A stretch of 64,000 nt of DNA, taken from contig NZ_JAOCCU010000024.1 of NCBI RefSeq assembly GCF_029840635.1, positions 1 to 64,000 of the forward strand. Reading direction: 5' to 3'. Shown one piece after another: positions 1-64,000 of the stretch (position 1 is the stretch's first letter; each line of letters opens with the position of its first letter). A program made the position numbers and the translations under genes. The DNA comes from Mitsuaria sp. GD03876. Its GTDB lineage: Bacteria; Pseudomonadota; Gammaproteobacteria; Burkholderiales; Burkholderiaceae_C. The notes beneath the pieces were generated by a model. The model saw only the letters and a program-made list of their open reading frames with translations. It made no database searches and was not told where the DNA came from.

Positions 1-119
1 CCGCCGGCATAACCGGACTGGCCGGCGCCGGACGAGCCGCCGTCGCGCGCCTTGGCCGCTTCCTGCGCCTCGCGCGCCTGCTGGGCCTCGGCGTTGTGCC
101 GCGCTTGTCCGAGCTTCAT
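1..119 (-). CDS. HpaA-like T3SS control protein (N-terminus only)
   Basis: An ATG at 119-117 overlaps the hrcS stop codon (ATGA), and the frame stays open to the window edge, giving about 39 residues beginning MKLGQARHNAEAQQAREAQE. The visible part is hydrophilic, rich in Ala, Gln and Glu, then Gly/Ser-rich. In Xanthomonas-type Hrp2 clusters the gene after hrcS is hpaA, a secreted control protein that helps export of pilus and effector proteins; position and translational coupling are the only grounds for the name. Too little sequence is present to confirm the family. Confidence 0.5.
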   Translation of the reverse strand, partial: MKLGQARHNAEAQQAREAQEAAKARDGGSSGAGQSGYAG

Positions 120-379
120 TTCTGGAACACGGCGGCGAACAGGTTCTCGCTGAACTTCATCAGCGTCGAGCCGGCCCACGGCGCCGTCACCACCACCACG
201 CCGGTCACCGCCAGCAGCTTGATGCCCTGCGAGATGCTCGAGTCCTGCAGCGACGTGATCGCCTGGAAGAACGACACCAGCAGCCCGATCACCGCCGACA
301 CCGCCACCGCCGGCAGCGACAGCAGCACGCACATCATCAGCGCCTCGGAGGTCAGCTGCACCACCACGTCGTAGGTCAT
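116..379 (-). CDS. hrcS: T3SS export apparatus protein SctS/HrcS
   Basis: An 87-residue protein with two hydrophobic helices (about residues 15-40 and 52-75), the usual size and layout for SctS (FliQ family), one of the small proteins of the inner-membrane export gate. The segment SFFQAITSLQDSSISQGIKL matches the conserved SctS/FliQ loop between the helices. It lies 32 bp downstream of hrcR in the same leftward operon, and its stop codon overlaps the start of the next gene. Family assignment is secure from sequence and gene order. Confidence 0.93.
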   Translation of the reverse strand: MTYDVVVQLTSEALMMCVLLSLPAVAVSAVIGLLVSFFQAITSLQDSSISQGIKLLAVTGVVVVTAPWAGSTLMKFSENLFAAVFQK

Positions 380-411
380 CAGATCGTCTCCTCGCCGCGT
401 CCGTCGGCGGC

Positions 412-1077
412 TCAGCGGTAGGTCAGCACCAGCCCGTGCACCAGCCGCGACCAGCCGTCCAGCGTGACGAACAGCAGCAGCTTGAACGGGATGGCGACGT
501 TGCTCGGCGTCACCTGCGACAGGCCCATCGCCAGCAGCACGTTGGCGATGACGATGTCGATCACGATGAAGGCCAGGTACAGCAGGAAGCCGATGCGGAA
601 GGCCGCCGTCAGCTCGCTCAGCAGGAAGGCCGGCGCCAGCACGATCAGGTCGTCCTTCTTCAGCGCCGCGGCCTGCTCGGTGGGCCAGATGATGGCCGCG
701 GACTTCAGGAAGAACTGCTTCTCGCGTTCCTCCGCGTGCTTGTCCAGGAAGCGCCGGAACGGCTCGCGCGCCGCGTCCGCCGCCTGCATGATTGTCTGCG
801 TGCCGGTGCCCATCGCGCCGCTGGAACCGCCCAGGTTCACGCTCTTGCCCGCGTCGATGAACACCGGCGCCATGATGTAGCAGGAGATGATGATCGCCAC
901 GCCGTTGAGCACCATGTTCGGCGGCACCTGCTGCACCCCGATCGCGTTGCGCAGCAGGCCCAGCACGATCGCGATCTTCGTGTACGAGGTCACCACCATC
1001 GCCGCGAACGGCAACGCCGCCAGCGCCAGCAGGACCAGGAACAGCGAGACCGGATCAGCGTGCTGCAGCGGCGTCAT
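412..1077 (-). CDS. hrcR: T3SS export apparatus protein SctR/HrcR
   Basis: A 221-residue polytopic inner-membrane protein of the SctR (FliP) family, the main subunit of the export gate. Visible family signatures are the N-terminal helix followed by VVTSYTKIAIVLGLLRNAIG and VPPNMVLNGVAIIISCYIMA, and the C-terminal stretch AIPFKLLLFVTLDGWSRLV. The central hydrophilic loop contains the REPFRRFLDKHAEEREKQFF region typical of Hrp-type members. Its start lies inside the 3' end of hrcQ (23-bp overlap), so the two genes are probably translationally coupled. Confidence 0.95.
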   Translation of the reverse strand: MTPLQHADPVSLFLVLLALAALPFAAMVVTSYTKIAIVLGLLRNAIGVQQVPPNMVLNGVAIIISCYIMAPVFIDAGKSVNLGGSSGAMGTGTQTIMQAADAAREPFRRFLDKHAEEREKQFFLKSAAIIWPTEQAAALKKDDLIVLAPAFLLSELTAAFRIGFLLYLAFIVIDIVIANVLLAMGLSQVTPSNVAIPFKLLLFVTLDGWSRLVHGLVLTYR

Positions 1078-2164
1078 GCGCGAACTCCAGCCGGGTGATG
1101 CGCACGCCGAGCTGATCGCCGATGGCGATCAGCTGGCCCTGGCCCAGCAGCCGGCCGTGGCAGACCAGGCGCACCGTCGCCTCGCGCAGCGGCACGTCCA
1201 GCTCCACCGCGTAGCCCGGCTGCATGCTGGCCAGGTCGGCCAGGCCGATGCGGGCGGTGTCGAGCTCGAAGGCCACCGGCAGCTGCAGCTCGTCGAGCGA
1301 GCCGGCGGCCGCCAGCGGCGCGTCGGAACCGGCGGCGTCGGGCATCGCGTCGGCCGCGGCCGGGTCGTCGGAAATCATGGGCGGCTCGGCAAGGTGCACG
1401 GTGAACTCCTGGGGATCGATGTGAAGGCGGGCCCGCCACGCGCGGCCCACGCCGCAGCGCAGCAGCGGGGCCTGCTCGCCGGCGAGCACGACGTCGCCCG
1501 GCTGCAGCGCGCGCAGCACGCCGCGGGGCAGGGCGCGCGAGAACAGGCGGATCGACGGCCGCAACGGCAGCCGCGCCAGCGGCGACAGGTCGATGCCGGC
1601 TCGGGCGATGACGGCGGCGAGGCGCTCGAGCAGCCCGGCATCGGCGTCCAGCAGCGTCACCGGCGTCGAGCCGCCAAGCACGACCGGACGCGCATCGCCG
1701 TGGTTCTCCGGGGCGATGTCGACCACGCGCATCGGGCCCAGCGCGGAGGCGAAGGCCTCGGCCCAACCCGCCAGCAGCAGCGTGACGACGGCACAGGCGG
1801 TGTCCCGGGGCCGATGCGCCAGCGCGAGCTGCAGGGCCGGCGAGGCCGCCGCGTCCAGGCGAAGGCTGAACCGGCCATGCGCGGTCTCGACGGTGATCCG
1901 CCACGGCATCGGCGTGTCCGGGTCCGAGCCCGCGGCCGGGTCCGCCGCCGGATTCGCCACCTGGTCCGTCGCCTGATCCGCTTCCTGGCGAACGGCCGCG
2001 GCCGCGACGGTGACCGTGGCGTGCCCCAGCGTCGATCGCAGCCAGGCGGTGAAACGCGCGTCATGCGCCAGGCGCGACAGCGCCGCGTCGCCGGGCGCCA
2101 TCGTCGGCAGCCGGCCGGCCAGCGGCGCGGCGGCGATCGATTCGGAAAGGGTCGGCCCGGTCAT
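1055..2164 (-). CDS. hrcQ: T3SS cytoplasmic ring (C-ring) protein SctQ/HrcQ
   Basis: The 369-residue product begins at the ATG at 2164, which overlaps the hpaP stop as ATGA; a longer open frame upstream is only hpaP read out of frame. The C-terminal 80 or so residues (LQLPVAFELDTARIGLADLA, then GYAVELDVPLREATVRLVC) match the SpoA/surface presentation domain shared by SctQ and flagellar FliN/FliM, which builds the cytoplasmic sorting platform. The N-terminal part is Ala/Asp-rich and poorly conserved, as usual for Hrp-type HrcQ. Gene order hpaP-hrcQ-hrcR is the Hrp2 arrangement. Confidence 0.88.
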   Translation of the reverse strand: MTGPTLSESIAAAPLAGRLPTMAPGDAALSRLAHDARFTAWLRSTLGHATVTVAAAAVRQEADQATDQVANPAADPAAGSDPDTPMPWRITVETAHGRFSLRLDAAASPALQLALAHRPRDTACAVVTLLLAGWAEAFASALGPMRVVDIAPENHGDARPVVLGGSTPVTLLDADAGLLERLAAVIARAGIDLSPLARLPLRPSIRLFSRALPRGVLRALQPGDVVLAGEQAPLLRCGVGRAWRARLHIDPQEFTVHLAEPPMISDDPAAADAMPDAAGSDAPLAAAGSLDELQLPVAFELDTARIGLADLASMQPGYAVELDVPLREATVRLVCHGRLLGQGQLIAIGDQLGVRITRLEFAHDAAAAR

Positions 2165-3024
2165 GTGATGTCGATGTCGATGTGCCGCTGGTCGGGCAGC
2201 GCGCGGGCCAGCAGCCCGCGCAACTGCGACTGGTGCGCGGACACTAGGGCGAGCGAGCGCGTGGACTGCGTGCTGAAGCGAAGCAGCAGGTGGTGAGGCG
2301 AAAACGTCAGCCGCAGCTCGGTGTGGGGCAGGGCCTCGGCGTCCAGCGGCACCTGGATCGTCCAGCTGTGGAAGGCGGGATCGCTGCCGTGGCACAGCGC
2401 GGCCACGGTGTCGGCGATCGAGGTCTCCCAGCCTTCGGGCAACGGCGTCCAGTTGACGGCCGGGATCGGCAGGTGGGGCGCGACGACCGCCTCTTCAGGC
2501 AGCGTCGCCTCGCCGTCCGCGCTCGATGTCTCCTGGGCTGCCGCGCCGGCCACGCCGGCGATCGGCGCCAGCGGCCGGCGACCGGCGGCCGGCCCCGTGT
2601 CCTGAGCGCGGGAGCCGTCCTTGCGGCGCGCGGATGCCGCGCCGCCGTCTCGCCGTCCGGCACCGTCGCTCGAGGAGGGCGCTTCGTTCGATCCCGTCCG
2701 GGAGGAGGGCGCGGACGCGGCCGCGCCCGGGTGCGCCGACGCGTGCTGCGGGCTGGCGGACGTCGATGCCGATGCCGATGCCGATGCCGATGCCGATGCT
2801 GATGCTGATGCTGATGCCGACGGAGGTGCGGGAGGCGGCGGCGCGGCGGTGCTCGATGGCGTGTCGGCCGCGAGCGCATCGACCGGCGCGAGCCCGCGTC
2901 GCACGCCGCCCAGCGCGCGCTGGAACCGTTCCGCGTGACGCGGGTCGACCGGCGGCGGCAACGGCGGCAGCTGCGGATCGCCGGCGACGATGCGCCGGAT
3001 CCGGCGGATCTCGTCGTCGGTCAT
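2161..3024 (-). CDS. hpaP: T3SS needle-length/substrate-switch protein HpaP (SctP-like)
   Basis: The 287-residue protein sits between hrcV and hrcQ, exactly where Xanthomonas and Ralstonia carry hpaP/hpaC, the protein that switches export from pilus subunits to translocon and effectors. The first 60 residues are Pro-rich, the middle is an unstructured Ser/Ala/Gly-rich linker with a pure Ser-Ala repeat (residues about 69-87), and the C-terminal 110 residues are compact (WETSIADTVAALCHGSDPAF, then LRLTFSPHHLLLRF), resembling the FliK/SctP C-terminal fold. Assignment rests on position and this layout rather than strong sequence identity. It starts 16 bp after the hrcV stop. Confidence 0.8.
   Translation of the reverse strand: MTDDEIRRIRRIVAGDPQLPPLPPPVDPRHAERFQRALGGVRRGLAPVDALAADTPSSTAAPPPPAPPSASASASASASASASASASTSASPQHASAHPGAAASAPSSRTGSNEAPSSSDGAGRRDGGAASARRKDGSRAQDTGPAAGRRPLAPIAGVAGAAAQETSSADGEATLPEEAVVAPHLPIPAVNWTPLPEGWETSIADTVAALCHGSDPAFHSWTIQVPLDAEALPHTELRLTFSPHHLLLRFSTQSTRSLALVSAHQSQLRGLLARALPDQRHIDIDIT
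2763..2818. repeat. GATGCC hexanucleotide microsatellite inside hpaP
   Basis: About nine near-perfect copies of GATGCC/GATGCT run in tandem and encode the Ser-Ala repeat of the HpaP linker. Because the unit is 6 bp, copy-number changes would lengthen or shorten the linker without shifting the frame. The same unit recurs in the large sensor kinase at 33.6 kb. Confidence 0.9.
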
Positions 3025-3040
3025 GGGCGCTCCGCCGCGC

Positions 3041-5107
3041 TCACGCCGCCACGCGGCCCAGCGGCCTCAGCTCGACCTGGTTGCCCAGCTCCTGGTAGGA
3101 ATAGACCCGCAGGCCCTCGAGCCGCGACTCGATGATCTTCTTCACGTAGCGGCGGATGTCCATCGACGTGATCACCGCGACGCCGGCCTCGGGCGCCTCG
3201 CCCGCGATGCGCAGCACCTTCTCGGTGATGGCCGCGGCGCTCTCCGGCGCCATCGCCAGGTAGTTGCCGGTCGGCGTGGGCTTGATGCACTGCCGGATCG
3301 CCTGCTCGACGCCCGGGTCCAGCAGGATCGCCGACACGTACTCGCGCCCGCCGCTGGCCTCGAAGGCCAGGTAGCGCCCCAGGTCGCCGCGCACGTACTC
3401 GGTCAGCAGCAGCATGTCCTTCTCCTTCGGGCCCCAGGTGATCAGGCTCTCGAAGATCGTGCGCACGTTGCGGATCGGCACCTGCTCCTCCAGCAGCCGC
3501 CGCATCACCTCGGCGATCCGCTGCACCGGCAGGATCTTCTGCACCTCGGCCACCAGGCCGGGGTAGTCCGCGGTCGCCTTGTCGACGATCCACTGGATCT
3601 CCTGCACGCCCATGAACAGGTGGGCATTGCGCCGCAGCAGCAGCATCACCTGCCGCGCCATCGCCTGCTCGATGTCCAGGCACTTCGCGCGCTCGGCCTC
3701 GGGCACCTGCGCCGCGGGCAGCCACAGCGATCCGGGCTGGTCGAGCACCGGCCCGTGCTGCTCGGCCGACGCGGCCCAGGGCTCGCCCGCGAGCGCGGCC
3801 GGCACCAGCAGCAGCCGGCCGGGCAGCTCGACGCGGCGCACCGGCACGTCGTTGATCAGCACCTCGAAGCGCAGTTCCTCCAGCGTGGGTTCGACCCACA
3901 TCGACACGCCGGGGAAGGGCACGCCCAGCATCGACTGCAGCTGCAGCCGTTCGCGCTCCACCGCCTGGTCCAGCTGCTGCGGCAGCAGCAGCGCGGCCAG
4001 CGACGCCGACATCCGCACCGCCAGCGGCCGTGAGAAGTGGGGCGCCTCCTGCATGATCGACGGCGCGTCGCCCTTGGCGCCCTCGCGCTGCAGCGCGGCG
4101 ATCGGCGCGGACAGGCTGGTGGCCTCGCCGGCCTTGCGCTGCCTGGACAGGTAGCGACCCGCGAACGCCAGGCCCACGCCCAGCGCCAGGAACTGCAGCG
4201 CCGGGAAACCGGGCACCGCCGCGAAGGCGATCACCAGGCCCGCGGCCAGGTACATCGCCCGCACGTTGGCGGTCATCTGCGCGAAGATCTCCTGGCCCAG
4301 CGAACGGGGTTTCTTCTGGTGCTCGTCGGCCACGCGGGTGATCAGCACGCCGGCGGCCACGCAGATGAACAGCGACGGGATCTGCGACACCATCGCGTCG
4401 CCGATCGACAGCACCGCGAAGCGGTTCGCGGCCTCGCCGGCGGTCATGCCGTGGTACATGATCCCCACGACGATGCCGGCCAGGATGTTGACCAGCGTGA
4501 TGATCAGGCCCGCGATCGCGTCGCCCTTGACGAACTTCATCGCGCCGTCCATGCCGCCGTGCATCTGGCTTTCCATGCCCAGCAGCGCGCGCTTGCGGCG
4601 CGCCTCGTCGCCGCTGAGCAGCCCGGCGCGCAGGTCCGCGTCGATGCTCATCTGCTTGCCGGGCATCGCGTCCAGCGTGAAGCGCGCGCCGACCTCGGCC
4701 ACCCGCTCCGAGCCCTTGGAGATCACGATGAACTGCACCACCGTGATGATGATGAACACCACGATGCCCACCACCAGGTTGCCGCCGACGACCAGCTCGC
4801 CGAAGCTCTCGATCAGGTGGCCGGCGTCGGCGTGCAGCAGGATGGACTTCGTGGACGCGATGTTCAGCGACAGCCGGAACAGCGTCGTGAACAGCAGCAG
4901 CGACGGGAACGAGGACAGCGCCACCGCGTTCGGGATGAACAGCGAGGTCATCAGCAGCAGCACGCTCACCGCCAGGTTCACCGCCAGCAGGCTGTCGATG
5001 GCCACCGTGGGCAGCGGCAGGATCATCAGCCCCACGATCGCCACCACGAGGAAGCTCATCGCGAGGTCGTTGCCCCAGGTGCTCTTGTCGGTCAGGGATT
5101 TCGCCAT
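3041..5107 (-). CDS. hrcV: T3SS major export gate protein SctV/HrcV
   Basis: A 688-residue protein, the normal length for SctV (FlhA/LcrD family). The N-terminal half has the expected seven or eight membrane spans (for example MSFLVVAIVGLMILPLPTVA and AVNLAVSVLLLMTSLFIPNA) and the FHIPEP-like region with RFTLDAMPGKQMSIDADLRA. The C-terminal half from about residue 350 is the cytoplasmic domain that forms the nonameric ring for docking of chaperone-substrate complexes. It follows hrcU after 20 bp and precedes hpaP, as in Hrp2 clusters. Nothing indicates disruption. Confidence 0.97.
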   Translation of the reverse strand: MAKSLTDKSTWGNDLAMSFLVVAIVGLMILPLPTVAIDSLLAVNLAVSVLLLMTSLFIPNAVALSSFPSLLLFTTLFRLSLNIASTKSILLHADAGHLIESFGELVVGGNLVVGIVVFIIITVVQFIVISKGSERVAEVGARFTLDAMPGKQMSIDADLRAGLLSGDEARRKRALLGMESQMHGGMDGAMKFVKGDAIAGLIITLVNILAGIVVGIMYHGMTAGEAANRFAVLSIGDAMVSQIPSLFICVAAGVLITRVADEHQKKPRSLGQEIFAQMTANVRAMYLAAGLVIAFAAVPGFPALQFLALGVGLAFAGRYLSRQRKAGEATSLSAPIAALQREGAKGDAPSIMQEAPHFSRPLAVRMSASLAALLLPQQLDQAVERERLQLQSMLGVPFPGVSMWVEPTLEELRFEVLINDVPVRRVELPGRLLLVPAALAGEPWAASAEQHGPVLDQPGSLWLPAAQVPEAERAKCLDIEQAMARQVMLLLRRNAHLFMGVQEIQWIVDKATADYPGLVAEVQKILPVQRIAEVMRRLLEEQVPIRNVRTIFESLITWGPKEKDMLLLTEYVRGDLGRYLAFEASGGREYVSAILLDPGVEQAIRQCIKPTPTGNYLAMAPESAAAITEKVLRIAGEAPEAGVAVITSMDIRRYVKKIIESRLEGLRVYSYQELGNQVELRPLGRVAA

Positions 5108-5127
5108 GGGGAACTCCGGTCAGGCGA

Positions 5128-6222
5128 TCAGCGCGGCGAGGCCGGCGAGGCGGATGAGGCGGCGGGCGATCCGCCGGCCGGCGTCACGCGGTCCAGCATC
5201 GCGACCCAGCGCAGCACGGTGGCGACGGCCTCGAACAGCGCCTCGGGCACGGTCTCGTCGACCGGCACCTTGAACAGCGCGCGCGCCAGCGGCGGGTCGC
5301 CGACGATGGGCACGCCGGCGGCCTCGGCGATGCGGCGGATCTCCATCGCCTGCGCGTCCGCGCCCTTGGCCACGATCAGCGGCAGCGGCGTCTGGCCGGG
5401 CAGGTAGCGCAGGGCCACCGCGTAGTGGGTCGGGTTGGTGACGACGACGGTCGCGTTCGGCACCGTCTGCTTGGGGCTGCTGTGGGCGAGCTCGAAGGCG
5501 AGCCGCTTGCGCTGGCCCTTCATCATCGGGTCGCCTTCCATTTCCTTGTACTCGCGCTTGAGCTCGTCCTTGTCCATGCGCTGGTCGCGGATGAACAGCC
5601 AGCGCTGCAGCGCGAAGTCCACCGGCCCCAGCACCACCAGCGCGATCACGGCGGCGACGAACAGCTTGAGCATCGCGGCCCAGGCCACGGCGGCGACGCC
5701 GGCGGGCGTCTGCGTGGCCGCGCCGACCATCAGCGGGATCAGGCCCATCGTGATCATCGCGACCACGCTGCCGACCAGGATCGCCTTGAACACGGTCTTC
5801 GCGAACTCGATCAGCGAGCGCAGCGAGATCAGCTTCTTCAGCCCCGAGCCCGGATTGACCTTGTCGAAGTTGGGCGTCAGCGGCTCGAAGGTGATGTTGA
5901 AGCCGACCTGCGCGAACGACGCGACCAGGCCGACGAAGATCGCCGCGACCACGAAGGGCAGCACGATCCACAGGCCCTCGATGGCCATGTCGTAGGCGAT
6001 TGCGAGCATGTCCTCGTCGGTGCGGGCCTGCAGTCCCAGGCCGCTGGCCAGCGCGAACAGCCGCTCCAGGTGGCCGAAGGCGGTGCCGGCCGCCGCGCTC
6101 AGGCACACCGTCACCACCAGCAGCCCGGCCGCGGCGTTGATGTCCTGGCTCTTGGGCGACTGGCCCTTCTTCTTCGCGTCGTCCAGCTTCTTCTGGCTGG
6201 GCTGTTCGGTCTTCTCACCCAT
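5128..6222 (-). CDS. hrcU: T3SS autoprotease and specificity switch SctU/HrcU
   Basis: A 364-residue member of the SctU (FlhB/YscU) family. The N-terminus MGEKTEQPSQKKLDDAKKKG is the classic family start, followed by four membrane helices and a cytoplasmic domain. The self-cleavage motif NPTH is present (VVVTNPTHYAVALRY, around residue 265), so substrate switching should be intact. The ATG at 6222 lies only 9 bp after the stop of the acetyltransferase gene, which makes hrcU the second gene of the operon. Confidence 0.97.
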   Translation of the reverse strand: MGEKTEQPSQKKLDDAKKKGQSPKSQDINAAAGLLVVTVCLSAAAGTAFGHLERLFALASGLGLQARTDEDMLAIAYDMAIEGLWIVLPFVVAAIFVGLVASFAQVGFNITFEPLTPNFDKVNPGSGLKKLISLRSLIEFAKTVFKAILVGSVVAMITMGLIPLMVGAATQTPAGVAAVAWAAMLKLFVAAVIALVVLGPVDFALQRWLFIRDQRMDKDELKREYKEMEGDPMMKGQRKRLAFELAHSSPKQTVPNATVVVTNPTHYAVALRYLPGQTPLPLIVAKGADAQAMEIRRIAEAAGVPIVGDPPLARALFKVPVDETVPEALFEAVATVLRWVAMLDRVTPAGGSPAASSASPASPR

Positions 6223-6231
6223 GGCGCGCGC

Positions 6232-6912
6232 TCACGAGACGGCCGCGGGCAGCACCAGGCCCAGCATCAGCATGTCGCGGCGCTTGCCGAAGGCGGTGAT
6301 CGCGCCGGGCAGCACGCCCCAGGACGCGAAGCCCGCATGGCGCAGCACCGTGAGGCTGGGCCCGTTGTCGCTCCACACCATCGCCAGCAGCCGGTCCACG
6401 CCCCAGCCGGGCGCCTGCCCGATCACGTGGCGGACCATCTGCGCGCCGACGCCGCGGCCGCGCCAGCGCGGCGCGACGTAGTAGGCCAGCTCGAACAGCG
6501 AGGACAGCCCCGGCCGGTCGTGCAGGCCGAGCGACCCCAGCCAGCCGACGATCTCCCTGTCATGCACGGCCACCAGCAGGTGGCGCCGGTGATGCAGGTG
6601 GGCGACGACCTGCATCCGCGCCATCGGCAGGCTCATCGGGCCGAGGTAGTGCGGGGAGGGCGGCTCCGTCATCTCCCGGGTGCGGGCCAGCTCGCTGGCC
6701 AGCCAGTGCGGGGCGACGGCCTCGGCCGTGTCGTCGGGCTGGTAGGGCCGGGTGCGCAGCGACGCGTTGTAGATCGCCGCGATCGACGCCGCGTCGGCAA
6801 TGTCCGCGGGGCGCATCTCGATGGGCAGCGGGGTCAGGCGGGCGGCCGATTCGGCGAGCGAGACGGACAGCGCCCGGACCTGCGGTTCGATCGGTGAAAA
6901 GGCAAGCGACAC
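6232..6912 (-). CDS. GNAT-family N-acetyltransferase heading the T3SS operon
   Basis: A 226-residue protein starting at GTG 6912, with AGGAGGA 7 bases ahead; the longer open frame above it is spurious. The GNAT acetyl-CoA binding motif is visible as YYVAPRWRGRGVGAQMVRHV (around 155-175), followed by motif B (NGPSLTVLRHAGF). The start of the fold (IEMRPADIADAASIAAIYNA) resembles phosphinothricin-type acetyltransferases. The first 30 residues (SLAFSPIEPQVRALSVSLAE) are an extra Ser-rich segment before the fold. As the first gene after the PIP box and 9 bp from hrcU, it is co-expressed with the secretion machine. It may be a secreted effector or modify a T3SS component; neither is shown. Confidence 0.85.
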   Translation of the reverse strand: MSLAFSPIEPQVRALSVSLAESAARLTPLPIEMRPADIADAASIAAIYNASLRTRPYQPDDTAEAVAPHWLASELARTREMTEPPSPHYLGPMSLPMARMQVVAHLHHRRHLLVAVHDREIVGWLGSLGLHDRPGLSSLFELAYYVAPRWRGRGVGAQMVRHVIGQAPGWGVDRLLAMVWSDNGPSLTVLRHAGFASWGVLPGAITAFGKRRDMLMLGLVLPAAVS

Positions 6913-6973
6913 GTGGGCTCCTCCTGGTCGTGGCTCACTGTCGGCGGCCACGCGCAGGGGACACGGGGATGGG

Positions 6974-6998
6974 GCGAAGCGGTTTGCGCGGATGCGAA
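6974..6998 (-). promoter_or_regulatory. Perfect PIP box (HrpB/HrpX binding site)
   Basis: On the minus strand the sequence reads TTCGC, 15 bases, TTCGC, the exact plant-inducible-promoter consensus bound by HrpX and, as TTCG-N16-TTCG, by HrpB. It lies 62 bp ahead of the acetyltransferase GTG codon and so should drive the whole acetyltransferase-hrc operon. The expected -10 zone about 30 bases downstream contains only an imperfect match (CAGTGA against YANNNT). The regulator that would bind it is encoded divergently. Confidence 0.85.
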
Positions 6999-7155
6999 AT
7001 CGCGCCGGGCGTCCAGGTCTCGCGCTCGGAGCGGCGTGAGGATTGTTGAGGATTTCATCGTGAAGACATGAGCCCGCCGCGCAGGGGCGCTGCCTAGCAT
7101 TCGCTGCCGTCGCGACATGGCGGCCTGCATCGAAATGCGAAGGAAGGGAGTTCAC

Positions 7156-8676
7156 ATGTTGTTGCTTGCGCTGGGAAGCCTGCGGGTATCGGACAGGGAC
7201 GCGGACGTGGCCGACGCGCTGCGGCGCGGCGATGTGCAGGAGGCCTTGCGCCTGGGACTGGGCCGGCTGGACCGCGGGCCGTCCGGCGATCCGCAGCGGC
7301 TCGCCGCGCTGGGCCAGGTGCTGGGCCAGGCGCTGCTGGCGGCCGGCCGCGACGAGCAGGCCGAGGAACTCTTCCAGAAACAGCTGCGCCTGTACGAGGC
7401 GCTGCCGCGGGCGCAGGTGCGCTGGTTCTCGTCGATGGACCGCGGCTTCCTGTTCCTGCACCTGAACAAGCCGGGCCGCGCGGCCGAGTCCTTCAACGTC
7501 GTCGCCGATGCCGAGGACGCACCGCTGGCGCTGCGCGTCGACGCGCTGGCCGGCATGGCGCAGGCGATGCAGGCCATGGGCGAGCACCGCCGCGCCACGC
7601 GCACGCTGGCGGTCGCCGCGGCGCTGGCGTCCTCGCCGCAGGCCCCGGCGGCGATGCGGGCGCTGCTGACGGCGATCGGGCTGGAGATCGACGTGTGCCG
7701 CGCGGTGCGGCGCTTCGACGACGTGCCCGCCGTCGAACCGGCGCGCGAACGCGAGACCGTCGGCGCGCTGCGCGCGTCGGCGAGCGCGCTGGCGGCGATG
7801 CCGGCGGCGGTCGCGCGGCTCGAGTTCCTGATCGCGTTGATGACCATCGAGGCGGGCCAGTCCGGCGGCGGCCACGACGGCCTCTTCGACGGCGTGCGCT
7901 GGCAGCGCGAGCGGCGCCTGCCGCCGCTGGAGGAACGCGCCCGCGTCGAGGCGGCGCTGGCGTTGCTCGAGCGCGGCCAGGCGCGCACCGCCTATGACAT
8001 CCTCGGCCCGCTGGCGATCGACGACGGCCGGCAGCTGCACCACCGCCACGCGATCGAACTGCGGTACTGCGCATCCAAGCTGCATGCGGTCAACGGCCGG
8101 CATGCCGACGCGCTGCGCTGCTACCGCCAGCACGCGCAACTCTCGCTGGCGCGGCTGCGCTTCGAGCTGACGCGGATGCCGTACTCCCGGTTCCTGGAAC
8201 AGCAGGAGCGCGCCGAGCAGGCCGACGCCGACCAGCTGCGGCTGCCGCCGCGCTACCGACGCGCCTACCAATACATCCTGGACCACCTGCACGACCGCAC
8301 GCTGTCGGTGCGGCGCATCGCCGCCGAGATCGACGTCACCGAGCGGGCGCTGCAGATGGCGTTCCGCTCGCACCTCGGGCTGACGCCGGCGGAGGTGATC
8401 CGCAAGCTGCGCATGGCCTGCATCCGCACTGAGCTCCAGCAGATGGCCGGCCGCGACAGCGTGCTGGCGGTGGCCGCGCGCTGGGGCCTGGCCAACCGCT
8501 CGACGCTGGCGCACAACTACCGCCAGCAATTCGGCGAGACGCCCAGCGCGACCTCCGGCCAGGCAGGCCAGATCGAGCGCCCCTCGATCGCGGTGGCGAT
8601 GTCTACCGCGGCGGCCGTCGCCACGGCGGCCGCGGCCATCGAGCCGCCGAGGTCGCTGGTGCTCGGGGCGGACTGA
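7156..8676 (+). CDS. hrpB: HrpB/HrpX-type AraC-family master regulator of T3SS
   Basis: The best start is ATG 7156, preceded by AGGAAGGGAG at 7141-7150; an in-frame ATG at 7117 lacks a ribosome site. The 506-residue product has an all-helical, Ala/Arg/Leu-rich N-terminal region of TPR-like character (to about 340) and a C-terminal AraC DNA-binding domain (about 365-480) with two helix-turn-helix units (LSVRRIAAEIDVTERALQMA and VLAVAARWGLANRSTLAHNY). Length and layout match HrpB of Ralstonia and HrpX of Xanthomonas (about 475 residues). Its location next to the hrc operon, the PIP box and an hrpII-box effector supports the role of T3SS activator. Confidence 0.85.
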   Translation: MLLLALGSLRVSDRDADVADALRRGDVQEALRLGLGRLDRGPSGDPQRLAALGQVLGQALLAAGRDEQAEELFQKQLRLYEALPRAQVRWFSSMDRGFLFLHLNKPGRAAESFNVVADAEDAPLALRVDALAGMAQAMQAMGEHRRATRTLAVAAALASSPQAPAAMRALLTAIGLEIDVCRAVRRFDDVPAVEPARERETVGALRASASALAAMPAAVARLEFLIALMTIEAGQSGGGHDGLFDGVRWQRERRLPPLEERARVEAALALLERGQARTAYDILGPLAIDDGRQLHHRHAIELRYCASKLHAVNGRHADALRCYRQHAQLSLARLRFELTRMPYSRFLEQQERAEQADADQLRLPPRYRRAYQYILDHLHDRTLSVRRIAAEIDVTERALQMAFRSHLGLTPAEVIRKLRMACIRTELQQMAGRDSVLAVAARWGLANRSTLAHNYRQQFGETPSATSGQAGQIERPSIAVAMSTAAAVATAAAAIEPPRSLVLGAD

Positions 8677-8694
8677 CGGCGGACGCGACCGGTC

Positions 8695-9420
8695 ATGCGC
8701 GCCGATCCGCCCCGACTGCCCGCGCGGCCCGTCGCGACGGGACCGAGCGCATCGAGCGCGCACGGCGGATCGCCGCTGGGCGCGGCGGACGAGGCGCGGG
8801 GCCCGTCGATCCTCGGCGATGCCTCGACGCGCCGTCGCGACGACGCCGGCGGCCGGCGCAGCGCCTCCGCCAGCCGCCTGATGGGGGCCGTCACCCGGCA
8901 GCTGCTGGACGACGAGGAAGAGCGCGTCACGGGCGAGGGCCGGGGCGAGGGCGGGTCGAGCGGCGCCACCGCGACCTCGTCGACTCATGAGGGCGCCGGC
9001 AAGACCGCGACGCGCGCGGTCGGCGGTGGCGGCGGGACCCGGTCGACCCAGCGCCAGCCGCCGGGCGGCGCGGTGCGTCGTGCCGGGTCGACTTCGCGAC
9101 GCGCCTCCGCGCCGGAGGACGACGTCTGGTCGCAGGAAGTGCAAGGCGCCGACGAGCCCGGCCGCGTCGTCGGGCCGGAATCCCGCGTCCAGCCGCGCCG
9201 CGGCGCGGCGCGCATCGAGGGCGTGCGTCCCGATGCGGCGCCGCGGGTCGGCGGCTCGCCGCGCATGCGGATCGCGAGCTGGGGTGCGCTGCTCGCCGCG
9301 GTGGCGGCGCTGGTCGTGGTCATCGCCGCCGGATGGTTTGACCTGTCGCCGTCGGGCGACTCGGGCAATGGCACCGGCGATGGCGGTGCCGCGCGCCAGG
9401 AGCATGGCGCCGAGCGCTGA
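8695..9420 (+). CDS. Hypothetical single-span membrane protein
   Basis: A 241-residue frame starting 18 bp after the regulator. Residues 1-185 are Arg/Ser/Gly-rich and look disordered. Residues about 190-212 form one clear membrane helix (SWGALLAAVAALVVVIAAGW), followed by a short polar tail, so the protein would be anchored near its C-terminus. Codons in the helix region have the strong GC3 bias of real genes here, but the start is uncertain: no good ribosome site is seen at 8695, and an internal ATG near 8882 is possible. I do not recognise a family. Being in the regulator's wake, it could be a T3SS accessory protein. Confidence 0.5.
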   Translation: MRADPPRLPARPVATGPSASSAHGGSPLGAADEARGPSILGDASTRRRDDAGGRRSASASRLMGAVTRQLLDDEEERVTGEGRGEGGSSGATATSSTHEGAGKTATRAVGGGGGTRSTQRQPPGGAVRRAGSTSRRASAPEDDVWSQEVQGADEPGRVVGPESRVQPRRGAARIEGVRPDAAPRVGGSPRMRIASWGALLAAVAALVVVIAAGWFDLSPSGDSGNGTGDGGAARQEHGAER

Positions 9421-9505
9421 CGGCGAATCGCCGATCGCTGATCGCTGATCGCTGATGACGGATCCTCAATCGCAGTCCGCTCGTTGTTGGGCAGCGAGCG
9501 AGGGT

Positions 9506-9568
9506 GGGGCCGGAATGATGCTGGGGGTTCCCGGAGGGACGCCCCCTGCGTCGTGAAGAGCCCGCGCC
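9506..9568 (+). repeat. Degenerate dispersed repeat, copy A
   Basis: This stretch, starting GGGGCCGGAATGATGCTGGG, resembles the reverse complement of 61063-61124, roughly three-quarters identical by eye over 60 bases. It lies in the 326-bp gap before the giant effector gene; that gap also holds a short 7-8 bp tandem repeat (ATCGCTG) at about 9432-9456. No gene is supported here. Confidence 0.5.
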
Positions 9569-9649
9569 GGGCCTACCGCGGGAAGGGTGCTTCCCGACGA
9601 CCTCCAACCTGTTCGCCCCGCTCCAAGCCCCGAGATTCCCGAAGCCCGC

Positions 9650-9710
9650 TTCGCCTTCGTGATGCGCTCTTCGGATCACGTCGGTCTGTCACGGCGCTGT
9701 CGTCCAGAGT
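9650..9710 (+). promoter_or_regulatory. hrpII box plus -10 element for the giant effector
   Basis: TTCG at 9650-9653 and TTCG at 9670-9673 are separated by exactly 16 bases, matching the HrpB-regulated hrpII box (as a PIP box it reads TTCGC-N15-TTCGG). Thirty bases after the box is CAGAGT (9705-9710), which fits the YANNNT -10 element expected 30-32 bases downstream. The effector start codon follows 36 bp later, with GGAG at 9735-9738. Confidence 0.8.
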
Positions 9711-9746
9711 TGGCGGCCGAGTCTTGCAGCTTCTGGAGAGCCGGCG

Positions 9747-12700
9747 ATGTTCAAGTTCCTTCGTTCCAACACCCCGCAGACGCCGCCGCCGGTGAATCCG
9801 AACGTGCTCACGACGGGCACCGGCACGGGCACGCAGGGGACGACGGGCACGACGCATCACACGCCGGCGATTCCCTTGCTGCCGATGGGCCAGAACAGCG
9901 GCAACCATGCGGCGGGCGGCACCTTGCGGCCGCGGGCTGCCGCGTTGCCCGCGGCGGTGGCCGTCGCGCTGACCGATGCGCACAACGCGCATGCGGCGGT
10001 GCCGGTGCGCGTGGACCAGCAGGCGCCTGTCGCCGCGGTGCACACCGCGCGCGAGCAGTCGATGCAGCAGCTGCAGAAGCGTGGCGATCACGCCTTGCGC
10101 GAGGTGGACAACAAGCTGACGGCGCTGGACGCCGACATCGCGGCCGCGCGGACGGCCGTTGGCGATGCCCATACCCGGGTGCAGCAGCAACAGGCGGAGG
10201 TGACCCGTCGCCAGGGTGCGCTCGACCAGGCCACGACGGACCGGGGACCGCTGCATCAGGCGGTGCTGGACGCGCGCGCCGCGCCGGCGCTGGCGGCGGC
10301 GAGGGAGCGGGTGATCGACCTCGAGGCGGACCTGGGCGCTCCGCCGGCCGCGGGCGCGTCGTCGGGCGATCCCGCGGCGCAGCGCCGTCGGCTGGCCGAC
10401 CAGTTGCGGACCGCGCGGGCCGACCTGGCGACGCAGGAGGGGCATGTCACGACGGCCGAGCAGGCCTTGACCGCGCATGACCGGTTGATCCAGACGCGCG
10501 GCGAGGAGCGTGACGCGGCGCGGGGCGACCTGACTACCGCCACCGCCGCGCACACCGCGGCGCAAGGGGTGGAGACGACCGTCACCCAGGCGCGCGCGCA
10601 GATGCAGGGCCGGCGCGATGCGCTGACGACGGTGCAGACGGCCAACCTGGCGCCGATGACCGCTCATGCCAACGCCGCCCGGACGGCGTTGAACGATGCC
10701 GCCGCCGCCAGCGACGCGCATCGGGCGGTCGCACGCGCCGCGGCCGACCTGGCCGAGTTGACGAAGACCGCCGAGACCACGCGCGGCGCGGTCAACGACA
10801 AGCGCGGCCAGGTCGCCGAACTGGACCGGCTGAACAACGAGGCGCATGCGGAGATCGCGACGAACTCGCCGCTGCGCACGCGGATCGCCGACCTCGAACG
10901 GCAGGTCCAGCGGCTGGAGCAGCAGGCCGCGGCGCCGTCGACCTCGCAGGCGCCAGCGCGGCCGGCCGCCCCGGGGCCGGATCCGCTGCAGGTCGCTCGA
11001 GACGCGCGCGACGAGGCCCGCGCGGAACTGCGCACCAAGCAGCAGACCGCCCTCGACACCCAGGCCGCCGCCGACCAGGGCCACGCCGAGCTCCAGCCGA
11101 TGGCGCAACAGCTGACGCAGGAGACCGCGCATGTCGCGACGGCGGCGAACACCCGCGACCAGCGCGCGACCGCGGCCGCGACGGCGGACCGCACCGCGGC
11201 GGCCTCGATCGTGGCGCGCGACCACCTGCAACCCGCCGCCGACGCGGCCGCCGGTCGCATCGATCACGAACTGACCGCGCTGAGCAACGCGCTCTACACG
11301 CCGCGTCCGGCGCCGGAGAACAATCCGGCGCAGGGACCGGTGAGCGCGATGAAGAAGCCGCTGCACGCGCTGCAGAACCGCATGACGCCGGCCAAGTACG
11401 ACGTCACCGTCGGACCGTTCAGCGCGTCCTCCAGCGGCACCGCGCCGACGCGTTTCCACGACGGGCAGACGCCGGCCAAGACGCTGACGACGGCGACCAG
11501 CCCGGGGCAGCTGAAGTCGGTCGACAAGAAGGTCGACGTCGCCGCGGACGGCGCGTCCAAGCTGTTGGCGGGCGGCAAGGGCAGCGCCGGCCAGGCCGCG
11601 CAGGCGCCGGCGGAATTCGGCACCGCCGTGGCCTTCACGTCGGAGGTGGGCCGGCTGTTCACGCCGGCCGCGGGCGCGACCGGCGCGCCGGAGGCGACCC
11701 CGGCGGCCACGCAGCTCGCCGACGCGCTGCTGCGCCATCCCAATCCCGATCCCGCGGGCCGGCCCGACGGCCACCCGCTGCGCCACGAGCAGGCCTTGCT
11801 GATCGCGTCGGTGCTGCGCTCGGTCACCGAGAACCCGGCCGATGCCGCGCAGGTCTATCACCACCTCTGGAACGACCCGGCCCCGGCGATCGACGGGCTG
11901 ACGCCGGCGGCCGGCCGCGGCGCGTCGCCGATGGCGGCCAATCCTGGCGACACGGCGCCCAGCACCGGTCCCAACATCCAGCAGCTGGCCAATGCCGCGC
12001 GCCGCGCGCTGGCCTCGACCTCCGGCGGCATGCAGGCGCTGCTGGACCTGCACGGCCTGACGTTGCCGCCGGCCGGCACCGACGTCGCCAGCCGGGCGAC
12101 GCGGCGCCACGCCGAGCATGGCGTGGAGCACTACAAGCTCGCGCTGCGCGCGGAGAGCGCGCTGCTGGCGCAGGGCCTGCGCGTGCCGCAGCCGCAGTCG
12201 GCCGACCAGATCGAGACGGAAGTCCGCGCCCGCGCGCAGGGCACGCAGCTGCTCAACGCCGATTGGCTGGGCACCGGCAACGCCAAGCGCGCCGGCGGCG
12301 GCCGCCGCCAGGCGGAAGACCCGATGACGCTCGCGAGCCAGGCCTTCCTCTATGCGAAGGCCAACATGACGCATGCGACGCACGCCGACCCGGCCGTCTC
12401 GCAATACAAGCCGGCCTACGTCGCCTTGCGCAACGGCTTCACCGAAAGCGGCCAGGGCTCCGAATTCCACTTGATGACGAAGCGGCTGCACAAGTTCTGC
12501 AAGTACATCGACCTGGCCTGCGCATCGCCGGCCGGGACCTTGCCCAACATGGGCGACGCGTTCAAGCATCCGATCCGCAGCACGGTCACCGGCACGCGGC
12601 GCAAGCTCGGCAAGGACAAGACGCCGCTGAAGACGCTGATGCAGTCGGGGCCGCTGGGATCCAACCTGGGCACGGTGCCCGGCGAGCACGCCAAGCGGCT

Positions 12701-14780
12701 GACCACCGCGCTGGCCACCGGCCAGCGGCTGATGCGCAACGACCTGACGGCCAACTTCGCCACGCTCGGCGAGGCCGACCGCACCCGCGCGCTGATGCGC
12801 CTGGCGGCGATGGAGCAGTGGGCGGCGAAGGTGCCGGGCGGCGCCGATCCGATGATCGACCTGTCGCAGGGCACGCGCGTCCCCGATGCCGGCGTGCGCG
12901 CCCGCGCCGAGGCGCTCAACCGCGAGCTGGGCGGTCCCAACGCCGCCCCGCTGCACGCGGCGACGGTGCAGGCCGAGTCCCAGGCGCAGCAGGCGCGACC
13001 GCTGCTGCCCGACACGCTGCAGGGCTGGGTGGGCGAGGGCCGGCTGGCCAGCTCGACCGGGCCCAAGGACACCGGCGCGGAGATGACCGCGCTGGGCGAC
13101 GACCTGAAGATCCTGCGCGGCAAGGCGTCGATGGACAGCGCCTTCGAGGACCTGCAGCGGCGTTTCGACGCGGCCACGCCCGAGAACCGGCGCGACCTGC
13201 TGCGCCAGGTGATGATCCAGGTCGTCGCCGGCGGCGACATGACCGACTACAGCGACGGCCGCAAGAACGGCGTGGGCGGCATGTTCGGCTACGGCGTCGC
13301 GCGCTTCGAGGGCCTGGGCGGGCTGACGACCGGCGTCACGCCGGTGGGCGAGTTCAACGTCGACCACACCCGCACCGCGGTGCTCAAGGCCGGCGTGGCC
13401 TCCAACACCGGCGTGATCTTCCTGGGCAACGAGCGCAAGGTGAACGAGATGCTGGGCGGCGGCGTGCGCCTGGGCGCCGAGGCCGGGCCGGTGGTGAACC
13501 TGACCGGCCAGGCGATGGCGCGCATCGGCGGCTCCCACCTGTTCTCGCAGGGCCTGATGATGCGCACCAACAAGCAGGGCACCGAGCACGAGACGCTGAA
13601 CGACGCGCAGAAGGCGCGCCTGACCGCGCCCGTGGACAGTTGGAAGCGCATGAGCGAGCTGACGGTGAACAGCGTCTTCGACATCGCCGCGCAGCCCAAG
13701 CCGCCCAAGGGCACGGCGCCGGGCGCCGCGCCGCCCGGGAGCCGTCCGATGAACGGCGGCGAGATGTGGACGCAGATGGTCGGGAAGGTCGGCGACTTCC
13801 GCGACATCTCCTTCGGCTGGAACACCGGCCAGTCGCACCAGATCACCGGCAGCGTCGGCGTGGACGGCACGGTCGCGGCCAAGATGGGCGCCGGCACCAG
13901 CTTCTCGGTCACCGGCGGCGCCGGCATCAAGCACACCTTCCTCAATCGCAACAAGGCCAAGGACACCGCCGGCGCGACGCAGACGGTGCAGGCGGGCAGC
14001 GGCTCGCGGACCTCGATCGGCATGGCGGCCAGCGCCGGCATCTCGCATCCGACGATCAAGAACCCGGCCAACCCGGACATCGGGCTGTTCGCGCGGCACA
14101 AGGTCGGCGTCGAGACCGAGCTGGTGATCCAGGCCAAGAACGGCTTCGTGCGCATCACCACCGAGGACGGCAAGGTCAAGCCCAACATCTCCTACAAGCA
14201 CCGCGAGTTCGCGGTCGAGGAGGACTTCGTCAAGCTGGTCAACGGCCAGCGGGCGCAGTGGGAGCCGCGCCTGGGCGAGCGCACCACCGACGGCCGGCTG
14301 CGCGACGGCGACCGCGTGCTGGACGGCTTCCTGCAGCAGATGGCCGACCTGCCGCCGGGCAACAACCGCCTGTTCATCGAACGCAAGTGCCTGACGCAGG
14401 ACGCGGCCGACACGATCAACGCCTGCATGGAACGGATGGCCGTGCTGCAACGCCAGCAGCCGGCGGGCACGCCGCCCGACCCGGGCGCGGCCGAGCAGAT
14501 CCAGCACCTGAAGGAGCAGATCGCCGCGCAGGTGGGCCAGGAAGCGAACTGGCAGCCGTTCCGGCTGTTCGTCAACGAGACCAACCAGCGGTCCAAGGAA
14601 TCGTCCGTGGGCGGCGAGGTGCGGGCCTCGCCCAACAAGATCGACGACAAGGAAGCGGGCCCGACCGGCTTCGCCGAGCGCTTCCTCGGCGGCGGCAAGG
14701 TCACGCTGGGCGGCAAGGTCAACACCGCGCACGGCGGCCGCGACCTGATCACGCTGGACGCGCAGCCGGTGCAGGCCTGA
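9747..14780 (+). CDS. Giant candidate type III effector (1677 aa)
   Basis: The 1677-residue product is preceded by an hrpII box and sits beside the hrc operon. The first 75 residues have no acidic residue and are rich in Thr, Pro, Gly and Asn (PQTPPPVNPNVLTTGTGTGT), typical of a type III secretion signal. Residues about 90-350 are Ala-rich and strongly helical with coiled-coil character. The middle is mixed. Residues about 1175-1500 are Gly/Thr/Ser-rich with alternating hydrophobic residues (GVGGMFGYGVARFEGLGG, ITGSVGVDGTVAAKMGAG), suggesting many beta strands. Size and this C-terminal beta-rich half recall the AvrE/DspE and HopR families, whose members form channels in plant membranes. I saw no WxxxE motif. 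Family placement is tentative; the effector role is well supported by context. Confidence 0.78.
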   Translation: MFKFLRSNTPQTPPPVNPNVLTTGTGTGTQGTTGTTHHTPAIPLLPMGQNSGNHAAGGTLRPRAAALPAAVAVALTDAHNAHAAVPVRVDQQAPVAAVHTAREQSMQQLQKRGDHALREVDNKLTALDADIAAARTAVGDAHTRVQQQQAEVTRRQGALDQATTDRGPLHQAVLDARAAPALAAARERVIDLEADLGAPPAAGASSGDPAAQRRRLADQLRTARADLATQEGHVTTAEQALTAHDRLIQTRGEERDAARGDLTTATAAHTAAQGVETTVTQARAQMQGRRDALTTVQTANLAPMTAHANAARTALNDAAAASDAHRAVARAAADLAELTKTAETTRGAVNDKRGQVAELDRLNNEAHAEIATNSPLRTRIADLERQVQRLEQQAAAPSTSQAPARPAAPGPDPLQVARDARDEARAELRTKQQTALDTQAAADQGHAELQPMAQQLTQETAHVATAANTRDQRATAAATADRTAAASIVARDHLQPAADAAAGRIDHELTALSNALYTPRPAPENNPAQGPVSAMKKPLHALQNRMTPAKYDVTVGPFSASSSGTAPTRFHDGQTPAKTLTTATSPGQLKSVDKKVDVAADGASKLLAGGKGSAGQAAQAPAEFGTAVAFTSEVGRLFTPAAGATGAPEATPAATQLADALLRHPNPDPAGRPDGHPLRHEQALLIASVLRSVTENPADAAQVYHHLWNDPAPAIDGLTPAAGRGASPMAANPGDTAPSTGPNIQQLANAARRALASTSGGMQALLDLHGLTLPPAGTDVASRATRRHAEHGVEHYKLALRAESALLAQGLRVPQPQSADQIETEVRARAQGTQLLNADWLGTGNAKRAGGGRRQAEDPMTLASQAFLYAKANMTHATHADPAVSQYKPAYVALRNGFTESGQGSEFHLMTKRLHKFCKYIDLACASPAGTLPNMGDAFKHPIRSTVTGTRRKLGKDKTPLKTLMQSGPLGSNLGTVPGEHAKRLTTALATGQRLMRNDLTANFATLGEADRTRALMRLAAMEQWAAKVPGGADPMIDLSQGTRVPDAGVRARAEALNRELGGPNAAPLHAATVQAESQAQQARPLLPDTLQGWVGEGRLASSTGPKDTGAEMTALGDDLKILRGKASMDSAFEDLQRRFDAATPENRRDLLRQVMIQVVAGGDMTDYSDGRKNGVGGMFGYGVARFEGLGGLTTGVTPVGEFNVDHTRTAVLKAGVASNTGVIFLGNERKVNEMLGGGVRLGAEAGPVVNLTGQAMARIGGSHLFSQGLMMRTNKQGTEHETLNDAQKARLTAPVDSWKRMSELTVNSVFDIAAQPKPPKGTAPGAAPPGSRPMNGGEMWTQMVGKVGDFRDISFGWNTGQSHQITGSVGVDGTVAAKMGAGTSFSVTGGAGIKHTFLNRNKAKDTAGATQTVQAGSGSRTSIGMAASAGISHPTIKNPANPDIGLFARHKVGVETELVIQAKNGFVRITTEDGKVKPNISYKHREFAVEEDFVKLVNGQRAQWEPRLGERTTDGRLRDGDRVLDGFLQQMADLPPGNNRLFIERKCLTQDAADTINACMERMAVLQRQQPAGTPPDPGAAEQIQHLKEQIAAQVGQEANWQPFRLFVNETNQRSKESSVGGEVRASPNKIDDKEAGPTGFAERFLGGGKVTLGGKVNTAHGGRDLITLDAQPVQA

Positions 14781-14841
14781 GCCGGCGGCCGCGGGGTTCA
14801 GCGACGCGGGGCTCGGCGACGCAGGGCTCGGTGCCCCTGGG

Positions 14842-14864
14842 GCCCGGCGATGGCCGCGCCGGGC
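14842..14864 (+). terminator. Possible terminator hairpin after the effector gene
   Basis: GCCCGGCG and CGCCGGGC form a perfect 8-bp stem around a 7-base loop, 61 bp past the effector stop. There is no T-run, so intrinsic termination is uncertain. Confidence 0.35.
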
Positions 14865-14904
14865 GATGGCGTGACGCGGTGACGACCTGAGGGGCTGATC
14901 GAGC

Positions 14905-14929
14905 GTGTTTAGCCGTCGCGGCTAAACAC
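14905..14929. promoter_or_regulatory. Palindromic operator ahead of the LacI-type gene
   Basis: GTGTTTAGCCG and CGGCTAAACAC form a perfect 11-bp inverted repeat around the 3-base centre TCG. The site lies 62 bp before the LacI-family start codon. An odd-centred palindrome upstream of its own gene is the usual arrangement for LacI-family autoregulation. No T-run follows, so a terminator is less likely. Confidence 0.7.
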
Positions 14930-14991
14930 TTGGGAAACTGGGGCGGTTTCGTTGACCCGCCTCAGGGCCTTTCCAAGAATCGCCTCCACCC

Positions 14992-15981
14992 ATGAGCTCC
15001 GTCACCATCCGCGATATCGCCAAGGCCTCGGGCCTGTCCATCGGCACCGTGTCGCGCGGCCTGCGCAACCAGTCCGGCCTGTCCGAGTCCACCCGCCAGG
15101 TCGTGCGCGAGACCGCGCTGCGCCTGGGCTACGACTTCGCGCAGTTGCGCAAGCACCGGATCCGCCGGATCGGTTTCCTGCTGCACAGCCAGCACAACAC
15201 GCTGGCCTCCAGCCCCTTCTTTTCCGCGGTGCTGCAAGGCGCGGAGCAGGCCGCCAGGCGCGAGGGCGTTTCGCTGTCCTTCATCGTGGCGGGGCCGGCG
15301 CAGCCGGTGGTCGAGCAGATGCGGCTGCACCAGCTCGACGCCTTCCTGTGCGTCGGTTACTTCGAGCCCGAGATCCTCGACAGCCTGCAGCGCACCGGCA
15401 AGCCGCTGGTGCTGGTCGACCTGCACCGCCGCGGCATGACCTCGGTGAACCCGGACCACCAGCACGGCAGCTTCCTGGCCACCAGCCACCTGCTGCGCAG
15501 CGGCCGCCGCACCATCGCGCTGATCTCCGGATCGCCGGCGCACTACAGCCTGGAGCAGCGCGCGCGCGGCTACCGCCGGGCGCTGTTCGAGGCGCAGGTC
15601 CGCGCCGATCCCGACCTGGAGGTGATCGCGCCGCAGCTCGGCGACGGCGAGGCCGGCGTGGCCGCAGCGATGGGCCAGCTGCTGGCGCGCCGGCCGCGGC
15701 CCGACGCGGTCGTCTGCTTCAACGACAGCGCCGCGCTGGTGGCGATGCGCCGCTGCCTCAACGAAGGCCTGAACGTGCCGGGAGACATCGCCGTCGTCGG
15801 CTTCGACGACATCGGCGGCGCGTCCGTCGCGCATCCGCCGCTGAGCACCGTCCGCGTGGACAAGGAGTCGCTCGGCGCCAAGGGCGTGGAGCTGCTGCTC
15901 GGCACGCCGGCCGAGACCCCGCTGGACCTGACGCTGCCGGTGGAGCTCATCGTCCGCGAGAGCTCCAGCAGCGTCGACTGA
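14992..15981 (+). CDS. LacI-family transcriptional regulator
   Basis: A 329-residue repressor-type protein. Residues 1-55 are the LacI helix-turn-helix and hinge helix (VTIRDIAKASGLSIGTVSRG); the rest is the periplasmic-binding-protein-like sensor domain (RIGFLLHSQHNTLASSPFFS, then VVGFDDIGGASVAHPPLSTV near the C-terminus). The next genes encode a sugar epimerase, a sugar kinase remnant and a sugar-binding protein, so the ligand is probably a sugar or sugar phosphate handled by this cluster. The palindrome at 14905-14929 is the likely binding site. Confidence 0.92.
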   Translation: MSSVTIRDIAKASGLSIGTVSRGLRNQSGLSESTRQVVRETALRLGYDFAQLRKHRIRRIGFLLHSQHNTLASSPFFSAVLQGAEQAARREGVSLSFIVAGPAQPVVEQMRLHQLDAFLCVGYFEPEILDSLQRTGKPLVLVDLHRRGMTSVNPDHQHGSFLATSHLLRSGRRTIALISGSPAHYSLEQRARGYRRALFEAQVRADPDLEVIAPQLGDGEAGVAAAMGQLLARRPRPDAVVCFNDSAALVAMRRCLNEGLNVPGDIAVVGFDDIGGASVAHPPLSTVRVDKESLGAKGVELLLGTPAETPLDLTLPVELIVRESSSSVD

Positions 15982-16012
15982 ACCGCCACCGCCGCGCGCC
16001 CTCCGACTTCAT

Positions 16013-16053
16013 CCGCATCGATCCCCATCGACCCGCATCGACCCGCATCGACC
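16013..16053. repeat. Short tandem repeat ATCGACCCGC before the epimerase gene
   Basis: About four imperfect 10-bp units directly precede the epimerase start codon and displace any obvious Shine-Dalgarno sequence. Confidence 0.6.
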
Positions 16054-17316
16054 ATGTCCGACCTGCCCGATTTCCGTTCCCGAGAGGTCCTGCTCGCCCA
16101 CGCGAAGCACACGATGGACTTCTATCACCCGCGCGCGATCGACCCGAGCGGCGGCTTCTTCCACTTCTTCAAGGACGACGGCACCGTCTACGACGCGCGC
16201 GAGCGGCACCTGGTCAGCAGCACGCGTTTCGTCTTCACCTACGCGATGGCGCATCGCCGCTTCGGCGACCCGGCCTACCTGGACGGCGTGCGCCACGGCG
16301 TGCGTTTCCTGCGCGAGGCCCACCTCGATCCGATCCTGGGCGGGTATGCCTGGCGGCTGGACTGGCACGACGGGCGGGCCGAGGTGATCGACGCGACGCG
16401 CCATTGCTACGGGCTGGCCTTCGTGCTGCTGGCCTACGCGCATGCGGCGATGGCCGGCGTGGCGGAGGCGCGGCCCTGGATCGCCGAGACCTTCGCGCTG
16501 ATGGAGGAACGGTTCTGGGACGAGGCCGCCGGGTTGTACGCCGACGAGGCGAGTCCGCAGTGGCACGTGCTGTCGCCGTACCGCGGGCAGAACGCCAACA
16601 TGCATGCGTGCGAGGCGCTGTTGGCCGCCTTCGACGCCACCGGCGAGGCGCGTTACCTGGCGCGCGCCGCGCGCGTCGCCGACCACGTGACGCGCCGCCA
16701 GGCGCAGCGCTGCGGCGGGCTGATCTGGGAACACTACGACGCGCACTGGCAGCCGGACTGGCTGTTCAACCGCGACGATCCGGCCAACCTGTTCCGCCCC
16801 TGGGGTTACCAGCCGGGCCACTTCACCGAGTGGACCAAGCTGCTGCTGCAGCTCGAGGCGCGCGGCCGGCACCTGGACCAGGACCTGTCCTGGATCGTGC
16901 CGACGGCGACGCAGCTGTTCCGCGTCGCGGTGCGCCGCGGCTGGGACGGCGAGCATGGCGGGCTGTGCTACTCGCTGGCGCCGGACCTGACGGTCTGCGA
17001 CCCGGACAAGTATTTCTGGGTCCAGGCCGAGAGCGCCGCCGCGGCCGCGCGGCTGGCGCACCGCACCGGCGACGGCGCCTATTGGGACTGGTACCAGCGC
17101 CTGTGGGCCTACAGCTGGACGCATTTCGTCGACCACCAGCACGGCGCCTGGTACCGCATCCTGGATGGGCACAACCGCAAGCTGAGCGACGAGAAGAGCC
17201 CGGCCGGCAAGGTCGATTACCACACGATGGGCGCCTGCGACGACATCGTGGACGTGCTCGACGGCCTCGATGCGATCGACGCGGCGGACGTGCTGACCGG
17301 GAGCCGCCATGCGTGA
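16054..17316 (+). CDS. AGE-family sugar epimerase/isomerase
   Basis: A 420-residue (alpha/alpha)6-barrel enzyme of the N-acylglucosamine 2-epimerase superfamily, which also contains mannose and cellobiose isomerases. Recognisable parts are STRFVFTYAMAHRRFGDPAY near residue 55, the His-containing ATRHCYGLAFVLLAYAHAAM around 112-131, and a C-terminal region with DHQHGAWYRILDGHNRK. The family interconverts aldose and ketose or C2 epimers in the cytoplasm. Together with the LacI regulator and the kinase remnant it suggests import of a mannose/fructose-type sugar, isomerisation and phosphorylation. The exact substrate cannot be read. Its last 8 bp overlap the kinase start. Confidence 0.85.
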   Translation: MSDLPDFRSREVLLAHAKHTMDFYHPRAIDPSGGFFHFFKDDGTVYDARERHLVSSTRFVFTYAMAHRRFGDPAYLDGVRHGVRFLREAHLDPILGGYAWRLDWHDGRAEVIDATRHCYGLAFVLLAYAHAAMAGVAEARPWIAETFALMEERFWDEAAGLYADEASPQWHVLSPYRGQNANMHACEALLAAFDATGEARYLARAARVADHVTRRQAQRCGGLIWEHYDAHWQPDWLFNRDDPANLFRPWGYQPGHFTEWTKLLLQLEARGRHLDQDLSWIVPTATQLFRVAVRRGWDGEHGGLCYSLAPDLTVCDPDKYFWVQAESAAAAARLAHRTGDGAYWDWYQRLWAYSWTHFVDHQHGAWYRILDGHNRKLSDEKSPAGKVDYHTMGACDDIVDVLDGLDAIDAADVLTGSRHA

Positions 17317-18265
17317 CGCGCCGGACCTGCTGTGCCTGGGCGAGGCGCTGACCGACCTGCTGCAGCAGGCCGACGCCGACCAGTGGGTCAGCCGCGTCGG
17401 CGGCTCGACCTGGAACGTGGCGCGGGCGCTGGCCTCGCTGGGCGAGCGCGCGGCCTTCGCCGGCGCGGTCAGCCGGGACCTGTTCGGCGACGCGCTGATG
17501 CGGGCGAGCGAGGCGGTCGGGCTCGACACCCGGCTGATGCAGCGCGCCGATCGCGCGCCGCTGCTGGCGATCGTCGAGCATGGGGAACCGCCGCGCTATT
17601 TCTTCGTCGGCGGCGACAGCGCGGACCTGGCCTTCGATCCCGAGGCGCTGCCCGAGGGGTGGTCCGGCCAGGCGCGCTGGGCGCACTTCGGCGGCATCAG
17701 CCTGGCGCGCGAGCCGCTGGCCACGCGCCTGGTCGCGCTGGCCGAGCGGCTGAAGGGGTAGGGCGTCTCGATCAGCTACGACCCCAACTACCGCACGCTG
17801 ATGGCCGAGGGCTACACGCCGACGCTGCACCGCATGGCCGCGCTGGCGGACGTGATCAAGGTGTCCGACGACGACCTGCGCGGGCTGTTCCCCGGGCTCG
17901 GGCTGGATGACGCGATGGCGCGGCTGCGCGCGCTGAATCCAGCGGCGATGCACCTGCTGACGCGGGGCGGCGGCGTGGCCTACCTGTCGCGCGGCGAGGC
18001 CGCCTGCATGGCGCGCGCGCCGGCCGTCGAGGTCGCCGACACCGTCGGCGCCGGCGACGCGGCGATGGCGGGCCTGCTGCAAAGCCTGCACCGGCATCCG
18101 GACCGCGCGCTGCGGGCCCACCTGCACGCGGCGCTGGCGGCGGGATCGGCCGCGTGCCTGCAGCGCGGCGCGACGCCGCCCGACGCGGCGACCGCGCGGC
18201 GCCTGTTCGATCAACTGCAGGCGACCGACGACGCGCGGCCGGCCACCGCCGGCGAAGGTCCCTGA
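17309..18265 (+). pseudogene. PfkB-family sugar kinase split by an in-frame amber codon
   Basis: Translation starts at 17309 inside the epimerase stop region and reads as a PfkB/ribokinase-type kinase (LCLGEALTDLL, then GGSTWNVARALASLGERAAF) for 150 residues, then meets TAG at 17759-17761. The very next codons continue the same protein in the same frame (GVSISYDPNYRTLM), down to the catalytic anion-hole motif DTVGAGDAAMAG and a normal C-terminus near 18265. The full protein would be about 318 residues. The first half lacks the catalytic Asp, so it should be inactive unless the TAG is read through. A sequencing error is the simplest alternative. A single base change from AAG or CAG would explain it. 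Confidence 0.85.
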
Positions 18266-18359
18266 GCGGGCGCCGATCCTTTTCAGAAACCCGGCGCGGC
18301 GCGAGCCGACGCCAGGACCCCAACGCCACGATCCCGTGGCCACAACAGGAGACAGACGC

Positions 18360-19628
18360 ATGAAGACGATGACCTGGAACCGCCGCGCGCTGATCGCGGC
18401 CGCGGCGCTCGCGACGCTGGGCGCGGCCGCCGGACCGGCGCGGGCCGGCGACCTGGAGGTGCTGCACTGGTGGACCAGCGGCGGCGAGGCCAAGGCCATT
18501 TCCGGCCTGAAGGACGCGCTGCAGGCCAAGGGCCATCGCTGGAAGGACTTCGCGGTGGCCGGCGGCGCGGGCGACGCGGCGATGACGGTGCTGAAGTCGC
18601 GGGCGATCTCGGGCAACGCCCCGACCGCGGCGCAGATCAAGGGCCCGCTGCTGCAGGACTGGGCGGCCGAGGGCATGCTGGCCAACATCGACGACGTGGC
18701 CAAGGCCGAGCACTGGGACGAGCTGCTGCTGCCGGTGATCAGCAACATCGTGAAGTACCAGGGCCACTACATCGCGGTGCCGGTGAACGTGCACCGGGTG
18801 AACTGGCTGTGGATCAACCCGGCGGTGATGAAGAAGGCGGGCGTCAAGCCGCCGACGACCTGGGACGAGTTCTTCGTCGCGGCCGACGCGCTGAAGAAGG
18901 CCGGCGTGACGCCGCTGGCGCACGGCGGCCAGTCCTGGCAGGACTTCACCACCTTCGAGACGGTGGTGCTGGGCACCGGCGGGCCGGAGTTCTACCGCAA
19001 GGCGCTGGTGCAGCTGGACCCGGCGAGCCTGAAGAGCCCGACGATGGAGAAGTCGCTGGCGACCTTCCGCCGGCTGAAGGCCTACACCGACCGCAACGCG
19101 CCGGGCCGCGACTGGAACCTGGCCACCGCGATGGTCATGAAGGGCGAAGCGGCGATGCAGATCATGGGCGACTGGGCCAAGGGCGAGTTCCTGGCGGCCG
19201 GCAAGGTCGCGGGCAAGGACTTCCTGTGCGTGCCGGCGCCGGGCACGGCCAAGGGCTACACCTTCAACGTCGACTCGTTCGCGATGTTCAAGGTCAAGGG
19301 CGAGGCCAACCAGCAGGCGCAGCGCGACATGGCCGTGGCGATCATGTCGCCGGCGGTGCAGGAGTCGTTCAACCTGGAGAAGGGCTCGATCCCGGTGCGC
19401 AAGGGCGTGAACCTGGCCAAGTACGACGACTGCGCCAAGGCGTCGGCGGCGGACTTCGCGGAAGCGGGCAAGGCCAACACGCTGCTGCCGTCGATCGCGC
19501 ACGGCATGGCGGTCAAGGCCGCCGCCGAGGGTGCGATGAAGGACGTGGTCAGCCAGTTCTGGAACAGCGACGCGATCACGCCGGCGCAGGCGATGGACCG
19601 GCTGGTGGCGGCGGCCAAGACGCAGTGA
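18360..19628 (+). CDS. ABC sugar-transport substrate-binding protein
   Basis: A 422-residue family 1 solute-binding protein starting at ATG 18360 after AGGAG at 18347-18351; the GTG at 18336 is a weaker start. The N-terminus is a Tat/Sec-like signal peptide (RRALIAAAALATLGAAAGPA, cleavage after ARA about residue 29). The mature part opens with LEVLHWWTSGGEAKAISGLK, the hallmark of sugar-binding proteins such as those for glucose, mannose or oligosaccharides. No permease or ATPase gene follows; the next gene, after a 268-bp gap with tandem repeats, encodes an unrelated phosphatase. It must borrow transport subunits from elsewhere or be a remnant. Confidence 0.93.
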   Translation: MKTMTWNRRALIAAAALATLGAAAGPARAGDLEVLHWWTSGGEAKAISGLKDALQAKGHRWKDFAVAGGAGDAAMTVLKSRAISGNAPTAAQIKGPLLQDWAAEGMLANIDDVAKAEHWDELLLPVISNIVKYQGHYIAVPVNVHRVNWLWINPAVMKKAGVKPPTTWDEFFVAADALKKAGVTPLAHGGQSWQDFTTFETVVLGTGGPEFYRKALVQLDPASLKSPTMEKSLATFRRLKAYTDRNAPGRDWNLATAMVMKGEAAMQIMGDWAKGEFLAAGKVAGKDFLCVPAPGTAKGYTFNVDSFAMFKVKGEANQQAQRDMAVAIMSPAVQESFNLEKGSIPVRKGVNLAKYDDCAKASAADFAEAGKANTLLPSIAHGMAVKAAAEGAMKDVVSQFWNSDAITPAQAMDRLVAAAKTQ

Positions 19629-19747
19629 CGGCGAGGCAGGCGGCGTGAAGATGCCGTGAAGGCGGGCGGGGCGCGGGCGCGGTGATCCACCAGGCGGGAG
19701 GCGCATCGCGGCCCGCTGCCCACGGCCAGCGGCCAACGGCCCAAGGC

Positions 19748-19805
<58 letters not shown>

Positions 19806-19896
19806 CCGGCTGCCCGAGCGTCGCGTGGTGCGTGGGAGCGGTTGTCCCGCGCACCGGGTGCCATCAGGGGCATGGCGCGGCGGGTAGCATGTCCGC

Positions 19897-20682
19897 ATGA
19901 GCTCGACAACGCCTGACCCCGTCGCCGCCTTGTTGCGGCATGCCGCCACGACCTGGATCGCGCCGCGTTTCCGCCACCTGGCGGACGACGAGGTGATGGA
20001 GAAGGCGCCCGGCGAATGGGTCACGACGGTCGACCGCGACGTCGAGGCCTTCCTGACGCCGGAACTGCAGGCGCTGGTGCCCGGATCGCGCGTCGTCGGC
20101 GAGGAGCAATGCGCCGAGACGCCGGAGCTGCTCGACCAGCTCGACGAAGGCGCGGTCTGGCTGGTGGATCCGCTGGACGGCACCTTCAACTTCATCTCGG
20201 GGCGCGAGCCGCTGTCGTCGATGGTGGCGCTGCTCGAGGACGGCGTGGCCGTCGCCGCCTGGATGCTGGATCCGATCGCCGGCGTGCTGCATCACGCGCG
20301 GCGCGGGCAGGGCGCCTGGCGCGAAGGCCAGCGGCTGCGCGCGGCCGCCGGCCCGGGCTTGAAGCGAGCGGTCGTCAAGACGCGTTTCCTGCCGCAGGAC
20401 CACCAGGCGCGCATCGCGACCTGGTCCGGCGTGGAATTGCTGCCGGGGCTGAACTGCGCCGGCGCGGAGTATCCGGCGCTCGTCGAAGGCGCCTTCGACG
20501 CCACCGTGTACTGGCGCAAGCTGGCCTGGGACCACGCGCCGGGCACGCTGTTCATCACCGAGGCGGGCGGCGTCGCGGCGCGTTTCGACGGCACGCCGTA
20601 CCGCGCGGGCGACCGGCAGCCGGGCCTGCTCGTGGCGCGCAGCCCCGAGGTGTGGGACGAGGCGGCCGCCGCCTGGCGTTGA
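19897..20682 (+). CDS. Inositol monophosphatase-family phosphatase
   Basis: A 261-residue Mg-dependent phosphatase of the IMPase/FBPase fold. Metal-binding motifs are in order: GEEQ (around 69), WLVDPLDGTFNF (around 87-98, the DPLDGT signature) and WDHAPGTLFITEAGG (around 210-224, the WDxAAG-like motif, here with His-Ala-Pro-Gly). Substrates in this family include inositol phosphates, 3'-phosphoadenosine phosphate and histidinol phosphate; the sequence does not settle which. It follows the repeats after the sugar locus and is likely its own transcription unit. Confidence 0.88.
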   Translation: MSSTTPDPVAALLRHAATTWIAPRFRHLADDEVMEKAPGEWVTTVDRDVEAFLTPELQALVPGSRVVGEEQCAETPELLDQLDEGAVWLVDPLDGTFNFISGREPLSSMVALLEDGVAVAAWMLDPIAGVLHHARRGQGAWREGQRLRAAAGPGLKRAVVKTRFLPQDHQARIATWSGVELLPGLNCAGAEYPALVEGAFDATVYWRKLAWDHAPGTLFITEAGGVAARFDGTPYRAGDRQPGLLVARSPEVWDEAAAAWR

Positions 20683-20745
20683 GCCGGGCGGGTGCGTCAC
20701 GATCCAGATGCCCGATCAGAGACCCGGCCGACCAGGAGCCCAACG

Positions 20746-21159
20746 ATGAACGCTGACGTGAACGAAGGCGATGCGACCCCCGGCGCCGACCCGCTGCTGC
20801 AGGGGTCCTGCCACTGCGGTGCCGTGCGGCTGACGCTGCCTGAGCGACCGGAGAAGGCGACCGCCTGCAATTGCTCGCTGTGCCACCGGATCGGCGGCAA
20901 GTGGGGCTACTTCGAGTGGGGCACGGTCCGCATCGAGGACGACGGCGGCGCGCTGACCGAGTACGTGTGGGGCGACCGATGCCTGCGCACGATGCGCTGC
21001 CGGCACTGCGGCTGCGCGACGCACTGGGAGCCGATGACGCCGAAGGCGGGCGACCGGCACGGCGTCAACCTGAACATGTTCCCGCGCGCGCTGCTCGACC
21101 AAGTGCGCGTGCGTCGCTTCGACGGCGCGGAGACGTGGAAGTTCATCGATCCGGAGTGA
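20746..21159 (+). CDS. GFA/CENP-V-family zinc protein
   Basis: A 137-residue protein starting at ATG 20746 with AGGAG at 20733-20737. Zinc-ligand cysteines are clear: GSCHCGAVRLT near residue 20, CNCSLCHRIGG near 45 and CRHCGCATHWEP near 83, the pattern of the GFA (glutathione-dependent formaldehyde-activating enzyme-like) family. Members fold around two zinc ions; few have a proven enzymatic role, so only the fold is claimed. It follows the phosphatase by 63 bp and may be co-transcribed. Confidence 0.9.
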   Translation: MNADVNEGDATPGADPLLQGSCHCGAVRLTLPERPEKATACNCSLCHRIGGKWGYFEWGTVRIEDDGGALTEYVWGDRCLRTMRCRHCGCATHWEPMTPKAGDRHGVNLNMFPRALLDQVRVRRFDGAETWKFIDPE

Positions 21160-21194
21160 GGCGCCGAGGCAGGGCGATCGGCCGCCGATGGCGT

Positions 21195-21271
21195 GATCGG
21201 CAATCGGCAATCGGTGATCGGTGATCGGTGAACGGTGAACGGTGAACGGTGAACGGTGATTGGTGATCGGG
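21195..21271. repeat. Degenerate 8-bp tandem repeat (GGTGATCG/GGTGAACG)
   Basis: Nine or so units run between the GFA gene and the MFS gene, grading from CGGCAATC through GGTGATCG to GGTGAACG. A weak sigma-54-like match (GGAACGCCGATTGCC, 21283-21297) follows but is only 14 bp from the MFS start, so I do not call a promoter. Confidence 0.85.
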
Positions 21272-21310
21272 TAAGGCCGGGCGGAACGCCGATTGCCGCC
21301 TTCGCCGTCG

Positions 21311-22780
21311 ATGACGGCTTCTCTGGATATCGCTCGCAGGCTGGATCGCCTGCCGTGGTCGCGCTGGCATTGGCGCGTGGTGCTCGCCCTGGGCGTGGCC
21401 TGGGTGCTCGACGGGCTGGAGGTCACCCTCGTCGGCTCCGTCGGCGCGGTGCTGGAACGACCTGACACCCTCGCGCTGACCGCCGTGCAGGTCGGCTGGT
21501 CCGGCTCGCTGTACCTGGCCGGCGCGATCGTCGGCGCGCTGGTGTTCGGGCGGCTGTCCGACCGGCTCGGCCGCAAGCGCTTGTTCCTCGCCACGCTGGC
21601 CGTCTACGCCGTCGCCACGCTCGCCACCGCGTTCTCGACCGATTTCACCTTCTTCGCGCTGTGCCGCTTCGTCACCGGGCTGGGCATCGGCGGCGAATAC
21701 GCCGCGATCAACTCCGCGATCGACGAGCTGGTCCCCGCGCGCGTGCGCGGCCGCGTGAACCTGGCCATCAACGGCAGCTTCTGGATCGGCGCGGCGCTCG
21801 GGGCGGCCTCCAGCCTGCTGTTGCTGCATCCGGACGTGCTCGGTCCGGTGCAGGGCTGGCGCGTCGGTTTCGCGATGGGCGCGCTGCTCGCGGTCGGCAT
21901 GGTGCTGGTGCGGCGCCATGTGCCGGAAAGTCCGCGATGGCTGCTTCGCCATGGCCGGGCCGAGGAAGCGCACCGGATCGTGGCCGAGATCGAGGCGGAG
22001 GTCGCCGCCCAGCACGGCCCGCTGCCGCCGCTCGAGCCGACCCCGCAGCGCGAGCACCGCCGCGGCGTGCCCGAGATGCGCGAGGTGCTGCACGTGCTGC
22101 TGCGCCGCTACCGCGCGCGCAGCGGCGTCGCGCTGTCGCTGATGCTGGCGCAGGCCTTCTTCTACAACGCGATCTTCTTCAGCTACGCGCTGGTGCTGAC
22201 GCGCTTCTACGGCGTCGCCGACCACCGCGTGGCGCTCTACATCTTCCCGTTCGCGCTGGGCAACGTGCTGGGGCCGTTGCTGCTGGGCCCGCTGTTCGAC
22301 CGCGTCGGCCGGCGGCGGATGATCGCGCTGACCTATTCGCTGGCGGGCGTGGGACTCGCGGCCACCGGCGTCGCGTTCGTCTCGGACGTGCTGGACGCGC
22401 GCTCGCAGGCGCTGTGCTGGTCGGTGGTGTTCTTCTTCGCCTCGGCGGCGGCGAGCTCCGCCTACCTGACGGTCAGCGAGATCTTTCCGCTCGAGATGCG
22501 GGCGATGGCGATCGCGATCTTCTATGCGGTCGGCACCGGCGCCGGCGGCTTCGCCGCGCCGCTGTTCTTCGGCTGGCTCGTGGAGAGCGGTCTGCGCGCC
22601 AACGTCGCGATCGGATATGGGATCGGCGCGTTCCTCGTGATCGTGGCCGGGCTGCTCGCGCTGCGTTTCGGCGTGGACGCGGAGTGCAAGCCGCTGGAGG
22701 AGATCGCGCCGTCGATGGACCGCCCGCCGGAAGCGACTCCGATCGCAGGCGCCCCCACTGGAGGTTCAGCTCATCGTTGA
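21311..22780 (+). CDS. MFS transporter (sugar/organic-acid class)
   Basis: A 489-residue, 12-span inner-membrane carrier. The family signature between spans 2 and 3 is VFGRLSDRLGRKRLFLATLA, and the span-4 region reads CRFVTGLGIGGEYAAINSAI, as in the sugar/metabolite:H+ symporter (AAHS/SHS-like) families. The second copy of the loop signature is FDRVGRRRMIALTYSLAGVG. Start chosen at ATG 21311 (MTASLDIARRLDRLPW); a TTG 18 bp upstream is less likely. Substrate unknown. It seems to be a single-gene unit. Confidence 0.9.
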   Translation: MTASLDIARRLDRLPWSRWHWRVVLALGVAWVLDGLEVTLVGSVGAVLERPDTLALTAVQVGWSGSLYLAGAIVGALVFGRLSDRLGRKRLFLATLAVYAVATLATAFSTDFTFFALCRFVTGLGIGGEYAAINSAIDELVPARVRGRVNLAINGSFWIGAALGAASSLLLLHPDVLGPVQGWRVGFAMGALLAVGMVLVRRHVPESPRWLLRHGRAEEAHRIVAEIEAEVAAQHGPLPPLEPTPQREHRRGVPEMREVLHVLLRRYRARSGVALSLMLAQAFFYNAIFFSYALVLTRFYGVADHRVALYIFPFALGNVLGPLLLGPLFDRVGRRRMIALTYSLAGVGLAATGVAFVSDVLDARSQALCWSVVFFFASAAASSAYLTVSEIFPLEMRAMAIAIFYAVGTGAGGFAAPLFFGWLVESGLRANVAIGYGIGAFLVIVAGLLALRFGVDAECKPLEEIAPSMDRPPEATPIAGAPTGGSAHR

Positions 22781-22824
22781 GCACAATCTCCGGCCATCGA
22801 TGTGGATCGGGACGGAGGCACGCG

Positions 22825-23928
22825 ATGAGGATCCTGCTTGTAGCGCTGGCATTGCCGGCCATGGCGATCGCCGCGGCGACCCTGGGTACACCGGATCTCG
22901 TGGTCGAGGAGGGTGTCGCGATGCGATCGGCGCGAGCGGGGCATCAGGCGACGCCGTTGGGCGGCCAGGTGTTGATCACCGGTGGCTGCGCACGCTCGAG
23001 CTGCGAAGCGATCCAGGCTTCGGCCGAACTCTTCGATCCGGTCTCGGGCCGTTTCGCGCCGATCGCCGGAATGCGGGACGCCAGGGTGTCCCATGCGTCC
23101 GCGCCCATCGTCGATGGCGGCGCGATCGTGGCCGGCGGCTGGAACGGCACGTCGACGATGACCTCGATCGAACGCTATGACAGGGCCGCGCGTCGCTTCG
23201 TGCCGGCGGCGCCGCTGTCGACGCCGCGCATGGACTTCACCGCCACAGCGCTGCGCGGCGGCGAGGTCCTCCTGGCTGGCGGCGCGACCGCCACCAACCG
23301 GCCGACGGATGTGGTGGAGCGATACGACCCGGCTTCGGACAGGACACGCGTCACCGGCGCCATGCACACGCCGCGCGCTCACCATGCCGCGGTGCGGCTG
23401 AACGACGGGCGGGTGCTGATCGTCGGCGGGCTGGTCGCCCGCAGTACGTCGACCGCGTCGGCGGAGCTGTTCGATCCGGCGGCCGGACGCTTCACGCCGA
23501 CGGGCGCGTTGACCCAGCCGAGATGCAAGCTGGCGGCGCTCCTGCTGAAGGATGGGCGAGTGATGGTGCTGGCCGGTTCCTCCGACTGCAACGACCGCCA
23601 CCGCCTCGCGACGACGGAGATTTACGACCCGGCGTCGGGGGCGTTCACGCCCGGCCCCGCACTGCTGAATCCTCGCTACAAGATTGCGAGCGCCGCCGCC
23701 GTGCTCGACAGCGGCGAGGTGATCGTCGCTGGCGATGCGGACGACGTGGAGTTGTGGCGCCCCGGCACCGACCGCTTCGTCCAGCTGCGCGGCGGCGTCG
23801 CGGCGGGTTATGCCTTCAGCACGGCGACGGCGTTACCCGGCGGTGGCGTGCTGATCGCTGGCGGCTACGACGCCGACATCGTGCCGACATCGCGCAGCTG
23901 GCGCGTTCGCTTCGCCTCCGCGCGCTGA
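22825..23928 (+). CDS. Exported Kelch-repeat beta-propeller protein
   Basis: A 367-residue protein starting at ATG 22825 with GGAGG at 22814-22818. Residues 1-20 are a signal peptide (MRILLVALALPAMAIAAATL). The rest consists of about six Kelch-type repeats of some 50 residues, each with a Gly-Gly doublet and a YDP/FDP turn (VLITGGCARSSCEA, EVLLAGGATATNRPTDVVERYDP, VLIVGGLVARSTSTASAELFDP). Cysteines in repeats 1 and 5 could form disulphides in the periplasm. Such propellers bind ligands or other proteins; no enzymatic residues stand out. It looks monocistronic. Confidence 0.85.
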   Translation: MRILLVALALPAMAIAAATLGTPDLVVEEGVAMRSARAGHQATPLGGQVLITGGCARSSCEAIQASAELFDPVSGRFAPIAGMRDARVSHASAPIVDGGAIVAGGWNGTSTMTSIERYDRAARRFVPAAPLSTPRMDFTATALRGGEVLLAGGATATNRPTDVVERYDPASDRTRVTGAMHTPRAHHAAVRLNDGRVLIVGGLVARSTSTASAELFDPAAGRFTPTGALTQPRCKLAALLLKDGRVMVLAGSSDCNDRHRLATTEIYDPASGAFTPGPALLNPRYKIASAAAVLDSGEVIVAGDADDVELWRPGTDRFVQLRGGVAAGYAFSTATALPGGGVLIAGGYDADIVPTSRSWRVRFASAR

Positions 23929-23982
23929 GCGGAACGCCGGGTCCTCCCGGAGCCGATCCGCGCTTGACGACAATCGCGCCCC

Positions 23983-24324
23983 ATGGACCTCCTCAAGACG
24001 CTCGCCCTGTTCATCGTCACCGCGCTCGCCGAGATCGTCGGCTGCTACCTGCCTTACCTCTGGCTGAAGCAGGGGAAGTCCATCTGGCTGCTGGTGCCGG
24101 CGGCCGCGAGCCTCGCCCTGTTCGCGTGGCTGCTGTCGCTGCATCCGACCGCCGCCGGCCGCGTCTACGCCGCGTACGGCGGCGTCTACATCGGCGTGGC
24201 GATCCTGTGGCTGTGGCTGGTCGACAAGATCACGCCGACGCCGACCGACTGGCTCGGCGTGGCGGTGTGCGCCGTCGGGATGGCGATCATCATGTTCGGG
24301 CCCAGGGCCGCGAACGCGGGCTGA
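23983..24324 (+). CDS. YnfA/UPF0060-family small membrane protein
   Basis: A 113-residue protein with four membrane helices, beginning [20 protein letters not shown] and ending [15 protein letters not shown]. The [14 protein letters not shown] and [20 protein letters not shown] segments are diagnostic for the UPF0060 (YnfA) family, distant relatives of small multidrug resistance transporters. Transport function in this family is suggested but not firmly proven. It lies 54 bp after the Kelch gene and converges with the glycosyltransferase pair. Confidence 0.93.
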
Positions 24325-24340
24325 GCGCCCGCCAGGCGCG

Positions 24341-25270
24341 TCAGCGCCGGCCGAGCCAGCGCCGCACGCGGCGCTTCCAGTCCAGCCACTGGCGATGGCG
24401 CGAGCGGTCGATCCGCTTGACGTCGATCAGCGTCAGCTCGCCGCAGGCCGACATCGTGTGCAGGCCGCTGGTGAACTCGCCATGCGCGAGGTCGCCGGTG
24501 AAGGTCTCGGGCAGCGCCCGGACCTCGACCGCCTCCGGCGACAGCCGGTCGAAGCGCACCCAGCGCGTCGCGCCGCCGTAGCCGTTGCGGCTGTCCTGCA
24601 CCGGCAGCGTCACCAGGCCGTAGGCGCCGATGAACGGCGTGCCGGCGGGCCGGGCGCCGTCCTGCGCCGAACGCACCGGATTGGCCCGGTGCGGCGTCCA
24701 CGGTCCCTGCAGCGACTCGGCGAAGGCGACGTGCAGCTCGCGCTGGTCGCGCTTGTCCGGCCCGATGACCGCGTAGAACATCCACCACAGCCCGTCGTGG
24801 CGCAGCAGCGAGGCATCCACCGCGCGCACGCCCGGCAGCAGCGCGCAGACCCGTTCCCATCGCTCCCAGCGCTCGGCGCCGTCCACCGCGCGGTACAGCG
24901 CGACTTCCTCGGCCTGGCTGGACTCGGGGACCATCCACACCTGGCCGTCGTGCTCGAACACGAACGGGTAGGACAGATGCACCGGCAGTTGCAGCACCGG
25001 CCGCGGCGCGCTCCACGCGCCGTCGCGCAGGCTCAGGGTCAGGCGTTGCAGGTCGGCGCGCTTGGTCCGGTAATCGAAGTTCTCGACGAACACATGCAGC
25101 TCGTCGCCCTCGCGCAGCGCGAACGGATCGGCGTAGTAGCGCCAGTCGCCCGCCGGCGGCATCCAGACGATGCGGTCGCGCAGTTCGCGCAGCCGCTCGG
25201 GGTTCAGCCGGTCCAGGCGCTCGGGGACGACGCCGACGGTCCAGAAGTCCGACTTCGGCCGCTTAACCAC
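24341..25270 (-). CDS. GH43-like beta-propeller glycan protein (GINT1 N-terminal-like)
   Basis: A 309-residue cytoplasmic protein with the five-bladed propeller signatures WRYYADPFALREGDELHVFV, VPESSQAEEVALYRA and VDASLLRHDGLWWMFYAV. These match the domain found at the N-terminus of plant glucosamine inositolphosphorylceramide transferases and in bacterial glycan-locus proteins that sit beside transferases. It overlaps the glycosyltransferase by 8 bp, so the two act together, probably in building a surface polysaccharide or glycolipid. The reaction is unknown. Confidence 0.72.
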   Translation of the reverse strand: MVKRPKSDFWTVGVVPERLDRLNPERLRELRDRIVWMPPAGDWRYYADPFALREGDELHVFVENFDYRTKRADLQRLTLSLRDGAWSAPRPVLQLPVHLSYPFVFEHDGQVWMVPESSQAEEVALYRAVDGAERWERWERVCALLPGVRAVDASLLRHDGLWWMFYAVIGPDKRDQRELHVAFAESLQGPWTPHRANPVRSAQDGARPAGTPFIGAYGLVTLPVQDSRNGYGGATRWVRFDRLSPEAVEVRALPETFTGDLAHGEFTSGLHTMSACGELTLIDVKRIDRSRHRQWLDWKRRVRRWLGRR

Positions 25271-26339
25271 GCGCGTCTTCCACGCGCAGGTCCGCCATGT
25301 CGTGCACCGCGACGCCTTGCCGCGACAGCACGTCCTGGTACAGCCCCAGCGTGGCCCGCACCGCCGTGGAACGGTCGTAGCGGTCCATGTCGTAGTCCAC
25401 CGGGCGGCGGCCGCCGCGCAGGCGCTGCTCGAGCGCCTCGGCGATCGCCACGCCCATCGCCGGCGCGTCGTCGACCGGCACGATCGCCGATCGCGCCGGG
25501 TCCAGCATCTCGCGCGCGCCCAGCGTGGCGGTCGCCACGATCGGCAGCCGCGCGCGCATCGCCTCCAGGATCGCCAGCGGGAACTGCTCCTCGCGCGACG
25601 AGGACACGTACAGGTCCATCTCGGCCAGCAGCTCGTCGACGTTCCAGCGGAAACCCAGCAGGTGGATGCGCGGATCGTCCTGGCGCAGCGCCTCGAGTTC
25701 GGCGCGCTGCGGGCCTTCGCCGATCAGCACCAGGTGCGCCTCGGCCGGGGCATGGCGGCGGAAGGCCTCGATCAGCGTGTGCATGCCCTTGGCCGCGTGC
25801 AGCCGGCCGACGCAGCCGATGACCAGCGCCGAGGCCGGCAGCCCGAGTTCCAGGCGCAGCGAGCCCGAGGCCGCCTTCGCGGCGCAGGCGCCGGGGTTGC
25901 GCTCCGGGGCCCAGTTGTAGATGACGCGATGCATGCCGCCGTATTCCTTCAGGTGACCGACCTGCGCCGAATTGACGCACACCAGCGCGTCCATTCGCGC
26001 GTGATGGTGGGCCTTATAGCCCACATGGAGGGTCCCCACCCGCGCGCTCTGCTTGGCGGCGGCCACCGCCTTGCAGGCCGGGCCGAGGTGGCCGTGGACG
26101 ATGTCCGCGCCGAGCCGGGCCGCCAGCCGCTTCACCCGCGCCCCGCGCAGCACCGGCAGCCGCAGGCCGTGGTACCGCACGCGCGGGTCCAGCGCATGAC
26201 GGACTGCGGAGCCCGAGGGGCCGATCACGTGGACCGTGTGACCCAGCGCGGCCTGGGCGTTGGCCAGGTCGACGCAGTGATGCTCGCCGCCGGCGATACG
26301 GGAAGAGAACACCACGTGAACGATGGAAAGTGCGCGCAT
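25263..26339 (-). CDS. Family 4 glycosyltransferase (GT-B fold)
   Basis: A 358-residue retaining glycosyltransferase. The N-terminal Rossmann half opens with SIVHVVFSSRIAGGEHHCVD; the nucleotide-sugar half has VIGCVGRLHAAKGMHTLIEA and the EX7E motif region SSSREEQFPLAILEAMRARL (about 265-285). Such enzymes add sugars from UDP/GDP donors to lipid-linked or surface glycans at the cytoplasmic face of the membrane. It leads the two-gene operon with the propeller protein. The AT-rich stretch just upstream is its probable promoter. Confidence 0.93.
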   Translation of the reverse strand: MRALSIVHVVFSSRIAGGEHHCVDLANAQAALGHTVHVIGPSGSAVRHALDPRVRYHGLRLPVLRGARVKRLAARLGADIVHGHLGPACKAVAAAKQSARVGTLHVGYKAHHHARMDALVCVNSAQVGHLKEYGGMHRVIYNWAPERNPGACAAKAASGSLRLELGLPASALVIGCVGRLHAAKGMHTLIEAFRRHAPAEAHLVLIGEGPQRAELEALRQDDPRIHLLGFRWNVDELLAEMDLYVSSSREEQFPLAILEAMRARLPIVATATLGAREMLDPARSAIVPVDDAPAMGVAIAEALEQRLRGGRRPVDYDMDRYDRSTAVRATLGLYQDVLSRQGVAVHDMADLRVEDARG

Positions 26340-26731
26340 GACGTCGAAACGGCAAAAAGGCTAAAAAACGTTCGGAGTCTATTTCTTAACAATCAGCAAT
26401 ATAACTAGTCGTACCCCGTACTCGAAGGGGGCGCGGCTTGCAGGAATCGAAGGGGTGTGCGCAATTCCCCGTCCACTGTTGACGCGAAGCGAACAGATCG
26501 GGTGCCGGGACGACGGGAAACGCGCGGAGCGGCCGCGCCGGGTGGCGGGGCGAAGGGAATTGGTTCGGTGCCGGAACGGCCGGCGCGACGAAGCGCAGAT
26601 TGACTGGGATGAGCCGCAGATATGACCAGCTACCCCCAGTGGTATTGAAGTTAAGCTAGCGCGCCTTTTTGCGCCCTGCGCACGAAAAACACATCTTTAC
26701 GCCACCCGCCACGTTCTCCGGAGCCCGCTTC
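26340..26731. other. 392-bp intergenic region with an AT-rich island
   Basis: Positions about 26352-26410 are markedly AT-rich for this genome (runs such as CTAAAAAACG and CTTAACAATCAGCAATATAA) and most likely hold the promoter for the leftward glycosyltransferase unit. The remainder is GC-rich with no supported gene. A second AT-richer patch at 26635-26700 probably holds the promoter of the efflux operon. Confidence 0.55.
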
Positions 26732-27949
26732 ATGTTGCGTTTGTCGCTGCTTGCCCTTGTCGCCATGTCCTTGCTTGCCGGTTGCGGCAAACCCTCTCCC
26801 GACAAGAAGGCCACCCCCGCCGCTGCCGCGGCCAGCGCGCCCAGCCTGCTGGTGGCCCCCGAGGACGTGCAGACGCTGGGGGTCAGCGAATACGCCAGCG
26901 GCCCGGTGATCACTGGCTCCATCCAGCCTGAACGCCGCGCCGACCTGCGGGCCGAGCTGCAGGCCATCGTGCTGGCGGTCCACAAGGAAAACGGCGAGCG
27001 CGTGAAGCGCGGCGACCTGCTGGTCCGCCTGGACGACACCGCCATCCGCGACACCGTCCAGTCCGCCGACGAGTCCGCGCGCGCCGCCTCGCAGAGCTTC
27101 GAGCAGGCCGAGCGCCAGTACCAGCGCCTGAAGACGCTGCAGGCGCAGGGCATGAGCTCCATCCAGGCGATGGAGGATGCCGAGATCCGCCGCAACAACG
27201 CGCAGAGCGACCTGGTCGCCGCCCGGGCCCGCGTGGCCACCGCGCGCCAGCAGCAGCAGCGCACCGAGGTGCGCGCGCCGTTCGACGGCGTGGTTAGCGA
27301 CCGCAAGGTCTCGCCGGGCGACTCGGCGCAGCTGGGCAAGGAACTGATCAAGGTGATGGATCCGGCGTCGATGCGCTTCGAGGGCCTGGTGTCCGCCGAC
27401 CGCATGTCCGAGCTCAAGCTGGGCCAGACGGTCTACTTCCGCGTCAACGGCTATCCGCAGGTCGACTTCCAGGGCAAGGTGCGCCGCATCGCCCAGGCGG
27501 CCAACGCGAGCACCCGCCAGGTCGAGGTGCTGGTGGACTTCGCCGGCGCGCAGCAGCCCGGCGTGGCCGGCTTGTATGCCGAGGGCCGGGTGCAGACCAA
27601 CAGCGTCTCGGCGCTGATGGTGGCGGACGGCGCGCTGGTGCGCGAGGGCGACCGGGCCTATGTCTGGCGCGTGGACGCGGGCAAGGTCGGCAAGTCCGCC
27701 GTGAAGCTCGGCGCCCGCGACGACCGGCAGGGGCTGTACGTCGTCGCCGACGGCCTCAAGAATGGCGACCGCATCCTGCGCCACCCGACCAGCACGCTGA
27801 TCGACGGCCAGCGCGTGGAGCTGACCAAGGCCGCGGTGCCGGCCGTGGCCGACGCCGGCAGCGCCAAGACGGGCGCGTCGCCGGCGGTGCCGGGCGTCGC
27901 GCCGGGCCTGGTCCCGGGCGTGGCCGCCTCGGCCGCCTCGGGCATCTGA
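26732..27949 (+). CDS. RND efflux periplasmic adaptor lipoprotein
   Basis: A 405-residue membrane fusion protein starting at ATG 26732; an in-frame start at 26669 would add an unnatural N-terminus. The lipobox LLAGC puts the lipidated Cys at residue 18. Next come a lipoyl/biotinyl-like domain and a hairpin of long helices (residues about 100-200, SFEQAERQYQRLKTLQAQGM), then beta-barrel and membrane-proximal domains. It would bridge the inner-membrane pump encoded 28 bp downstream to an outer-membrane channel, which is not in this window. Confidence 0.93.
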   Translation: MLRLSLLALVAMSLLAGCGKPSPDKKATPAAAAASAPSLLVAPEDVQTLGVSEYASGPVITGSIQPERRADLRAELQAIVLAVHKENGERVKRGDLLVRLDDTAIRDTVQSADESARAASQSFEQAERQYQRLKTLQAQGMSSIQAMEDAEIRRNNAQSDLVAARARVATARQQQQRTEVRAPFDGVVSDRKVSPGDSAQLGKELIKVMDPASMRFEGLVSADRMSELKLGQTVYFRVNGYPQVDFQGKVRRIAQAANASTRQVEVLVDFAGAQQPGVAGLYAEGRVQTNSVSALMVADGALVREGDRAYVWRVDAGKVGKSAVKLGARDDRQGLYVVADGLKNGDRILRHPTSTLIDGQRVELTKAAVPAVADAGSAKTGASPAVPGVAPGLVPGVAASAASGI

Positions 27950-27977
27950 ATCCGGACCGAGTCAGAGGAGACCTCCG

Positions 27978-30900
27978 ATGTTCCTGTCCAATTTCTCGGT
28001 CAAGAAGCCGATCTCGATGGTGGTGATCATCATCGGGCTGATGGCGCTGGGGCTGCTCGCGCTGTCCAAGCTGCGGGTCAACCAGATCCCCGACGTCGAG
28101 CAGCCCTTGCTCGTGGTCGGCATCACCTATCCCGGCGCGTCGCCAGAGACGGCCGAGCGCGAGATCATCAACCGCATCGAGAAGTCGCTCAACAGCATCT
28201 CGGGCGTGACCGAGGTGCGCTCCACCGCGAGCGAGGGTTACGCGCAGCTGCTGCTGATCTTCAACTTCAACAAGAACATGATCGAGGCGGCGGACGAGGT
28301 CCGCAACGCGATCGCGGCGGTGCGGCACAAGCTGCCGCTGGAGATGCGCGAGCCGGTGCTGCAGCGCATCGACCCGTCGGCGCAGCCGATCATGCAGCTG
28401 GCGCTGTCGTCCAGCGAGCAGACGCATGCCGAGATCTCGCGCCTGGCGGAGGACCAGCTCGCCGACCGCTTCCGGGCGATCTCCGGCGTGGCCACGGTGA
28501 CGGTCAACGGCTCGCTCAACCGCGAGCTGTCGGTGCTGCTGAGCGCGCAGAAGCTGCGTGAGTTCAACGTGTCGGTGACCGAGGTCGTCAACGCGCTGAA
28601 GATGCAGAACACCACCGCGCCGGTGGGCAAGGTCCGCGGGCTGATGGAAGACCAGTCGATCCGGCTGCTGGGCCGCATCGAGTCGCCGTCCGACTTCAAC
28701 CAGATCGTCGTCAAGCGCTTCGGCGGCGAGCTGATCCGCCTCGGGCAGGTCGCCACGGTGCAGGACGGCTTCGCCGAGCAGACCGGTTTCTCGGTGCGCA
28801 ACGGCCATCCCAACGTGGGCCTGTCGGTCACGCGCTCGCGCGACGCCTCCACCGTCTCGGTCGCGGACGCGACCCGCAAGCTGGTCGAGGAGATCAACGC
28901 GACGCTGCCCAAGGGCACGAAGCTGGAGGTCACGCAGGACGGCGGCCGCGACGCGCAGGACAGCCTGAACAACGTGATCCACGCGCTGGTCTTCGGCGCG
29001 GGCCTGACCATCTTCGTGGTCTACGTGTTCCTGAACTCGTGGCGCTCGACGCTGATCACCGCGCTGTCGCTGCCGACCTCGGTCATCGCCGCCTTCATCG
29101 CGGTGTGGCTGTGCGGCTTCACGCTGAACTTCATGAGCCTGCTGGGCCTGTCGCTGGCCATCGGCGTGCTGATCGACGACGCGATCGTGGTGCGCGAGAA
29201 CATCGTGCGCCACATGGAGCGCGGCGCCGATCGCCGCACCGCCGCGCTCAAGGGCACGGCCGAGATCGGCATGGCCGTCGCGGCCACGACCTTCTCGATC
29301 GTGGCCGTGTTCATCCCGGTGGCCTTCATGCCGGGCGTGTCCGGCGAATGGTTCCGCCCGTTCGGGCTGACCGTGGTGGCCTCGGTGCTGGTGTCGCTGT
29401 TCATCTCGTTCACGCTGGACCCGATGCTGTCGGCCTACTGGGGCGATCCCCCGGGGCATCACGAGGCGCCCAAGACCGGCATCTCCAAGCTGCTGCAGCG
29501 CTTCAATGAATGGTTCGACCACCAGGCCGACCGCTACGGCTACGTCATCGAGTGGGCGCTGCACCACCGCCGCTGGATGGCCTTCTTCGCCTCGGCGAGC
29601 CTGGTGCTGGCGCTGTTCCTGCAGTCGACCTGGGGCGGCTCGAGCTTCCTGCCGGCGTCGGACTCCGGGACGATCGCCATCGAGGTGCGCACGCCCGCGA
29701 GCTCCAGCCTGGAGTACGCGCGGCTGAAGATGGCCGCGGGCTCGGCGCTGGCGCGCCAGCTGCCCGAGACCAAGGCCACCAACGAGTACGTGAACGTCAG
29801 CGGCGGCCGCATCTACGTCGACCTGGGCAAGAGCACCGAGCGCAAGCGCGGCGCCCCCGAGATCGCCGCCGACCTGCGCAGCCGCGTGTCGCGGCTGGTG
29901 GGCGCGGAGTACGTGGTGCTGGACGACCTGAACAACGGCGCGCAGAAGCCGGTGCAGATCCGCTTCCACGGCACCGAGTCGCGCAAGCTGATGGAGATCA
30001 CCACCGAGTACATGGCCAAGCTGCGCAACGTGCCGGGCGCGGTGGACGTCGGCCTGTCGGAGCAGGACCCGCAGGACGAGCTGCAGATCGAGCTCAACCG
30101 CGGGCTGGCCAATTCGCTGGGCATCTCGGTGGGCGACGCCGCCAGCGCGCTGCGCGTGGCCTTCGCCGGCGTGGAGGTGGGCGACTGGGTCGACCCCAGC
30201 GGCGAGACCCGCGACGTGGCGGTGCGCCTGGCGCCGGCCGACCGCGTCGACGCCAGCAACATCGAGCGGCTGCCGATCGCCGTGTCGGGCGCCGGCGTGA
30301 TGGTGCCGCTGGAGCAGATCGCCAAGGTGTCGATGGGCAAGGGCCCGGCCAAGATCCAGCACTCGGACGGCAAGCGGATGATCGCGGTGTCGGCCAACGC
30401 GCACGGCCGCTCGCCGGGCGAGGTGACCAAGGACGCGGTGAAGCTGGCCAAGTCGATCAACTTCCCGCAGGGCTACGGCATCGAGCTGGCCGGCGCGTCC
30501 AAGGACCAGGAAGAGGTCTTCGGCGCGATGTTCATCGCGCTGTTCTCGGGCATCGCGCTGATGTACCTGATCCTGGTGATGCAGTTCGGCAGCTTCGCCG
30601 CGCCGATCGGGGTGATGTACTCGCTGCCGCTGGCGCTGATCGGCGTGGTGGTGGCGCTGCTGATCACCAAGGGCACGCTGAACCTGATGAGCTTCATCGG
30701 CATCATCATGCTGGCCGGCCTGGTGGCGAAGAACGCCATCCTGCTGCTGGACGCCGCGCGCCAGGAGGAGAACGCCGGCGTGCCGCGCGAGGAGGCGCTG
30801 ATGCACGCGGGCCGCAAGCGCTTCCGGCCGATCCTGATGACGACCTTCGCGCTGGTGGCGGGCATGCTGCCGGTGGCGATCGGCGTGGGCGAGGGCGGCG

Positions 30901-31211
30901 AGTTCTACCGCCCGATGGCCGTGGCCATCATCGGCGGGACGATCACCTCGACCTTCCTGACGCTGCTCATGATCCCGTGCTTCTACGACAGCATCGAGCT
31001 CTTCTTCGAGCGGCTCAAGGCCAACTTCCCGCGCCGCGCGCAGCGCTTCACCGCGGGCGGCGCCTGGGCGCTGAGCATCCTGCAGACCATCGTGGTCGCG
31101 CTGGCCTACCTGAGCTGGCTGCTGTTCGTGTTCTGGATCCTGGAGTGGGTGTACCGGCGCTTCAAGCCGGCACCGGCCCAGTCCTTCGCGCCGCAAGGCA
31201 GCGACGACTGA
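27978..31211 (+). CDS. RND-family efflux pump, inner-membrane subunit
   Basis: A 1077-residue pump of the AcrB/HAE1 type, preceded by GAGGAGAC. The protein starts NFSVKKPISMVVIIIGLMAL, has two large periplasmic loops, and in span 4 shows the proton-relay acidic pair (AIGVLIDDAIVVRENIVRHM). The conserved GLVAKNAILLLDAARQ and FRPILMTTFALVAGMLPVAI segments mark the second half. With the adaptor it should export drugs, solvents or toxic metabolites using proton motive force. Its stop codon TGA (31209-31211) directly abuts the convergent stop of the sensor kinase. Confidence 0.96.
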   Translation: MFLSNFSVKKPISMVVIIIGLMALGLLALSKLRVNQIPDVEQPLLVVGITYPGASPETAEREIINRIEKSLNSISGVTEVRSTASEGYAQLLLIFNFNKNMIEAADEVRNAIAAVRHKLPLEMREPVLQRIDPSAQPIMQLALSSSEQTHAEISRLAEDQLADRFRAISGVATVTVNGSLNRELSVLLSAQKLREFNVSVTEVVNALKMQNTTAPVGKVRGLMEDQSIRLLGRIESPSDFNQIVVKRFGGELIRLGQVATVQDGFAEQTGFSVRNGHPNVGLSVTRSRDASTVSVADATRKLVEEINATLPKGTKLEVTQDGGRDAQDSLNNVIHALVFGAGLTIFVVYVFLNSWRSTLITALSLPTSVIAAFIAVWLCGFTLNFMSLLGLSLAIGVLIDDAIVVRENIVRHMERGADRRTAALKGTAEIGMAVAATTFSIVAVFIPVAFMPGVSGEWFRPFGLTVVASVLVSLFISFTLDPMLSAYWGDPPGHHEAPKTGISKLLQRFNEWFDHQADRYGYVIEWALHHRRWMAFFASASLVLALFLQSTWGGSSFLPASDSGTIAIEVRTPASSSLEYARLKMAAGSALARQLPETKATNEYVNVSGGRIYVDLGKSTERKRGAPEIAADLRSRVSRLVGAEYVVLDDLNNGAQKPVQIRFHGTESRKLMEITTEYMAKLRNVPGAVDVGLSEQDPQDELQIELNRGLANSLGISVGDAASALRVAFAGVEVGDWVDPSGETRDVAVRLAPADRVDASNIERLPIAVSGAGVMVPLEQIAKVSMGKGPAKIQHSDGKRMIAVSANAHGRSPGEVTKDAVKLAKSINFPQGYGIELAGASKDQEEVFGAMFIALFSGIALMYLILVMQFGSFAAPIGVMYSLPLALIGVVVALLITKGTLNLMSFIGIIMLAGLVAKNAILLLDAARQEENAGVPREEALMHAGRKRFRPILMTTFALVAGMLPVAIGVGEGGEFYRPMAVAIIGGTITSTFLTLLMIPCFYDSIELFFERLKANFPRRAQRFTAGGAWALSILQTIVVALAYLSWLLFVFWILEWVYRRFKPAPAQSFAPQGSDD

Positions 31212-34200
31212 TCAGCCGGCGCGTCGGCGGTTCCACCAGGCGCCGCCGCGCGCCGGGTTGCCGCCGCCGTCGCTCGTGTCGTAGGCGCGCGTGGCGGGCA
31301 CGCACAGCTCGACCCGCGTGCCCGCGTCCGGCTCGGAGGCCAGGCGGTAGGTGGCGCCGGCCAGTTCGGCGCGCTCGCGCATGCCGGACAGGCCCCAGTG
31401 GCCGGGGCGGCCGCCGCGGGCCTGCACCTCGGCCGGCACGCCGACGCCGTCGTCCTGGACGGTCAGCGAGAACGCGTCCTCGCCGTAGCGCACCGTCACC
31501 TCGATGCGGTTGGCCCGCGCATGCTGGAACGCGTTGAAGATCGCCTCGCGCGCGATCAGGCACAACGACGCCGACAGCGACGGCGCCAGCGGCCGCGGCG
31601 CGCCGTCGACGCGCAGCGCGAAGGCCGCGCCGTGCGTGTGCGACAGTTCGCGGCCGAGCGCCTCCAGCGTCTGCTCCAGCCGGTTGAGATCGGGCGGCGG
31701 CAGGCGCAGGTCGGTGACGCGGTCGCGGCCCTCGATCAGCAGGGCGTCGGCGTCGAGCAGCACGCGCTCCATCGCGGCGCGCTCGGTGCCCGGCAGGCGT
31801 CGCGCGATCGCCTCGAAGCGCAGGATCAGGCCGTAGACGCCCTGCAGCAGCGTGTCGTGCAGGTCGCGCGCGATGCGCTCGCGTTCCTGCACGCGGGCGG
31901 CGAGGCGGTCCTGCTCATGCGCGCGGCGCTGGCGGCCGCGCAGCGCGGCCAGGACGCCGAGCACGGCGATCCCGGCGAGCACCGCCGCCGCGCGGAACCA
32001 CGCGTTCTGCGTCAGCGTCGGCGCGATCTCGAAGCGCATCGTGGCGGGCTCGGCGCTCCACGGACCGCCGTCCTGCGAGGCCTCGACGCGGAACTCGTAG
32101 GCGCCCGGGCCGAGGTTGGTGTAGAACGCGCGGCGCCGCGTGCCGGCCTCCTGCCAGTCGGCGTCCTGGCCGACCAGCCGGTAGCGGAAGCGGGTGCGCT
32201 CGGGCTGCGCGAGGCTGATCGCGGTGTAGGCGATCTCCAGGTCGCGCGTGCCGGGCGCCAGGCGCGGCAGGCCGCCCTCGGGCATCGGCACCGGCTCGCC
32301 GTGGATCAGCAGGCGCTGCGCGTCGACCGGTGGCGGCGCGACGTCGCCCTTGGGCAAGCGCGTGGGATCGATGCGCACGAGCCCGTTGCTGAGCGAGAAC
32401 CACAGCCGTCCGTCCGGCGTGCGCGCCGCGGTCCGCAAGGGCCAGGACTGCTCGGCGCGGCCGCTGAGGCCGTCGGTCAGGTCGAAGCGCCGACCCGCGG
32501 GACGGGCGGCGGCCGGCGCGCGTGGCGCGTCCGGCATCCCCGACGTATTCGGCGTGGCGGCGCGTCCTGTGTCGGGCGCGACCTCGAGCGCGCGCCGGAC
32601 CTCGTCCGCGGTGAGCCGCGTGATGCCGTTCGCGCCGTTCATCCACAACTCGCCCTCGGGCGTCTCGACGATGCCCGACACGCCGTCCAGCGCGTCGGGA
32701 TCGGCCAGGCGCAGCACGGGCATCCCCGGCTCCGAGACCAACTGGACACCGCGGTCGCCGCCGATCCAGAGCCGCGTTCCCTGGCGCGCGATCACCTTGA
32801 TCCCGCCGATCTTCAGCCCGTCGGCCGGGGTGAGCGCGATCGTCTTGTCGCCCTCGCGGCGCAGCAGCGTGCCGTCGCCGTAACCGATCCAGATCCGGCC
32901 GCGCGCGTCCGCGGCGATCGCGTCGGGGCCCTTGTAGGGGAAGCCGTCGCGGCCGGACAGCCGCGTCACCTTGCCGTCGGCGTAGCGCATCAGGCCGTAG
33001 CGATGGCCGTTGAACCAGATCGAGCCGTCGGCGGCCTCGGTGATCTCGAAGACCGCCGCGAGCCAGGGCAGGCCGTCCGGCGTGGGCAACTGGACGAAGC
33101 GGTCGCCGTCCTGGCGCCACAAGCCCTTGCGCCCGCCGACCCAGAGCCGCCCGTGGCGATCGACGTGGATGGCGGTGAAGGTCTCCATGCCTGGATCGGT
33201 GGGGACCTCCTCGAGCGTGGCGCCACTGGGTGCCAGGCGCCGCACCGTGTCGCCGGACGCGACCCAGAGGGCGCCGGCGTCGTCGGTGGCCATCGCGATG
33301 CTGGCGCTGCGGTTGGGCAGGTCGATGCGGTCGACCGCGGCGCCTCGGAAGCGGTCGAGTCCGCCGTTGGTGCCGACCCAGATCGCGCCGTCACGGTCCT
33401 GGAAGACGCGCATCACCAGCTCGCCCGACAGGCCCTTGTCGGTGCCCAGGAACTGGTGGGTCGCCCCGGCCGCCTCGGGCGTGCCGGAGACGTCGAGGCG
33501 GTTGAGCCCGTCCTTCGCGCCGTACCAGAGCAGGCCGCGGCGGTCGAACGCGGGCATGAAGAAGCTCCTCGGCACGGGGTAGGGCGCGGCCATGGCCGGC
33601 GCTCCCGGTGCCGCCGATGCCGACGACGATGCCGATGCCGATGCCGATGCCGATGCCGACGACGATGCCGATGCCGATGCCGATGCCGATGCCGATGCCG
33701 ACGACGCCGACGACGCGGGCGATGCGGGCGATGCGGGCGATGCGGGCGATGCGGGCGATGCGAGCGATGCGAGCGATGCGGACAAGGGCGGCGGCAGCCG
33801 CATGAGGCCGCGCACCGCGCCCGACATGTCGTTGGCCCAGGCGTTGCCGTCGGCGCCGATGACGAGCTGGGTGAGGCCCAGCGCCGGCACCTCGGTGGCG
33901 ACGAAGCGCGCGCTGCCGGCGGCCTTCACGAACACGGTGCGGTCGGTGACGACCCAGACGTTGTCGCGGCCGTCGACGTCGACCTTGAGCGTCGGCGGCG
34001 CGTGGCCACTGCCGTCGTCGTAGCCGGATTCAGGACCGATCGCGACCCAGCCCTCGCCCTGGTGCCTGAGCAGGGCGCGGCCGGTGGCGGTCCACAGCGT
34101 GCCATCCCGTTCCGCGGCGAAGGCGCGGGTGGAGGTCACGAAGTGCCCGGTCGGCGGATCGACATGAAGCACGCGGCCCTGGCGGACGAACGCCGTGCCG

Positions 34201-34571
34201 CCGTCGAGCAGCCCGACCCACAAGCCGTTGTCCTTGGTGGCGAAGAGCGACAGCACCTGCCGGCTGGGCAAGGCCTGGCCGGCGATCGTGTCGAAGCGCT
34301 CGAAGCGCAGGCCATCGAAGCGATACAGCCCGGCGCCCGTGCCCAGCCACAGGTAGCCGTCGGTGGTCTGCGCGATGGCCATGACCGGGCCGGGCATGCC
34401 GTCCTTCAGCGTCCAGGTCGTGTGCTGCAGGTGCGCGAGCGGCTGCTCGGACGGCGTCGAGGACTGGGCGTGCGCGGGCCACGGCGCCCAGGCGGCGATC
34501 AATGCGATCGCCAGCGCGGCGGGCGCGAACGGCGATGGAAAGGGAAAGCGAACCGGGCGCGGGAAGGACAT
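31212..34571 (-). CDS. Two-component sensor kinase with propeller sensor (1119 aa)
   Basis: A signal peptide (residues 1-36) is followed by about a dozen Reg_prop repeats that build two periplasmic propellers (DGYLWLGTGAGLYRFDG, DGAIWVGTNGGLDRFRG), a Y_Y_Y domain (GAYEFRVEASQDGG), one membrane helix near residue 860, a HisKA_3 dimerisation domain with the phospho-acceptor His (RERIARDLHDTLLQGVYGLI), and a HATPase domain (AREAIFNAFQHARANRIEVT). This is a NarX/DesK-type kinase of the BaeS-unrelated hybrid-propeller group that senses glycans in other bacteria; the ligand here is unknown. A Ser/Ala/Pro repeat of some 65 residues interrupts the propeller. No response-regulator gene is adjacent. 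Confidence 0.9.
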   Translation of the reverse strand: MSFPRPVRFPFPSPFAPAALAIALIAAWAPWPAHAQSSTPSEQPLAHLQHTTWTLKDGMPGPVMAIAQTTDGYLWLGTGAGLYRFDGLRFERFDTIAGQALPSRQVLSLFATKDNGLWVGLLDGGTAFVRQGRVLHVDPPTGHFVTSTRAFAAERDGTLWTATGRALLRHQGEGWVAIGPESGYDDGSGHAPPTLKVDVDGRDNVWVVTDRTVFVKAAGSARFVATEVPALGLTQLVIGADGNAWANDMSGAVRGLMRLPPPLSASLASLASPASPASPASPASPASSASSASASASASASASSSASASASASASSSASAAPGAPAMAAPYPVPRSFFMPAFDRRGLLWYGAKDGLNRLDVSGTPEAAGATHQFLGTDKGLSGELVMRVFQDRDGAIWVGTNGGLDRFRGAAVDRIDLPNRSASIAMATDDAGALWVASGDTVRRLAPSGATLEEVPTDPGMETFTAIHVDRHGRLWVGGRKGLWRQDGDRFVQLPTPDGLPWLAAVFEITEAADGSIWFNGHRYGLMRYADGKVTRLSGRDGFPYKGPDAIAADARGRIWIGYGDGTLLRREGDKTIALTPADGLKIGGIKVIARQGTRLWIGGDRGVQLVSEPGMPVLRLADPDALDGVSGIVETPEGELWMNGANGITRLTADEVRRALEVAPDTGRAATPNTSGMPDAPRAPAAARPAGRRFDLTDGLSGRAEQSWPLRTAARTPDGRLWFSLSNGLVRIDPTRLPKGDVAPPPVDAQRLLIHGEPVPMPEGGLPRLAPGTRDLEIAYTAISLAQPERTRFRYRLVGQDADWQEAGTRRRAFYTNLGPGAYEFRVEASQDGGPWSAEPATMRFEIAPTLTQNAWFRAAAVLAGIAVLGVLAALRGRQRRAHEQDRLAARVQERERIARDLHDTLLQGVYGLILRFEAIARRLPGTERAAMERVLLDADALLIEGRDRVTDLRLPPPDLNRLEQTLEALGRELSHTHGAAFALRVDGAPRPLAPSLSASLCLIAREAIFNAFQHARANRIEVTVRYGEDAFSLTVQDDGVGVPAEVQARGGRPGHWGLSGMRERAELAGATYRLASEPDAGTRVELCVPATRAYDTSDGGGNPARGGAWWNRRRAG
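33615..33782. repeat. GATGCC hexamer and GCGGGCGAT 9-mer microsatellites in the kinase gene
   Basis: A block of GATGCC/GACGAT hexamers (33615-33705) runs directly into six to seven copies of a 9-bp GATGCGGGC unit. On the coding strand they give Ser-Ala and Ser-Pro-Ala repeats. Both unit lengths are multiples of three, so copy-number change alters a linker but keeps the frame. Confidence 0.9.
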
Positions 34572-34684
34572 CGACGAGGCAGGGAAGGCGGGCGGCGCGC
34601 TCGGGCGCGGAAGCCGGCGGATTGTGCCTTCGCCATCCCGGCGCGACCTGCAAGCCGCGGTGACTTGCCTCTCTAAACGAACGA

Positions 34685-34702
34685 CCCCGGGTTGCCCCGG
34701 GG
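34685..34702 (-). terminator. Terminator downstream of the FAD oxidase gene
   Basis: CCCCGGG and CCCGGGG pair perfectly around a 4-base loop. On the minus strand a T-rich tract (TCGTTCGTTTAG) follows, so this should end leftward transcripts from the oxidase before the kinase gene. Confidence 0.6.
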
Positions 34703-34707
34703 CGGGC

Positions 34708-36120
34708 TCAGACCACGCGTCCCGGGTTCAGCAGTCCGCGCGGATCCAGCGCCTGCTTGATCTGGCGCATCAGCTGCATCGCCACCGGGCTCTTGCGCTG
34801 CGCGAGCTCGTCGCGCTTGAGTTGGCCGATGCCGTGCTCGGCCGAGATCGACCCGCCATGGGCCGTCACCTGGTCGTAGACGATCTCGTTGACCGCCGCC
34901 TCGTGCTCGCGCAGGAAGTCGGCGGCGGCCACGCCCTCGGGCGCCTGCAGGTTGTAGTGCAGGTTGCCGTCGCCCAGGTGGCCGAAGTCCACCAGCCGCG
35001 CGCCCGGGAAGCGCTCGGCGAGCAGCGCGTCGCAGCGCTCGACGAAGTCCGGGATCCGCGACACCGGCAGCGCGATGTCGTGCTTGATGTTCAGGCCTTC
35101 CTCGCTCTGCGCCAGCGGGATGGACTCGCGCAGGTGCCACATCGCCTGGCTTTGCGACAGGCTTTCCGCCACCGCCGCGTCGTCGATCGCGCCGCGCTCC
35201 AGCGCGTCCTCGAGCAGCGACTCGAACTGGGTGCGGGCGTGTTCCTCGCCCTCGCTGTCCGAGAGTTCCAGCAGCACCGTCCATGGCCGCGGGCCCAGCG
35301 GCTGCGCCAGTTGCGGGAAGTGCTTGGCGACCAGCGCCAGCGACAGCGCGTTCATCACCTCAAAGCCGGTCAGCGCCGCGCCGCAACGCGACTGCGCCAG
35401 CCCGAGCAGCGTCACCGCGTCGCGCAGCGTGTCGCAGGCCGCCAGCGCCGTCATCCGCGCGCGCGGCAGCGGATGCAGCTTCAGCGTCGCGGCGGTGATC
35501 ACGCCCAGCGTGCCTTCGGAGCCGATGAACAGGTCGCGCAGGTCGTAGCCGGTGTTGTCCTTGCGCAGCCCGGACAGGCCGTCCCAGACGGTGCCGTCGG
35601 CGGTCACGACCTCCAGGCCCAGGCACAGCTCGCGCGCGTTGCCGTAGCGCAGCACCTGCGTGCCGCCGGCATTGGTCGCGAGGTTGCCGCCGATCGTGCA
35701 GCTGCCTTCGGCGGCCAGGCTCAGCGGGAACAGCAGCCCCGCGTCGCGCGCGGCCTGCTGGACGTTCTGCAGCACGCAGCCGGCCTCGGCCGTCATCGTC
35801 AGGTTGGACGGGTCGATCTGGCGGATCCGGTTCAGCCGCTGCAGGCTCAGCAGCAGCTGCGTGCCCGAGCCGTCCGGCACGCCGCCGCCGACCAGCCCGG
35901 TGTTGCCGCCTTGCGGCACCAGCGGCACGCGGTGCTCGCGGGCCAGCGCGACGACCGCGGCGACCTGCGCCGTGTCGGCCGGCCGCACGACCGCGAGCGC
36001 GCGGCCGGCGTAGCGCTTGCGCCAGTCGCGCTCATAGGCGGACAGGTCCTGCGCGGCGGGCAGCAGCACCTGGGCCTCGCCCAACTGGGCGCGCAGCGCG
36101 TCGATCAGGGCGGCGCTCAT
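34708..36120 (-). CDS. GlcD-type FAD-linked 2-hydroxyacid oxidoreductase
   Basis: A 470-residue protein of the VAO/PCMH flavin family. FAD-binding signatures are VPLVPQGGNTGLVGGGVPDG (about 66-85) and SCTIGGNLATNAGGTQVLRY (about 142-161). The C-terminal GHLGDGNLHYNLQAPEG and ISAEHGIGQLKRDEL are the metal/substrate-site motifs of the D-lactate, glycolate and D-2-hydroxyglutarate dehydrogenase group. D-2-hydroxyglutarate dehydrogenase is a good candidate but cannot be told apart here. It directly abuts the DUF2069 gene upstream (stop and start adjacent), so the two form an operon. Confidence 0.9.
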   Translation of the reverse strand: MSAALIDALRAQLGEAQVLLPAAQDLSAYERDWRKRYAGRALAVVRPADTAQVAAVVALAREHRVPLVPQGGNTGLVGGGVPDGSGTQLLLSLQRLNRIRQIDPSNLTMTAEAGCVLQNVQQAARDAGLLFPLSLAAEGSCTIGGNLATNAGGTQVLRYGNARELCLGLEVVTADGTVWDGLSGLRKDNTGYDLRDLFIGSEGTLGVITAATLKLHPLPRARMTALAACDTLRDAVTLLGLAQSRCGAALTGFEVMNALSLALVAKHFPQLAQPLGPRPWTVLLELSDSEGEEHARTQFESLLEDALERGAIDDAAVAESLSQSQAMWHLRESIPLAQSEEGLNIKHDIALPVSRIPDFVERCDALLAERFPGARLVDFGHLGDGNLHYNLQAPEGVAAADFLREHEAAVNEIVYDQVTAHGGSISAEHGIGQLKRDELAQRKSPVAMQLMRQIKQALDPRGLLNPGRVV

Positions 36121-36543
36121 TCAGGCGTCCTTCGGTGTGTCGCCGGCCTGCCGGGCCTGGGCCAGCCGCAGCCGGATCTGCGCGGCGCAGGCGATGAAGA
36201 TCGTCACCGACAGCACCACCTCGACCCAGGCCAGCGCCATGCCGATGCCACGTTCGGAGGTGCCGCGCACCAGGCCCTCGGTGACATAGAGCCAGATCAT
36301 CAGGCTGACCCAGCGGTAGGTGTACATGCGGTAGCGCCACAGGCCCGCCAGCGGCATCAGCAGCGGCAGCGCCTTGATCGCCAGCGTGCCGCGGCCGGTC
36401 GGCGCGAGCCACAGTTCCCAGGCCAGGCAGACCAGCGCCAGCGCCAGCGTCGCGAGGAAGGCCAGGTGGCGGCTGCCGCGCTCGCGCGGGGTGGGCTCGG
36501 TGCGCGGGGACGGCATCTCGGGAGCGGCGGCGAGGGTTGACAT
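36121..36543 (-). CDS. DUF2069 small inner-membrane protein
   Basis: A 140-residue protein with four predicted helices (FLATLALALVCLAWELWLAP, IKALPLLMPLAGLWRYRMYT, SLMIWLYVTEGLVRG and VVLSVTIFIACAAQIRL). The sequence between helices 2 and 4 is typical of DUF2069, widespread in beta- and gammaproteobacteria with unknown function. Start at 36543 is the most upstream sensible ATG, though no Shine-Dalgarno is visible and an internal ATG at about 36516 is possible. Only 19 bp separate it from the divergent YihY gene. Confidence 0.85.
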   Translation of the reverse strand: MSTLAAAPEMPSPRTEPTPRERGSRHLAFLATLALALVCLAWELWLAPTGRGTLAIKALPLLMPLAGLWRYRMYTYRWVSLMIWLYVTEGLVRGTSERGIGMALAWVEVVLSVTIFIACAAQIRLRLAQARQAGDTPKDA

Positions 36544-36562
36544 GGCTGGCATCATAGCCAGC

Positions 36563-37828
36563 ATGATCAAGCGAGAAGAGGCCCAGACGCAGAGCTGGAA
36601 AGAGGGAGTGCGGGAGCTCGGGCGGGAGCTGTTGAAGTGGCCGTACGCGCGCACGCTGCGCCTGTTCGTGCAGCGTTTCCGGGAGGAGCGCCTGGGCCTG
36701 ACCGCCGGCAGCCTGACCTTCACGACGTTGATCTCGCTGGTGCCGCTGCTGACCGTGGCGCTGGCGCTGTTCACCGCGTTCCCGATGTTCTCCAGCTTCC
36801 AGTCGGCGCTGGAGAAGTACTTCCTGAAGTCGCTGATCCCCGACAACATCGCGCGCCCGGTGCTGATGTCGCTGACGCAGTTCGCGGCCAAGGCGAACCG
36901 GCTCGGCGTGGTCGGCCTGATCGTGCTGGCGGTGACCGCGCTGTCGCTGATGCTGACCATCGACCGCACGCTCAACCAGATCTGGCGCGTGCAGCGGCCG
37001 CGCCCGATCGCGCAGCGCGTGCTGGTGTACTGGGCCGCGCTGACGCTGGGCCCGCTGCTGCTGGGCGGCAGCCTGACCGTTACCAGCGTGCTGATCACGG
37101 CCAGCCGCGACCTGGTCGACAACATGCCGCGCGGGCTGGTGGTGTTGCTGAACTCGGTGGACCTGCTGGTGCTGTGGGGTGCGATCGCGGCGCTGTTCCA
37201 TTACGTGCCCAACACCGACGTGCGCTGGCGCCACGCGCTGACCGGCGCGGCCTTCGTCGCGGTGGCCTTCCACGGCGCCAAGCAGGCGCTGGCCTGGTAC
37301 CTGAAGCTGGTGCCGACGTATTCGACGCTCTACGGCGCGTTCGCGGCGGTGCCGATCTTCCTGATCTGGATCTATGTCGGCTGGTCGATCGTGCTGCTCG
37401 GCGCGATCTTGGCGGCCAACGCGCCGGCGCTGGCCGGCGGCGTGGCGGTGCGCCGCAACGCGCCCGGCATGCCGATGGCGCTGGCGCTGGATGTCGTCCG
37501 GGAGCTGGACGCGGCGCGCGTGGGCGGCGAGTCGGGGCTGTCGATGATCCTGATGTCGCAGCGGATGCGGGTCGATCCGCTGCAGCTCGAACCGGTGATC
37601 CAGCAGCTGCAGAAGCTGGACTGGGTCGGCCGCCTGGAGGAGGACGGCGCGCAGCGGCTGGTGCTGCTGTGCGACCCGTCGTCGACGATGGCGGAGCCGC
37701 TGATCCGCGCGTTGCTGGCCGAGCGCCAGGACGGCCTGTCGGCGCTGTGGGAGAAGGCCGGCTGGGAGCAGACGACGCTGGGCGTCCTGATCGGGCGCGA
37801 GGCGCCGCTGGCTATCGCAGGAACGTGA
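36563..37828 (+). CDS. YihY/BrkB-family inner-membrane protein (long form)
   Basis: A 421-residue protein with six hydrophobic helices in the YihY (formerly RNase BN) family: LTAGSLTFTTLISLVPLLTV, LGVVGLIVLAVTALSLMLTI with the downstream NQIWRVQRPRP, FHYVPNTDVRWRHALTGAAF, and YGAFAAVPIFLIWIYVGWSI. A C-terminal cytoplasmic winged-helix-like extension of about 120 residues is typical of the long proteobacterial form. Function is not established; it is not a ribonuclease. No ribosome-binding site is evident before ATG 36563. A second, shorter family member is encoded at 46066. Confidence 0.92.
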   Translation: MIKREEAQTQSWKEGVRELGRELLKWPYARTLRLFVQRFREERLGLTAGSLTFTTLISLVPLLTVALALFTAFPMFSSFQSALEKYFLKSLIPDNIARPVLMSLTQFAAKANRLGVVGLIVLAVTALSLMLTIDRTLNQIWRVQRPRPIAQRVLVYWAALTLGPLLLGGSLTVTSVLITASRDLVDNMPRGLVVLLNSVDLLVLWGAIAALFHYVPNTDVRWRHALTGAAFVAVAFHGAKQALAWYLKLVPTYSTLYGAFAAVPIFLIWIYVGWSIVLLGAILAANAPALAGGVAVRRNAPGMPMALALDVVRELDAARVGGESGLSMILMSQRMRVDPLQLEPVIQQLQKLDWVGRLEEDGAQRLVLLCDPSSTMAEPLIRALLAERQDGLSALWEKAGWEQTTLGVLIGREAPLAIAGT

Positions 37829-38132
37829 AGGCCGCGCCGCCGATCACCGCCGCTAGCGCCACCACGGAATAGATCGCGCGCCGGTACGCCGGCTTGGGCC
37901 GCGTGTGGCCGGTCGGCTTCATGCCGTACTTGGGCGTCGCGCCCAGGGGCAGGGCGGCCTTGTCGATCAGCGGTGAGGCGCGGTGCTCGCGGGCACGCTG
38001 CTCGGCCACGCGCAGGCGCGCCGAACCGTCGAGCAGCTGGAGCTGCTTCGCCTGGGTCTCGGTGTCGACGGTGGCCGGTTGGGTCGGGGTGGGAATGTGG
38101 GGGTGCTTCTCTGAAAACGAGCGCTGCTGCAT
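37812..38132 (-). CDS. Hypothetical 106-aa single-span protein
   Basis: Starting at ATG 38132, the product has a polar N-terminal 80 residues, rich in Pro, Gln and Arg, and one C-terminal membrane helix (AIYSVVALAAVIGGAAFTFL). It would be tail-anchored with the N-terminus in the cytoplasm. Its 3' end overlaps the convergent YihY gene by 17 bp. I do not recognise a family; codon use is normal for the window. A longer start at 38213 is possible but adds an atypical stretch. Confidence 0.65.
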   Translation of the reverse strand: MQQRSFSEKHPHIPTPTQPATVDTETQAKQLQLLDGSARLRVAEQRAREHRASPLIDKAALPLGATPKYGMKPTGHTRPKPAYRRAIYSVVALAAVIGGAAFTFLR

Positions 38133-38271
38133 GGATGTACTGCCTCTGATGCTGGGAACGCTCCCTCGCCTCCGCGAATCGCGCGATTGTCGGCATGTGA
38201 CCGCGAGGGTCAAGTAACAGGAGGTGTGGTCGCGATGCGGTCCGGCCGATCCCGGCGGAGCGCGGCGGAGG

Positions 38272-38850
38272 TCAGGCGTGCAGCACCACCAGCAGCGCGG
38301 TGGCCGCCTTCTTCGACAGGTTGCGGATCGCGTGCGCGCCGTCGACCGCGTAGCGCGCGGTCTCGCCCGTCTTCACCAGCTGCCGGCTGCCGCCGGCGGT
38401 GACCTCGAGCTCGCCGCCCAGCACGCTCAGGTGCTCCCGCGACCCCGGCTCGTGCGCGGCCGATTCCAGCGCGCCGCCCGGCTGCACCGTCAGCTCGTAC
38501 CACTCGAAGTTGCCGGCCAGGTCGATCGGCCCGAGGATGCGCAGCCGGCACAGGCCGTCCGGGCTCGACAGGCCCGGCGTCGCGTGCGAGGCGACGATCT
38601 CGATCGGCGGGGCGGCCGGGCGCTCGCCGCCGAGCAGCTCCGACAACTCCACCCGCAGCGCATTGGCAAGCCGCCACACCACGGCCACCGTGGGATTGGC
38701 CTGGTTGCGCTCGATCTGCGAGAGCATCGACTTGGACACGCCCGCCCGCCGCGACAACTCGTCCAGCGACAGGCCCTGCGCTTGCCGCAGCGCCTGCAGC
38801 GTGGCGCCGACGCGCGGAGGTTCTAGCTTTTCAGTCGGAATGGCGGACAT
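38272..38850 (-). CDS. XRE-family regulator with C-terminal cupin domain
   Basis: A 192-residue protein: residues 10-70 form an XRE helix-turn-helix (LQALRQAQGLSLDELSRRAG, VSKSMLSQIERNQANPTVAV), and residues 110-190 form a cupin barrel (GGALESAAHEPGSREHLSVL, GELEVTAGGSRQLVKTGETA). Such regulators sense small metabolites and usually control a neighbouring catabolic gene set. It is divergent from kbl-threonine dehydrogenase across 141 bp, with repeat motifs at 38940-38969, so it is the probable regulator of threonine catabolism here. Confidence 0.92.
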   Translation of the reverse strand: MSAIPTEKLEPPRVGATLQALRQAQGLSLDELSRRAGVSKSMLSQIERNQANPTVAVVWRLANALRVELSELLGGERPAAPPIEIVASHATPGLSSPDGLCRLRILGPIDLAGNFEWYELTVQPGGALESAAHEPGSREHLSVLGGELEVTAGGSRQLVKTGETARYAVDGAHAIRNLSKKAATALLVVLHA

Positions 38851-38939
38851 CGGCGGCAAGGCGAGGGCGGTGGGGGAGCGGTCAGCCAGGGAGGCGGCGC
38901 CTTGACCGGCCACCGCTCTTCCTTGATACTGCACGGCTG

Positions 38940-38969
38940 TTCGATATAACGAACGCGTTCGATTTAACG
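38940..38969. promoter_or_regulatory. Candidate operator for the XRE-cupin regulator
   Basis: TTCGATATAACG (38940-38951) and TTCGATTTAACG (38958-38969) form a direct repeat 18 bp apart; between them lies the perfect 12-bp palindrome CGAACGCGTTCG (38950-38961). The site is 23 bp before kbl, where a repressor or activator of that operon would bind. Confidence 0.65.
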
Positions 38970-38991
38970 GATTGTGCCGCAGGAGCACCGC

Positions 38992-40209
38992 ATGACCAAC
39001 ATCGCTCAACCGACCGCCGACGACTTCTACCGTCACCTGCAGAACGAGCTGCAGGGCATCCGGGACGCGGGGCTCTACAAGAGCGAACGCATCATCACCA
39101 GCCCGCAGGGCGCGATCGTGCGCACGAACGACGGCCGCGAGGTGATCAACCTGTGCGCCAACAACTACCTGGGCCTGTCGGCTCATCCGCGGGTGCTGGA
39201 AGCGGCTCATGAGGCGCTGCGCACGCATGGCTACGGCCTGTCGTCGGTGCGCTTCATCTGCGGCACGCAGGACATCCACAAGGAACTGGAGCAGCGGATC
39301 GCGCGTTTCCTCGGCACCGAGGACACGATCCTGTACGCGGCGGCGTTCGACGCCAACGGCGGGCTGTTCGAGCCGCTGCTGGGCGAGCAGGACGCGATCG
39401 TCAGCGACGAGCTGAACCACGCGTCGATCATCGACGGCATCCGGCTGTGCAAGGCCAAGCGCTATCGCTACAAGCACAACGACATGGCCGACCTGGACGC
39501 GCAGCTGGTCGCCGCCCGCGCGGCCGGCGCGCGCCACGTGCTGGTGTTCACCGACGGCGTGTTCTCGATGGACGGCACGATCGCGCAGCTCGACAGGATC
39601 CGCGAGATCACCGACCGCCACGGCGCGCTGCTGGGCATCGACGAGTGCCATGCCAGCGGCTTCATGGGCAAGACCGGCCGCGGCACGCATGAGCATCGCG
39701 GCGTCTTCGGCAAGGTCGACATCATCACCGGCACGCTGGGCAAGGCGCTGGGCGGCGCCTCCGGCGGCTTCACCACCGGCCGCAAGGAAGTCATCGAGCT
39801 GCTGCGCCAGCGCTCGCGGCCCTACCTGTTCTCCAACACCGTGGCGCCGAGCATCGTCGGCGCGTCGATCGCCGTGCTGGACCTGCTGGAAGGCAGCACC
39901 GCGCTGCGCGACAAGCTCGAGGCCAACACGACCTATTTCCGCGAGGCGATCCAGCAAGCCGGTTTCCAGATCAAGCCGGGCACCCACCCGATCGTGCCGG
40001 TGATGCTGTTCGACGCGGTCAAGGCGCAGCAGCTCAGCGCGCGGTTGCTGGAGCTGGGCGTCTACGCAGTCGGTTTCTTCTACCCGGTCGTGCCCAAGGA
40101 GCAGGCGCGGGTGCGGGTGCAGATCTCGGCGGTGCATGAGCGCGAGCACCTGGAGAAGGCGGTGGCGGCGTTCGCGCAGGCGGGCCGCGAGCTGGGCCTG
40201 GTGAAGTAA
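38992..40209 (+). CDS. kbl: 2-amino-3-ketobutyrate CoA ligase (glycine C-acetyltransferase)
   Basis: The 405-residue enzyme starts at ATG 38992 with AGGAG at 38981-38985. It splits 2-amino-3-oxobutyrate with CoA to glycine and acetyl-CoA, the second step of threonine breakdown. It is an alpha-oxoamine synthase: INLCANNYLGLSAHPRVLEA near the N-terminus, FTDGVFSMDGTIAQLDRI in the middle and the PLP-binding Lys about residue 251 in ITGTLGKALGGASGG. Length and motifs match KBL throughout. The dehydrogenase that makes its substrate follows 21 bp downstream. Confidence 0.97.
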   Translation: MTNIAQPTADDFYRHLQNELQGIRDAGLYKSERIITSPQGAIVRTNDGREVINLCANNYLGLSAHPRVLEAAHEALRTHGYGLSSVRFICGTQDIHKELEQRIARFLGTEDTILYAAAFDANGGLFEPLLGEQDAIVSDELNHASIIDGIRLCKAKRYRYKHNDMADLDAQLVAARAAGARHVLVFTDGVFSMDGTIAQLDRIREITDRHGALLGIDECHASGFMGKTGRGTHEHRGVFGKVDIITGTLGKALGGASGGFTTGRKEVIELLRQRSRPYLFSNTVAPSIVGASIAVLDLLEGSTALRDKLEANTTYFREAIQQAGFQIKPGTHPIVPVMLFDAVKAQQLSARLLELGVYAVGFFYPVVPKEQARVRVQISAVHEREHLEKAVAAFAQAGRELGLVK

Positions 40210-40230
40210 GGCGTCGAGAAGAAGATCCCC

Positions 40231-41202
40231 ATGACGACGAAGATCCTGTTGATCGGCGCGAACGGCCAGATCGGTTCGGAACTGGCGGTGGAGCTGGCCA
40301 AGCGGCACGGCAACGCCAACGTGATCACCAGCGATGTGGCCCCGCAGGGCCGCGTGCCGCAGCTGACGCACGAGATGCTGGACGTGACGGATGCCGCCGC
40401 GCTGGCGGCGGTGGTCAAGCGCCATGGCATCACGCAGGTCTACCACCTGGCGGCGGCGCTGTCGGCCACCGGCGAGAAGCACCCGATGTGGGCCTGGGAC
40501 CTGAACATGAAGGGCCTGCTCAACGTGCTGGAGCTGGCGCGCACGGTGAAGCTGGAGCGGGTGTTCTGGCCGAGCTCGATCGCCGCCTTCGGACCCCAGA
40601 CGCCCAAGCGCGAGACGCCGCAGACCACGGTGATGGATCCGACGACGATCTACGGCATCTCCAAGCTGGCCGGCGAGGGCTGGTGCCGCTGGTACCACGC
40701 CAACCATGGCGTGGACGTGCGCAGCCTGCGGTATCCGGGCCTGATCAGCTGGAAGACGCCGCCGGGTGGCGGCACGACCGACTACGCGGTCGAGATCTTC
40801 CACGAGGCGCTCAAGCAGGGCCGCTACACCTGCTTCCTGCGGGAAGACCAGGCGCTGCCGATGATGTACATGCCGGACGCGCTGCGCGCGACGATCGAGC
40901 TGATGGAAGCGCCGGCGGAGCGGATCACCGAGTGGGGCAGCTACAACCTGGCGGGCGTGAGCTTCACGCCGGAGCAGATCGCGGCGTCGATCCGCCGCCG
41001 GATTGCCGGTTTCGCGATCGACTACGCGCCGGACTTCCGCCAGAACATCGCGGCGAGCTGGCCGCAGTCGATCGACGACGCGGTCGCGCAGCGCGACTGG
41101 GGCTGGAAGCTGGGCTACGACCTGGACGCGATGGTCGACGACATGCTGGCCTCGCTGAAGGCGCAGGCCGAGCAGCAGGCGGCCGCGGCGACGCAGGCGT
41201 GA
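40231..41202 (+). CDS. SDR-type L-threonine 3-dehydrogenase
   Basis: A 323-residue NAD-dependent enzyme of the extended SDR (epimerase-like) family, oxidising L-threonine to 2-amino-3-oxobutyrate for the preceding kbl product. The Rossmann motif is ILLIGANGQIGSELAVELAK at the N-terminus; the catalytic Tyr and Lys lie in TTIYGISKLAGEGWCRWYH (about residue 137-142), with Ser in FWPSSIAAFGPQ. This form, unlike the zinc-dependent E. coli Tdh, is known from Cupriavidus and Flavobacterium. Operon partner and motif agreement make the assignment strong. Confidence 0.92.
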   Translation: MTTKILLIGANGQIGSELAVELAKRHGNANVITSDVAPQGRVPQLTHEMLDVTDAAALAAVVKRHGITQVYHLAAALSATGEKHPMWAWDLNMKGLLNVLELARTVKLERVFWPSSIAAFGPQTPKRETPQTTVMDPTTIYGISKLAGEGWCRWYHANHGVDVRSLRYPGLISWKTPPGGGTTDYAVEIFHEALKQGRYTCFLREDQALPMMYMPDALRATIELMEAPAERITEWGSYNLAGVSFTPEQIAASIRRRIAGFAIDYAPDFRQNIAASWPQSIDDAVAQRDWGWKLGYDLDAMVDDMLASLKAQAEQQAAAATQA

Positions 41203-41243
41203 GGACGTAGAGTCCGGGGCTGCCGCAACGCTCCGAACTGCCC

Positions 41244-41969
41244 GTGTCCCGATTCGCCGCCGAATTCCAACGCCTCTACGCCGCCGGTCCCGAGGGATCG
41301 GCGCGCGCGCTCGTGCTCGATGTGGGGCGGCCGTCGGATTGGGACCTGATGGGGGCCGTCTGGCGGGGCGTGCAGCTCGAACTCTCGCTGCCCGCGCCGG
41401 GTATCGCCATCGCCGGGGAGAACAGCTATCAGCTGTGGTTCTCGCTCGAGCGCGGTGTCGCGCCGGACGAGGCGAAGGCGTTCTTCGACGGGATCCAGGC
41501 GCGCTTCCTGGCCGGCGTGGCTGCGTCGCGCATCCGCTGGCTGACGGCGATTCCCGAGGTGCCGGCCGAGGTCCGGGAGGACCAATGGTCCGCCTTCGTC
41601 GCGCCGGACCTGGCACCGGTGTTCGTGGAGGCCACCTGGCTGGACATTCCACCCGGGCTCGAGGGGCAGGCCGATCTGCTCAAGGGGCTGAAGCGCATCA
41701 CGCCGTCGGCGTGGGAGGTGGCGCTCGAACAGCTCGCCGCGAGCAAGCCGACGGCGTCGGCAACGCCGGTCGCCGCGTCGTCGGGGCCTTCGACGTCCCC
41801 GGCATCGACGCCCGAAGCGCCCGCCGTCTTCGCCCCCGCGACCCGCTTCACCGATCCGCGGGAGTTCCTGCTGCAGGTGATGAACGACGCGTCGGTGCCG
41901 ATGGCGCTGAGGATCGAGGCGGCGAAGGGGTTGCTGTCTTCCGGGGGAGTGAATCGCACCGAAGGGTGA
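41244..41969 (+). CDS. Conserved hypothetical protein
   Basis: A 241-residue protein with a GTG start at 41244 (MSRFAAEFQRLYAAGPEGSA). Residues 1-155 look globular, mixed alpha/beta, with several conserved-looking aromatic clusters (YQLWFSLERGVAPDEAKAFF, SAFVAPDLAPVFVEATWLDI). A Ser/Thr/Pro/Ala-rich linker (about 168-200) leads to a short helical tail (REFLLQVMNDASVPMALRIE). No signal peptide or membrane span. I do not recognise a named family. It follows the threonine operon by 41 bp. Confidence 0.72.
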   Translation: MSRFAAEFQRLYAAGPEGSARALVLDVGRPSDWDLMGAVWRGVQLELSLPAPGIAIAGENSYQLWFSLERGVAPDEAKAFFDGIQARFLAGVAASRIRWLTAIPEVPAEVREDQWSAFVAPDLAPVFVEATWLDIPPGLEGQADLLKGLKRITPSAWEVALEQLAASKPTASATPVAASSGPSTSPASTPEAPAVFAPATRFTDPREFLLQVMNDASVPMALRIEAAKGLLSSGGVNRTEG

Positions 41970-42054
41970 GCCGGATGCGATTCACATGCATAGGTCAATG
42001 ACGGGCGCGGCGTCGACGGACAGAGTCACCGCCTTCCTTCCGGAGGTGCCGTCC

Positions 42055-42273
42055 ATGTCTCTCTTCGCCGCAGCTGGCTCGCTCATCGTCAGCGAATACA
42101 ACCTGCTCTGGGAGGCGCTGAAGCTTTACGAGCAGCACCTTCAAAAGGTGTCGTCCGAGTCGTCCGACGAGGATGAGCAACTCTTCGCGGATGAGAAGCT
42201 CATGAAGCTCGACGGCATGCTCAAGGACGTGCGCGTCGCGGCGAGGGAGGACTGGGGCTTGGAGCTGCCCTAG
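42055..42273 (+). CDS. Small acidic helical protein (72 aa)
   Basis: ATG 42055 is preceded by GGAGG (42042-42046). The product is mostly helical and acidic (YNLLWEALKLYEQHLQKVSS, then ESSDEDEQLFADEKLMKLDG) and could form a coiled coil. Family unknown. The strong ribosome site and clean frame support a real gene; the longer frame from 41986 lacks one. Confidence 0.65.
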   Translation: MSLFAAAGSLIVSEYNLLWEALKLYEQHLQKVSSESSDEDEQLFADEKLMKLDGMLKDVRVAAREDWGLELP

Positions 42274-42279
42274 CTCGTT

Positions 42280-42639
42280 TCAGAACGGGATCTTCCCCGT
42301 CCAGATGTCCTTGTACATGACCCAGTCGCCCATGAAGCTGTACAGCGGGCGCTTGAACGAGGCCGGCTTGTTCTTCTCGAAGCCGAAGTGCCCGATCCAC
42401 GCGAACGCGTAGCCGCACAGCAAGCCCACCAGCACGAAGCCCCAGCGCTGCGTCGCCAGCGCGTACGCCAGGCACAGCAGTCCCAGCGTGGACCCGACGA
42501 AGTGCAGCCGCCGGCAGGTCCGGTTGCGGTGCTCGCCGAGGTAGAACGGATAGAACTCCGCGAAGCTGCGCATCGCCTTCACGCGATCCGCGGTCGAATC
42601 GCCCTCGTGCGGCGCGTGGGGCAGGGGGCTGGTGCTCAT
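42280..42639 (-). CDS. Mpo1-like (DUF962) membrane protein
   Basis: The 119-residue protein has two membrane helices (LGLLCLAYALATQRWGFVLV, LCGYAFAWIGHFGF) and the conserved His/Glu/Asn residues of DUF962: HRNRTCRRLHFVGS near 36 and HFGFEKNKPASFKRPLYSFM near 84. Yeast Mpo1 is a dioxygenase in fatty-acid alpha-oxidation that uses Fe bound by such histidines; bacterial relatives are less studied. Activity here is inferred from the family. Confidence 0.88.
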   Translation of the reverse strand: MSTSPLPHAPHEGDSTADRVKAMRSFAEFYPFYLGEHRNRTCRRLHFVGSTLGLLCLAYALATQRWGFVLVGLLCGYAFAWIGHFGFEKNKPASFKRPLYSFMGDWVMYKDIWTGKIPF

Positions 42640-42705
42640 GGGCGTCTCCTGGCGAGGCCCTCGTCGACGATCGCGGGGCCTTCTGCTCGGTCGATTGAAC
42701 GGCGC

Positions 42706-43533
42706 TCAGCCGAGCGCCGCCTTCAGCGCATTCAACATCCCTTCCGGCGCCTCGGTCATCAGTGAATGCCCGGCGGGCAGCGTCTGCACGCGCGCCTGCA
42801 GCATCTCCGCCAACGCCTTCGCGGCCTTGGGCGGCGTCATCGCGTCCTTCGCGCCGAGGATCAGGTGCGCCGGCACGCCCGCGGCCGTCATCTGGGCGAC
42901 AGCGTCCGGCGCGCCCTGGTAGCGATCGCAGACGAGGAAGTCGTGCTCGAACAGGTTGCCGTCGGCGTACCCGTCCTGCATCCGCTCCATCAGCGCCTGG
43001 TTGCCGCCGTGCATCCACGCGCCCGGTCCCGGATACGAGGGCTTGCCCGCCGTCGTCGAGTGCGAGAACGCGTTGACCATCGCCATCGCCGCCTTCGGCC
43101 GTTCTCGCGAGGTGCTCAGCAACGCGTCCGAGACCTTCATCGGCCAGGCGGTGGCGACCAGGGCCAGCCGCGCCACGCGCGCCGGGCGCTGCGCCGCCGC
43201 CTCGAGCGCGATCAGCGAGCCCATCGAATGGCCGACCAGCGAGACCGCGCCGTCGCCGACAACGCCGGCCGTGTCGAGCAACGCGTTGATCCAGCCGCCG
43301 AGCGCGGCCACGTCGGCGAGCGCCGGCCCGGCGCTGCGGCCGTGGCCCGGCAGGTCGACCGCGAGCACGCTGCGCCCGTGGTGGGCGAAGTAGCGCGCCA
43401 GCAGCGTCCACACGCTGTGGTCATGCAGCGCGCCGTGGATGAACACGACGCAGGGCAGCGTGGCGTCGAACGCCTTGCCGCCGGTGTAGGCGTAGGCCGT
43501 CCGGCCTTGCACGTCGAATGTCGTCCTGCTCAT
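42706..43533 (-). CDS. Alpha/beta-fold hydrolase
   Basis: The 275-residue product starts at ATG 43533, overlapping the metY stop by 4 bp (ATGA). It has the oxyanion HG motif (CVVFIHGALHDHSVW), the nucleophile elbow SLVGHSMGSLIALE with Ser about 106, an acid residue in HLILGAKDAMTPPKAA, and the His in LPAGHSLMTEAPEG near the end. The cap region resembles esterase/lactonase-type enzymes. Translational coupling to metY suggests a linked role, perhaps in acyl-homoserine metabolism, but the substrate is unknown. Confidence 0.88.
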   Translation of the reverse strand: MSRTTFDVQGRTAYAYTGGKAFDATLPCVVFIHGALHDHSVWTLLARYFAHHGRSVLAVDLPGHGRSAGPALADVAALGGWINALLDTAGVVGDGAVSLVGHSMGSLIALEAAAQRPARVARLALVATAWPMKVSDALLSTSRERPKAAMAMVNAFSHSTTAGKPSYPGPGAWMHGGNQALMERMQDGYADGNLFEHDFLVCDRYQGAPDAVAQMTAAGVPAHLILGAKDAMTPPKAAKALAEMLQARVQTLPAGHSLMTEAPEGMLNALKAALG

Positions 43534-44843
43534 TTGGCGGCCACCTTCAGCGCGGATTTCAGGTCGGCGATCAGGTCGTCGGGGTCCTCCAGTCCGATGG
43601 ACAGGCGGATCGTCCCGGCGCCGATGCCCGAGGCGGCCAGCGCCGCGTCGTCCATGCGGAAGTGCGTCGTCGATGCCGGATGAATCACCAGCGACCGCGC
43701 GTCGCCGACATTGGCGAGGTGCGAGAACAGCCGCAGCGACTCGATGAAGCGCCGGCCCGGCTCGCGTCCGCCCTTCAGGTCGAAGCTGAACACCGCGCCG
43801 GCGCCCTTGGGCAGCAGCCGCTGCGCCAGCGCGTGATCGCGGTGCGAGGCCAGGCCGGGGTAGTTGACGCGCTCGACGATGTCCTGCGCCTCGAGGAACT
43901 CGGCCACCCGCTGCGCGTTGCTCACGTGGCGCTGCATCCGCAGCGGCAGCGTCTCGATGCCCTGCAGCATCAGCCAGGCGGTGTGCGGGCTCATGCAGGC
44001 GCCGAAGTCGCGCAGGCCTTCGCGGCGGGCGCGCAGCAGGAACGCGCCGACCGTGCTTTCCTCGGTGAACACCATGCTGTGGAAGCCGTCGTAGGGTTCG
44101 GACAGTTCCGAGAAGCGGCGAAGGTCGCCGCTGGCCGCATGGGCGCGGTCCCAGTCGAAGCGGCCGCCGTCCACGAGCAGGCCGCCCACGACGGTCCCAT
44201 GCCCGCACAGGAACTTCGTCGCCGAGTGATGCACCAGGTCCGCGCCCAGCGCGATCGGCTGCTGCAGGTAGGGCGTCGCGAAGGTCGCGTCGACCAGCAG
44301 CGGGCGGTGGGCCTCGTGCGCGATCTGCGCGATGGACGGGATGTCCAGCACGTCCAGGCCGGGGTTGCCGAGGCTCTCGCCCAGCAGCAGCTTCGTCCGC
44401 GGACGGATCGCGGCGCGCCAGGCGTCGAGGTCGCCGGGACGCACGAAGGTCGTCTCGATGCCGAAGCGCTTGAGCGTGTAGTGCAGCAGGTTGTGCGAGC
44501 CGCCGTACAGCGCGCTCGAGGCGACGACGTGGTCGCCGGCGCCCGCGATGGTGGCGATCGCCAGGTGCAGCGCGGCCTGGCCGCTGGCGGTGGCGATCGC
44601 GCCGACGCCGCCGTCCAGGGCGGCGATGCGTTCCTCGAGCACGGCGGTGGTCGGATTGGACAGCCGGGAGTAGACGTGCCCGCTGCGTTCCATGTTGAAC
44701 AGGCCGGCGGCCTGCTCGGCGCTTTCGAACACGAACGAGGTCGTCAGGTGCAGGGGGACGGCGCGGGCGCCGGTGGTGGGATCGGGGGCGGCGCCGGCGT
44801 GTAGCGCCAAGGTATCAAAGCCGGGGTCCGAGGGACCTGCCAT
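43530..44843 (-). CDS. metY: O-acetylhomoserine sulfhydrylase (MetY-type)
   Basis: A 437-residue PLP enzyme of the Cys/Met-metabolism family. The start FDTLALHAGAAPDPTTGARA and the segment YSRLSNPTTAVLEERIAALD are typical of O-acetylhomoserine aminocarboxypropyltransferases; the PLP Lys lies in HHSATKFLCGHGTVVGG (about residue 213). These enzymes make homocysteine from O-acetylhomoserine and sulfide in methionine synthesis. MetZ-type O-succinylhomoserine use cannot be excluded from motifs alone, but the length and insertions favour MetY. First gene of a two-gene unit. Confidence 0.9.
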   Translation of the reverse strand: MAGPSDPGFDTLALHAGAAPDPTTGARAVPLHLTTSFVFESAEQAAGLFNMERSGHVYSRLSNPTTAVLEERIAALDGGVGAIATASGQAALHLAIATIAGAGDHVVASSALYGGSHNLLHYTLKRFGIETTFVRPGDLDAWRAAIRPRTKLLLGESLGNPGLDVLDIPSIAQIAHEAHRPLLVDATFATPYLQQPIALGADLVHHSATKFLCGHGTVVGGLLVDGGRFDWDRAHAASGDLRRFSELSEPYDGFHSMVFTEESTVGAFLLRARREGLRDFGACMSPHTAWLMLQGIETLPLRMQRHVSNAQRVAEFLEAQDIVERVNYPGLASHRDHALAQRLLPKGAGAVFSFDLKGGREPGRRFIESLRLFSHLANVGDARSLVIHPASTTHFRMDDAALAASGIGAGTIRLSIGLEDPDDLIADLKSALKVAAK

Positions 44844-44931
44844 GGGTGTCTCCTGCCTGTAGTCGTGACGAGTGGTGTCTGGCGCCGGGCATTGTGTGCT
44901 ATGTTCACCGCCAACTTTTTCTCAGGCGGCC

Positions 44932-45387
44932 ATGAAAGTCTCCGACATCCTGCGCGTCAAGGGCAGCACGCTCTTCACGGTCTCTCCCGACCAACCCCTG
45001 GCCCATGCCGCGGAGACGATGGCCGAGCGCGACATCGGTTCGCTGGTGGTGATGGAGTTCGGCGACCTGGTGGGCATGCTGACCTTCCGCGAGGTCATCC
45101 AGGCGGTGGTCGGCAACGGCGGCAGCGTCGGGACCCGGCTGGTGCGCAGCGTGATGGACGACGCACCGCTGACCTGCACCCCGGAGACCGAGATCGACGA
45201 GGTCCGCCGGATGATGCTGGGGCGCCATGCGCGCTACATGCCGGTGCTCAACGGCAAGCAGTTGATGGGCGTGATCTCGTTCTACGACGTGGCCAAGACC
45301 GTGGTCGACGCGCAGGACTTCGAGAACCGCATGCTGAAGGCCTACATCCGCGACTGGCCGAGCGAGGATGGCGCGAACGCCGCCTGA
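44932..45387 (+). CDS. CBS-domain pair protein
   Basis: The 151-residue protein is nearly all two CBS domains: residues 1-65 (TLFTVSPDQPLAHAAETMAE, IGSLVVMEFGDLVGMLTFRE) and 75-140 (PLTCTPETEIDEVRRMMLGR, RYMPVLNGKQLMGVISFYDV). Such stand-alone Bateman modules bind adenine nucleotides and regulate partner proteins. ATG 44932 is followed by a compact gene that ends at a strong terminator. Partner unknown. Confidence 0.92.
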   Translation: MKVSDILRVKGSTLFTVSPDQPLAHAAETMAERDIGSLVVMEFGDLVGMLTFREVIQAVVGNGGSVGTRLVRSVMDDAPLTCTPETEIDEVRRMMLGRHARYMPVLNGKQLMGVISFYDVAKTVVDAQDFENRMLKAYIRDWPSEDGANAA

Positions 45388-45407
45388 TCGCCGCCACCCA
45401 CGCACGA

Positions 45408-45436
45408 AAAAACGCCCCGAACTCCGGGGCGTTTTT
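45408..45436. terminator. Strong intrinsic terminator after the CBS gene
   Basis: AAAAACGCCCCG pairs with CGGGGCGTTTTT in a perfect 12-bp stem with a 5-base loop, ending in a T-run. The A-run on the left side makes it work for leftward transcripts from the PRC-barrel gene as well. Confidence 0.93.
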
Positions 45437-45457
45437 CATTGCAGCCTGCGAAACCGT

Positions 45458-45584
45458 ATGTGATGCCTGCCGCGGTGCCGAGTTGGGATGCGCGGCTAGG
45501 CGCAGACCGGAGCCATAGCGGCGCTATGGCGAGGATCTGCAACGCCGCCGGGCGCCCAACTCGGCGCCGCGGCGGGCGTCACAT
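45458..45584. repeat. 127-bp long inverted repeat (hairpin element)
   Basis: Left arm 45458-45487 and right arm 45555-45584 pair over 30 bp; the only three non-Watson-Crick positions are T opposite G, which in plus-strand RNA are G-U pairs. The centre holds a second perfect hairpin, GCCATAGC-GGC-GCTATGGC. The right arm runs into the stop codon of the PRC-barrel gene (45579). It resembles a REP/MITE-like element; no open frame is in it. Confidence 0.85.
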
Positions 45585-45920
45585 CCAAGCTACTCCGTAG
45601 TAGTCGTAGACCTTGCGGCCGTATTCGTCGGTGTACTCGGGGCGGTCGGTCTGCGCGTAGCGCGGCGCCTTCTCGAGCTGGTCCTCGCGCAGCGGGACGA
45701 CGTAGCCATCGAGGCTGGTGTCGTACTTCAGCATGTTCCACGGGATCGGATACCGGTCCGTGCCGATGCCCAGGAAACCGCCGAACTCGAGCGCCGCGTA
45801 GCGGACCAGGCCCGAGCGCTTGTCGATCACCAGGTTGTCGATGGTGCCGAGCTTGTCGCCGTTGCCGTTGTAGACCTTCGTGCCTTCGACGCGGTCCGAA
45901 GCGATGGTGGTGCTGGCCAT
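45579..45920 (-). CDS. PRC-barrel domain protein
   Basis: The 113-residue protein is a single PRC-barrel: DRVEGTKVYNGNGDKLGTID and RYAALEFGGFLGIGTDRYPI match the conserved strands, and PWNMLKYDTSLDGYVVPL continues the fold. Stand-alone PRC-barrel proteins are often induced by stress or desiccation; their molecular function is not settled. A near-consensus sigma-54 promoter (45959-45973, minus strand) lies 39 bp upstream of the start. The 3' end overlaps one arm of the long inverted repeat. Confidence 0.92.
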   Translation of the reverse strand: MASTTIASDRVEGTKVYNGNGDKLGTIDNLVIDKRSGLVRYAALEFGGFLGIGTDRYPIPWNMLKYDTSLDGYVVPLREDQLEKAPRYAQTDRPEYTDEYGRKVYDYYGVAWM

Positions 45921-45958
45921 GAGGGGAGCTCCTAGTCAGTTGAGATAGGAACCACGAG

Positions 45959-45973
45959 GCAAATCGCGTGCCG
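45959..45973 (-). promoter_or_regulatory. Sigma-54-type promoter of the PRC-barrel gene
   Basis: On the minus strand GGCACGCGATTTGCC has the -24 GG and -12 GC 10 bases apart, with full GGCACG and TTGC blocks. The predicted start of transcription is near 45947, 27 bp before the ATG. Confidence 0.7.
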
Positions 45974-45989
45974 AAGCGCAGTTCGCCCC

Positions 45990-46005
45990 GGGAATTTCCC
46001 TTGCC
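45990..46005 (+). promoter_or_regulatory. Sigma-54-type promoter of the short YihY gene
   Basis: GGGAATTTCCCTTGCC has GG (45991-45992) and GC (46003-46004) 10 bases apart and a perfect TTGC block; the -24 block is GGAA instead of GGCA. It is back to back with the PRC-barrel promoter. Confidence 0.5.
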
Positions 46006-46065
46006 TGGACAACGGAATCCGCTTCAGCCTCCGACGGCCGCGACACGCCTCGCGGCCCACCGCGC

Positions 46066-46980
46066 ATGCCCAAGCTGCCCCCCGCCGTCCACGAAGCCGT
46101 CGAGATCGTCAGCGAGGCCGCGCAGGGCTGGAGCGACGACAACGCCCCCAGCATGGGCGCCGCGCTCGCGTACTACACGCTGTTCTCGATCGCGCCGCTG
46201 TTGCTGATCGTGATCAGCGTCGCCGGCATCGTCTTCGGCGAGCAGGCCGCCCGCGGCGAGGTCATGGACCAACTCTCCGACCTGATCGGCGTGCAGGGCG
46301 CCATGGCCGTCGAGGACCTGCTCAAGCGCGTCAACCGGCCGGAGGAGGGCGGCTGGGCCGCGGTCATCGGCACCGTCGTGCTGCTGGTCGGCGCGACCTC
46401 GGTGTTCGCGGAACTGCAGAACGCCCTCAACCGGATCTGGAAGGCGCCCACCCTGCGCGAAGGCCCCGTCTGGCGCGGCGTGCTCACGCTGCTGCGCAAG
46501 CGGCTGCTGTCGCTCGGCCTGATCCTCGGCCTGGGGTTCCTGTCGATGGTGTCGATGGTCGCCAGCGCCGCGCTCGCCGCGATCAGCAAGTGGTGGACGC
46601 CATGGCTGGGATCGGAGTTCGTGCTGCTGGCGCAGATCCTCAACGCGACGCTCGCCTACGCGCTGATCACCGTGATGTTCGCCGTCATCTACAAGTGGGT
46701 GCCCGATGTCCCGGTCCGCTGGCGCGACGTCTGGGTCGGCGCGCTGATCACGTCCGCGCTGTTCAGCCTGGGCAAGGCGCTGATCGGGCTGTACATCGGC
46801 CGCAGCGGCGTCAGTTCCGCCTACGGCGCGGCCGCGTCGCTGGTGGTCATGATGCTGTGGGTCTATTACTCGACCCAGGTGTTCCTGATGGGCGCCGAAC
46901 TCAGCTGGGCCTTCGCCAAGCGCCACAGCCTGCGGGAGCAGGCCGCGGCCACCGCCACGCGAACACTGCGCGAGGGCTGA
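46066..46980 (+). CDS. YihY/BrkB-family inner-membrane protein (short form)
   Basis: A 304-residue protein with six hydrophobic helices. Family motifs: APSMGAALAYYTLFSIAPLL, FAELQNALNRIWKAPTLREG, FAVIYKWVPDVPVRWRDVWV and YGAAASLVVMMLWVYYSTQV. It lacks the C-terminal extension of the paralogue at 36563 and is the type often found in stress-induced gene sets. Function unknown. It is transcribed divergently from the PRC-barrel gene, both with sigma-54-like promoters. Confidence 0.92.
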   Translation: MPKLPPAVHEAVEIVSEAAQGWSDDNAPSMGAALAYYTLFSIAPLLLIVISVAGIVFGEQAARGEVMDQLSDLIGVQGAMAVEDLLKRVNRPEEGGWAAVIGTVVLLVGATSVFAELQNALNRIWKAPTLREGPVWRGVLTLLRKRLLSLGLILGLGFLSMVSMVASAALAAISKWWTPWLGSEFVLLAQILNATLAYALITVMFAVIYKWVPDVPVRWRDVWVGALITSALFSLGKALIGLYIGRSGVSSAYGAAASLVVMMLWVYYSTQVFLMGAELSWAFAKRHSLREQAAATATRTLREG

Positions 46981-47033
46981 TCGACGACAGGCCCGATGAA
47001 CAGGGATATCCCGGCGATCAGGCGTGCGGTGGA

Positions 47034-47049
47034 AGGCATGGTGCTTGCC
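47034..47049 (+). promoter_or_regulatory. Sigma-54-type promoter of the Gly/Tyr-rich protein gene
   Basis: AGGCATGGTGCTTGCC: GG (47035-47036) and GC (47047-47048) are 10 bases apart, with GGCA and TTGC blocks intact. The start codon is 72 bp further on. Confidence 0.62.
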
Positions 47050-47120
47050 TGTTCCCTTGTGATTCGGCGGCGCGTGTCGCCGGGTTTGTTCAACCGGCCA
47101 AACGGCTGAAAGGAAGTGCC

Positions 47121-48284
47121 ATGAACCAGTATGGGCAACGAGGACGACAGGACCAGCGTCAAGAGAGCCAATGGGATCAGAGCGACCGCGATCGCCCGAA
47201 CTACGGCGCGCAGTCTGGCAGCTACCGGTCGCAGGATCGCTCGCGCGACGGGGACCAGGCGGCCTACCAGGGCTCGAGCTTCCAGGCCGATCGCGACGAG
47301 CAGCGCGGCAGCGGCTATGGCGGCTACGGCGGCGGGCGCGAGTCCCGCGACGAGTACCGCCAGGACTACCGCGGCCACGGCGACCTGCAGAGCCAGGGCG
47401 GTTATCGCGGCGGTTATGAGAACGAAGGCTGGGGCGGCGACCGCGGTCGCTCGATGAGCGGCAACTACGGCGGCGGCAGCCAGGGCGGCTCCGGCGGTTA
47501 CGGCGGCTACAGCGGCTCCGGCAACTACGGCAGCAGCAGCTACGGCGCGTCCAGCGGCTATGGCCAGGGCAGTTCCGGCGGCGGCGGCTACCGCGACCAG
47601 GGGCCGCGCCAGGAAGGCTGGCGCGAGGACGCCGGCCGCCGCGGCGACTACGGCGGCATGGCCGGCGGCAGCGCCAGCAGCAGCTACGGCAGCACGCTGG
47701 GCGAGCACTACGGCGGCAGCCAGGGCTGGCACGGCGGTTCGCATGAAGGCCGCGGCTACCAGGGCGGCAGCTATCAAGGCGGCGGCTACGGCGGCGGCCC
47801 GGGCGATACCTATCGAGGCGGGCAGGGCGGCTACCAAGGCAGCTCGCAAGGCGGTTCGCAGGCCCAACACCACCACGACCCCGACTACCAGCAGTGGCGC
47901 GCCGAGCAGATGCGCAACCTCGACGACGACTATCACAGCTGGCGCCAGGACCGGTACCAGAAGTTCTCCGACGACTTCAACAAGTGGCGCACGGAGCGCT
48001 CGTCGCGCCAGGGATCGAGCAGCGGCACCGGCGGCGCGGCCGGAACGCTGGGCGCGTCGTCCGGCACGTCCTCCAGCCAGTACGCCGGGCAGCAGGACAC
48101 GTCCGACTCGACGCGCTACGGCCAGGGCGGCAACTCCCTGGGCAGCGGCACCGGCACGCACGAGGGCAGCCTGTCCACGTCGACCGGCTCGTCGAGCCTG
48201 TCCAGCGGCTCCACCGGCACCACGCCGAACGCGTCCGGCACGTCCTCGGGCTCGTCCGGCTCGTCGTCCGGCAAGACCAAGTGA
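47121..48284 (+). CDS. Gly/Tyr/Ser-rich disordered protein with W-R repeats
   Basis: The 387-residue protein starts at ATG 47121 after AAGGAAG. Residues 1-250 are almost pure Gly, Ser, Tyr, Gln, Arg and Asp (SGGYGGYSGSGNYGSSSYGA, YQGGSYQGGGYGGGPG), like eukaryotic prion-like domains. A short structured block follows, with three 14-residue repeats around a Trp-Arg pair (YQQWRAEQMRNLDD, DYHSWRQDRYQKFS, DFNKWRTERS). The C-terminal 90 residues are Ser/Gly/Thr-rich. No signal peptide. Tyr-and-Arg-rich composition is typical of proteins that form condensates; I infer a stress-related assembly protein but have no direct evidence. The frame is full-length with biased but consistent codon use. Confidence 0.85.
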   Translation: MNQYGQRGRQDQRQESQWDQSDRDRPNYGAQSGSYRSQDRSRDGDQAAYQGSSFQADRDEQRGSGYGGYGGGRESRDEYRQDYRGHGDLQSQGGYRGGYENEGWGGDRGRSMSGNYGGGSQGGSGGYGGYSGSGNYGSSSYGASSGYGQGSSGGGGYRDQGPRQEGWREDAGRRGDYGGMAGGSASSSYGSTLGEHYGGSQGWHGGSHEGRGYQGGSYQGGGYGGGPGDTYRGGQGGYQGSSQGGSQAQHHHDPDYQQWRAEQMRNLDDDYHSWRQDRYQKFSDDFNKWRTERSSRQGSSSGTGGAAGTLGASSGTSSSQYAGQQDTSDSTRYGQGGNSLGSGTGTHEGSLSTSTGSSSLSSGSTGTTPNASGTSSGSSGSSSGKTK

Positions 48285-48296
48285 CCTCGTCCTGAC

Positions 48297-48314
48297 GGCC
48301 CCCGCGAGGGGGCC
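48297..48314 (+). terminator. Hairpin after the Gly/Tyr-rich gene
   Basis: GGCCCCC and GGGGGCC form a perfect 7-bp stem with loop GCGA, 13 bp after the stop codon. There is no T-run, so terminator strength is uncertain. Confidence 0.45.
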
Positions 48315-48377
48315 GGCGTCGCCCTCGACGCGAGCGGGCGATCACGCGGCAGGCCGCGCCGATCCTCGTTCTCCGTC

Positions 48378-48393
48378 CGGCATGCCGCTTGCC
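48378..48393 (+). promoter_or_regulatory. Sigma-54-like motif before the GT9 gene
   Basis: CGGCATGCCGCTTGCC has GG (48379-48380) and GC (48391-48392) at the right spacing. Transcription would begin at about 48404, one base before the ATG at 48405. Either translation begins at a later codon (for example GTG near 48471) or the match is fortuitous. Confidence 0.35.
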
Positions 48394-48404
48394 CGACAAG
48401 CGCC

Positions 48405-49466
48405 ATGATCGCGACGTCCCTCGAACAGCGCGCCCGCCCGCCGAGTCCTCCGGGACCCGACGAGGCGGGCGTGCCCGTGTTCGAGGGCCCGGCGCCGCTC
48501 GACGCCCGCCTGCTCGCCGAGGAGCGCCATCGCCGCTGGTGCAACGTGCGCCGCGTGCTGCTGGTGCGGCTGGACGGGGTGGCGGGCGTGCTGGCCTCGA
48601 CGGCCGCGTTCGCGGCCTTGCACGAAACCATGCCCTGGACCCATCGCACGCTGCTGGCGGCGCCCGAGGCGCTGGTGCTGCGGCCGCACCTGCAGTCGGT
48701 GGACGACGTGATGAGCTTCAACGCGCCCTGGACCGCCTCGGGCGCCGCGGCGCTCAACGCCGAGCCGTCGACGATGCGCGGCGATGCCGAGATGCACCTG
48801 GTGCGCAAGCTGCGCCGCAGCCATTTCGACGCGGCGGTGCTGTTCTGCCCCTCCGCCCAGAGCGCCTTGCCCGCGGCGCTGCTGTGCCGCATGGCCGGCA
48901 TCCCCTTGACGCTGGCGCATGTGCGCGAACCGGCGCACGGGCTGCTCAGCGACGAGGTCGCGGACGACGGCGCCGCCCACGACGACACCCGGCGCCAGCT
49001 GGACCTGGTCGACCACATCGGCATGCAAACCGCCGACGAGCGGCCGCGGCTGCGGCTGCTGCCCAAGGACAGCCACCAGATGCGGAACGCCTTGCAGCAA
49101 GCGGGGCTGGGCTTCGGTCAGCGCTACGTGCTGGTGTGCCCGGGCGGCGGCGGCGCGCGGCACTGCCCGGCCGCGGCCTTCGCGGCGGCGGCGGACGTGC
49201 TGCTGGACGCCTGGGCCGACGACACCGCGGTCGTGCTCTGCGCGCGGCCGGGCGACGAGGCGGCGCTGGCGGAACTCCGGGCCGCGATGCCGGCGCGGGG
49301 CCAGGTCTTGCCGCCGGTGGCGTCGATCGGCGAGCTCGCGGCGCTGATGGCGAGCGCGCGCGTGCTGATCGCCGTCGACGACCTGCCGCTGACCATCGCC
49401 GCGGCCACGCGCGTGCCGGCGGTGCTGCCCGGCGAGGCGCTGCGCCGAGAGCGGCTCCTGGGCTGA
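48405..49466 (+). CDS. Divergent family 9 glycosyltransferase (heptosyltransferase-like)
   Basis: The 353-residue product shows the GT9 layout: an N-terminal Rossmann start (VRRVLLVRLDGVAGVLASTA), then FDAAVLFCPSAQSALPAALL, and in the C-terminal half YVLVCPGGGGARHCPAAAFA. GT9 enzymes add heptose or related sugars to lipopolysaccharide core. The usual final Asp-Thr-Gly...His motif is degenerate here (VLIAVDDLPLTIAAATRVPA), so activity is uncertain. The true start may lie downstream of 48405. Confidence 0.75.
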   Translation: MIATSLEQRARPPSPPGPDEAGVPVFEGPAPLDARLLAEERHRRWCNVRRVLLVRLDGVAGVLASTAAFAALHETMPWTHRTLLAAPEALVLRPHLQSVDDVMSFNAPWTASGAAALNAEPSTMRGDAEMHLVRKLRRSHFDAAVLFCPSAQSALPAALLCRMAGIPLTLAHVREPAHGLLSDEVADDGAAHDDTRRQLDLVDHIGMQTADERPRLRLLPKDSHQMRNALQQAGLGFGQRYVLVCPGGGGARHCPAAAFAAAADVLLDAWADDTAVVLCARPGDEAALAELRAAMPARGQVLPPVASIGELAALMASARVLIAVDDLPLTIAAATRVPAVLPGEALRRERLLG

Positions 49467-49522
49467 TTGCCACTTTCCGCTGTCCCGCGAACCGGTGCGA
49501 AATCGTCACCGAACGTTGCGCC

Positions 49523-49538
49523 GGGCACGGTGCTTGCC
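49523..49538 (+). promoter_or_regulatory. Sigma-54-type promoter of the small exported protein gene
   Basis: GGGCACGGTGCTTGCC matches GGCACG and TTGC completely with the 10-base GG-GC spacing (49524-49525, 49536-49537). The start codon at 49651 is 113 bp further on. Confidence 0.68.
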
Positions 49539-49650
49539 TCCTGTGCCGGGCCGCGCGCGAACGCGCGGCGCTCGCCCCGGCTGGACGGATGTCCGGCCAG
49601 GGCCGATCGCGCCGATCCCGGCCGGTCGTTTCCAACACAGGAGATCTTTC

Positions 49651-49998
49651 ATGCACCTGCGCAAGCTCGCCTGGGCGATGCCGCTGATGCTCGCCGCGAC
49701 CGCGGCGCACGCGGATGGCTCCGGCAGTTTCCTGGAGGGTGCCAAGCTCGCGGCGCTGGCCCGACCGGAGGCCGCGGCCCCGGCGAACAGCCCCTCCCAT
49801 CGTCCCCCGGCCGCCCCTCGGAACGCCTCCCAGGGCCAGGCGCCGGCCACGTCCACCACCGCCTTGCCGACCTCGTCCGCCGTCCTCGACGCGGATGCCG
49901 AGGTGGCCGGCGCTTCGTTCGAGATCCGCAACTTCCTCACCCTGGTCGTCGCCTTGGCCTTGGTGGGCTGGATCCAGCGCCGCCGTCGGGATGCCTGA
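49651..49998 (+). CDS. Small exported protein with C-terminal sorting-like tail
   Basis: A 115-residue protein starting at ATG 49651 (ACAGGAG upstream). Signal peptide at residues 1-22 (KLAWAMPLMLAATAAHA). The middle is Ala/Pro/Ser/Thr-rich and probably disordered. The tail is a membrane helix followed by basic residues (NFLTLVVALALVGWIQRRRR), reminiscent of exosortase/PEP-CTERM-type sorting signals, although no Pro-Glu-Pro is present. It is probably anchored in or processed at the membrane. Function unknown. Confidence 0.78.
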   Translation: MHLRKLAWAMPLMLAATAAHADGSGSFLEGAKLAALARPEAAAPANSPSHRPPAAPRNASQGQAPATSTTALPTSSAVLDADAEVAGASFEIRNFLTLVVALALVGWIQRRRRDA

Positions 49999-50035
49999 AC
50001 CCGCTCCCGACGTCCTCCGGTCCTTGACCGTCCTC

Positions 50036-50080
50036 CGGCACCGGCGCGATCCGCGGATCGTGGACCGGTGCCGTTCTTTC
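50036..50080 (+). terminator. Terminator after the small exported protein gene
   Basis: CGGCACCGG pairs with CCGGTGCCG, enclosing a second perfect pair CGATCC/GGATCG; the stem is followed by GTTCTTTC. The rest of the 304-bp gap to the next gene contains a T-run (50140-50147) and no supported gene. Confidence 0.7.
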
Positions 50081-50302
50081 GTGGGTGTTGTTCGTATGTC
50101 GTCTGGCTCGGTACGCCTCTCGCCATCTCGTCACCGGAATTTTTTTCAAATCGATTCGCGCGGGGGGCTGGCAAGCGGTCAGCTTGCTGCAAGAATGAGT
50201 TAGGGAGGCTTGGAAGACTTTCCTCACGAATCCCCCAGTGACGCGCCGCAGAGCGCGACGGCGCCCAGGCGCCTCTCCCTTTACACAACGAAGGATGTAC
50301 CG

Positions 50303-51760
<1,458 letters not shown>

Positions 51761-51802
51761 CTCCGCCCGGCAAGGCCCGCGCGGCGCTTTCTCTTCTCTT
51801 CT

Positions 51803-51827
51803 CCCTCTCCCGCACTGCGGGAGAGGG
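51803..51827. repeat. REP-type hairpin CCCTCTCCCGC/GCGGGAGAGGG
   Basis: A perfect 11-bp stem with a 3-base loop followed by CTGGGGTGAGGG. This is a palindromic unit commonly scattered between genes in proteobacteria and may also terminate the activator transcript. Confidence 0.85.
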
Positions 51828-51842
51828 CTGGGGTGAGGGTCT

Positions 51843-51858
51843 TGGCATGCCGCCTGCC
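51843..51858 (+). promoter_or_regulatory. Possible sigma-54-type promoter of the topoisomerase gene
   Basis: TGGCATGCCGCCTGCC has TGGCA and the 10-base GG-GC spacing (51844-51845, 51856-51857) but CTGC in place of TTGC. A start of transcription near 51869 would leave room for the GGAGG at 51871-51875. Confidence 0.4.
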
Positions 51859-51881
51859 TCGGGAGAGGCAGGAGGATGTGT

Positions 51882-53075
51882 ATGTCACTGCGTTGGGTGT
51901 CCGATTGCGAGCCCGGCCTGCGCCGCCGGCGCGCGGCCAAGGGCTTCCGTTACGTCGATGCCGACGGGCGACCGGTCAAGGACGCCGCGACCTTGCGGCG
52001 CATCCGCGCGCTGGCGATCCCGCCGGCCTACGTCGACGTCTGGATCTGCGCCCGCGACGACGGCCACATCCAGGCCACGGCGCGTGACGCGCGCGGCCGC
52101 AAGCAGTACCGCTATCACGCCGACTGGATGGCGCTGCGCGGCGAGAACAAGTTCGGGCTGCTGTTGGACTTCGGCCAGCGCCTGCCGCGCCTGCGACGCC
52201 AGGTCGCGCGGCGCCTGCGCGAGGGCGGGCTCGACCGCGAACGCGTCATCGCCGCGCTGGTGCGGCTGCTCGACCGCACCTGGATGCGGATCGGTCACCG
52301 CGAGTACGCCCGCAGCAACGGCTCCTACGGGCTGAGCACGCTGCTGTCGCGGCACGTGAAGGTCCAGGGCGACGCGCTGCTGCTGAGCTTTCCCGGCAAG
52401 AGCGGCGTGCGCCACCAGCTCGCCGTGCGCGACGACCGGGTGGCCGCGCTGGTGCGCCGCTGCCGCGACCTGCCGGGCCAGGAACTCTTCGGCTACGAGG
52501 ACGAAGCGGGCGAGCCGCACCGCATCGATGCCTCCGACGTGAACGACTGGCTCGCCAGCGCGGGCGGCCCGACCTGCAGCGCCAAGGTCTTCCGCACCTG
52601 GCATGCCAGCGTGCTGGCCCTGGACCTGCTGCTGGGCCACGCGCGCGCCGGCACCGCGCCGGTCGACGCGCTCAAGCGCACGGTGGCCGATGTCGCCACG
52701 CGCCTGGGCAACACCGTGGCGGTCTGCCGCAAGTCGTACATCCATCCGGCGGTGCTCGCCTGGGGTCAGTCGGACCGGCTGGCCGAGCTGCCGTCGCAGC
52801 GCTGGATGCGGGCGCCGCCGGCGGGCCAGGGACTGAGCATCGCGGAACGGCGCCTGATGGGCCTGCTCAAGACCCAGCCGCGGGTGGAGGTCGCTACGCC
52901 GGCGCCTGCACCGTCGACGACGGGCCCGGCGACGGGCCGATCGCGTCGCAGATCGAGTCCAGCGGATCGGCCGTCGACGCGTCCGGGTCGTCCGGCGCGC
53001 TCGCCGCGAGCAGCGCCGCGTCCGTCGTCGCGGCCGCGCGCAGCAGGTGATCGGTCAGCGACGGCCAGTCGCTGA
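51882..53075 (+). CDS. Type IB DNA topoisomerase (poxvirus-like)
   Basis: ATG 51882 lies 6 bases after GGAGG; an ATG at 51876 is too close. The 397-residue enzyme relaxes supercoils by a 3'-phosphotyrosyl intermediate. Catalytic residues are visible: Arg in RTWMRIGHREYARSNGSYGL, Lys in SFPGKSGVRHQ, Arg in KVFRTWHASV and the nucleophile Tyr about residue 286 in CRKSYIHP. Bacterial members are often stress-associated. The last 60 residues are Arg/Ser/Pro-rich, and their coding sequence overlaps the convergent HAD gene by 182 bp. Confidence 0.92.
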   Translation: MSLRWVSDCEPGLRRRRAAKGFRYVDADGRPVKDAATLRRIRALAIPPAYVDVWICARDDGHIQATARDARGRKQYRYHADWMALRGENKFGLLLDFGQRLPRLRRQVARRLREGGLDRERVIAALVRLLDRTWMRIGHREYARSNGSYGLSTLLSRHVKVQGDALLLSFPGKSGVRHQLAVRDDRVAALVRRCRDLPGQELFGYEDEAGEPHRIDASDVNDWLASAGGPTCSAKVFRTWHASVLALDLLLGHARAGTAPVDALKRTVADVATRLGNTVAVCRKSYIHPAVLAWGQSDRLAELPSQRWMRAPPAGQGLSIAERRLMGLLKTQPRVEVATPAPAPSTTGPATGRSRRRSSPADRPSTRPGRPARSPRAAPRPSSRPRAAGDRSATASR

Positions 53076-53676
53076 ACACGCCGTCGGGCTCCCGTAGCGG
53101 CGAACGTCGCCAGGCGGTCTCGCCGCCGGTGTCCAGCAGCAGGCCCGCCGCGCCGGCGCGATGGCCGGCCTCGACGTCGTCGAGCAGGTCGCCCACCATC
53201 CACGACCGCGCCAGGTCCAGGCCGTGCGCCCGCGCAGCGCGGGTCAGCATGCCGGGCGCGGGCTTGCGGCACAGGCAGGCCGGACGGCCTTGCGCGTCCG
53301 GCGCGTGCGGGCAGACGGCCACGTCCGTCAGCGTCACGCCGAATTCCTCCTGCAGCCGGCGCAGCAGCGCGCCCTGCAGCCGCGCGAACTGGGCGCGGGT
53401 GAAGGCGCCGCGCGCGATGCCGCTCTCGTTGGTGACCAGCACCAGCGCCAGGCCCGCCGCGCCCAGCCGCGCGAGCGCCTCGCCCGCGCCCGGCACCAGC
53501 CGCAGGCGGTTGGGATCGGCGACGGCGGCGTCGTCCGGCTCGACCAGCGTGCCGTCCTTGTCGAGGAACACGGCCGGCCGCAGCCGCGCGCGCGAGGCCA
53601 CTTCCCGCTGTTCGCGGGAGAAGTCCAGGTCGTGGAGGGAGAGGGTGGTGAGCGGTGCGTCGAGCCAGGCGGTCAC
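52894..53676 (-). CDS. HAD phosphatase, GmhB/histidinol-phosphatase type
   Basis: The 260-residue product starts at GTG 53676 after AAGGAGG. HAD motifs: FLDKDGTLVEPD (nucleophile Asp about 38), LVTNESGIARGAF, and CRKPAPGML with SWMVGDLLDDVEAGHRAGAA. The CPHAPDAQGRPACLC loop carries the Cys/His zinc site of D-glycero-D-manno-heptose 1,7-bisphosphate 7-phosphatases, used in lipopolysaccharide core synthesis. The catalytic domain ends near residue 205; an extra acidic, low-complexity tail of about 55 residues lies antisense to the topoisomerase tail. A heptose role fits the heptosyltransferase-like gene 4 kb away. Confidence 0.87.
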   Translation of the reverse strand: MTAWLDAPLTTLSLHDLDFSREQREVASRARLRPAVFLDKDGTLVEPDDAAVADPNRLRLVPGAGEALARLGAAGLALVLVTNESGIARGAFTRAQFARLQGALLRRLQEEFGVTLTDVAVCPHAPDAQGRPACLCRKPAPGMLTRAARAHGLDLARSWMVGDLLDDVEAGHRAGAAGLLLDTGGETAWRRSPLREPDGVFSDWPSLTDHLLRAAATTDAALLAASAPDDPDASTADPLDSICDAIGPSPGPSSTVQAPA

Positions 53677-53698
53677 GGGGGTGGCCTCCTTGGCGCGA

Positions 53699-54241
53699 TC
53701 AGCGCATCCAGCCGTAGTCGGTCTGGCGCGGCGCCAGCGACTGCTTGTGCCGGGCCATCATCCCGGGCTCTCGTCGCGTGCCTTCGGTGGCGGGGTCGAT
53801 CACGACACCGCCGGACGGGGCCGCCGTCTCGATCGCGCCGGCCGAGCGAGCGGCAGGCAGATGCGCCAGCCTGGGCGGCGGCAGCAGTTCGGCCAGGCGG
53901 TCCAGGGTCTTGCGCACGTCCAGCGGCTTGGCCCACAGCTCGAGGAAGCCGCAGCCGATCGCATCGAAGTCGGAATCGGCCGTCACCGCGATCGCCGGCA
54001 CCTGCGCCCAGCCGCGCCGCATGCGCAGCAGCTTCAGCAGGTCGGAGCCGTGGCAATCGGGCAGGTTGAGGTCCACCAGCAGCAGCGACGGCTGCAGCTT
54101 CGCGCTCAGGCGCCAGGCCGGCATGCCGGCTTCGGCGACATGCAGGCGCAGGTCGCGACGCTGTTCGAACATTGCCTCCATCACGATGACGTTGAGGGGG
54201 CTGTCTTCGATGTACAGCACCGAGCTGAGGCCGTCATTCAT
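53699..54241 (-). CDS. Stand-alone response-regulator receiver protein
   Basis: Starting at ATG 54241, the 180-residue protein has one receiver domain (SVLYIEDSPLNVIVMEAMFE; phospho-acceptor in SLLLVDLNLPDCHGSDLLKL; WAKPLD with the conserved Lys) and a 55-residue Pro/Ala/Gly-rich tail without DNA-binding or enzymatic motifs. It probably acts by protein contact, for example as a phosphate sink or relay for the hybrid kinase. A near-consensus sigma-54 promoter lies 43 bp before its start, and the HAD gene follows after 22 bp in the same direction. Confidence 0.9.
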   Translation of the reverse strand: MNDGLSSVLYIEDSPLNVIVMEAMFEQRRDLRLHVAEAGMPAWRLSAKLQPSLLLVDLNLPDCHGSDLLKLLRMRRGWAQVPAIAVTADSDFDAIGCGFLELWAKPLDVRKTLDRLAELLPPPRLAHLPAARSAGAIETAAPSGGVVIDPATEGTRREPGMMARHKQSLAPRQTDYGWMR

Positions 54242-54283
54242 CGTTCGCTCCTTCCCTGTTCTGATCAGTTGGTCGCGAAAAAG

Positions 54284-54299
54284 GGCAATCGCCGTGCCC
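54284..54299 (-). promoter_or_regulatory. Sigma-54-type promoter of the receiver-HAD unit
   Basis: On the minus strand GGGCACGGCGATTGCC matches GGCACG and TTGC completely with GG (54298-54297) and GC (54286-54285) 10 bases apart. Predicted start near 54273. Confidence 0.7.
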
Positions 54300-54446
54300 G
54301 TGAGGCTCCCCAGGGTTGGGGATTCCACGGAGGGATTCAGCGCGTCCGGTGTAACCGGCGGATGACCCCCGCGTCAACGGGGGCGACACGATGACGGGGC
54401 TTTGGGCGGCGATCGCTTCGCGATCCGCAAAGGCGCGAGCGGCGAT

Positions 54447-54462
54447 GGGTATGAGGCTTGCC
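54447..54462 (+). promoter_or_regulatory. Sigma-54-type promoter of the gene at 54503
   Basis: GGGTATGAGGCTTGCC has GG (54448-54449) and GC (54460-54461) 10 bases apart and an intact TTGC; the -24 block is GGTA. Confidence 0.5.
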
Positions 54463-54502
54463 TTGGTGGGGAAGGGTCCTTTGGACTTTCAAGGAGGTCG
54501 AC

Positions 54503-55003
54503 ATGGCCACGAGCATCCGTTCCGGCGCTGCCGGCAGTGACGACGAGCGTCCCACCAGTTTTGGCGTGCACAAGCCGGTGGATCACCTGGTGATCAGTTT
54601 CGCGGACGCGACGCAGGCGGCGCAGGCCCGGGCGGCGCTGAGCGCGCACGGCATCGCGGATGGCGACCTGCATGCGGTGGGGGATCGCGAGATGGTGGCG
54701 CTGGTGGAGCGCGACCTGAAGCGCGCGAGTCCGCTGGCGGCGATCGGCCAGGAGATCAACTTGTTGCGCAGCCACGGCGAGCTGGCCGAGCGCGGTTATC
54801 ACTTCCTGGTCGTGAAGGCCAAGGACGACGCGCAGGCGCGGGAGATCGCCGAGATCGCGCGCCGCAATCGTGCCGAGCGCGCGCAGTACTACGGTCACTT
54901 CATCATCGAGGAGATGTTGGAGCCGGAGGGCGGCCGCCCGCAGGTGGCGGAGTCGCCGCACCGCGGCCTGGACGCGCACCCGAAGCCGCCGCTCCCGCGC
55001 TGA
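54503..55003 (+). CDS. Hypothetical protein, probable stress-set member
   Basis: ATG 54503 follows a strong AAGGAGG (54491-54497). The 166-residue protein has a globular alpha/beta core (VDHLVISFADATQAAQARAA, GYHFLVVKAKDDAQAREIAE) ending with RAQYYGHFIIEEML, and short disordered ends. The beta-alpha-beta pattern resembles a small ferredoxin-like or permuted ligand-binding domain. I do not recognise the family. The excellent ribosome site and sigma-54-like promoter suggest high inducible expression. Confidence 0.75.
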   Translation: MATSIRSGAAGSDDERPTSFGVHKPVDHLVISFADATQAAQARAALSAHGIADGDLHAVGDREMVALVERDLKRASPLAAIGQEINLLRSHGELAERGYHFLVVKAKDDAQAREIAEIARRNRAERAQYYGHFIIEEMLEPEGGRPQVAESPHRGLDAHPKPPLPR

Positions 55004-55071
55004 CGACCGCCCGCGCAGCGTCGCGCCGCGCCGCAGCGCACCACGGCTCCCCTCGTCGACTGTCTCGCTGT

Positions 55072-55174
55072 GGGTGAAGCGGAGGGAAACCGGTGCCCCC
55101 TGGAGCGAATTCCGAGCGGCGAGGAGGAAATTGAGCGCAAGGGGGCACCGGTTTTCCTCCGCGATCGCTCACCC
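55072..55174. repeat. 103-bp inverted repeat before the DUF883 operon
   Basis: Arms 55081-55100 and 55141-55160 pair over 20 bp with one T opposite G; pairing continues outward (GGGTGA...GCGG against GCG...TCACCC). The centre is partly self-complementary. It ends 21 bp before the sigma-54-like promoter at 55195. A REP-like element or a regulatory structure are both possible. Confidence 0.8.
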
Positions 55175-55194
55175 GTGCGAGTGGTGCGGATGGA

Positions 55195-55210
55195 GGGAAC
55201 GCTCCTTGCC
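55195..55210 (+). promoter_or_regulatory. Sigma-54-type promoter of the DUF883-holin operon
   Basis: GGGAACGCTCCTTGCC: GG (55196-55197) and GC (55208-55209) are 10 bases apart with intact TTGC; the -24 block is GGAAC. The first gene starts 56 bp downstream. Confidence 0.5.
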
Positions 55211-55265
55211 ATCAACGAGTCCACCTTCCACTGCCTTGCCGAGCATCAAGAAAGGAATTTGAGTC

Positions 55266-55637
55266 ATGAGCACCACTCCCAACAACGAGAAGAGCGACAA
55301 GACTGTGCCGTTCACGACGTCCGAGGACGCTGCCAAGGCTTCGAACGGTGCGGGCGCCGCGCCGTCGAGCACCGCCGCGGTCGACATGGTGAATCGCGTG
55401 GCCGACAAGGCGCACGCGACGATCGATCGGCTGGCGACGTCGGCGGCCCCGGCGGCGCAGCATTTGCAGAAGAGCCTGGAGGATACGAACGATCTGCTGC
55501 ACGAGCGTGCCGAGCGTTTGCGCACGACGGGCAACGAGTGGTGTGACAGTTTGCGCGACAACGTGCGCGAGCATCCGCTGATGGCGGTGGGCACGGCGCT
55601 GGCGGTTGGCATGCTGATCGCGCGGCTGACGCGTTGA
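55266..55637 (+). CDS. DUF883 (ElaB/YqjD-like) membrane-anchored protein
   Basis: The 123-residue protein has a polar N-terminus, an amphipathic helical middle (AVDMVNRVADKAHATIDRLA, LEDTNDLLHERAERLRTTGN) and a C-terminal membrane anchor (REHPLMAVGTALAVGMLIAR). This is the ElaB/YqjD pattern, proteins that bind ribosomes at the inner membrane in stationary phase in E. coli. It heads a three-gene operon matching yqjD-yqjE-yqjK in layout. Confidence 0.88.
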   Translation: MSTTPNNEKSDKTVPFTTSEDAAKASNGAGAAPSSTAAVDMVNRVADKAHATIDRLATSAAPAAQHLQKSLEDTNDLLHERAERLRTTGNEWCDSLRDNVREHPLMAVGTALAVGMLIARLTR

Positions 55638-55650
55638 GCGCGGCGCGCCC

Positions 55651-56190
55651 ATGAGCGACAGCGCTGCTTCGTCCGCGTTCTCCGCGTCTTCCGCTTCCGC
55701 GACCGGACCCGGGGACGGCATGCCGCCGTTCCCTCCGCCGCCGGCGCCGCCCTCCGGGGCGCCGCCGCGCGGCGAGTTGCCGCCCGACGCGGGATGGCTG
55801 GGGGAGTTGCAGGGCATGGCCCGCGCGGCGCGCGGAATGTTGTCGGGCCGCCTGCTGCTGCTGGCGCTCGAGCTGCGCCGCGCGCGGCACGGGCTGGTGA
55901 GCCTGGCGATCCTGGGCGTCGTCGCCGCGATCGCCGGCGCGACGGCCTGGCTGGCGCTGTGGGCGCTGCTGGCCGCGCTGGCGGTGCACTTCGGCCTGAG
56001 CTGGCCGTGGGCGTTCGGCGGCGTGCTGGTGCTCAACCTGCTGGTGCTGCTGTGGGTCGTCGCGGCGATGAAGGCGCTGGCGCCGATGCTGTCGCTGCCG
56101 GCCTCCCGTCGCCAGTTCCACTGGCTGTTCAACGATCCGATGGATCCCGAGGAACCGAGCGCCGATGCCCGCACCGCCCCCACGCCCTGA
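55651..56190 (+). CDS. YqjE/phage-holin-like membrane protein
   Basis: The 179-residue protein has a disordered Ser/Ala/Pro-rich N-terminus (to about 45), an amphipathic segment (MLSGRLLLLALELRRARHGL) and two membrane helices (SLAILGVVAAIAGATAWLAL, GVLVLNLLVLLWVVAAMKAL), the pattern of the YqjE family grouped with holin superfamily III. It starts 13 bp after the DUF883 gene and overlaps the next by 26 bp, so it is co-translated. Probably an envelope-stress membrane protein rather than a real holin. Confidence 0.82.
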   Translation: MSDSAASSAFSASSASATGPGDGMPPFPPPPAPPSGAPPRGELPPDAGWLGELQGMARAARGMLSGRLLLLALELRRARHGLVSLAILGVVAAIAGATAWLALWALLAALAVHFGLSWPWAFGGVLVLNLLVLLWVVAAMKALAPMLSLPASRRQFHWLFNDPMDPEEPSADARTAPTP

Positions 56191-56722
56191 TCCCCGCCGC
56201 ATTCCCGACGTCCCCGATCGCGCCGACCTGCCGGAGACGATCGAGGACCTGACGCTGCGCATCGAGATGGCCGAACTGCGCGTCGTCCGGCGCGACCTGG
56301 AGTTTCAGCTGCACTGGGACGCGCTGCACAAGCGCGGGAAGGCGGTGCTGGTGCCGAGCCGCTGGTTGCTGCCGGCGCTGGGCACCGGCGCCAGCTGGTT
56401 GTTCTGGCGGCTGATCCGTGGCCGGCGCCCTGGGCGCGGGCACCACGACCGGCATGCCGGTCGCGGGCGGCATGCTTTCCACGGCGCGGCACCGGCGGCG
56501 GGCGACGGGCAGGGCCCGGCGCATGGCGAGAACGCCGCGCGTCCGGAGTTCGGCACGCTGCAGCTGCTGACGATGCTGTGGGGGCTGATGCCGCTGAGCA
56601 TCCGCGGCAAGCTCGGCCCGGAGGTGTCCCAGCTGCTGCTGGGCGTGATCGCCGGGTTCATGCACGGGCGCAAGCAGAAGCGCGAGGCGTCACGCGAGGA
56701 CGATCCCGCGGCGCCGCGCTGA
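56165..56722 (+). CDS. Third gene of the yqjDE-type operon (hypothetical)
   Basis: The 185-residue product has a helical charged N-terminus (DLPETIEDLTLRIEMAELRV), a short hydrophobic stretch (LLPALGTGASWLFWRLI), a His/Gly/Arg-rich linker (about 85-115) and a C-terminal hydrophobic region (LGPEVSQLLLGVIAGFM). Position after a YqjE-like gene suggests a YqjK-like role, but sequence similarity is not evident. Overlaps the preceding gene by 26 bp. Confidence 0.7.
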   Translation: MPAPPPRPDPRRIPDVPDRADLPETIEDLTLRIEMAELRVVRRDLEFQLHWDALHKRGKAVLVPSRWLLPALGTGASWLFWRLIRGRRPGRGHHDRHAGRGRHAFHGAAPAAGDGQGPAHGENAARPEFGTLQLLTMLWGLMPLSIRGKLGPEVSQLLLGVIAGFMHGRKQKREASREDDPAAPR

Positions 56723-56741
56723 CGCGCGGCGCCTTCTTGCC

Positions 56742-57200
56742 TTACACCTTCTCGGCGTTGCGCGCCTGGTCGCGCAGCAGCTTCACCTGGTCGTGGTTGC
56801 GCAGCGCGCCGGCGAGCTGTCGCTGGACCACTTCCAGCACGCCGGCCGGCAGGTCCTTCTGCGCCGCCTTGCGATAGCGGCCCACGGCCGCGTCCTCGCC
56901 GCGCTCGCATTCCTCGAGCATCGCCTTGTCGCTGTAGCCGGTCAGCGTGCCCTTGACGGCCACCCAGCCGCGATGCATCGCGCCGCTGGTGCTGCCTTCG
57001 TCCTCGGGCTGGCCGCCGTGCTGCCGCACCAGCTGCTGCAATTCCGCGCAGGCCTGGCGGCAGTCCGCGGCGCGCTGCGCGAAGACCTCGCGCAGGCTGG
57101 TGCTTTTGACGTGCTCGGCGCAGCTCAGGAAGCCGTACTCGCCGTCCTTGCAGGTCTCGATCAGCGTGTTCAGTTCGTCGATGACGTCCTTGTTGTCCAT
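56742..57200 (-). CDS. DUF2383/PA2169-family four-helix-bundle protein
   Basis: The 152-residue soluble protein starts DVIDELNTLIETCKDGEYGF and has a ferritin-like helical pattern through LAGALRNHDQVKLLRDQARN. It matches the DUF2383 (PA2169) family, common in stress and biofilm gene sets of Pseudomonas and Burkholderiales; function unknown. A sigma-54-like promoter lies at 57243-57258, 43 bp before its start. Confidence 0.92.
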   Translation of the reverse strand: MDNKDVIDELNTLIETCKDGEYGFLSCAEHVKSTSLREVFAQRAADCRQACAELQQLVRQHGGQPEDEGSTSGAMHRGWVAVKGTLTGYSDKAMLEECERGEDAAVGRYRKAAQKDLPAGVLEVVQRQLAGALRNHDQVKLLRDQARNAEKV

Positions 57201-57242
57201 GGCAGTCCTTTCCGAAAGGGGGAGTGGAGATGCCAGGGATTC

Positions 57243-57258
57243 AGCAAGTCACGTACCC
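57243..57258 (-). promoter_or_regulatory. Sigma-54-type promoter of the DUF2383 gene
   Basis: On the minus strand GGGTACGTGACTTGCT has GG (57257-57256) and GC (57245-57244) 10 bases apart with TACG and TTGC blocks. It overlaps the last codons of the upstream hybrid kinase gene. Confidence 0.55.
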
Positions 57259-59615
57259 GTGGGCAGCCCCATCGCGCGCCGCAGCGCCTCCAGGATCTGC
57301 GACGGCGACGCCGGCTTGCGCAGCACGATGAACGAGGACTCGGCCGTCAGCGCCTCGCTGAAGCCGCTGATCAGCACGATCGGCAGCCCGGCGCGGCGCG
57401 TGCGCAGCTCGCGGGCCAGCGCCTGGCCGTCCATCGAGCCCGGCATCACCACGTCCGACAACACCACGTCCACCGCCGCGCCGCTGCCGAACAGCTGCAG
57501 CGCCTCGTCCGCGTCCTTGGCCGACAGCACCTGGCAGGAGAAGCTGCGCAGCAGGCTGGCGGTGACGCGGTTGAGTTCCTCGTTGTCCTCCACCAGCAGC
57601 ACCCGCGCGCCGGCCAGGCTGTTGGCGCGCGCGTCCTCGCGCGGCTGGTCGGGCCGGGCGCGCACCGGCGCGCTGGCCTGCGACGGCAGCAGCAGCGTCA
57701 CCGTCGTGCCCGCGCCGAGCTGGCTGGCGATGCGCGCCGTGCCGCCGGCCTGCACGCAGAAGCCCATCACCTGGCTCAGCCCCAGGCCGGTGCCCTTGCC
57801 GACCTGCTTGGTGGTGAAGAAGGGCTCGAAGACGCGTCCCAGGATGTCGTCCGGGATGCCCGGGCCGCGGTCGGTGAAGGTGATGGCCACGTACTCGCCG
57901 GGCGCCAGGTCCTGCACGTCGCCCGGCGACGCGCGGCCGGCCTCGAGCGTGATCTCGCCCATGCCGTTGGTCGCGTCGCGCGCGTTCAGCGCGATGTTGA
58001 TCAGCGCGAGCTCCAGCTCCGACGGATCGACCCGCACGCTGGGCAGGTCCGGCGCCATCGTCGTCGTCAGCTGCATCCGCTTGCCCAGCACCGTGGCCAG
58101 CAGCTCGTTCATCTCGCCCAGCGTCGAGCGCAGGTCGATCACCTGCGGATGCACCGGCTGGCGTCCCGACACGCGCAGCAGATGCTGCGTCAACCGGCTG
58201 CCGACATCGACCGACCGCATGATCGCGCCCAGCGGCATCGCCATCGACTCGGCATGCGGGCTGCGCTGGATCAGGTGCGCGCTGTTGCTGATCACGCCCA
58301 GCAGGTTGTTGAAGTCGTGCGCGACGCCGCCGGTCAGCCGGCCCAGCGCGGCGATGCGCTGCGCGCGCGAGCTCAGCTGTTCCGCCTCGCGGGTGCGGTC
58401 GATCGCCTCGTTGACGCGGTCCTCCAGCTCCGAGCGCCCCTGGCGGATCGCGGCGCTGGCATCCTCGAGCGCCAGGGCCACCTCGTCGCATTCGAGCATG
58501 CCGGTCCTGGGCGCGCGCACCGGCTCGCCGGCGCGCAGCGCGTTGGCGATCTCGTTGAGCGCGTGGATCGGGCCCGAGATGCGGCGGCTGATCCACAGCG
58601 CGCCGAACATGCCCACCAGCACCAGCAGCAGCGCGCCCACGGCGATCGGCTGCAGCGCGGTGCTGCCGCCCAGGCCCGCCAGGCCTGACACCCGCGGCAC
58701 CGCGGTGACCACGGTCCAGCCCTGCGGCGACTTGCTGAAGTAGCCCAGCACCGGCTTGCCGTCGAGGTTGACCGACTCGAACTGGGCCTCGTCCCGCGTC
58801 GCCATCAGCCGCTTGAGGTCGTCGGTGGCGGGGCGCCCGGCGTAGCTGATGCCGCCGGGGTGACGGGCGACGATGGTGCCGCTGCCGTCCATGATCGTCG
58901 CGGTCCAGTCGCCGGGCAGGCGCTGCGCGTCGATGATCTGCTGCAGCTCCTGCGGCAGCACGGTGATCGTCATGTTCAGCCAGACATGGCCGCCGCGCTC
59001 GATCGGCTGGACGATCTGCGCGCGCAGCTGGCCGGTGGCGCGGTCCGGGCCGAGGTCGCCGATCACCGCCTGCTCCGACAGTGGCACCGACTCGCGCACC
59101 AGCACCGGCCGCGAGGCGGCCCGCGTGGGCAGGCCCGGCGGGACGGTGGCCGCCGACGTGGCGGCGGCCGAGGCGCCGGTGGCGGGCGGGAAGGCGACGG
59201 GTGGCGCGAGCGGCGCGGCGGGAACCGCGCCCGTCGGCGGCGTGTCCGCCACCCGCCCGGCGGCAAGCCGCGTGCTGAACAGCGTCCGGTCCGGCGCGGC
59301 CAGCTCGACCCAGCCGGCCAGTCCCTGCATCGCGCGGCGCGACTGCAGTTCCAGCATCGCCAGGTCGTCGGCCGGGATCTGCGGCGAGCTGTCCAGGATC
59401 TGCGACAGCGACAGCACCCGCGCGATGTTGGCCCGGCGCGCCAGTTCCTTGTCCACCACCATCGACAGCGCGCGCGTGCTGTCGCGCATGTGGCGCACGG
59501 TGGCTTCCTGCTCGTCGCTCCAGGTCTGCCAACTGACCCACAGCGCCGCGATGATGCCGGGCAGCATCACGGACAGGACGAGCACGAGCAGGCGGGAACG
59601 GATCGGCAGGGGCAT
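57249..59615 (-). CDS. Hybrid sensor histidine kinase with receiver domain
   Basis: ATG 59615 gives a 788-residue protein with a normal first membrane helix (IRSRLLVLVLSVMLPGIIAA); a TTG at 59717 is possible. A periplasmic sensor (about 45-330, dCACHE-like) contains an Ala/Pro-rich insertion. Then come a second helix (LLLVLVGMFGALWISRRISG), HAMP, a HisKA domain with His in GGVAHDFNNLLGVISNSAHL, HATPase motifs (LINIALNARDATNGMG, GTGLGLSQVMGF) and a C-terminal receiver (VLLVEDNEELNRVTASLLRS, Asp in VVLSDVVMPG). No output domain, so the signal should go to another protein such as the lone receiver at 53.7 kb or the NtrC-type activator. It follows the AI-2E transporter gene by 82 bp. Confidence 0.92.
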   Translation of the reverse strand: MPLPIRSRLLVLVLSVMLPGIIAALWVSWQTWSDEQEATVRHMRDSTRALSMVVDKELARRANIARVLSLSQILDSSPQIPADDLAMLELQSRRAMQGLAGWVELAAPDRTLFSTRLAAGRVADTPPTGAVPAAPLAPPVAFPPATGASAAATSAATVPPGLPTRAASRPVLVRESVPLSEQAVIGDLGPDRATGQLRAQIVQPIERGGHVWLNMTITVLPQELQQIIDAQRLPGDWTATIMDGSGTIVARHPGGISYAGRPATDDLKRLMATRDEAQFESVNLDGKPVLGYFSKSPQGWTVVTAVPRVSGLAGLGGSTALQPIAVGALLLVLVGMFGALWISRRISGPIHALNEIANALRAGEPVRAPRTGMLECDEVALALEDASAAIRQGRSELEDRVNEAIDRTREAEQLSSRAQRIAALGRLTGGVAHDFNNLLGVISNSAHLIQRSPHAESMAMPLGAIMRSVDVGSRLTQHLLRVSGRQPVHPQVIDLRSTLGEMNELLATVLGKRMQLTTTMAPDLPSVRVDPSELELALINIALNARDATNGMGEITLEAGRASPGDVQDLAPGEYVAITFTDRGPGIPDDILGRVFEPFFTTKQVGKGTGLGLSQVMGFCVQAGGTARIASQLGAGTTVTLLLPSQASAPVRARPDQPREDARANSLAGARVLLVEDNEELNRVTASLLRSFSCQVLSAKDADEALQLFGSGAAVDVVLSDVVMPGSMDGQALARELRTRRAGLPIVLISGFSEALTAESSFIVLRKPASPSQILEALRRAMGLPTGT

Positions 59616-59697
59616 GGGCGAGGGGGCGGCGGAGGAACGGGCGTGGCGCCGCGGCCAGAAGGCGGCGGCGCGGACGCGGGAGCGTCGAGGCGGCAGA

Positions 59698-60888
59698 TTA
59701 TGGGCGGTGCTGTTCAAGGGGGTCCGAGCGTGGGGTGGGGCGGCCGGCGGCGGTGGCGCCGCCTGGGGAGACGGGACCGGCGGGGCCGTCGGGATGGGGA
59801 CGCAGCAAGGCGCTCAACGGCGGGCAGGGGCGGTCGCTGCCGCGCAGGTAGACGGCGACCGGACGCATGCGGCGGTTGCGCTGGCTGAGGCTGCGCAGGC
59901 AGATCAGCAGCGGCACCGCGAGCACCGCGCCGGCCACGCCCCAGAGCCAGCCCCAGAACATCACCGACAGCAGCACCGACAGCGGATTCATCGACAGCCG
60001 CTTGCCGATCACCATCGGCGTGATGACGTTGGATTCGACCGCGTGGATGCACAGGTAGGCCGCCACCGGCGCCAGCAGCGACCCGACCCCGGCATCGCCC
60101 AGCGACGAGGCGAGCGCGGCCGCCAGCAGCAGCCCCGACATGATCAGCGGACCGAGGTAGGGCACGAAGTTCAGCAGGCCGGCCACCGCGCCCCACAGGC
60201 CGGGATTGGGCAGGTCCACCAGCCACATCGTGCCGGCCACCACCAGCCCCATGACGAGGTTGATCGCCGAGACCGAGACCACGTAGCGCGAGATGTCGCG
60301 CTGCGCCGCGCGCAGCCCGCCGAGCACCACCGCGCGCAGCCGCTGCCGGTGCGGCAGCAGCTCGATGCAGCGCGACAGCACCCAGTGCTCCGACGCCAGG
60401 AGGAAATACAGCAGGATCGTCGTCGCGGCGGCCGACACCAGGAACTTCACGCCGGTGCCCAGCACCTGCGCCGTCAGCGCGACACCCTCGCTGGCCAGCC
60501 GCTCCCGCAAGGGATCGTTCGGCGGCGTCGCCGCGGCCGCGCGTCCCGCGCGACGCTCCACCGGCGGACCGAAACCCGGAATCGCCGCCCGCCACCGGTC
60601 CACCCGGTTCAAGGCCTGCGACACCGCCACCGGCGCCCGCTGCCACCAGTCCGCCACCGGCTCGGCCAGCAAGGCCACGCTCAATACCGTGCAGCCCACC
60701 AGCGTCGTCACCAACATCGCGGCGCTCACCGCCTCCGGCATGCCGTGATGCCGCATCGTCCGCACCGCCGGCGCCAGCACGAAGGTCAGGATCAACGCCA
60801 CCAGCACCGGCAACACGATCGCGCTCGCCTCCTTCAGCAGGAAGACCAGCGCGATCAACAGCAGGCCCCGCGTCGCCCAGCGGCGCAT
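59698..60888 (-). CDS. AI-2E/PerM-family membrane transporter
   Basis: The 396-residue protein (ATG 60888; a TTG at 60918 is possible) has about eight membrane helices in the AI-2E exporter/PerM pattern: LLLIALVFLLKEASAIVLPV, LVALILTFVLAPAVR, GLLNFVPYLGPLIMSGLLLA and NVITPMVIGKRLSMNPLSVL. The family includes autoinducer-2 exporters and Na+/H+ antiporters; the substrate cannot be inferred. It has an unusual Pro/Arg-rich C-terminal tail of 50 residues. First gene of the unit that ends with the hybrid kinase. Confidence 0.87.
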   Translation of the reverse strand: MRRWATRGLLLIALVFLLKEASAIVLPVLVALILTFVLAPAVRTMRHHGMPEAVSAAMLVTTLVGCTVLSVALLAEPVADWWQRAPVAVSQALNRVDRWRAAIPGFGPPVERRAGRAAAATPPNDPLRERLASEGVALTAQVLGTGVKFLVSAAATTILLYFLLASEHWVLSRCIELLPHRQRLRAVVLGGLRAAQRDISRYVVSVSAINLVMGLVVAGTMWLVDLPNPGLWGAVAGLLNFVPYLGPLIMSGLLLAAALASSLGDAGVGSLLAPVAAYLCIHAVESNVITPMVIGKRLSMNPLSVLLSVMFWGWLWGVAGAVLAVPLLICLRSLSQRNRRMRPVAVYLRGSDRPCPPLSALLRPHPDGPAGPVSPGGATAAGRPTPRSDPLEQHRP

Positions 60889-60960
60889 CGAGGTCGGGGG
60901 CAGGGGGGCGGAACGCAAGATGGTAAGGATGACGAAATGCGAGGGCGGTCACTGCGGCGA

Positions 60961-60976
60961 AGCAAGGGACGGGCCA
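60961..60976 (-). promoter_or_regulatory. Sigma-54-type promoter of the AI-2E transporter-kinase unit
   Basis: On the minus strand TGGCCCGTCCCTTGCT has GG (60975-60974) and GC (60963-60962) 10 bases apart, intact TTGC and one mismatch in TGGCACG. Predicted start near 60950. Confidence 0.55.
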
Positions 60977-61062
60977 ACCGCGTTGGCGACGTGGGTACAG
61001 GGGGTTACCTCGGGCCTGTCTTGCGTGGGTTGGCGATGCACCGCCCAACTGCTCGACGCCAA

Positions 61063-61124
61063 GCGCGGACCCTCCACGAGGCATGGGGGATCCCTCCTGG
61101 ACCCCCAAGCCTCATTCCGGTCCC
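61063..61124 (-). repeat. Degenerate dispersed repeat, copy B
   Basis: Read on the minus strand, this matches 9506-9568 at roughly three of four bases. It lies in the 622-bp gap between the AI-2E transporter and rpoN, which otherwise holds two opposed promoters and no supported gene; open frames here have atypical composition. Confidence 0.5.
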
Positions 61125-61394
61125 AGTAGCGCCCGCGGCCTTCGCTTTCTTCTTGGCGGGGGGAGCGAGGGGCCTCGCATCGGTAAAGGATGCCGAAAGC
61201 CTTGCCTGGGAAGGGCCGGGGGACGGCATGGCGCGTCCGCGATGCGGACGGACGGCGGGCGGGCTGAGGAGGAGACGGGGTCAGGCCTCGCCGTCGACGA
61301 TTCCCCGGCAGGCCCCGTGCCCAGTGGGTTTGCGGCGATCGGGCAGGCACGCCGGATGACGCGGTCTTCGCGATGTGAAACCTCGAAGCGGCGA

Positions 61395-61410
61395 TGGCAT
61401 GGTCCTTGCG
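61395..61410 (+). promoter_or_regulatory. Sigma-54-type promoter upstream of rpoN
   Basis: TGGCATGGTCCTTGCG has TGGCA and TTGC with GG (61396-61397) and GC (61408-61409) 10 bases apart. Transcription would start near 61421, 120 bp before the rpoN start, implying autoregulation. Confidence 0.62.
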
Positions 61411-61540
61411 CTGTGGGTTCCATCAGGCCGGTCACCGGCACTGCCTACAAGCCGTTCCCGGCCTTGCGCATCGCGGGAGGAACGGAACGGGTTGCAGGCG
61501 GTTTCACCCCCTTTCGACAGGAGTCTCACAAGTGGGAGCA

Positions 61541-62944
61541 ATGGAACTCAGGCACGAGCACAAGCAGACGCAGACGCTGTCGCCTCGCCTCCAGCACGCC
61601 GTGCGGCTGCTGCAGATGTCGTCGCTGGACTTCTCCACGATGGTCACCGACATGCTGGGGCGCAATCCCTTCCTGGAGGTCACCGAAGGCTCGGACGACG
61701 CGCTGCCGCTGGACGCGGACGTGCCGGTCGCGCCGGGACCGGTGATGTCCGACGCTCCGGAGCCGCTGCCCGACGACCGCGAGATCTGGCGCGCCGAGAG
61801 CTCCGGATCGATGCGCCGCGCCGAGGACGGCGAGCTCAGCGCGCTGGAGATGACCGCCGCGCAGACCTGCCTGCGCGAACACCTGCGCAGCCAGCTCAAC
61901 GTGCTGCGCCTGTCCCCGCGCGACCTGGTGCTGGCGACGATCGTGGCCGAGTCGGTCGACGACGACGGCTACCTGCGCAGCTCGCTCGAGGAACTCGCGG
62001 CGGTCGCCCAGATGCAGCCGCCGGTGGCGATCGAGGAGATGCAAATCGCGCTCAAGCGCGTGCAGGCGCTCGATCCGCTGGGCGTCGGGGCGCGCAGCGT
62101 CGCCGAATGCCTGCTGCTGCAGCTGCCCAAGATCGAGGACGCCCGCAGCCGGACGCTGGCCGAGCGGATCATCACGCAACACCTGAACCTGCTGGCCTCG
62201 CGCGACGTGCCGGCGCTGGCGCAGCTGCTGGACGTGAGCGTGGCCGAGGCCGAATCCGTCTGCCTGAAGCTGCGCCGCTTCGACCCCCGCCCGGGCTGGC
62301 GCTACGAGACCACGCAGGCCGCGTACATCGTGCCGGACGTGCTGACGACCAAGGTGCGCGGCCAGTGGCGCGTGCAGCTCAATCCGGCCGTGATCCCGAA
62401 GGTGCGGATGAACCAGGTCTACGCCGAGCTGTTCCAGCGTCACCGCCAGCAGGGCCATGCCGAGATGGCCAACCACCTGCAGGAAGCCCGCTGGACGATG
62501 CGCAACATCGAGCAGCGCTTCTCCACCATCCTGGACGTGGCCAACGCGATCGTGCGCCGCCAGCGGCACTTCCTGGAATTCGGCGCGATGGCGATGAAGC
62601 CGCTGGGCCTCAAGGAGATCGCCGACGAGGTCGGCATCCACGAGTCGACGGTCTCGCGCGTGACCAACAACAAGTACCTGGCGACGCCGACTGGCGTGTA
62701 CGAGCTGAAGTACTTCTTCTCCCGCGCGATCGTCAGCAGCAACGGCAGCGCCTGCTCGGGCACCGCGATCCGCGGGCTGATCAAGGACATCATCGAGGCC
62801 GAGCGCGCGGACAACCCGCTGTCCGACGCCGAGATCACCCGCCAGCTCGCCCGCCAGGGCCTGGTGGTGGCGCGGCGCACGGTGACCAAGTACCGCCAGA
62901 TGCTGCGCATCGACGCCGTCGAGCGCCGCCGCCAGCACAGCTGA
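61541..62944 (+). CDS. rpoN: RNA polymerase sigma-54 factor (probable second copy)
   Basis: The 467-residue protein starts at ATG 61541 (MELRHEHKQTQTLSPRLQHA), with GGGAG close upstream. Region I is the Gln/Leu-rich activator-responsive segment (residues 1-50); an acidic region II follows (about 55-110). The core-binding domain leads to the helix-turn-helix (GLKEIADEVGIHESTVSRVT) and the RpoN box ARRTVTKYRQML near the C-terminus, which reads the -24 element. Housekeeping rpoN normally lies between lptB and hpf/ptsN; none of these is here, so this is likely an additional paralogue (RpoN2). Length is slightly short, due to region II. Its promoter looks sigma-54-dependent. Confidence 0.95.
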   Translation: MELRHEHKQTQTLSPRLQHAVRLLQMSSLDFSTMVTDMLGRNPFLEVTEGSDDALPLDADVPVAPGPVMSDAPEPLPDDREIWRAESSGSMRRAEDGELSALEMTAAQTCLREHLRSQLNVLRLSPRDLVLATIVAESVDDDGYLRSSLEELAAVAQMQPPVAIEEMQIALKRVQALDPLGVGARSVAECLLLQLPKIEDARSRTLAERIITQHLNLLASRDVPALAQLLDVSVAEAESVCLKLRRFDPRPGWRYETTQAAYIVPDVLTTKVRGQWRVQLNPAVIPKVRMNQVYAELFQRHRQQGHAEMANHLQEARWTMRNIEQRFSTILDVANAIVRRQRHFLEFGAMAMKPLGLKEIADEVGIHESTVSRVTNNKYLATPTGVYELKYFFSRAIVSSNGSACSGTAIRGLIKDIIEAERADNPLSDAEITRQLARQGLVVARRTVTKYRQMLRIDAVERRRQHS

Positions 62945-63004
62945 CGACCCGGATCTTCCCGAGGCGCGATGGAGACAAGGACGGGGCCCGACGAGGCCCC
63001 GTCG

Positions 63005-63445
63005 TCATTTTCGGCGCGGCGCCGACGGCGGGGTCTGCGGGCCGGCGTCCTTGACCAGCCGGTCCCGGCGCTCCGCGTCCAGCCGGTCCCGGCGCTCCGC
63101 GTCCAGGCCGGGCGTGCCGCGCAGGTCGGTGTCGACCTGGCCCTGCGCCAGGTCCTCGCGCGCCTGGCCGATGACCTCGCGCTGGTTCTCGCCGGCGGCG
63201 CCGGTGCCATGGCCGCCCGTCGAATCGCCACCGACGCTCTGGTCGCGTTCGTGCGGCAGCTGCACGTCGTCGTTGTGGCGAGGGGCCTCGTCGGGCGGGA
63301 CCGTGCCGGGCGACACCGGGGCCTTGTCGAGCATGCGGCGGGGCGCGGCGGAGGCGTCGCCGGCGCCGCCCGCGCGCCCTTCGTCGCCGCGGCCGGCATC
63401 GCCGTTGTCGCCGGGACGCGGGGTTCCGTCTTGCGCGGTGGTCAT
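63005..63445 (-). CDS. Hypothetical acidic low-complexity protein
   Basis: The 146-residue product starts at ATG 63445 with AGGAG about 8 bases upstream. It is hydrophilic, Gly/Asp/Arg-rich and probably disordered, with a short duplicated segment near the C-terminus (LDAERRDRLDAERRDRL). No membrane span or signal peptide. Composition resembles small stress proteins such as those with plant-LEA-like behaviour, but no family is recognised. A sigma-54-like promoter lies at 63481-63495. Confidence 0.65.
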   Translation of the reverse strand: MTTAQDGTPRPGDNGDAGRGDEGRAGGAGDASAAPRRMLDKAPVSPGTVPPDEAPRHNDDVQLPHERDQSVGGDSTGGHGTGAAGENQREVIGQAREDLAQGQVDTDLRGTPGLDAERRDRLDAERRDRLVKDAGPQTPPSAPRRK

Positions 63446-63480
63446 GAGCACTCTCCTGAAGTTCTTCTTGCCCCGGTTCG

Positions 63481-63495
63481 GCAATCCGCCGGCCT
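63481..63495 (-). promoter_or_regulatory. Sigma-54-type promoter of the gene at 63445
   Basis: On the minus strand AGGCCGGCGGATTGC has GG (63494-63493) and GC (63482-63481) 10 bases apart with an intact TTGC. The -24 block is GGCCG, so the match is partial. Confidence 0.45.
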
Positions 63496-63571
63496 GCGGC
63501 GAGGCCACCCGGGGCCACTCACGGCCGCTGTCCCGGGCCCTTCGTCCGGGGGCTTTCCAGGAGAAGTTCTC

Positions 63572-64000
63572 ATGCATCCCATCAACGGCCGCGGCGCATG
63601 CCCCGATCACCCCATGCCTCCCGAGGCCCACCCCGGCGGTGAGGCGGCGCCAGCACGCGTGCCGACTGACCAATCCTTGAGGGGCTTCCTTTTCGAGGGA
63701 TTGCCGTCGGCGAAAGACCTGACCCTCGACCGGCTCCAGGCCTCGGTCGACATGCTGTCGGCGGCATGCCTCTACCTGGAGGAACAGCTGCGGCAGAACG
63801 TGATGTCGGCGCCTTGCCGACCGCGCATGGACCGGCTGAAAGGGGCCCTGGCCGAGGCCCAGGAGAGCTTGACCTCGCTGAAGAGTGGGGCCGGGCACGC
63901 CGGCGGGCAGGCGCAAGCCGCGCCGGCCGTCCCGCGCTTCACGCTCGGGCAGGTGCATGAGCGCGTGGAGCAAGCGATGGAGGGCGGCGTGGCCCTGTCC
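63572..64000 (+). CDS. Hypothetical helical protein, cut by the window end
   Basis: ATG 63572 follows AGGAG (63559-63563) at 8 bases, and the frame is open for 143 codons to the end of the window. After a Pro/Gly-rich N-terminus (MHPINGRGACPDHPMPPEAH) comes a helical region (KDLTLDRLQASVDMLSAACL, then YLEEQLRQNVMSAPCRPRMD) and further predicted helices. No family recognised; the clean ribosome site and codon use support a real gene. Confidence 0.65.
   Translation, partial: MHPINGRGACPDHPMPPEAHPGGEAAPARVPTDQSLRGFLFEGLPSAKDLTLDRLQASVDMLSAACLYLEEQLRQNVMSAPCRPRMDRLKGALAEAQESLTSLKSGAGHAGGQAQAAPAVPRFTLGQVHERVEQAMEGGVALS

Follow-up and report, generated by a model that had tools for sequence, protein, structure and literature searches.

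A second sigma-54 factor of Mitsuaria sp. GD03876 and its putative regulon of stress and envelope genes

A stretch of 64,000 nucleotides from Mitsuaria sp. GD03876 (contig NZ_JAOCCU010000024.1, positions 1 to 64,000; hereafter the window) encodes a second sigma-54 factor, RpoN2, together with a cluster of -24/-12 elements. We consider it probable (roughly 0.78) that RpoN2, a specialised sigma-54 paralogue of Burkholderiales, and a co-inherited activator of its own bearing the GAFTGA motif run a general-stress and envelope gene set, which would be transcribed from -24/-12 promoters that read (G/A/C)GGYAYR-N5-TGC(C/T). We propose this regulon because several lines of sequence evidence agree, namely motif enrichment, exact spacing, orientation, conservation in other genera, co-occurrence, and absence of the site before DUF2383 genes in genomes without RpoN2. 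A second sigma-54 with such a gene set had been put forward in a preliminary description of this DNA, and the enrichment, conservation and RpoN2 co-occurrence of the motif speak for it.

The regulatory genes named in that description (a sigma-54 factor, an activator, a lone receiver and a hybrid kinase) were confirmed by Pfam, and the GAFTGA motif was read in the translation. These genes and a neighbouring permease gene are:

61541 to 62944, plus strand: rpoN2, second sigma-54 factor, 467 aa from the ATG at 61541, one of two sigma-54 genes in the genome
50303 to 51760, plus strand: NtrC-family activator with receiver, AAA+ domain with GAFTGA and Fis-type HTH (start estimated, frame open from 50210)
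53699 to 54241, minus strand: lone receiver protein (PF00072; start estimated)
57249 to 59717, minus strand: hybrid histidine kinase with C-terminal receiver (PF02518, PF00072; HisKA below cut-off)
59698 to 60918, minus strand: AI-2E family permease (PF01594)

RpoN2 matched PF00309 (AID), PF04963 (CBD) and PF04552 (DBD) above their cut-offs, and TIGR02395 with 419.9 bits (cut-off 277.35). Its RpoN box, ARRTVTKYRQ, differs from ARRTVAKYRE at two of 10 positions and keeps the ARRT-x2-KYR core, being a variant within the family. T449 and Q453 of this box were present in all 55 readable RpoN2 rows, whereas other rows have A (53/54) and E (52/54). Residue 376, located beside the -12 recognition helix, is N in 52 of 56 RpoN2 rows and T in 53 of 54 others. 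In a quick tree RpoN2 formed one clade (SH-aLRT 97) with three Burkholderia sequences inside, all from records other than B. pseudomallei; the 30 records shown out of 221 included no Ralstonia row for comparison with the clade. The activator matched PF00158, PF00072 and PF02954. None of the 25 listed of 99 NCBIfam matches, including NtrC, AtoC, ZraR and other named equivalogs, reached its cut-off, the best equivalog among those listed being TIGR01818 (413.3 bits against 558.6).

The strict motif GGYAYR-N4-TTGC was found eight times in the window, compared with a mean of 0.87 and a maximum of three in 100 dinucleotide shuffles of the same 64 kb. All eight matches are confined to 15.5 kb (45959 to 61409), with none in the first 45.9 kb; the match noted earlier at 21283 is real and reads GGAACG-N4-TTGC. 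Seven of them lie between gene models. In the 6.36-Mb genome GGYAYGN4TTGC has 71 matches and a reversed-pattern control 25. At the rate seen elsewhere in the genome, 0.15 matches would be expected in this stretch, which has eight (Poisson P about 7e-12). Over the window as a whole, GG-N8-TTGC as a loose pattern shows hardly any enrichment (52 vs 39.8 +/- 5.9), and the signal therefore comes from the conserved YAYR in the -24 element. Weaker GG-N8-TTGC matches are located at 45991 (+), 55196 (+), 60962 (-) and 63481 (-); with these four and a CTGC variant at 51843, the earlier figure of about 13 sites is a fair count. The sites and the genes near them, putative targets included, are as follows:

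45959 to 45972, minus strand: strict -24/-12 element, GGCACGCGATTTGC followed by C, before the PRC-barrel gene
45579 to 45920, minus strand: PRC-barrel protein (PF05239)
45991 to 46004, plus strand: weak -24/-12-like match (GG-N8-TTGC only) before the YihY/BrkB gene
46066 to 46980, plus strand: YihY/BrkB family membrane protein (PF03631)
47035 to 47048, plus strand: strict element before the disordered protein gene
47121 to 48284, plus strand: disordered Gly/Tyr/Gln-rich protein, 387 aa, with a conserved C-terminal segment
48379 to 48392, plus strand: strict element before the glycosyltransferase gene
48405 to 49466, plus strand: glycosyltransferase family 9, heptosyltransferase-like (PF01075)
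49524 to 49537, plus strand: strict element before the small secreted/membrane protein gene
49651 to 49998, plus strand: small protein without a Pfam family, in whose translation a signal peptide and a C-terminal TM segment were recognized by eye
51843 to 51858, plus strand: weaker match, TGGCATGCCGCCTGCC, with CTGC (matrix score 10.6), before the topoisomerase gene
51876 to 53075, plus strand: topoisomerase IB (PF01028, PF21338)
52894 to 53676, minus strand: HAD-IIIA hydrolase, GmhB-like (Pfam and NCBIfam)
54285 to 54298, minus strand: strict element before the lone receiver gene
54448 to 54461, plus strand: strict element in a conserved block before the 166-aa protein gene
54503 to 55003, plus strand: 166-aa protein (no significant Pfam match)
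55196 to 55209, plus strand: degenerate element, GGAACGCTCCTTGC followed by C, before the DUF883-like gene
55266 to 55637, plus strand: DUF883/ElaB-like protein
57244 to 57257, minus strand: strict element before the DUF2383 gene, overlapping the 3' end of the hybrid-kinase gene and kept in relatives
56742 to 57200, minus strand: DUF2383 protein (PF09537)
60962 to 60975, minus strand: possible element, GGCCCGTCCCTTGC followed by T, before the AI-2E-type permease and kinase genes
61396 to 61409, plus strand: strict element before rpoN2, GGCATGGTCCTTGC with G as the next base (purine class)
61307 to 61321, plus strand: conserved element GGCAGGCCCCGTGCC upstream of rpoN2, a candidate distal promoter or activator site

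Among the target families proposed earlier, Pfam bears out PRC-barrel, DUF2383, BrkB/YihY and topoisomerase IB, while DUF883 stays below the cut-off (PF19029, 24.3 bits against 27) and YqjE lacks significant Pfam support. The Gly/Tyr/Gln-rich protein matched no Pfam or NCBIfam family; its segment at about residues 246-300 was found in loci L058, L060 and L062, and the family also follows sites in L060, L062 and L067.

Conserved sites were revealed as footprints before orthologues of the receiver (12 of 12 rows including the window), 166-aa, DUF2383 and DUF883 genes. A related site precedes the 166-aa protein gene in all 14 rows including the window, although in six of these rows the -24 element is altered, and 10 of 13 DUF883 relatives carry GGCACG, GGTACG or GGCATG at a similar distance. 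For PRC upstream regions the window alone of seven rows has the site, with none before six distant relatives; PRC genes do follow such sites in loci L044, L049, L050 and L052. Only one weak site in two rows was found upstream of the activator gene, and a search for a common enhancer gave nothing. Pfam families of general-stress type stand behind the sites, with one representative each of CsbD, KGG, Transgly_assoc, BON, hemerythrin, PRC, DUF421, PLD, MscS, CBS and SDR.

In 34 RpoN2 loci, many of which are close relatives so that locus counts are not independent, we found 184 motif matches at the exact GG-N10-GC spacing vs 4-17 at nine other spacings, a peak at N10 that matches, as sequence, the -24/-12 promoters of sigma-54. 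Three Burkholderia RpoN2 islands gave a peak of 14 at this spacing vs 0-6 at 11 others, and the island of Burkholderia multivorans contains PRC, CBS, DUF892, Ku and LigD genes. Among 150 sampled family genomes RpoN2 was found in 23 and an activator orthologue in 23; 22 genomes have both, one has only the one, one only the other and 126 neither (Fisher P 4e-24, uncorrected for shared descent). A site is located upstream of 14 of 22 DUF2383 gene copies in RpoN2-positive genomes and of 0 of 21 in RpoN2-negative genomes (P 6e-6, with a pattern chosen after an earlier test had been seen; in that test a matrix gave P 0.008, and strict TTGC 4/22 vs 0/24, P 0.045). The remaining eight of the 22 upstream regions are without it. 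Other spacings in these regions gave no match at N8, N9 or N11 in either group, and at N12 none and one, respectively. The genome-wide excess of GGYAYRN4TTGCC per genome is 28.4 with RpoN2 and 16.5 without (P 1e-4); per Mb, the medians of 5.0 and 3.8 show no clear difference (P 0.21).

The rpoN2 gene itself has a site no more than 260 nt upstream in all 34 relative loci, ending TTGCG or TTGCA. The base after GC, at position -11, is a purine in all 35 rpoN2 promoters, including that of the window, and a pyrimidine in 116 of 117 target sites; the putative promoter class of rpoN2 thus appears to differ from that of its targets. In RpoN1-only loci this base is mixed (C21 G21 A8 T5), therefore a C there does not single out RpoN2, and the Burkholderia island sites are likewise mixed. 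From its promoter with a purine after GC, rpoN2 would be read by another holoenzyme, in the simplest case that of RpoN1, giving a sigma-54-to-sigma-54 cascade; we give this about even odds. In 12 of 35 sequences, namely the window and the 11 relatives closest to it, GGCAGG-N4-RTGCC occurs no more than 320 nt upstream of rpoN2.

We infer that the RpoN2 polymerase, and not that of RpoN1, uses the putative target promoters. The opposite reading, unlikely in our estimate, takes them for genuine sigma-54 promoters read by housekeeping RpoN1, with RpoN2 redundant or antagonistic. The genome of the window does contain an RpoN1 gene, and the core of the sites differs little from the general consensus TGGCACG-N4-TTGC quoted in the available text of PMC4676750, where an antagonistic RpoN2 is proposed for R. 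solanacearum; according to the available text of PMC4745423, B. pseudomallei rpoN2 replaces E. coli rpoN in part, so overlap with RpoN1 is possible. Yet some sigma-54 is encoded in 148 of the 150 genomes, and RpoN1 as the reader fits poorly with the missing DUF2383 site in genomes without RpoN2, with the altered RpoN box, and with the G preceding GG in 64 of 117 target sites vs five of 55 in RpoN1-only loci.

Two further readings appear very improbable. Most target sites contain the inverted repeat GGCA-N7-TGCC, with C at both variable places in 97 of 132, and it might be the palindromic operator of an ordinary dimeric regulator, sigma-54 being incidental. Against this, among the 132 target sites a gene start lies 14-130 nt away in the sense direction only for 59 and in the antisense direction only for five (both 17, neither 51), the change of the third-position C to T has no counterpart in the other half (GGTA is paired 11 times with TGCC and 5 times with TGCT), and the rpoN2 site has TTGCG or TTGCA at its end. 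The CsbD, KGG, PRC-barrel, BON and Ku/LigD families shared with this set are typical of the RpoS, SigB or EcfG general stress regulons, whose sigma factors are of sigma-70 type and need no ATP-driven activator. RpoS is encoded in the genome, and it or an ECF-type stress sigma might run these genes with the sigma-54 sites as accessories, which would leave the motif, its conservation and its link to RpoN2 unexplained.

The proposed RpoN2 regulon is not self-contained as previously described, because likely targets of the same type lie beyond the window (G000:C17:70134) and on other contigs, and RpoS is present. Within it, the co-inherited activator probably drives the putative promoters, and stress is presumably the signal, with the hybrid kinase and the lone receiver as possible relays.

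Sigma-54 paralogues with cognate activators are already known. In Rhodobacter (Cereibacter) sphaeroides, the available texts of PMC3162934 and PMC11999139 (both citing Poggio 2006) describe the paralogues RpoN1, RpoN2 and RpoN3, which have regulons of their own and cognate activators, position -11 being involved in promoter discrimination. The likeness to our proposal lies in the paralogue with its activator; the regulons described there comprise nif, flagellar and xrpA genes, whereas here a stress/envelope set in Burkholderiales goes with an altered RpoN box. The available text of PMC4745423 reports that B. pseudomallei RpoN2 is needed for katE (catalase E) expression in late growth, that an E. 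coli rpoN mutant regained the use of amino acids through rpoN2, and that earlier work cited there put katE under RpoS, hence promoter specificities may overlap. That text deals with one stress gene and describes neither a regulon nor a dedicated activator or promoter class. In three other Burkholderia records RpoN2 belongs to the same clade as that of the window and has the same RpoN box; one record is annotated, with a stress-gene island. In R. solanacearum RpoN2 is likewise the second sigma-54 of a Burkholderiales species and is not interchangeable with RpoN1, with no regulon assigned in the available texts of PMC4676750 and PMC4371752. The proposed arrangement is less new than had been suggested, since paralogues with cognate activators and the katE requirement were on record.

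A tentative generalization, to which we give somewhat less than even weight, is that throughout Burkholderiales the duplicated sigma-54 would be master of an ATP-driven general stress response with a dedicated activator and its own promoter class, rpoN2 being under a separate sigma-54 class, in a two-holoenzyme cascade with largely orthogonal promoters that acts alongside RpoS. As a rule, sigma-70-type factors control general stress regulons; under sigma-54 such a regulon would stay silent in the absence of an activator and therefore be switch-like. The regulon would give a testable function to a sigma-54 paralogue of unclear role carried by 23 of 150 sampled family genomes and three Burkholderia records. 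The RpoN1/RpoN2 pair, with its differences in the RpoN box and -12 helix and its separated putative promoter classes, would be a natural system for finding the residues that set sigma-54 promoter specificity. Judging from the sequences, many Burkholderiales appear to have handed general-stress genes over to a spare sigma-54 with an activator of its own.

The 6.36 Mb draft genome of Mitsuaria sp. GD03876 (G000), in which the window is C17:1-64000, encodes two sigma-54 factors, one on contig C51 and one (RpoN2) in the window, and RpoS as well. By RpoN2, its closest named relatives belong to Roseateles and Mitsuaria (97-89% identity; loci L039-L048 and L057, three of which are MAGs under other names). 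Pfam bore out the calls made in the preliminary description for sigma-54, the NtrC-type activator, the receiver, the hybrid kinase, PRC-barrel, YihY/BrkB, DUF2383 and topoisomerase IB, and also supports GT9 and AI-2E permease genes in the island. For the proposed DUF883/YqjE gene, a DUF883 match under the Pfam cut-off was found, while the YqjE part was without Pfam support. The genes named repeatedly below are:

50303..51760 (+), NtrC-family activator with GAFTGA
53699..54241 (-), REC, a lone receiver
54503..55003 (+), 166-aa protein of a family without a name
61541..62944 (+), RpoN2, the second sigma-54

The pattern GGYAYR-N4-TTGC occurs eight times in the window, every time inside 45959-61409, against a dinucleotide-shuffle expectation for the window of 0.87 (maximum 3 in 100 shuffles). 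For the narrower GGYAYGN4TTGC, the density in the rest of the genome would give 0.15 matches in this stretch against 8 found, and the site enrichment described initially is confirmed. A chance origin of the cluster was ruled out by the shuffles together with the genome rate. Seven of the eight sites lie in intergenic gaps, though 44932-62944 is 86% coding by gene models; the remaining one runs into the end of the hybrid-kinase gene. With an approximate sigma-54 matrix, nine of the ten highest-scoring positions of the window fell in that stretch as well, two within the DUF883 coding region. The looser pattern GG-N8-TTGC was scarcely over chance in the window, and off-spacing GG-N11-GC controls gave no enrichment (94 matches vs 116 expected; another pattern, 6 vs 10 for its reversed control). 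Genome-wide, GGYAYGN4TTGC had 71 matches vs 25 for the reversed pattern. When genomes with and without RpoN2 were compared, the genome-wide excess of GGYAYRN4TTGCC differed significantly per genome but not per Mb; it is tied weakly to RpoN2, and the case therefore rests on local evidence.

The best 80 of 357 relatives were kept, representing 79 distinct loci, and these were split by identity into 34 RpoN2 loci (L039-L072, at least 50%) and 45 loci of the housekeeping RpoN1 (L073-L117, at most 46%). In the RpoN2 loci (672 kb) GGYAYR-Nx-TTGC occurred 184 times at the GG-N10-GC spacing, 4-17 times at each of nine other spacings and 6 times in reversed form; the corresponding numbers for the RpoN1 loci were 55, 6-34 and 4. 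The neighbour set of RpoN2 recurs in part across genera with a different gene order, and some loci have in common just RpoN2 and one or two other genes. All 34 RpoN2 loci have a site in the 260 nt preceding rpoN2. The footprint pattern presupposes GG and GC, and the following row counts (window included) thus express presence, not an unbiased consensus: REC, 12 of 12; the 166-aa protein gene, 14 of 14, six with an altered -24 element; the DUF2383 gene, 18 of 23, with one more doubtful; the DUF883 gene, 10 of 14; the activator gene, one of two, weak; and the PRC gene, one of seven, the other PRC rows being distant (27-34%). Independently of these rows, PRC genes were found behind such sites in four RpoN2 loci (L044, L049, L050, L052). 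Beyond the window, at C17:70134, there is a further target-type site; it recurs in relatives (L029, L224) together with a downstream ORF of uncertain frame.

Most target sites also have a core that forms an inverted repeat and could be read as an operator. At 132 target sites, counted with seven near-duplicate loci removed, a well-supported gene start lay on the sense side only in 59 cases, on the antisense side only in 5, on both in 17 and on neither in 51. This orientation argues that the target sites are putative promoters rather than operators. Sense-side distances to the gene peak at 35-65 nt, and the two halves of the core vary independently.

Two classes of predicted promoter were distinguished in the 34 RpoN2 loci and the window. 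All 35 rpoN2 promoters have a purine after GC; being orthologous and in part near-identical, they amount to many fewer independent cases than 35. Among the 117 target promoters followed by an ORF that falls in a cluster, 116 have a pyrimidine there, and 40 further unclustered sites had C30 T5 G4 A1. Before GG, C or T stands in 32 of the 35 rpoN2 promoters, and G in 64 of the 117 target promoters. Loci with RpoN1 only are mixed (before GG, T21 C17 A12 G5; after GC, C21 G21 A8 T5); putative RpoN2 targets are therefore better recognised by G before GG and cannot be told by the -11 base alone. Discrimination at -11 between sigma-54 paralogues is known from Rhodobacter sphaeroides (PMC3162934, PMC11999139). 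Taken with the promoter classes, this makes it about as likely as not that rpoN2 is read by a different holoenzyme than the RpoN2 targets.

We aligned 56 RpoN2 rows with 54 other sigma-54 rows, of which one (L140) has an RpoN2-type box and groups with RpoN2 in the tree. RpoN2 departs consistently from the others at T449 and Q453 of the RpoN box, at N376 and S394/R395 next to the -12 recognition helix, and at R8, Q11, R16, A20 and V21 of region I, which interacts with the activator. These are places at which sigma-54 touches the -24 and -12 elements. In a quick, midpoint-rooted tree of 109 rows, several of them on long branches, a single branch (SH-aLRT 97) separates the 52 rows whose box has T from the rest; these 52 include three Burkholderia RpoN2 just 40-42% identical to that of the window. 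A plasmid of Comamonadaceae OTU4NAUVB1 (L264) carries an RpoN2-clade gene adjoining an activator 59% identical to ours; no further window protein matched in the 19-kb segment that holds it.

RpoN2 (at least 365 bits; the next score, 331, is an RpoN1) was scored present in 23 of 150 family genomes, G000 included, and the activator (best score at least 554 bits; next a 380-bit fragment in G016, then 341) likewise in 23, with both together in 22. The exceptions are G053, whose activator, 49% identical, adjoins its RpoN2, and G104 (76% complete), with the activator and no detected RpoN2. A 176-residue RpoN2 fragment (G011) and activator fragments (G016, G043) were scored absent. The Fisher value for the co-occurrence is a guide only, because genomes share descent. 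G016 and G043 (80% complete) have no detected RpoN2, and G053, G078 and G119 each have more than one RpoN2-type match. In an order-wide sample of 300 genomes, five besides G000 reached at least 434 bits, a score that would miss divergent members such as Burkholderia RpoN2; all five have the RpoN2-type RpoN box.

The DUF2383 gene is present in 41 of the 150 genomes (46 copies examined). GGYAYR-N5-TGCY, a pattern picked after an earlier scan of the same upstream regions, was found in the 150 nt ahead of the gene for 14 of 22 copies from RpoN2-positive genomes (13 genomes) vs 0 of 21 in RpoN2-negative ones, with G104 (site present), G043 and G016 (site absent) excluded. Wrong-spacing versions gave 0 or 1 match overall. 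The contrast was weaker with the approximate matrix, its last position freed (P 0.008); strict TTGC gave 4/22 vs 0/24 (P 0.045).

No convincing common activator (enhancer) site emerged from dyad counts, a CGGT-N3-ACCG scan or an EM search. The best EM motifs, non-palindromic and above shuffled sequence in a control that covered palindromic widths only, were tentatively put down to coding sequence. Among the dyads, CCGGT-N3-ACCGG was the most frequent (9 sequences vs at most 6 in shuffles) and came chiefly from the REC/166-aa intergenic region. Between these divergent promoters (window 54298-54448) lies the palindrome CGGTGTAACCG, exact in four and similar in two more of seven aligned sequences. 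About 234 nt upstream of rpoN2, GGCAGG-N4-RTGCC (window 61307-61321) is shared by the window and its 11 closest relatives (12 of 35 sequences). As it matches GG-N10-GC too, it could serve either as a second promoter or as an activator site.

Family scans took 30 of 91 clusters, picked by eye and including some uncertain gene models. Representatives behind target-type sites comprised OmpA barrel, Transgly_assoc, PRC, SDR, hemerythrin, BON, PLD, CsbD, KGG, glycosyltransferase, DUF326, CBS, DUF421, MscS and carbamoyltransferase; 5 of the 20 scanned had no match or just one under the cut-off. In G000 outside the window such sites precede Host_attach/baeRF, DUF4126, KaiC, DUF6496, glycine zipper and DUF427 genes; three of the 10 scanned proteins had no family match, and one is urease gamma, whose gene is more likely an RpoN1 target. 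In Burkholderia multivorans (L266) RpoN2 lies among DUF892, PRC, CBS, DUF3008, DUF1328, Ku and LigD genes. Many small stress-type genes occur in this island, and the bases after GC at its sites are mixed, unlike in the Roseateles group. Three Burkholderia islands had 14 GG-N10-GC matches vs 0-6 at 11 other spacings.

Among the matches listed in the open PMC literature (titles and abstract openings), neither an RpoN2 regulon nor a sigma-54-run general stress response was described for Burkholderiales. The closest reports among them, as far as their accessible text goes, concern B. pseudomallei, in which an rpoN2 mutant indicated that RpoN2 is needed for expression of katE, placed under RpoS by earlier work cited there, and whose rpoN2 was able to act in E. 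coli (PMC4745423), and Bradyrhizobium DOA9, in which a second RpoN, RpoNp, is linked to stress (PMC13207237). In the island studied here, the heptosyltransferase-like (48405-49466) and GmhB-like phosphatase (52894-53676) genes suggest that changes in LPS-core or cell-surface sugars may be part of the response.
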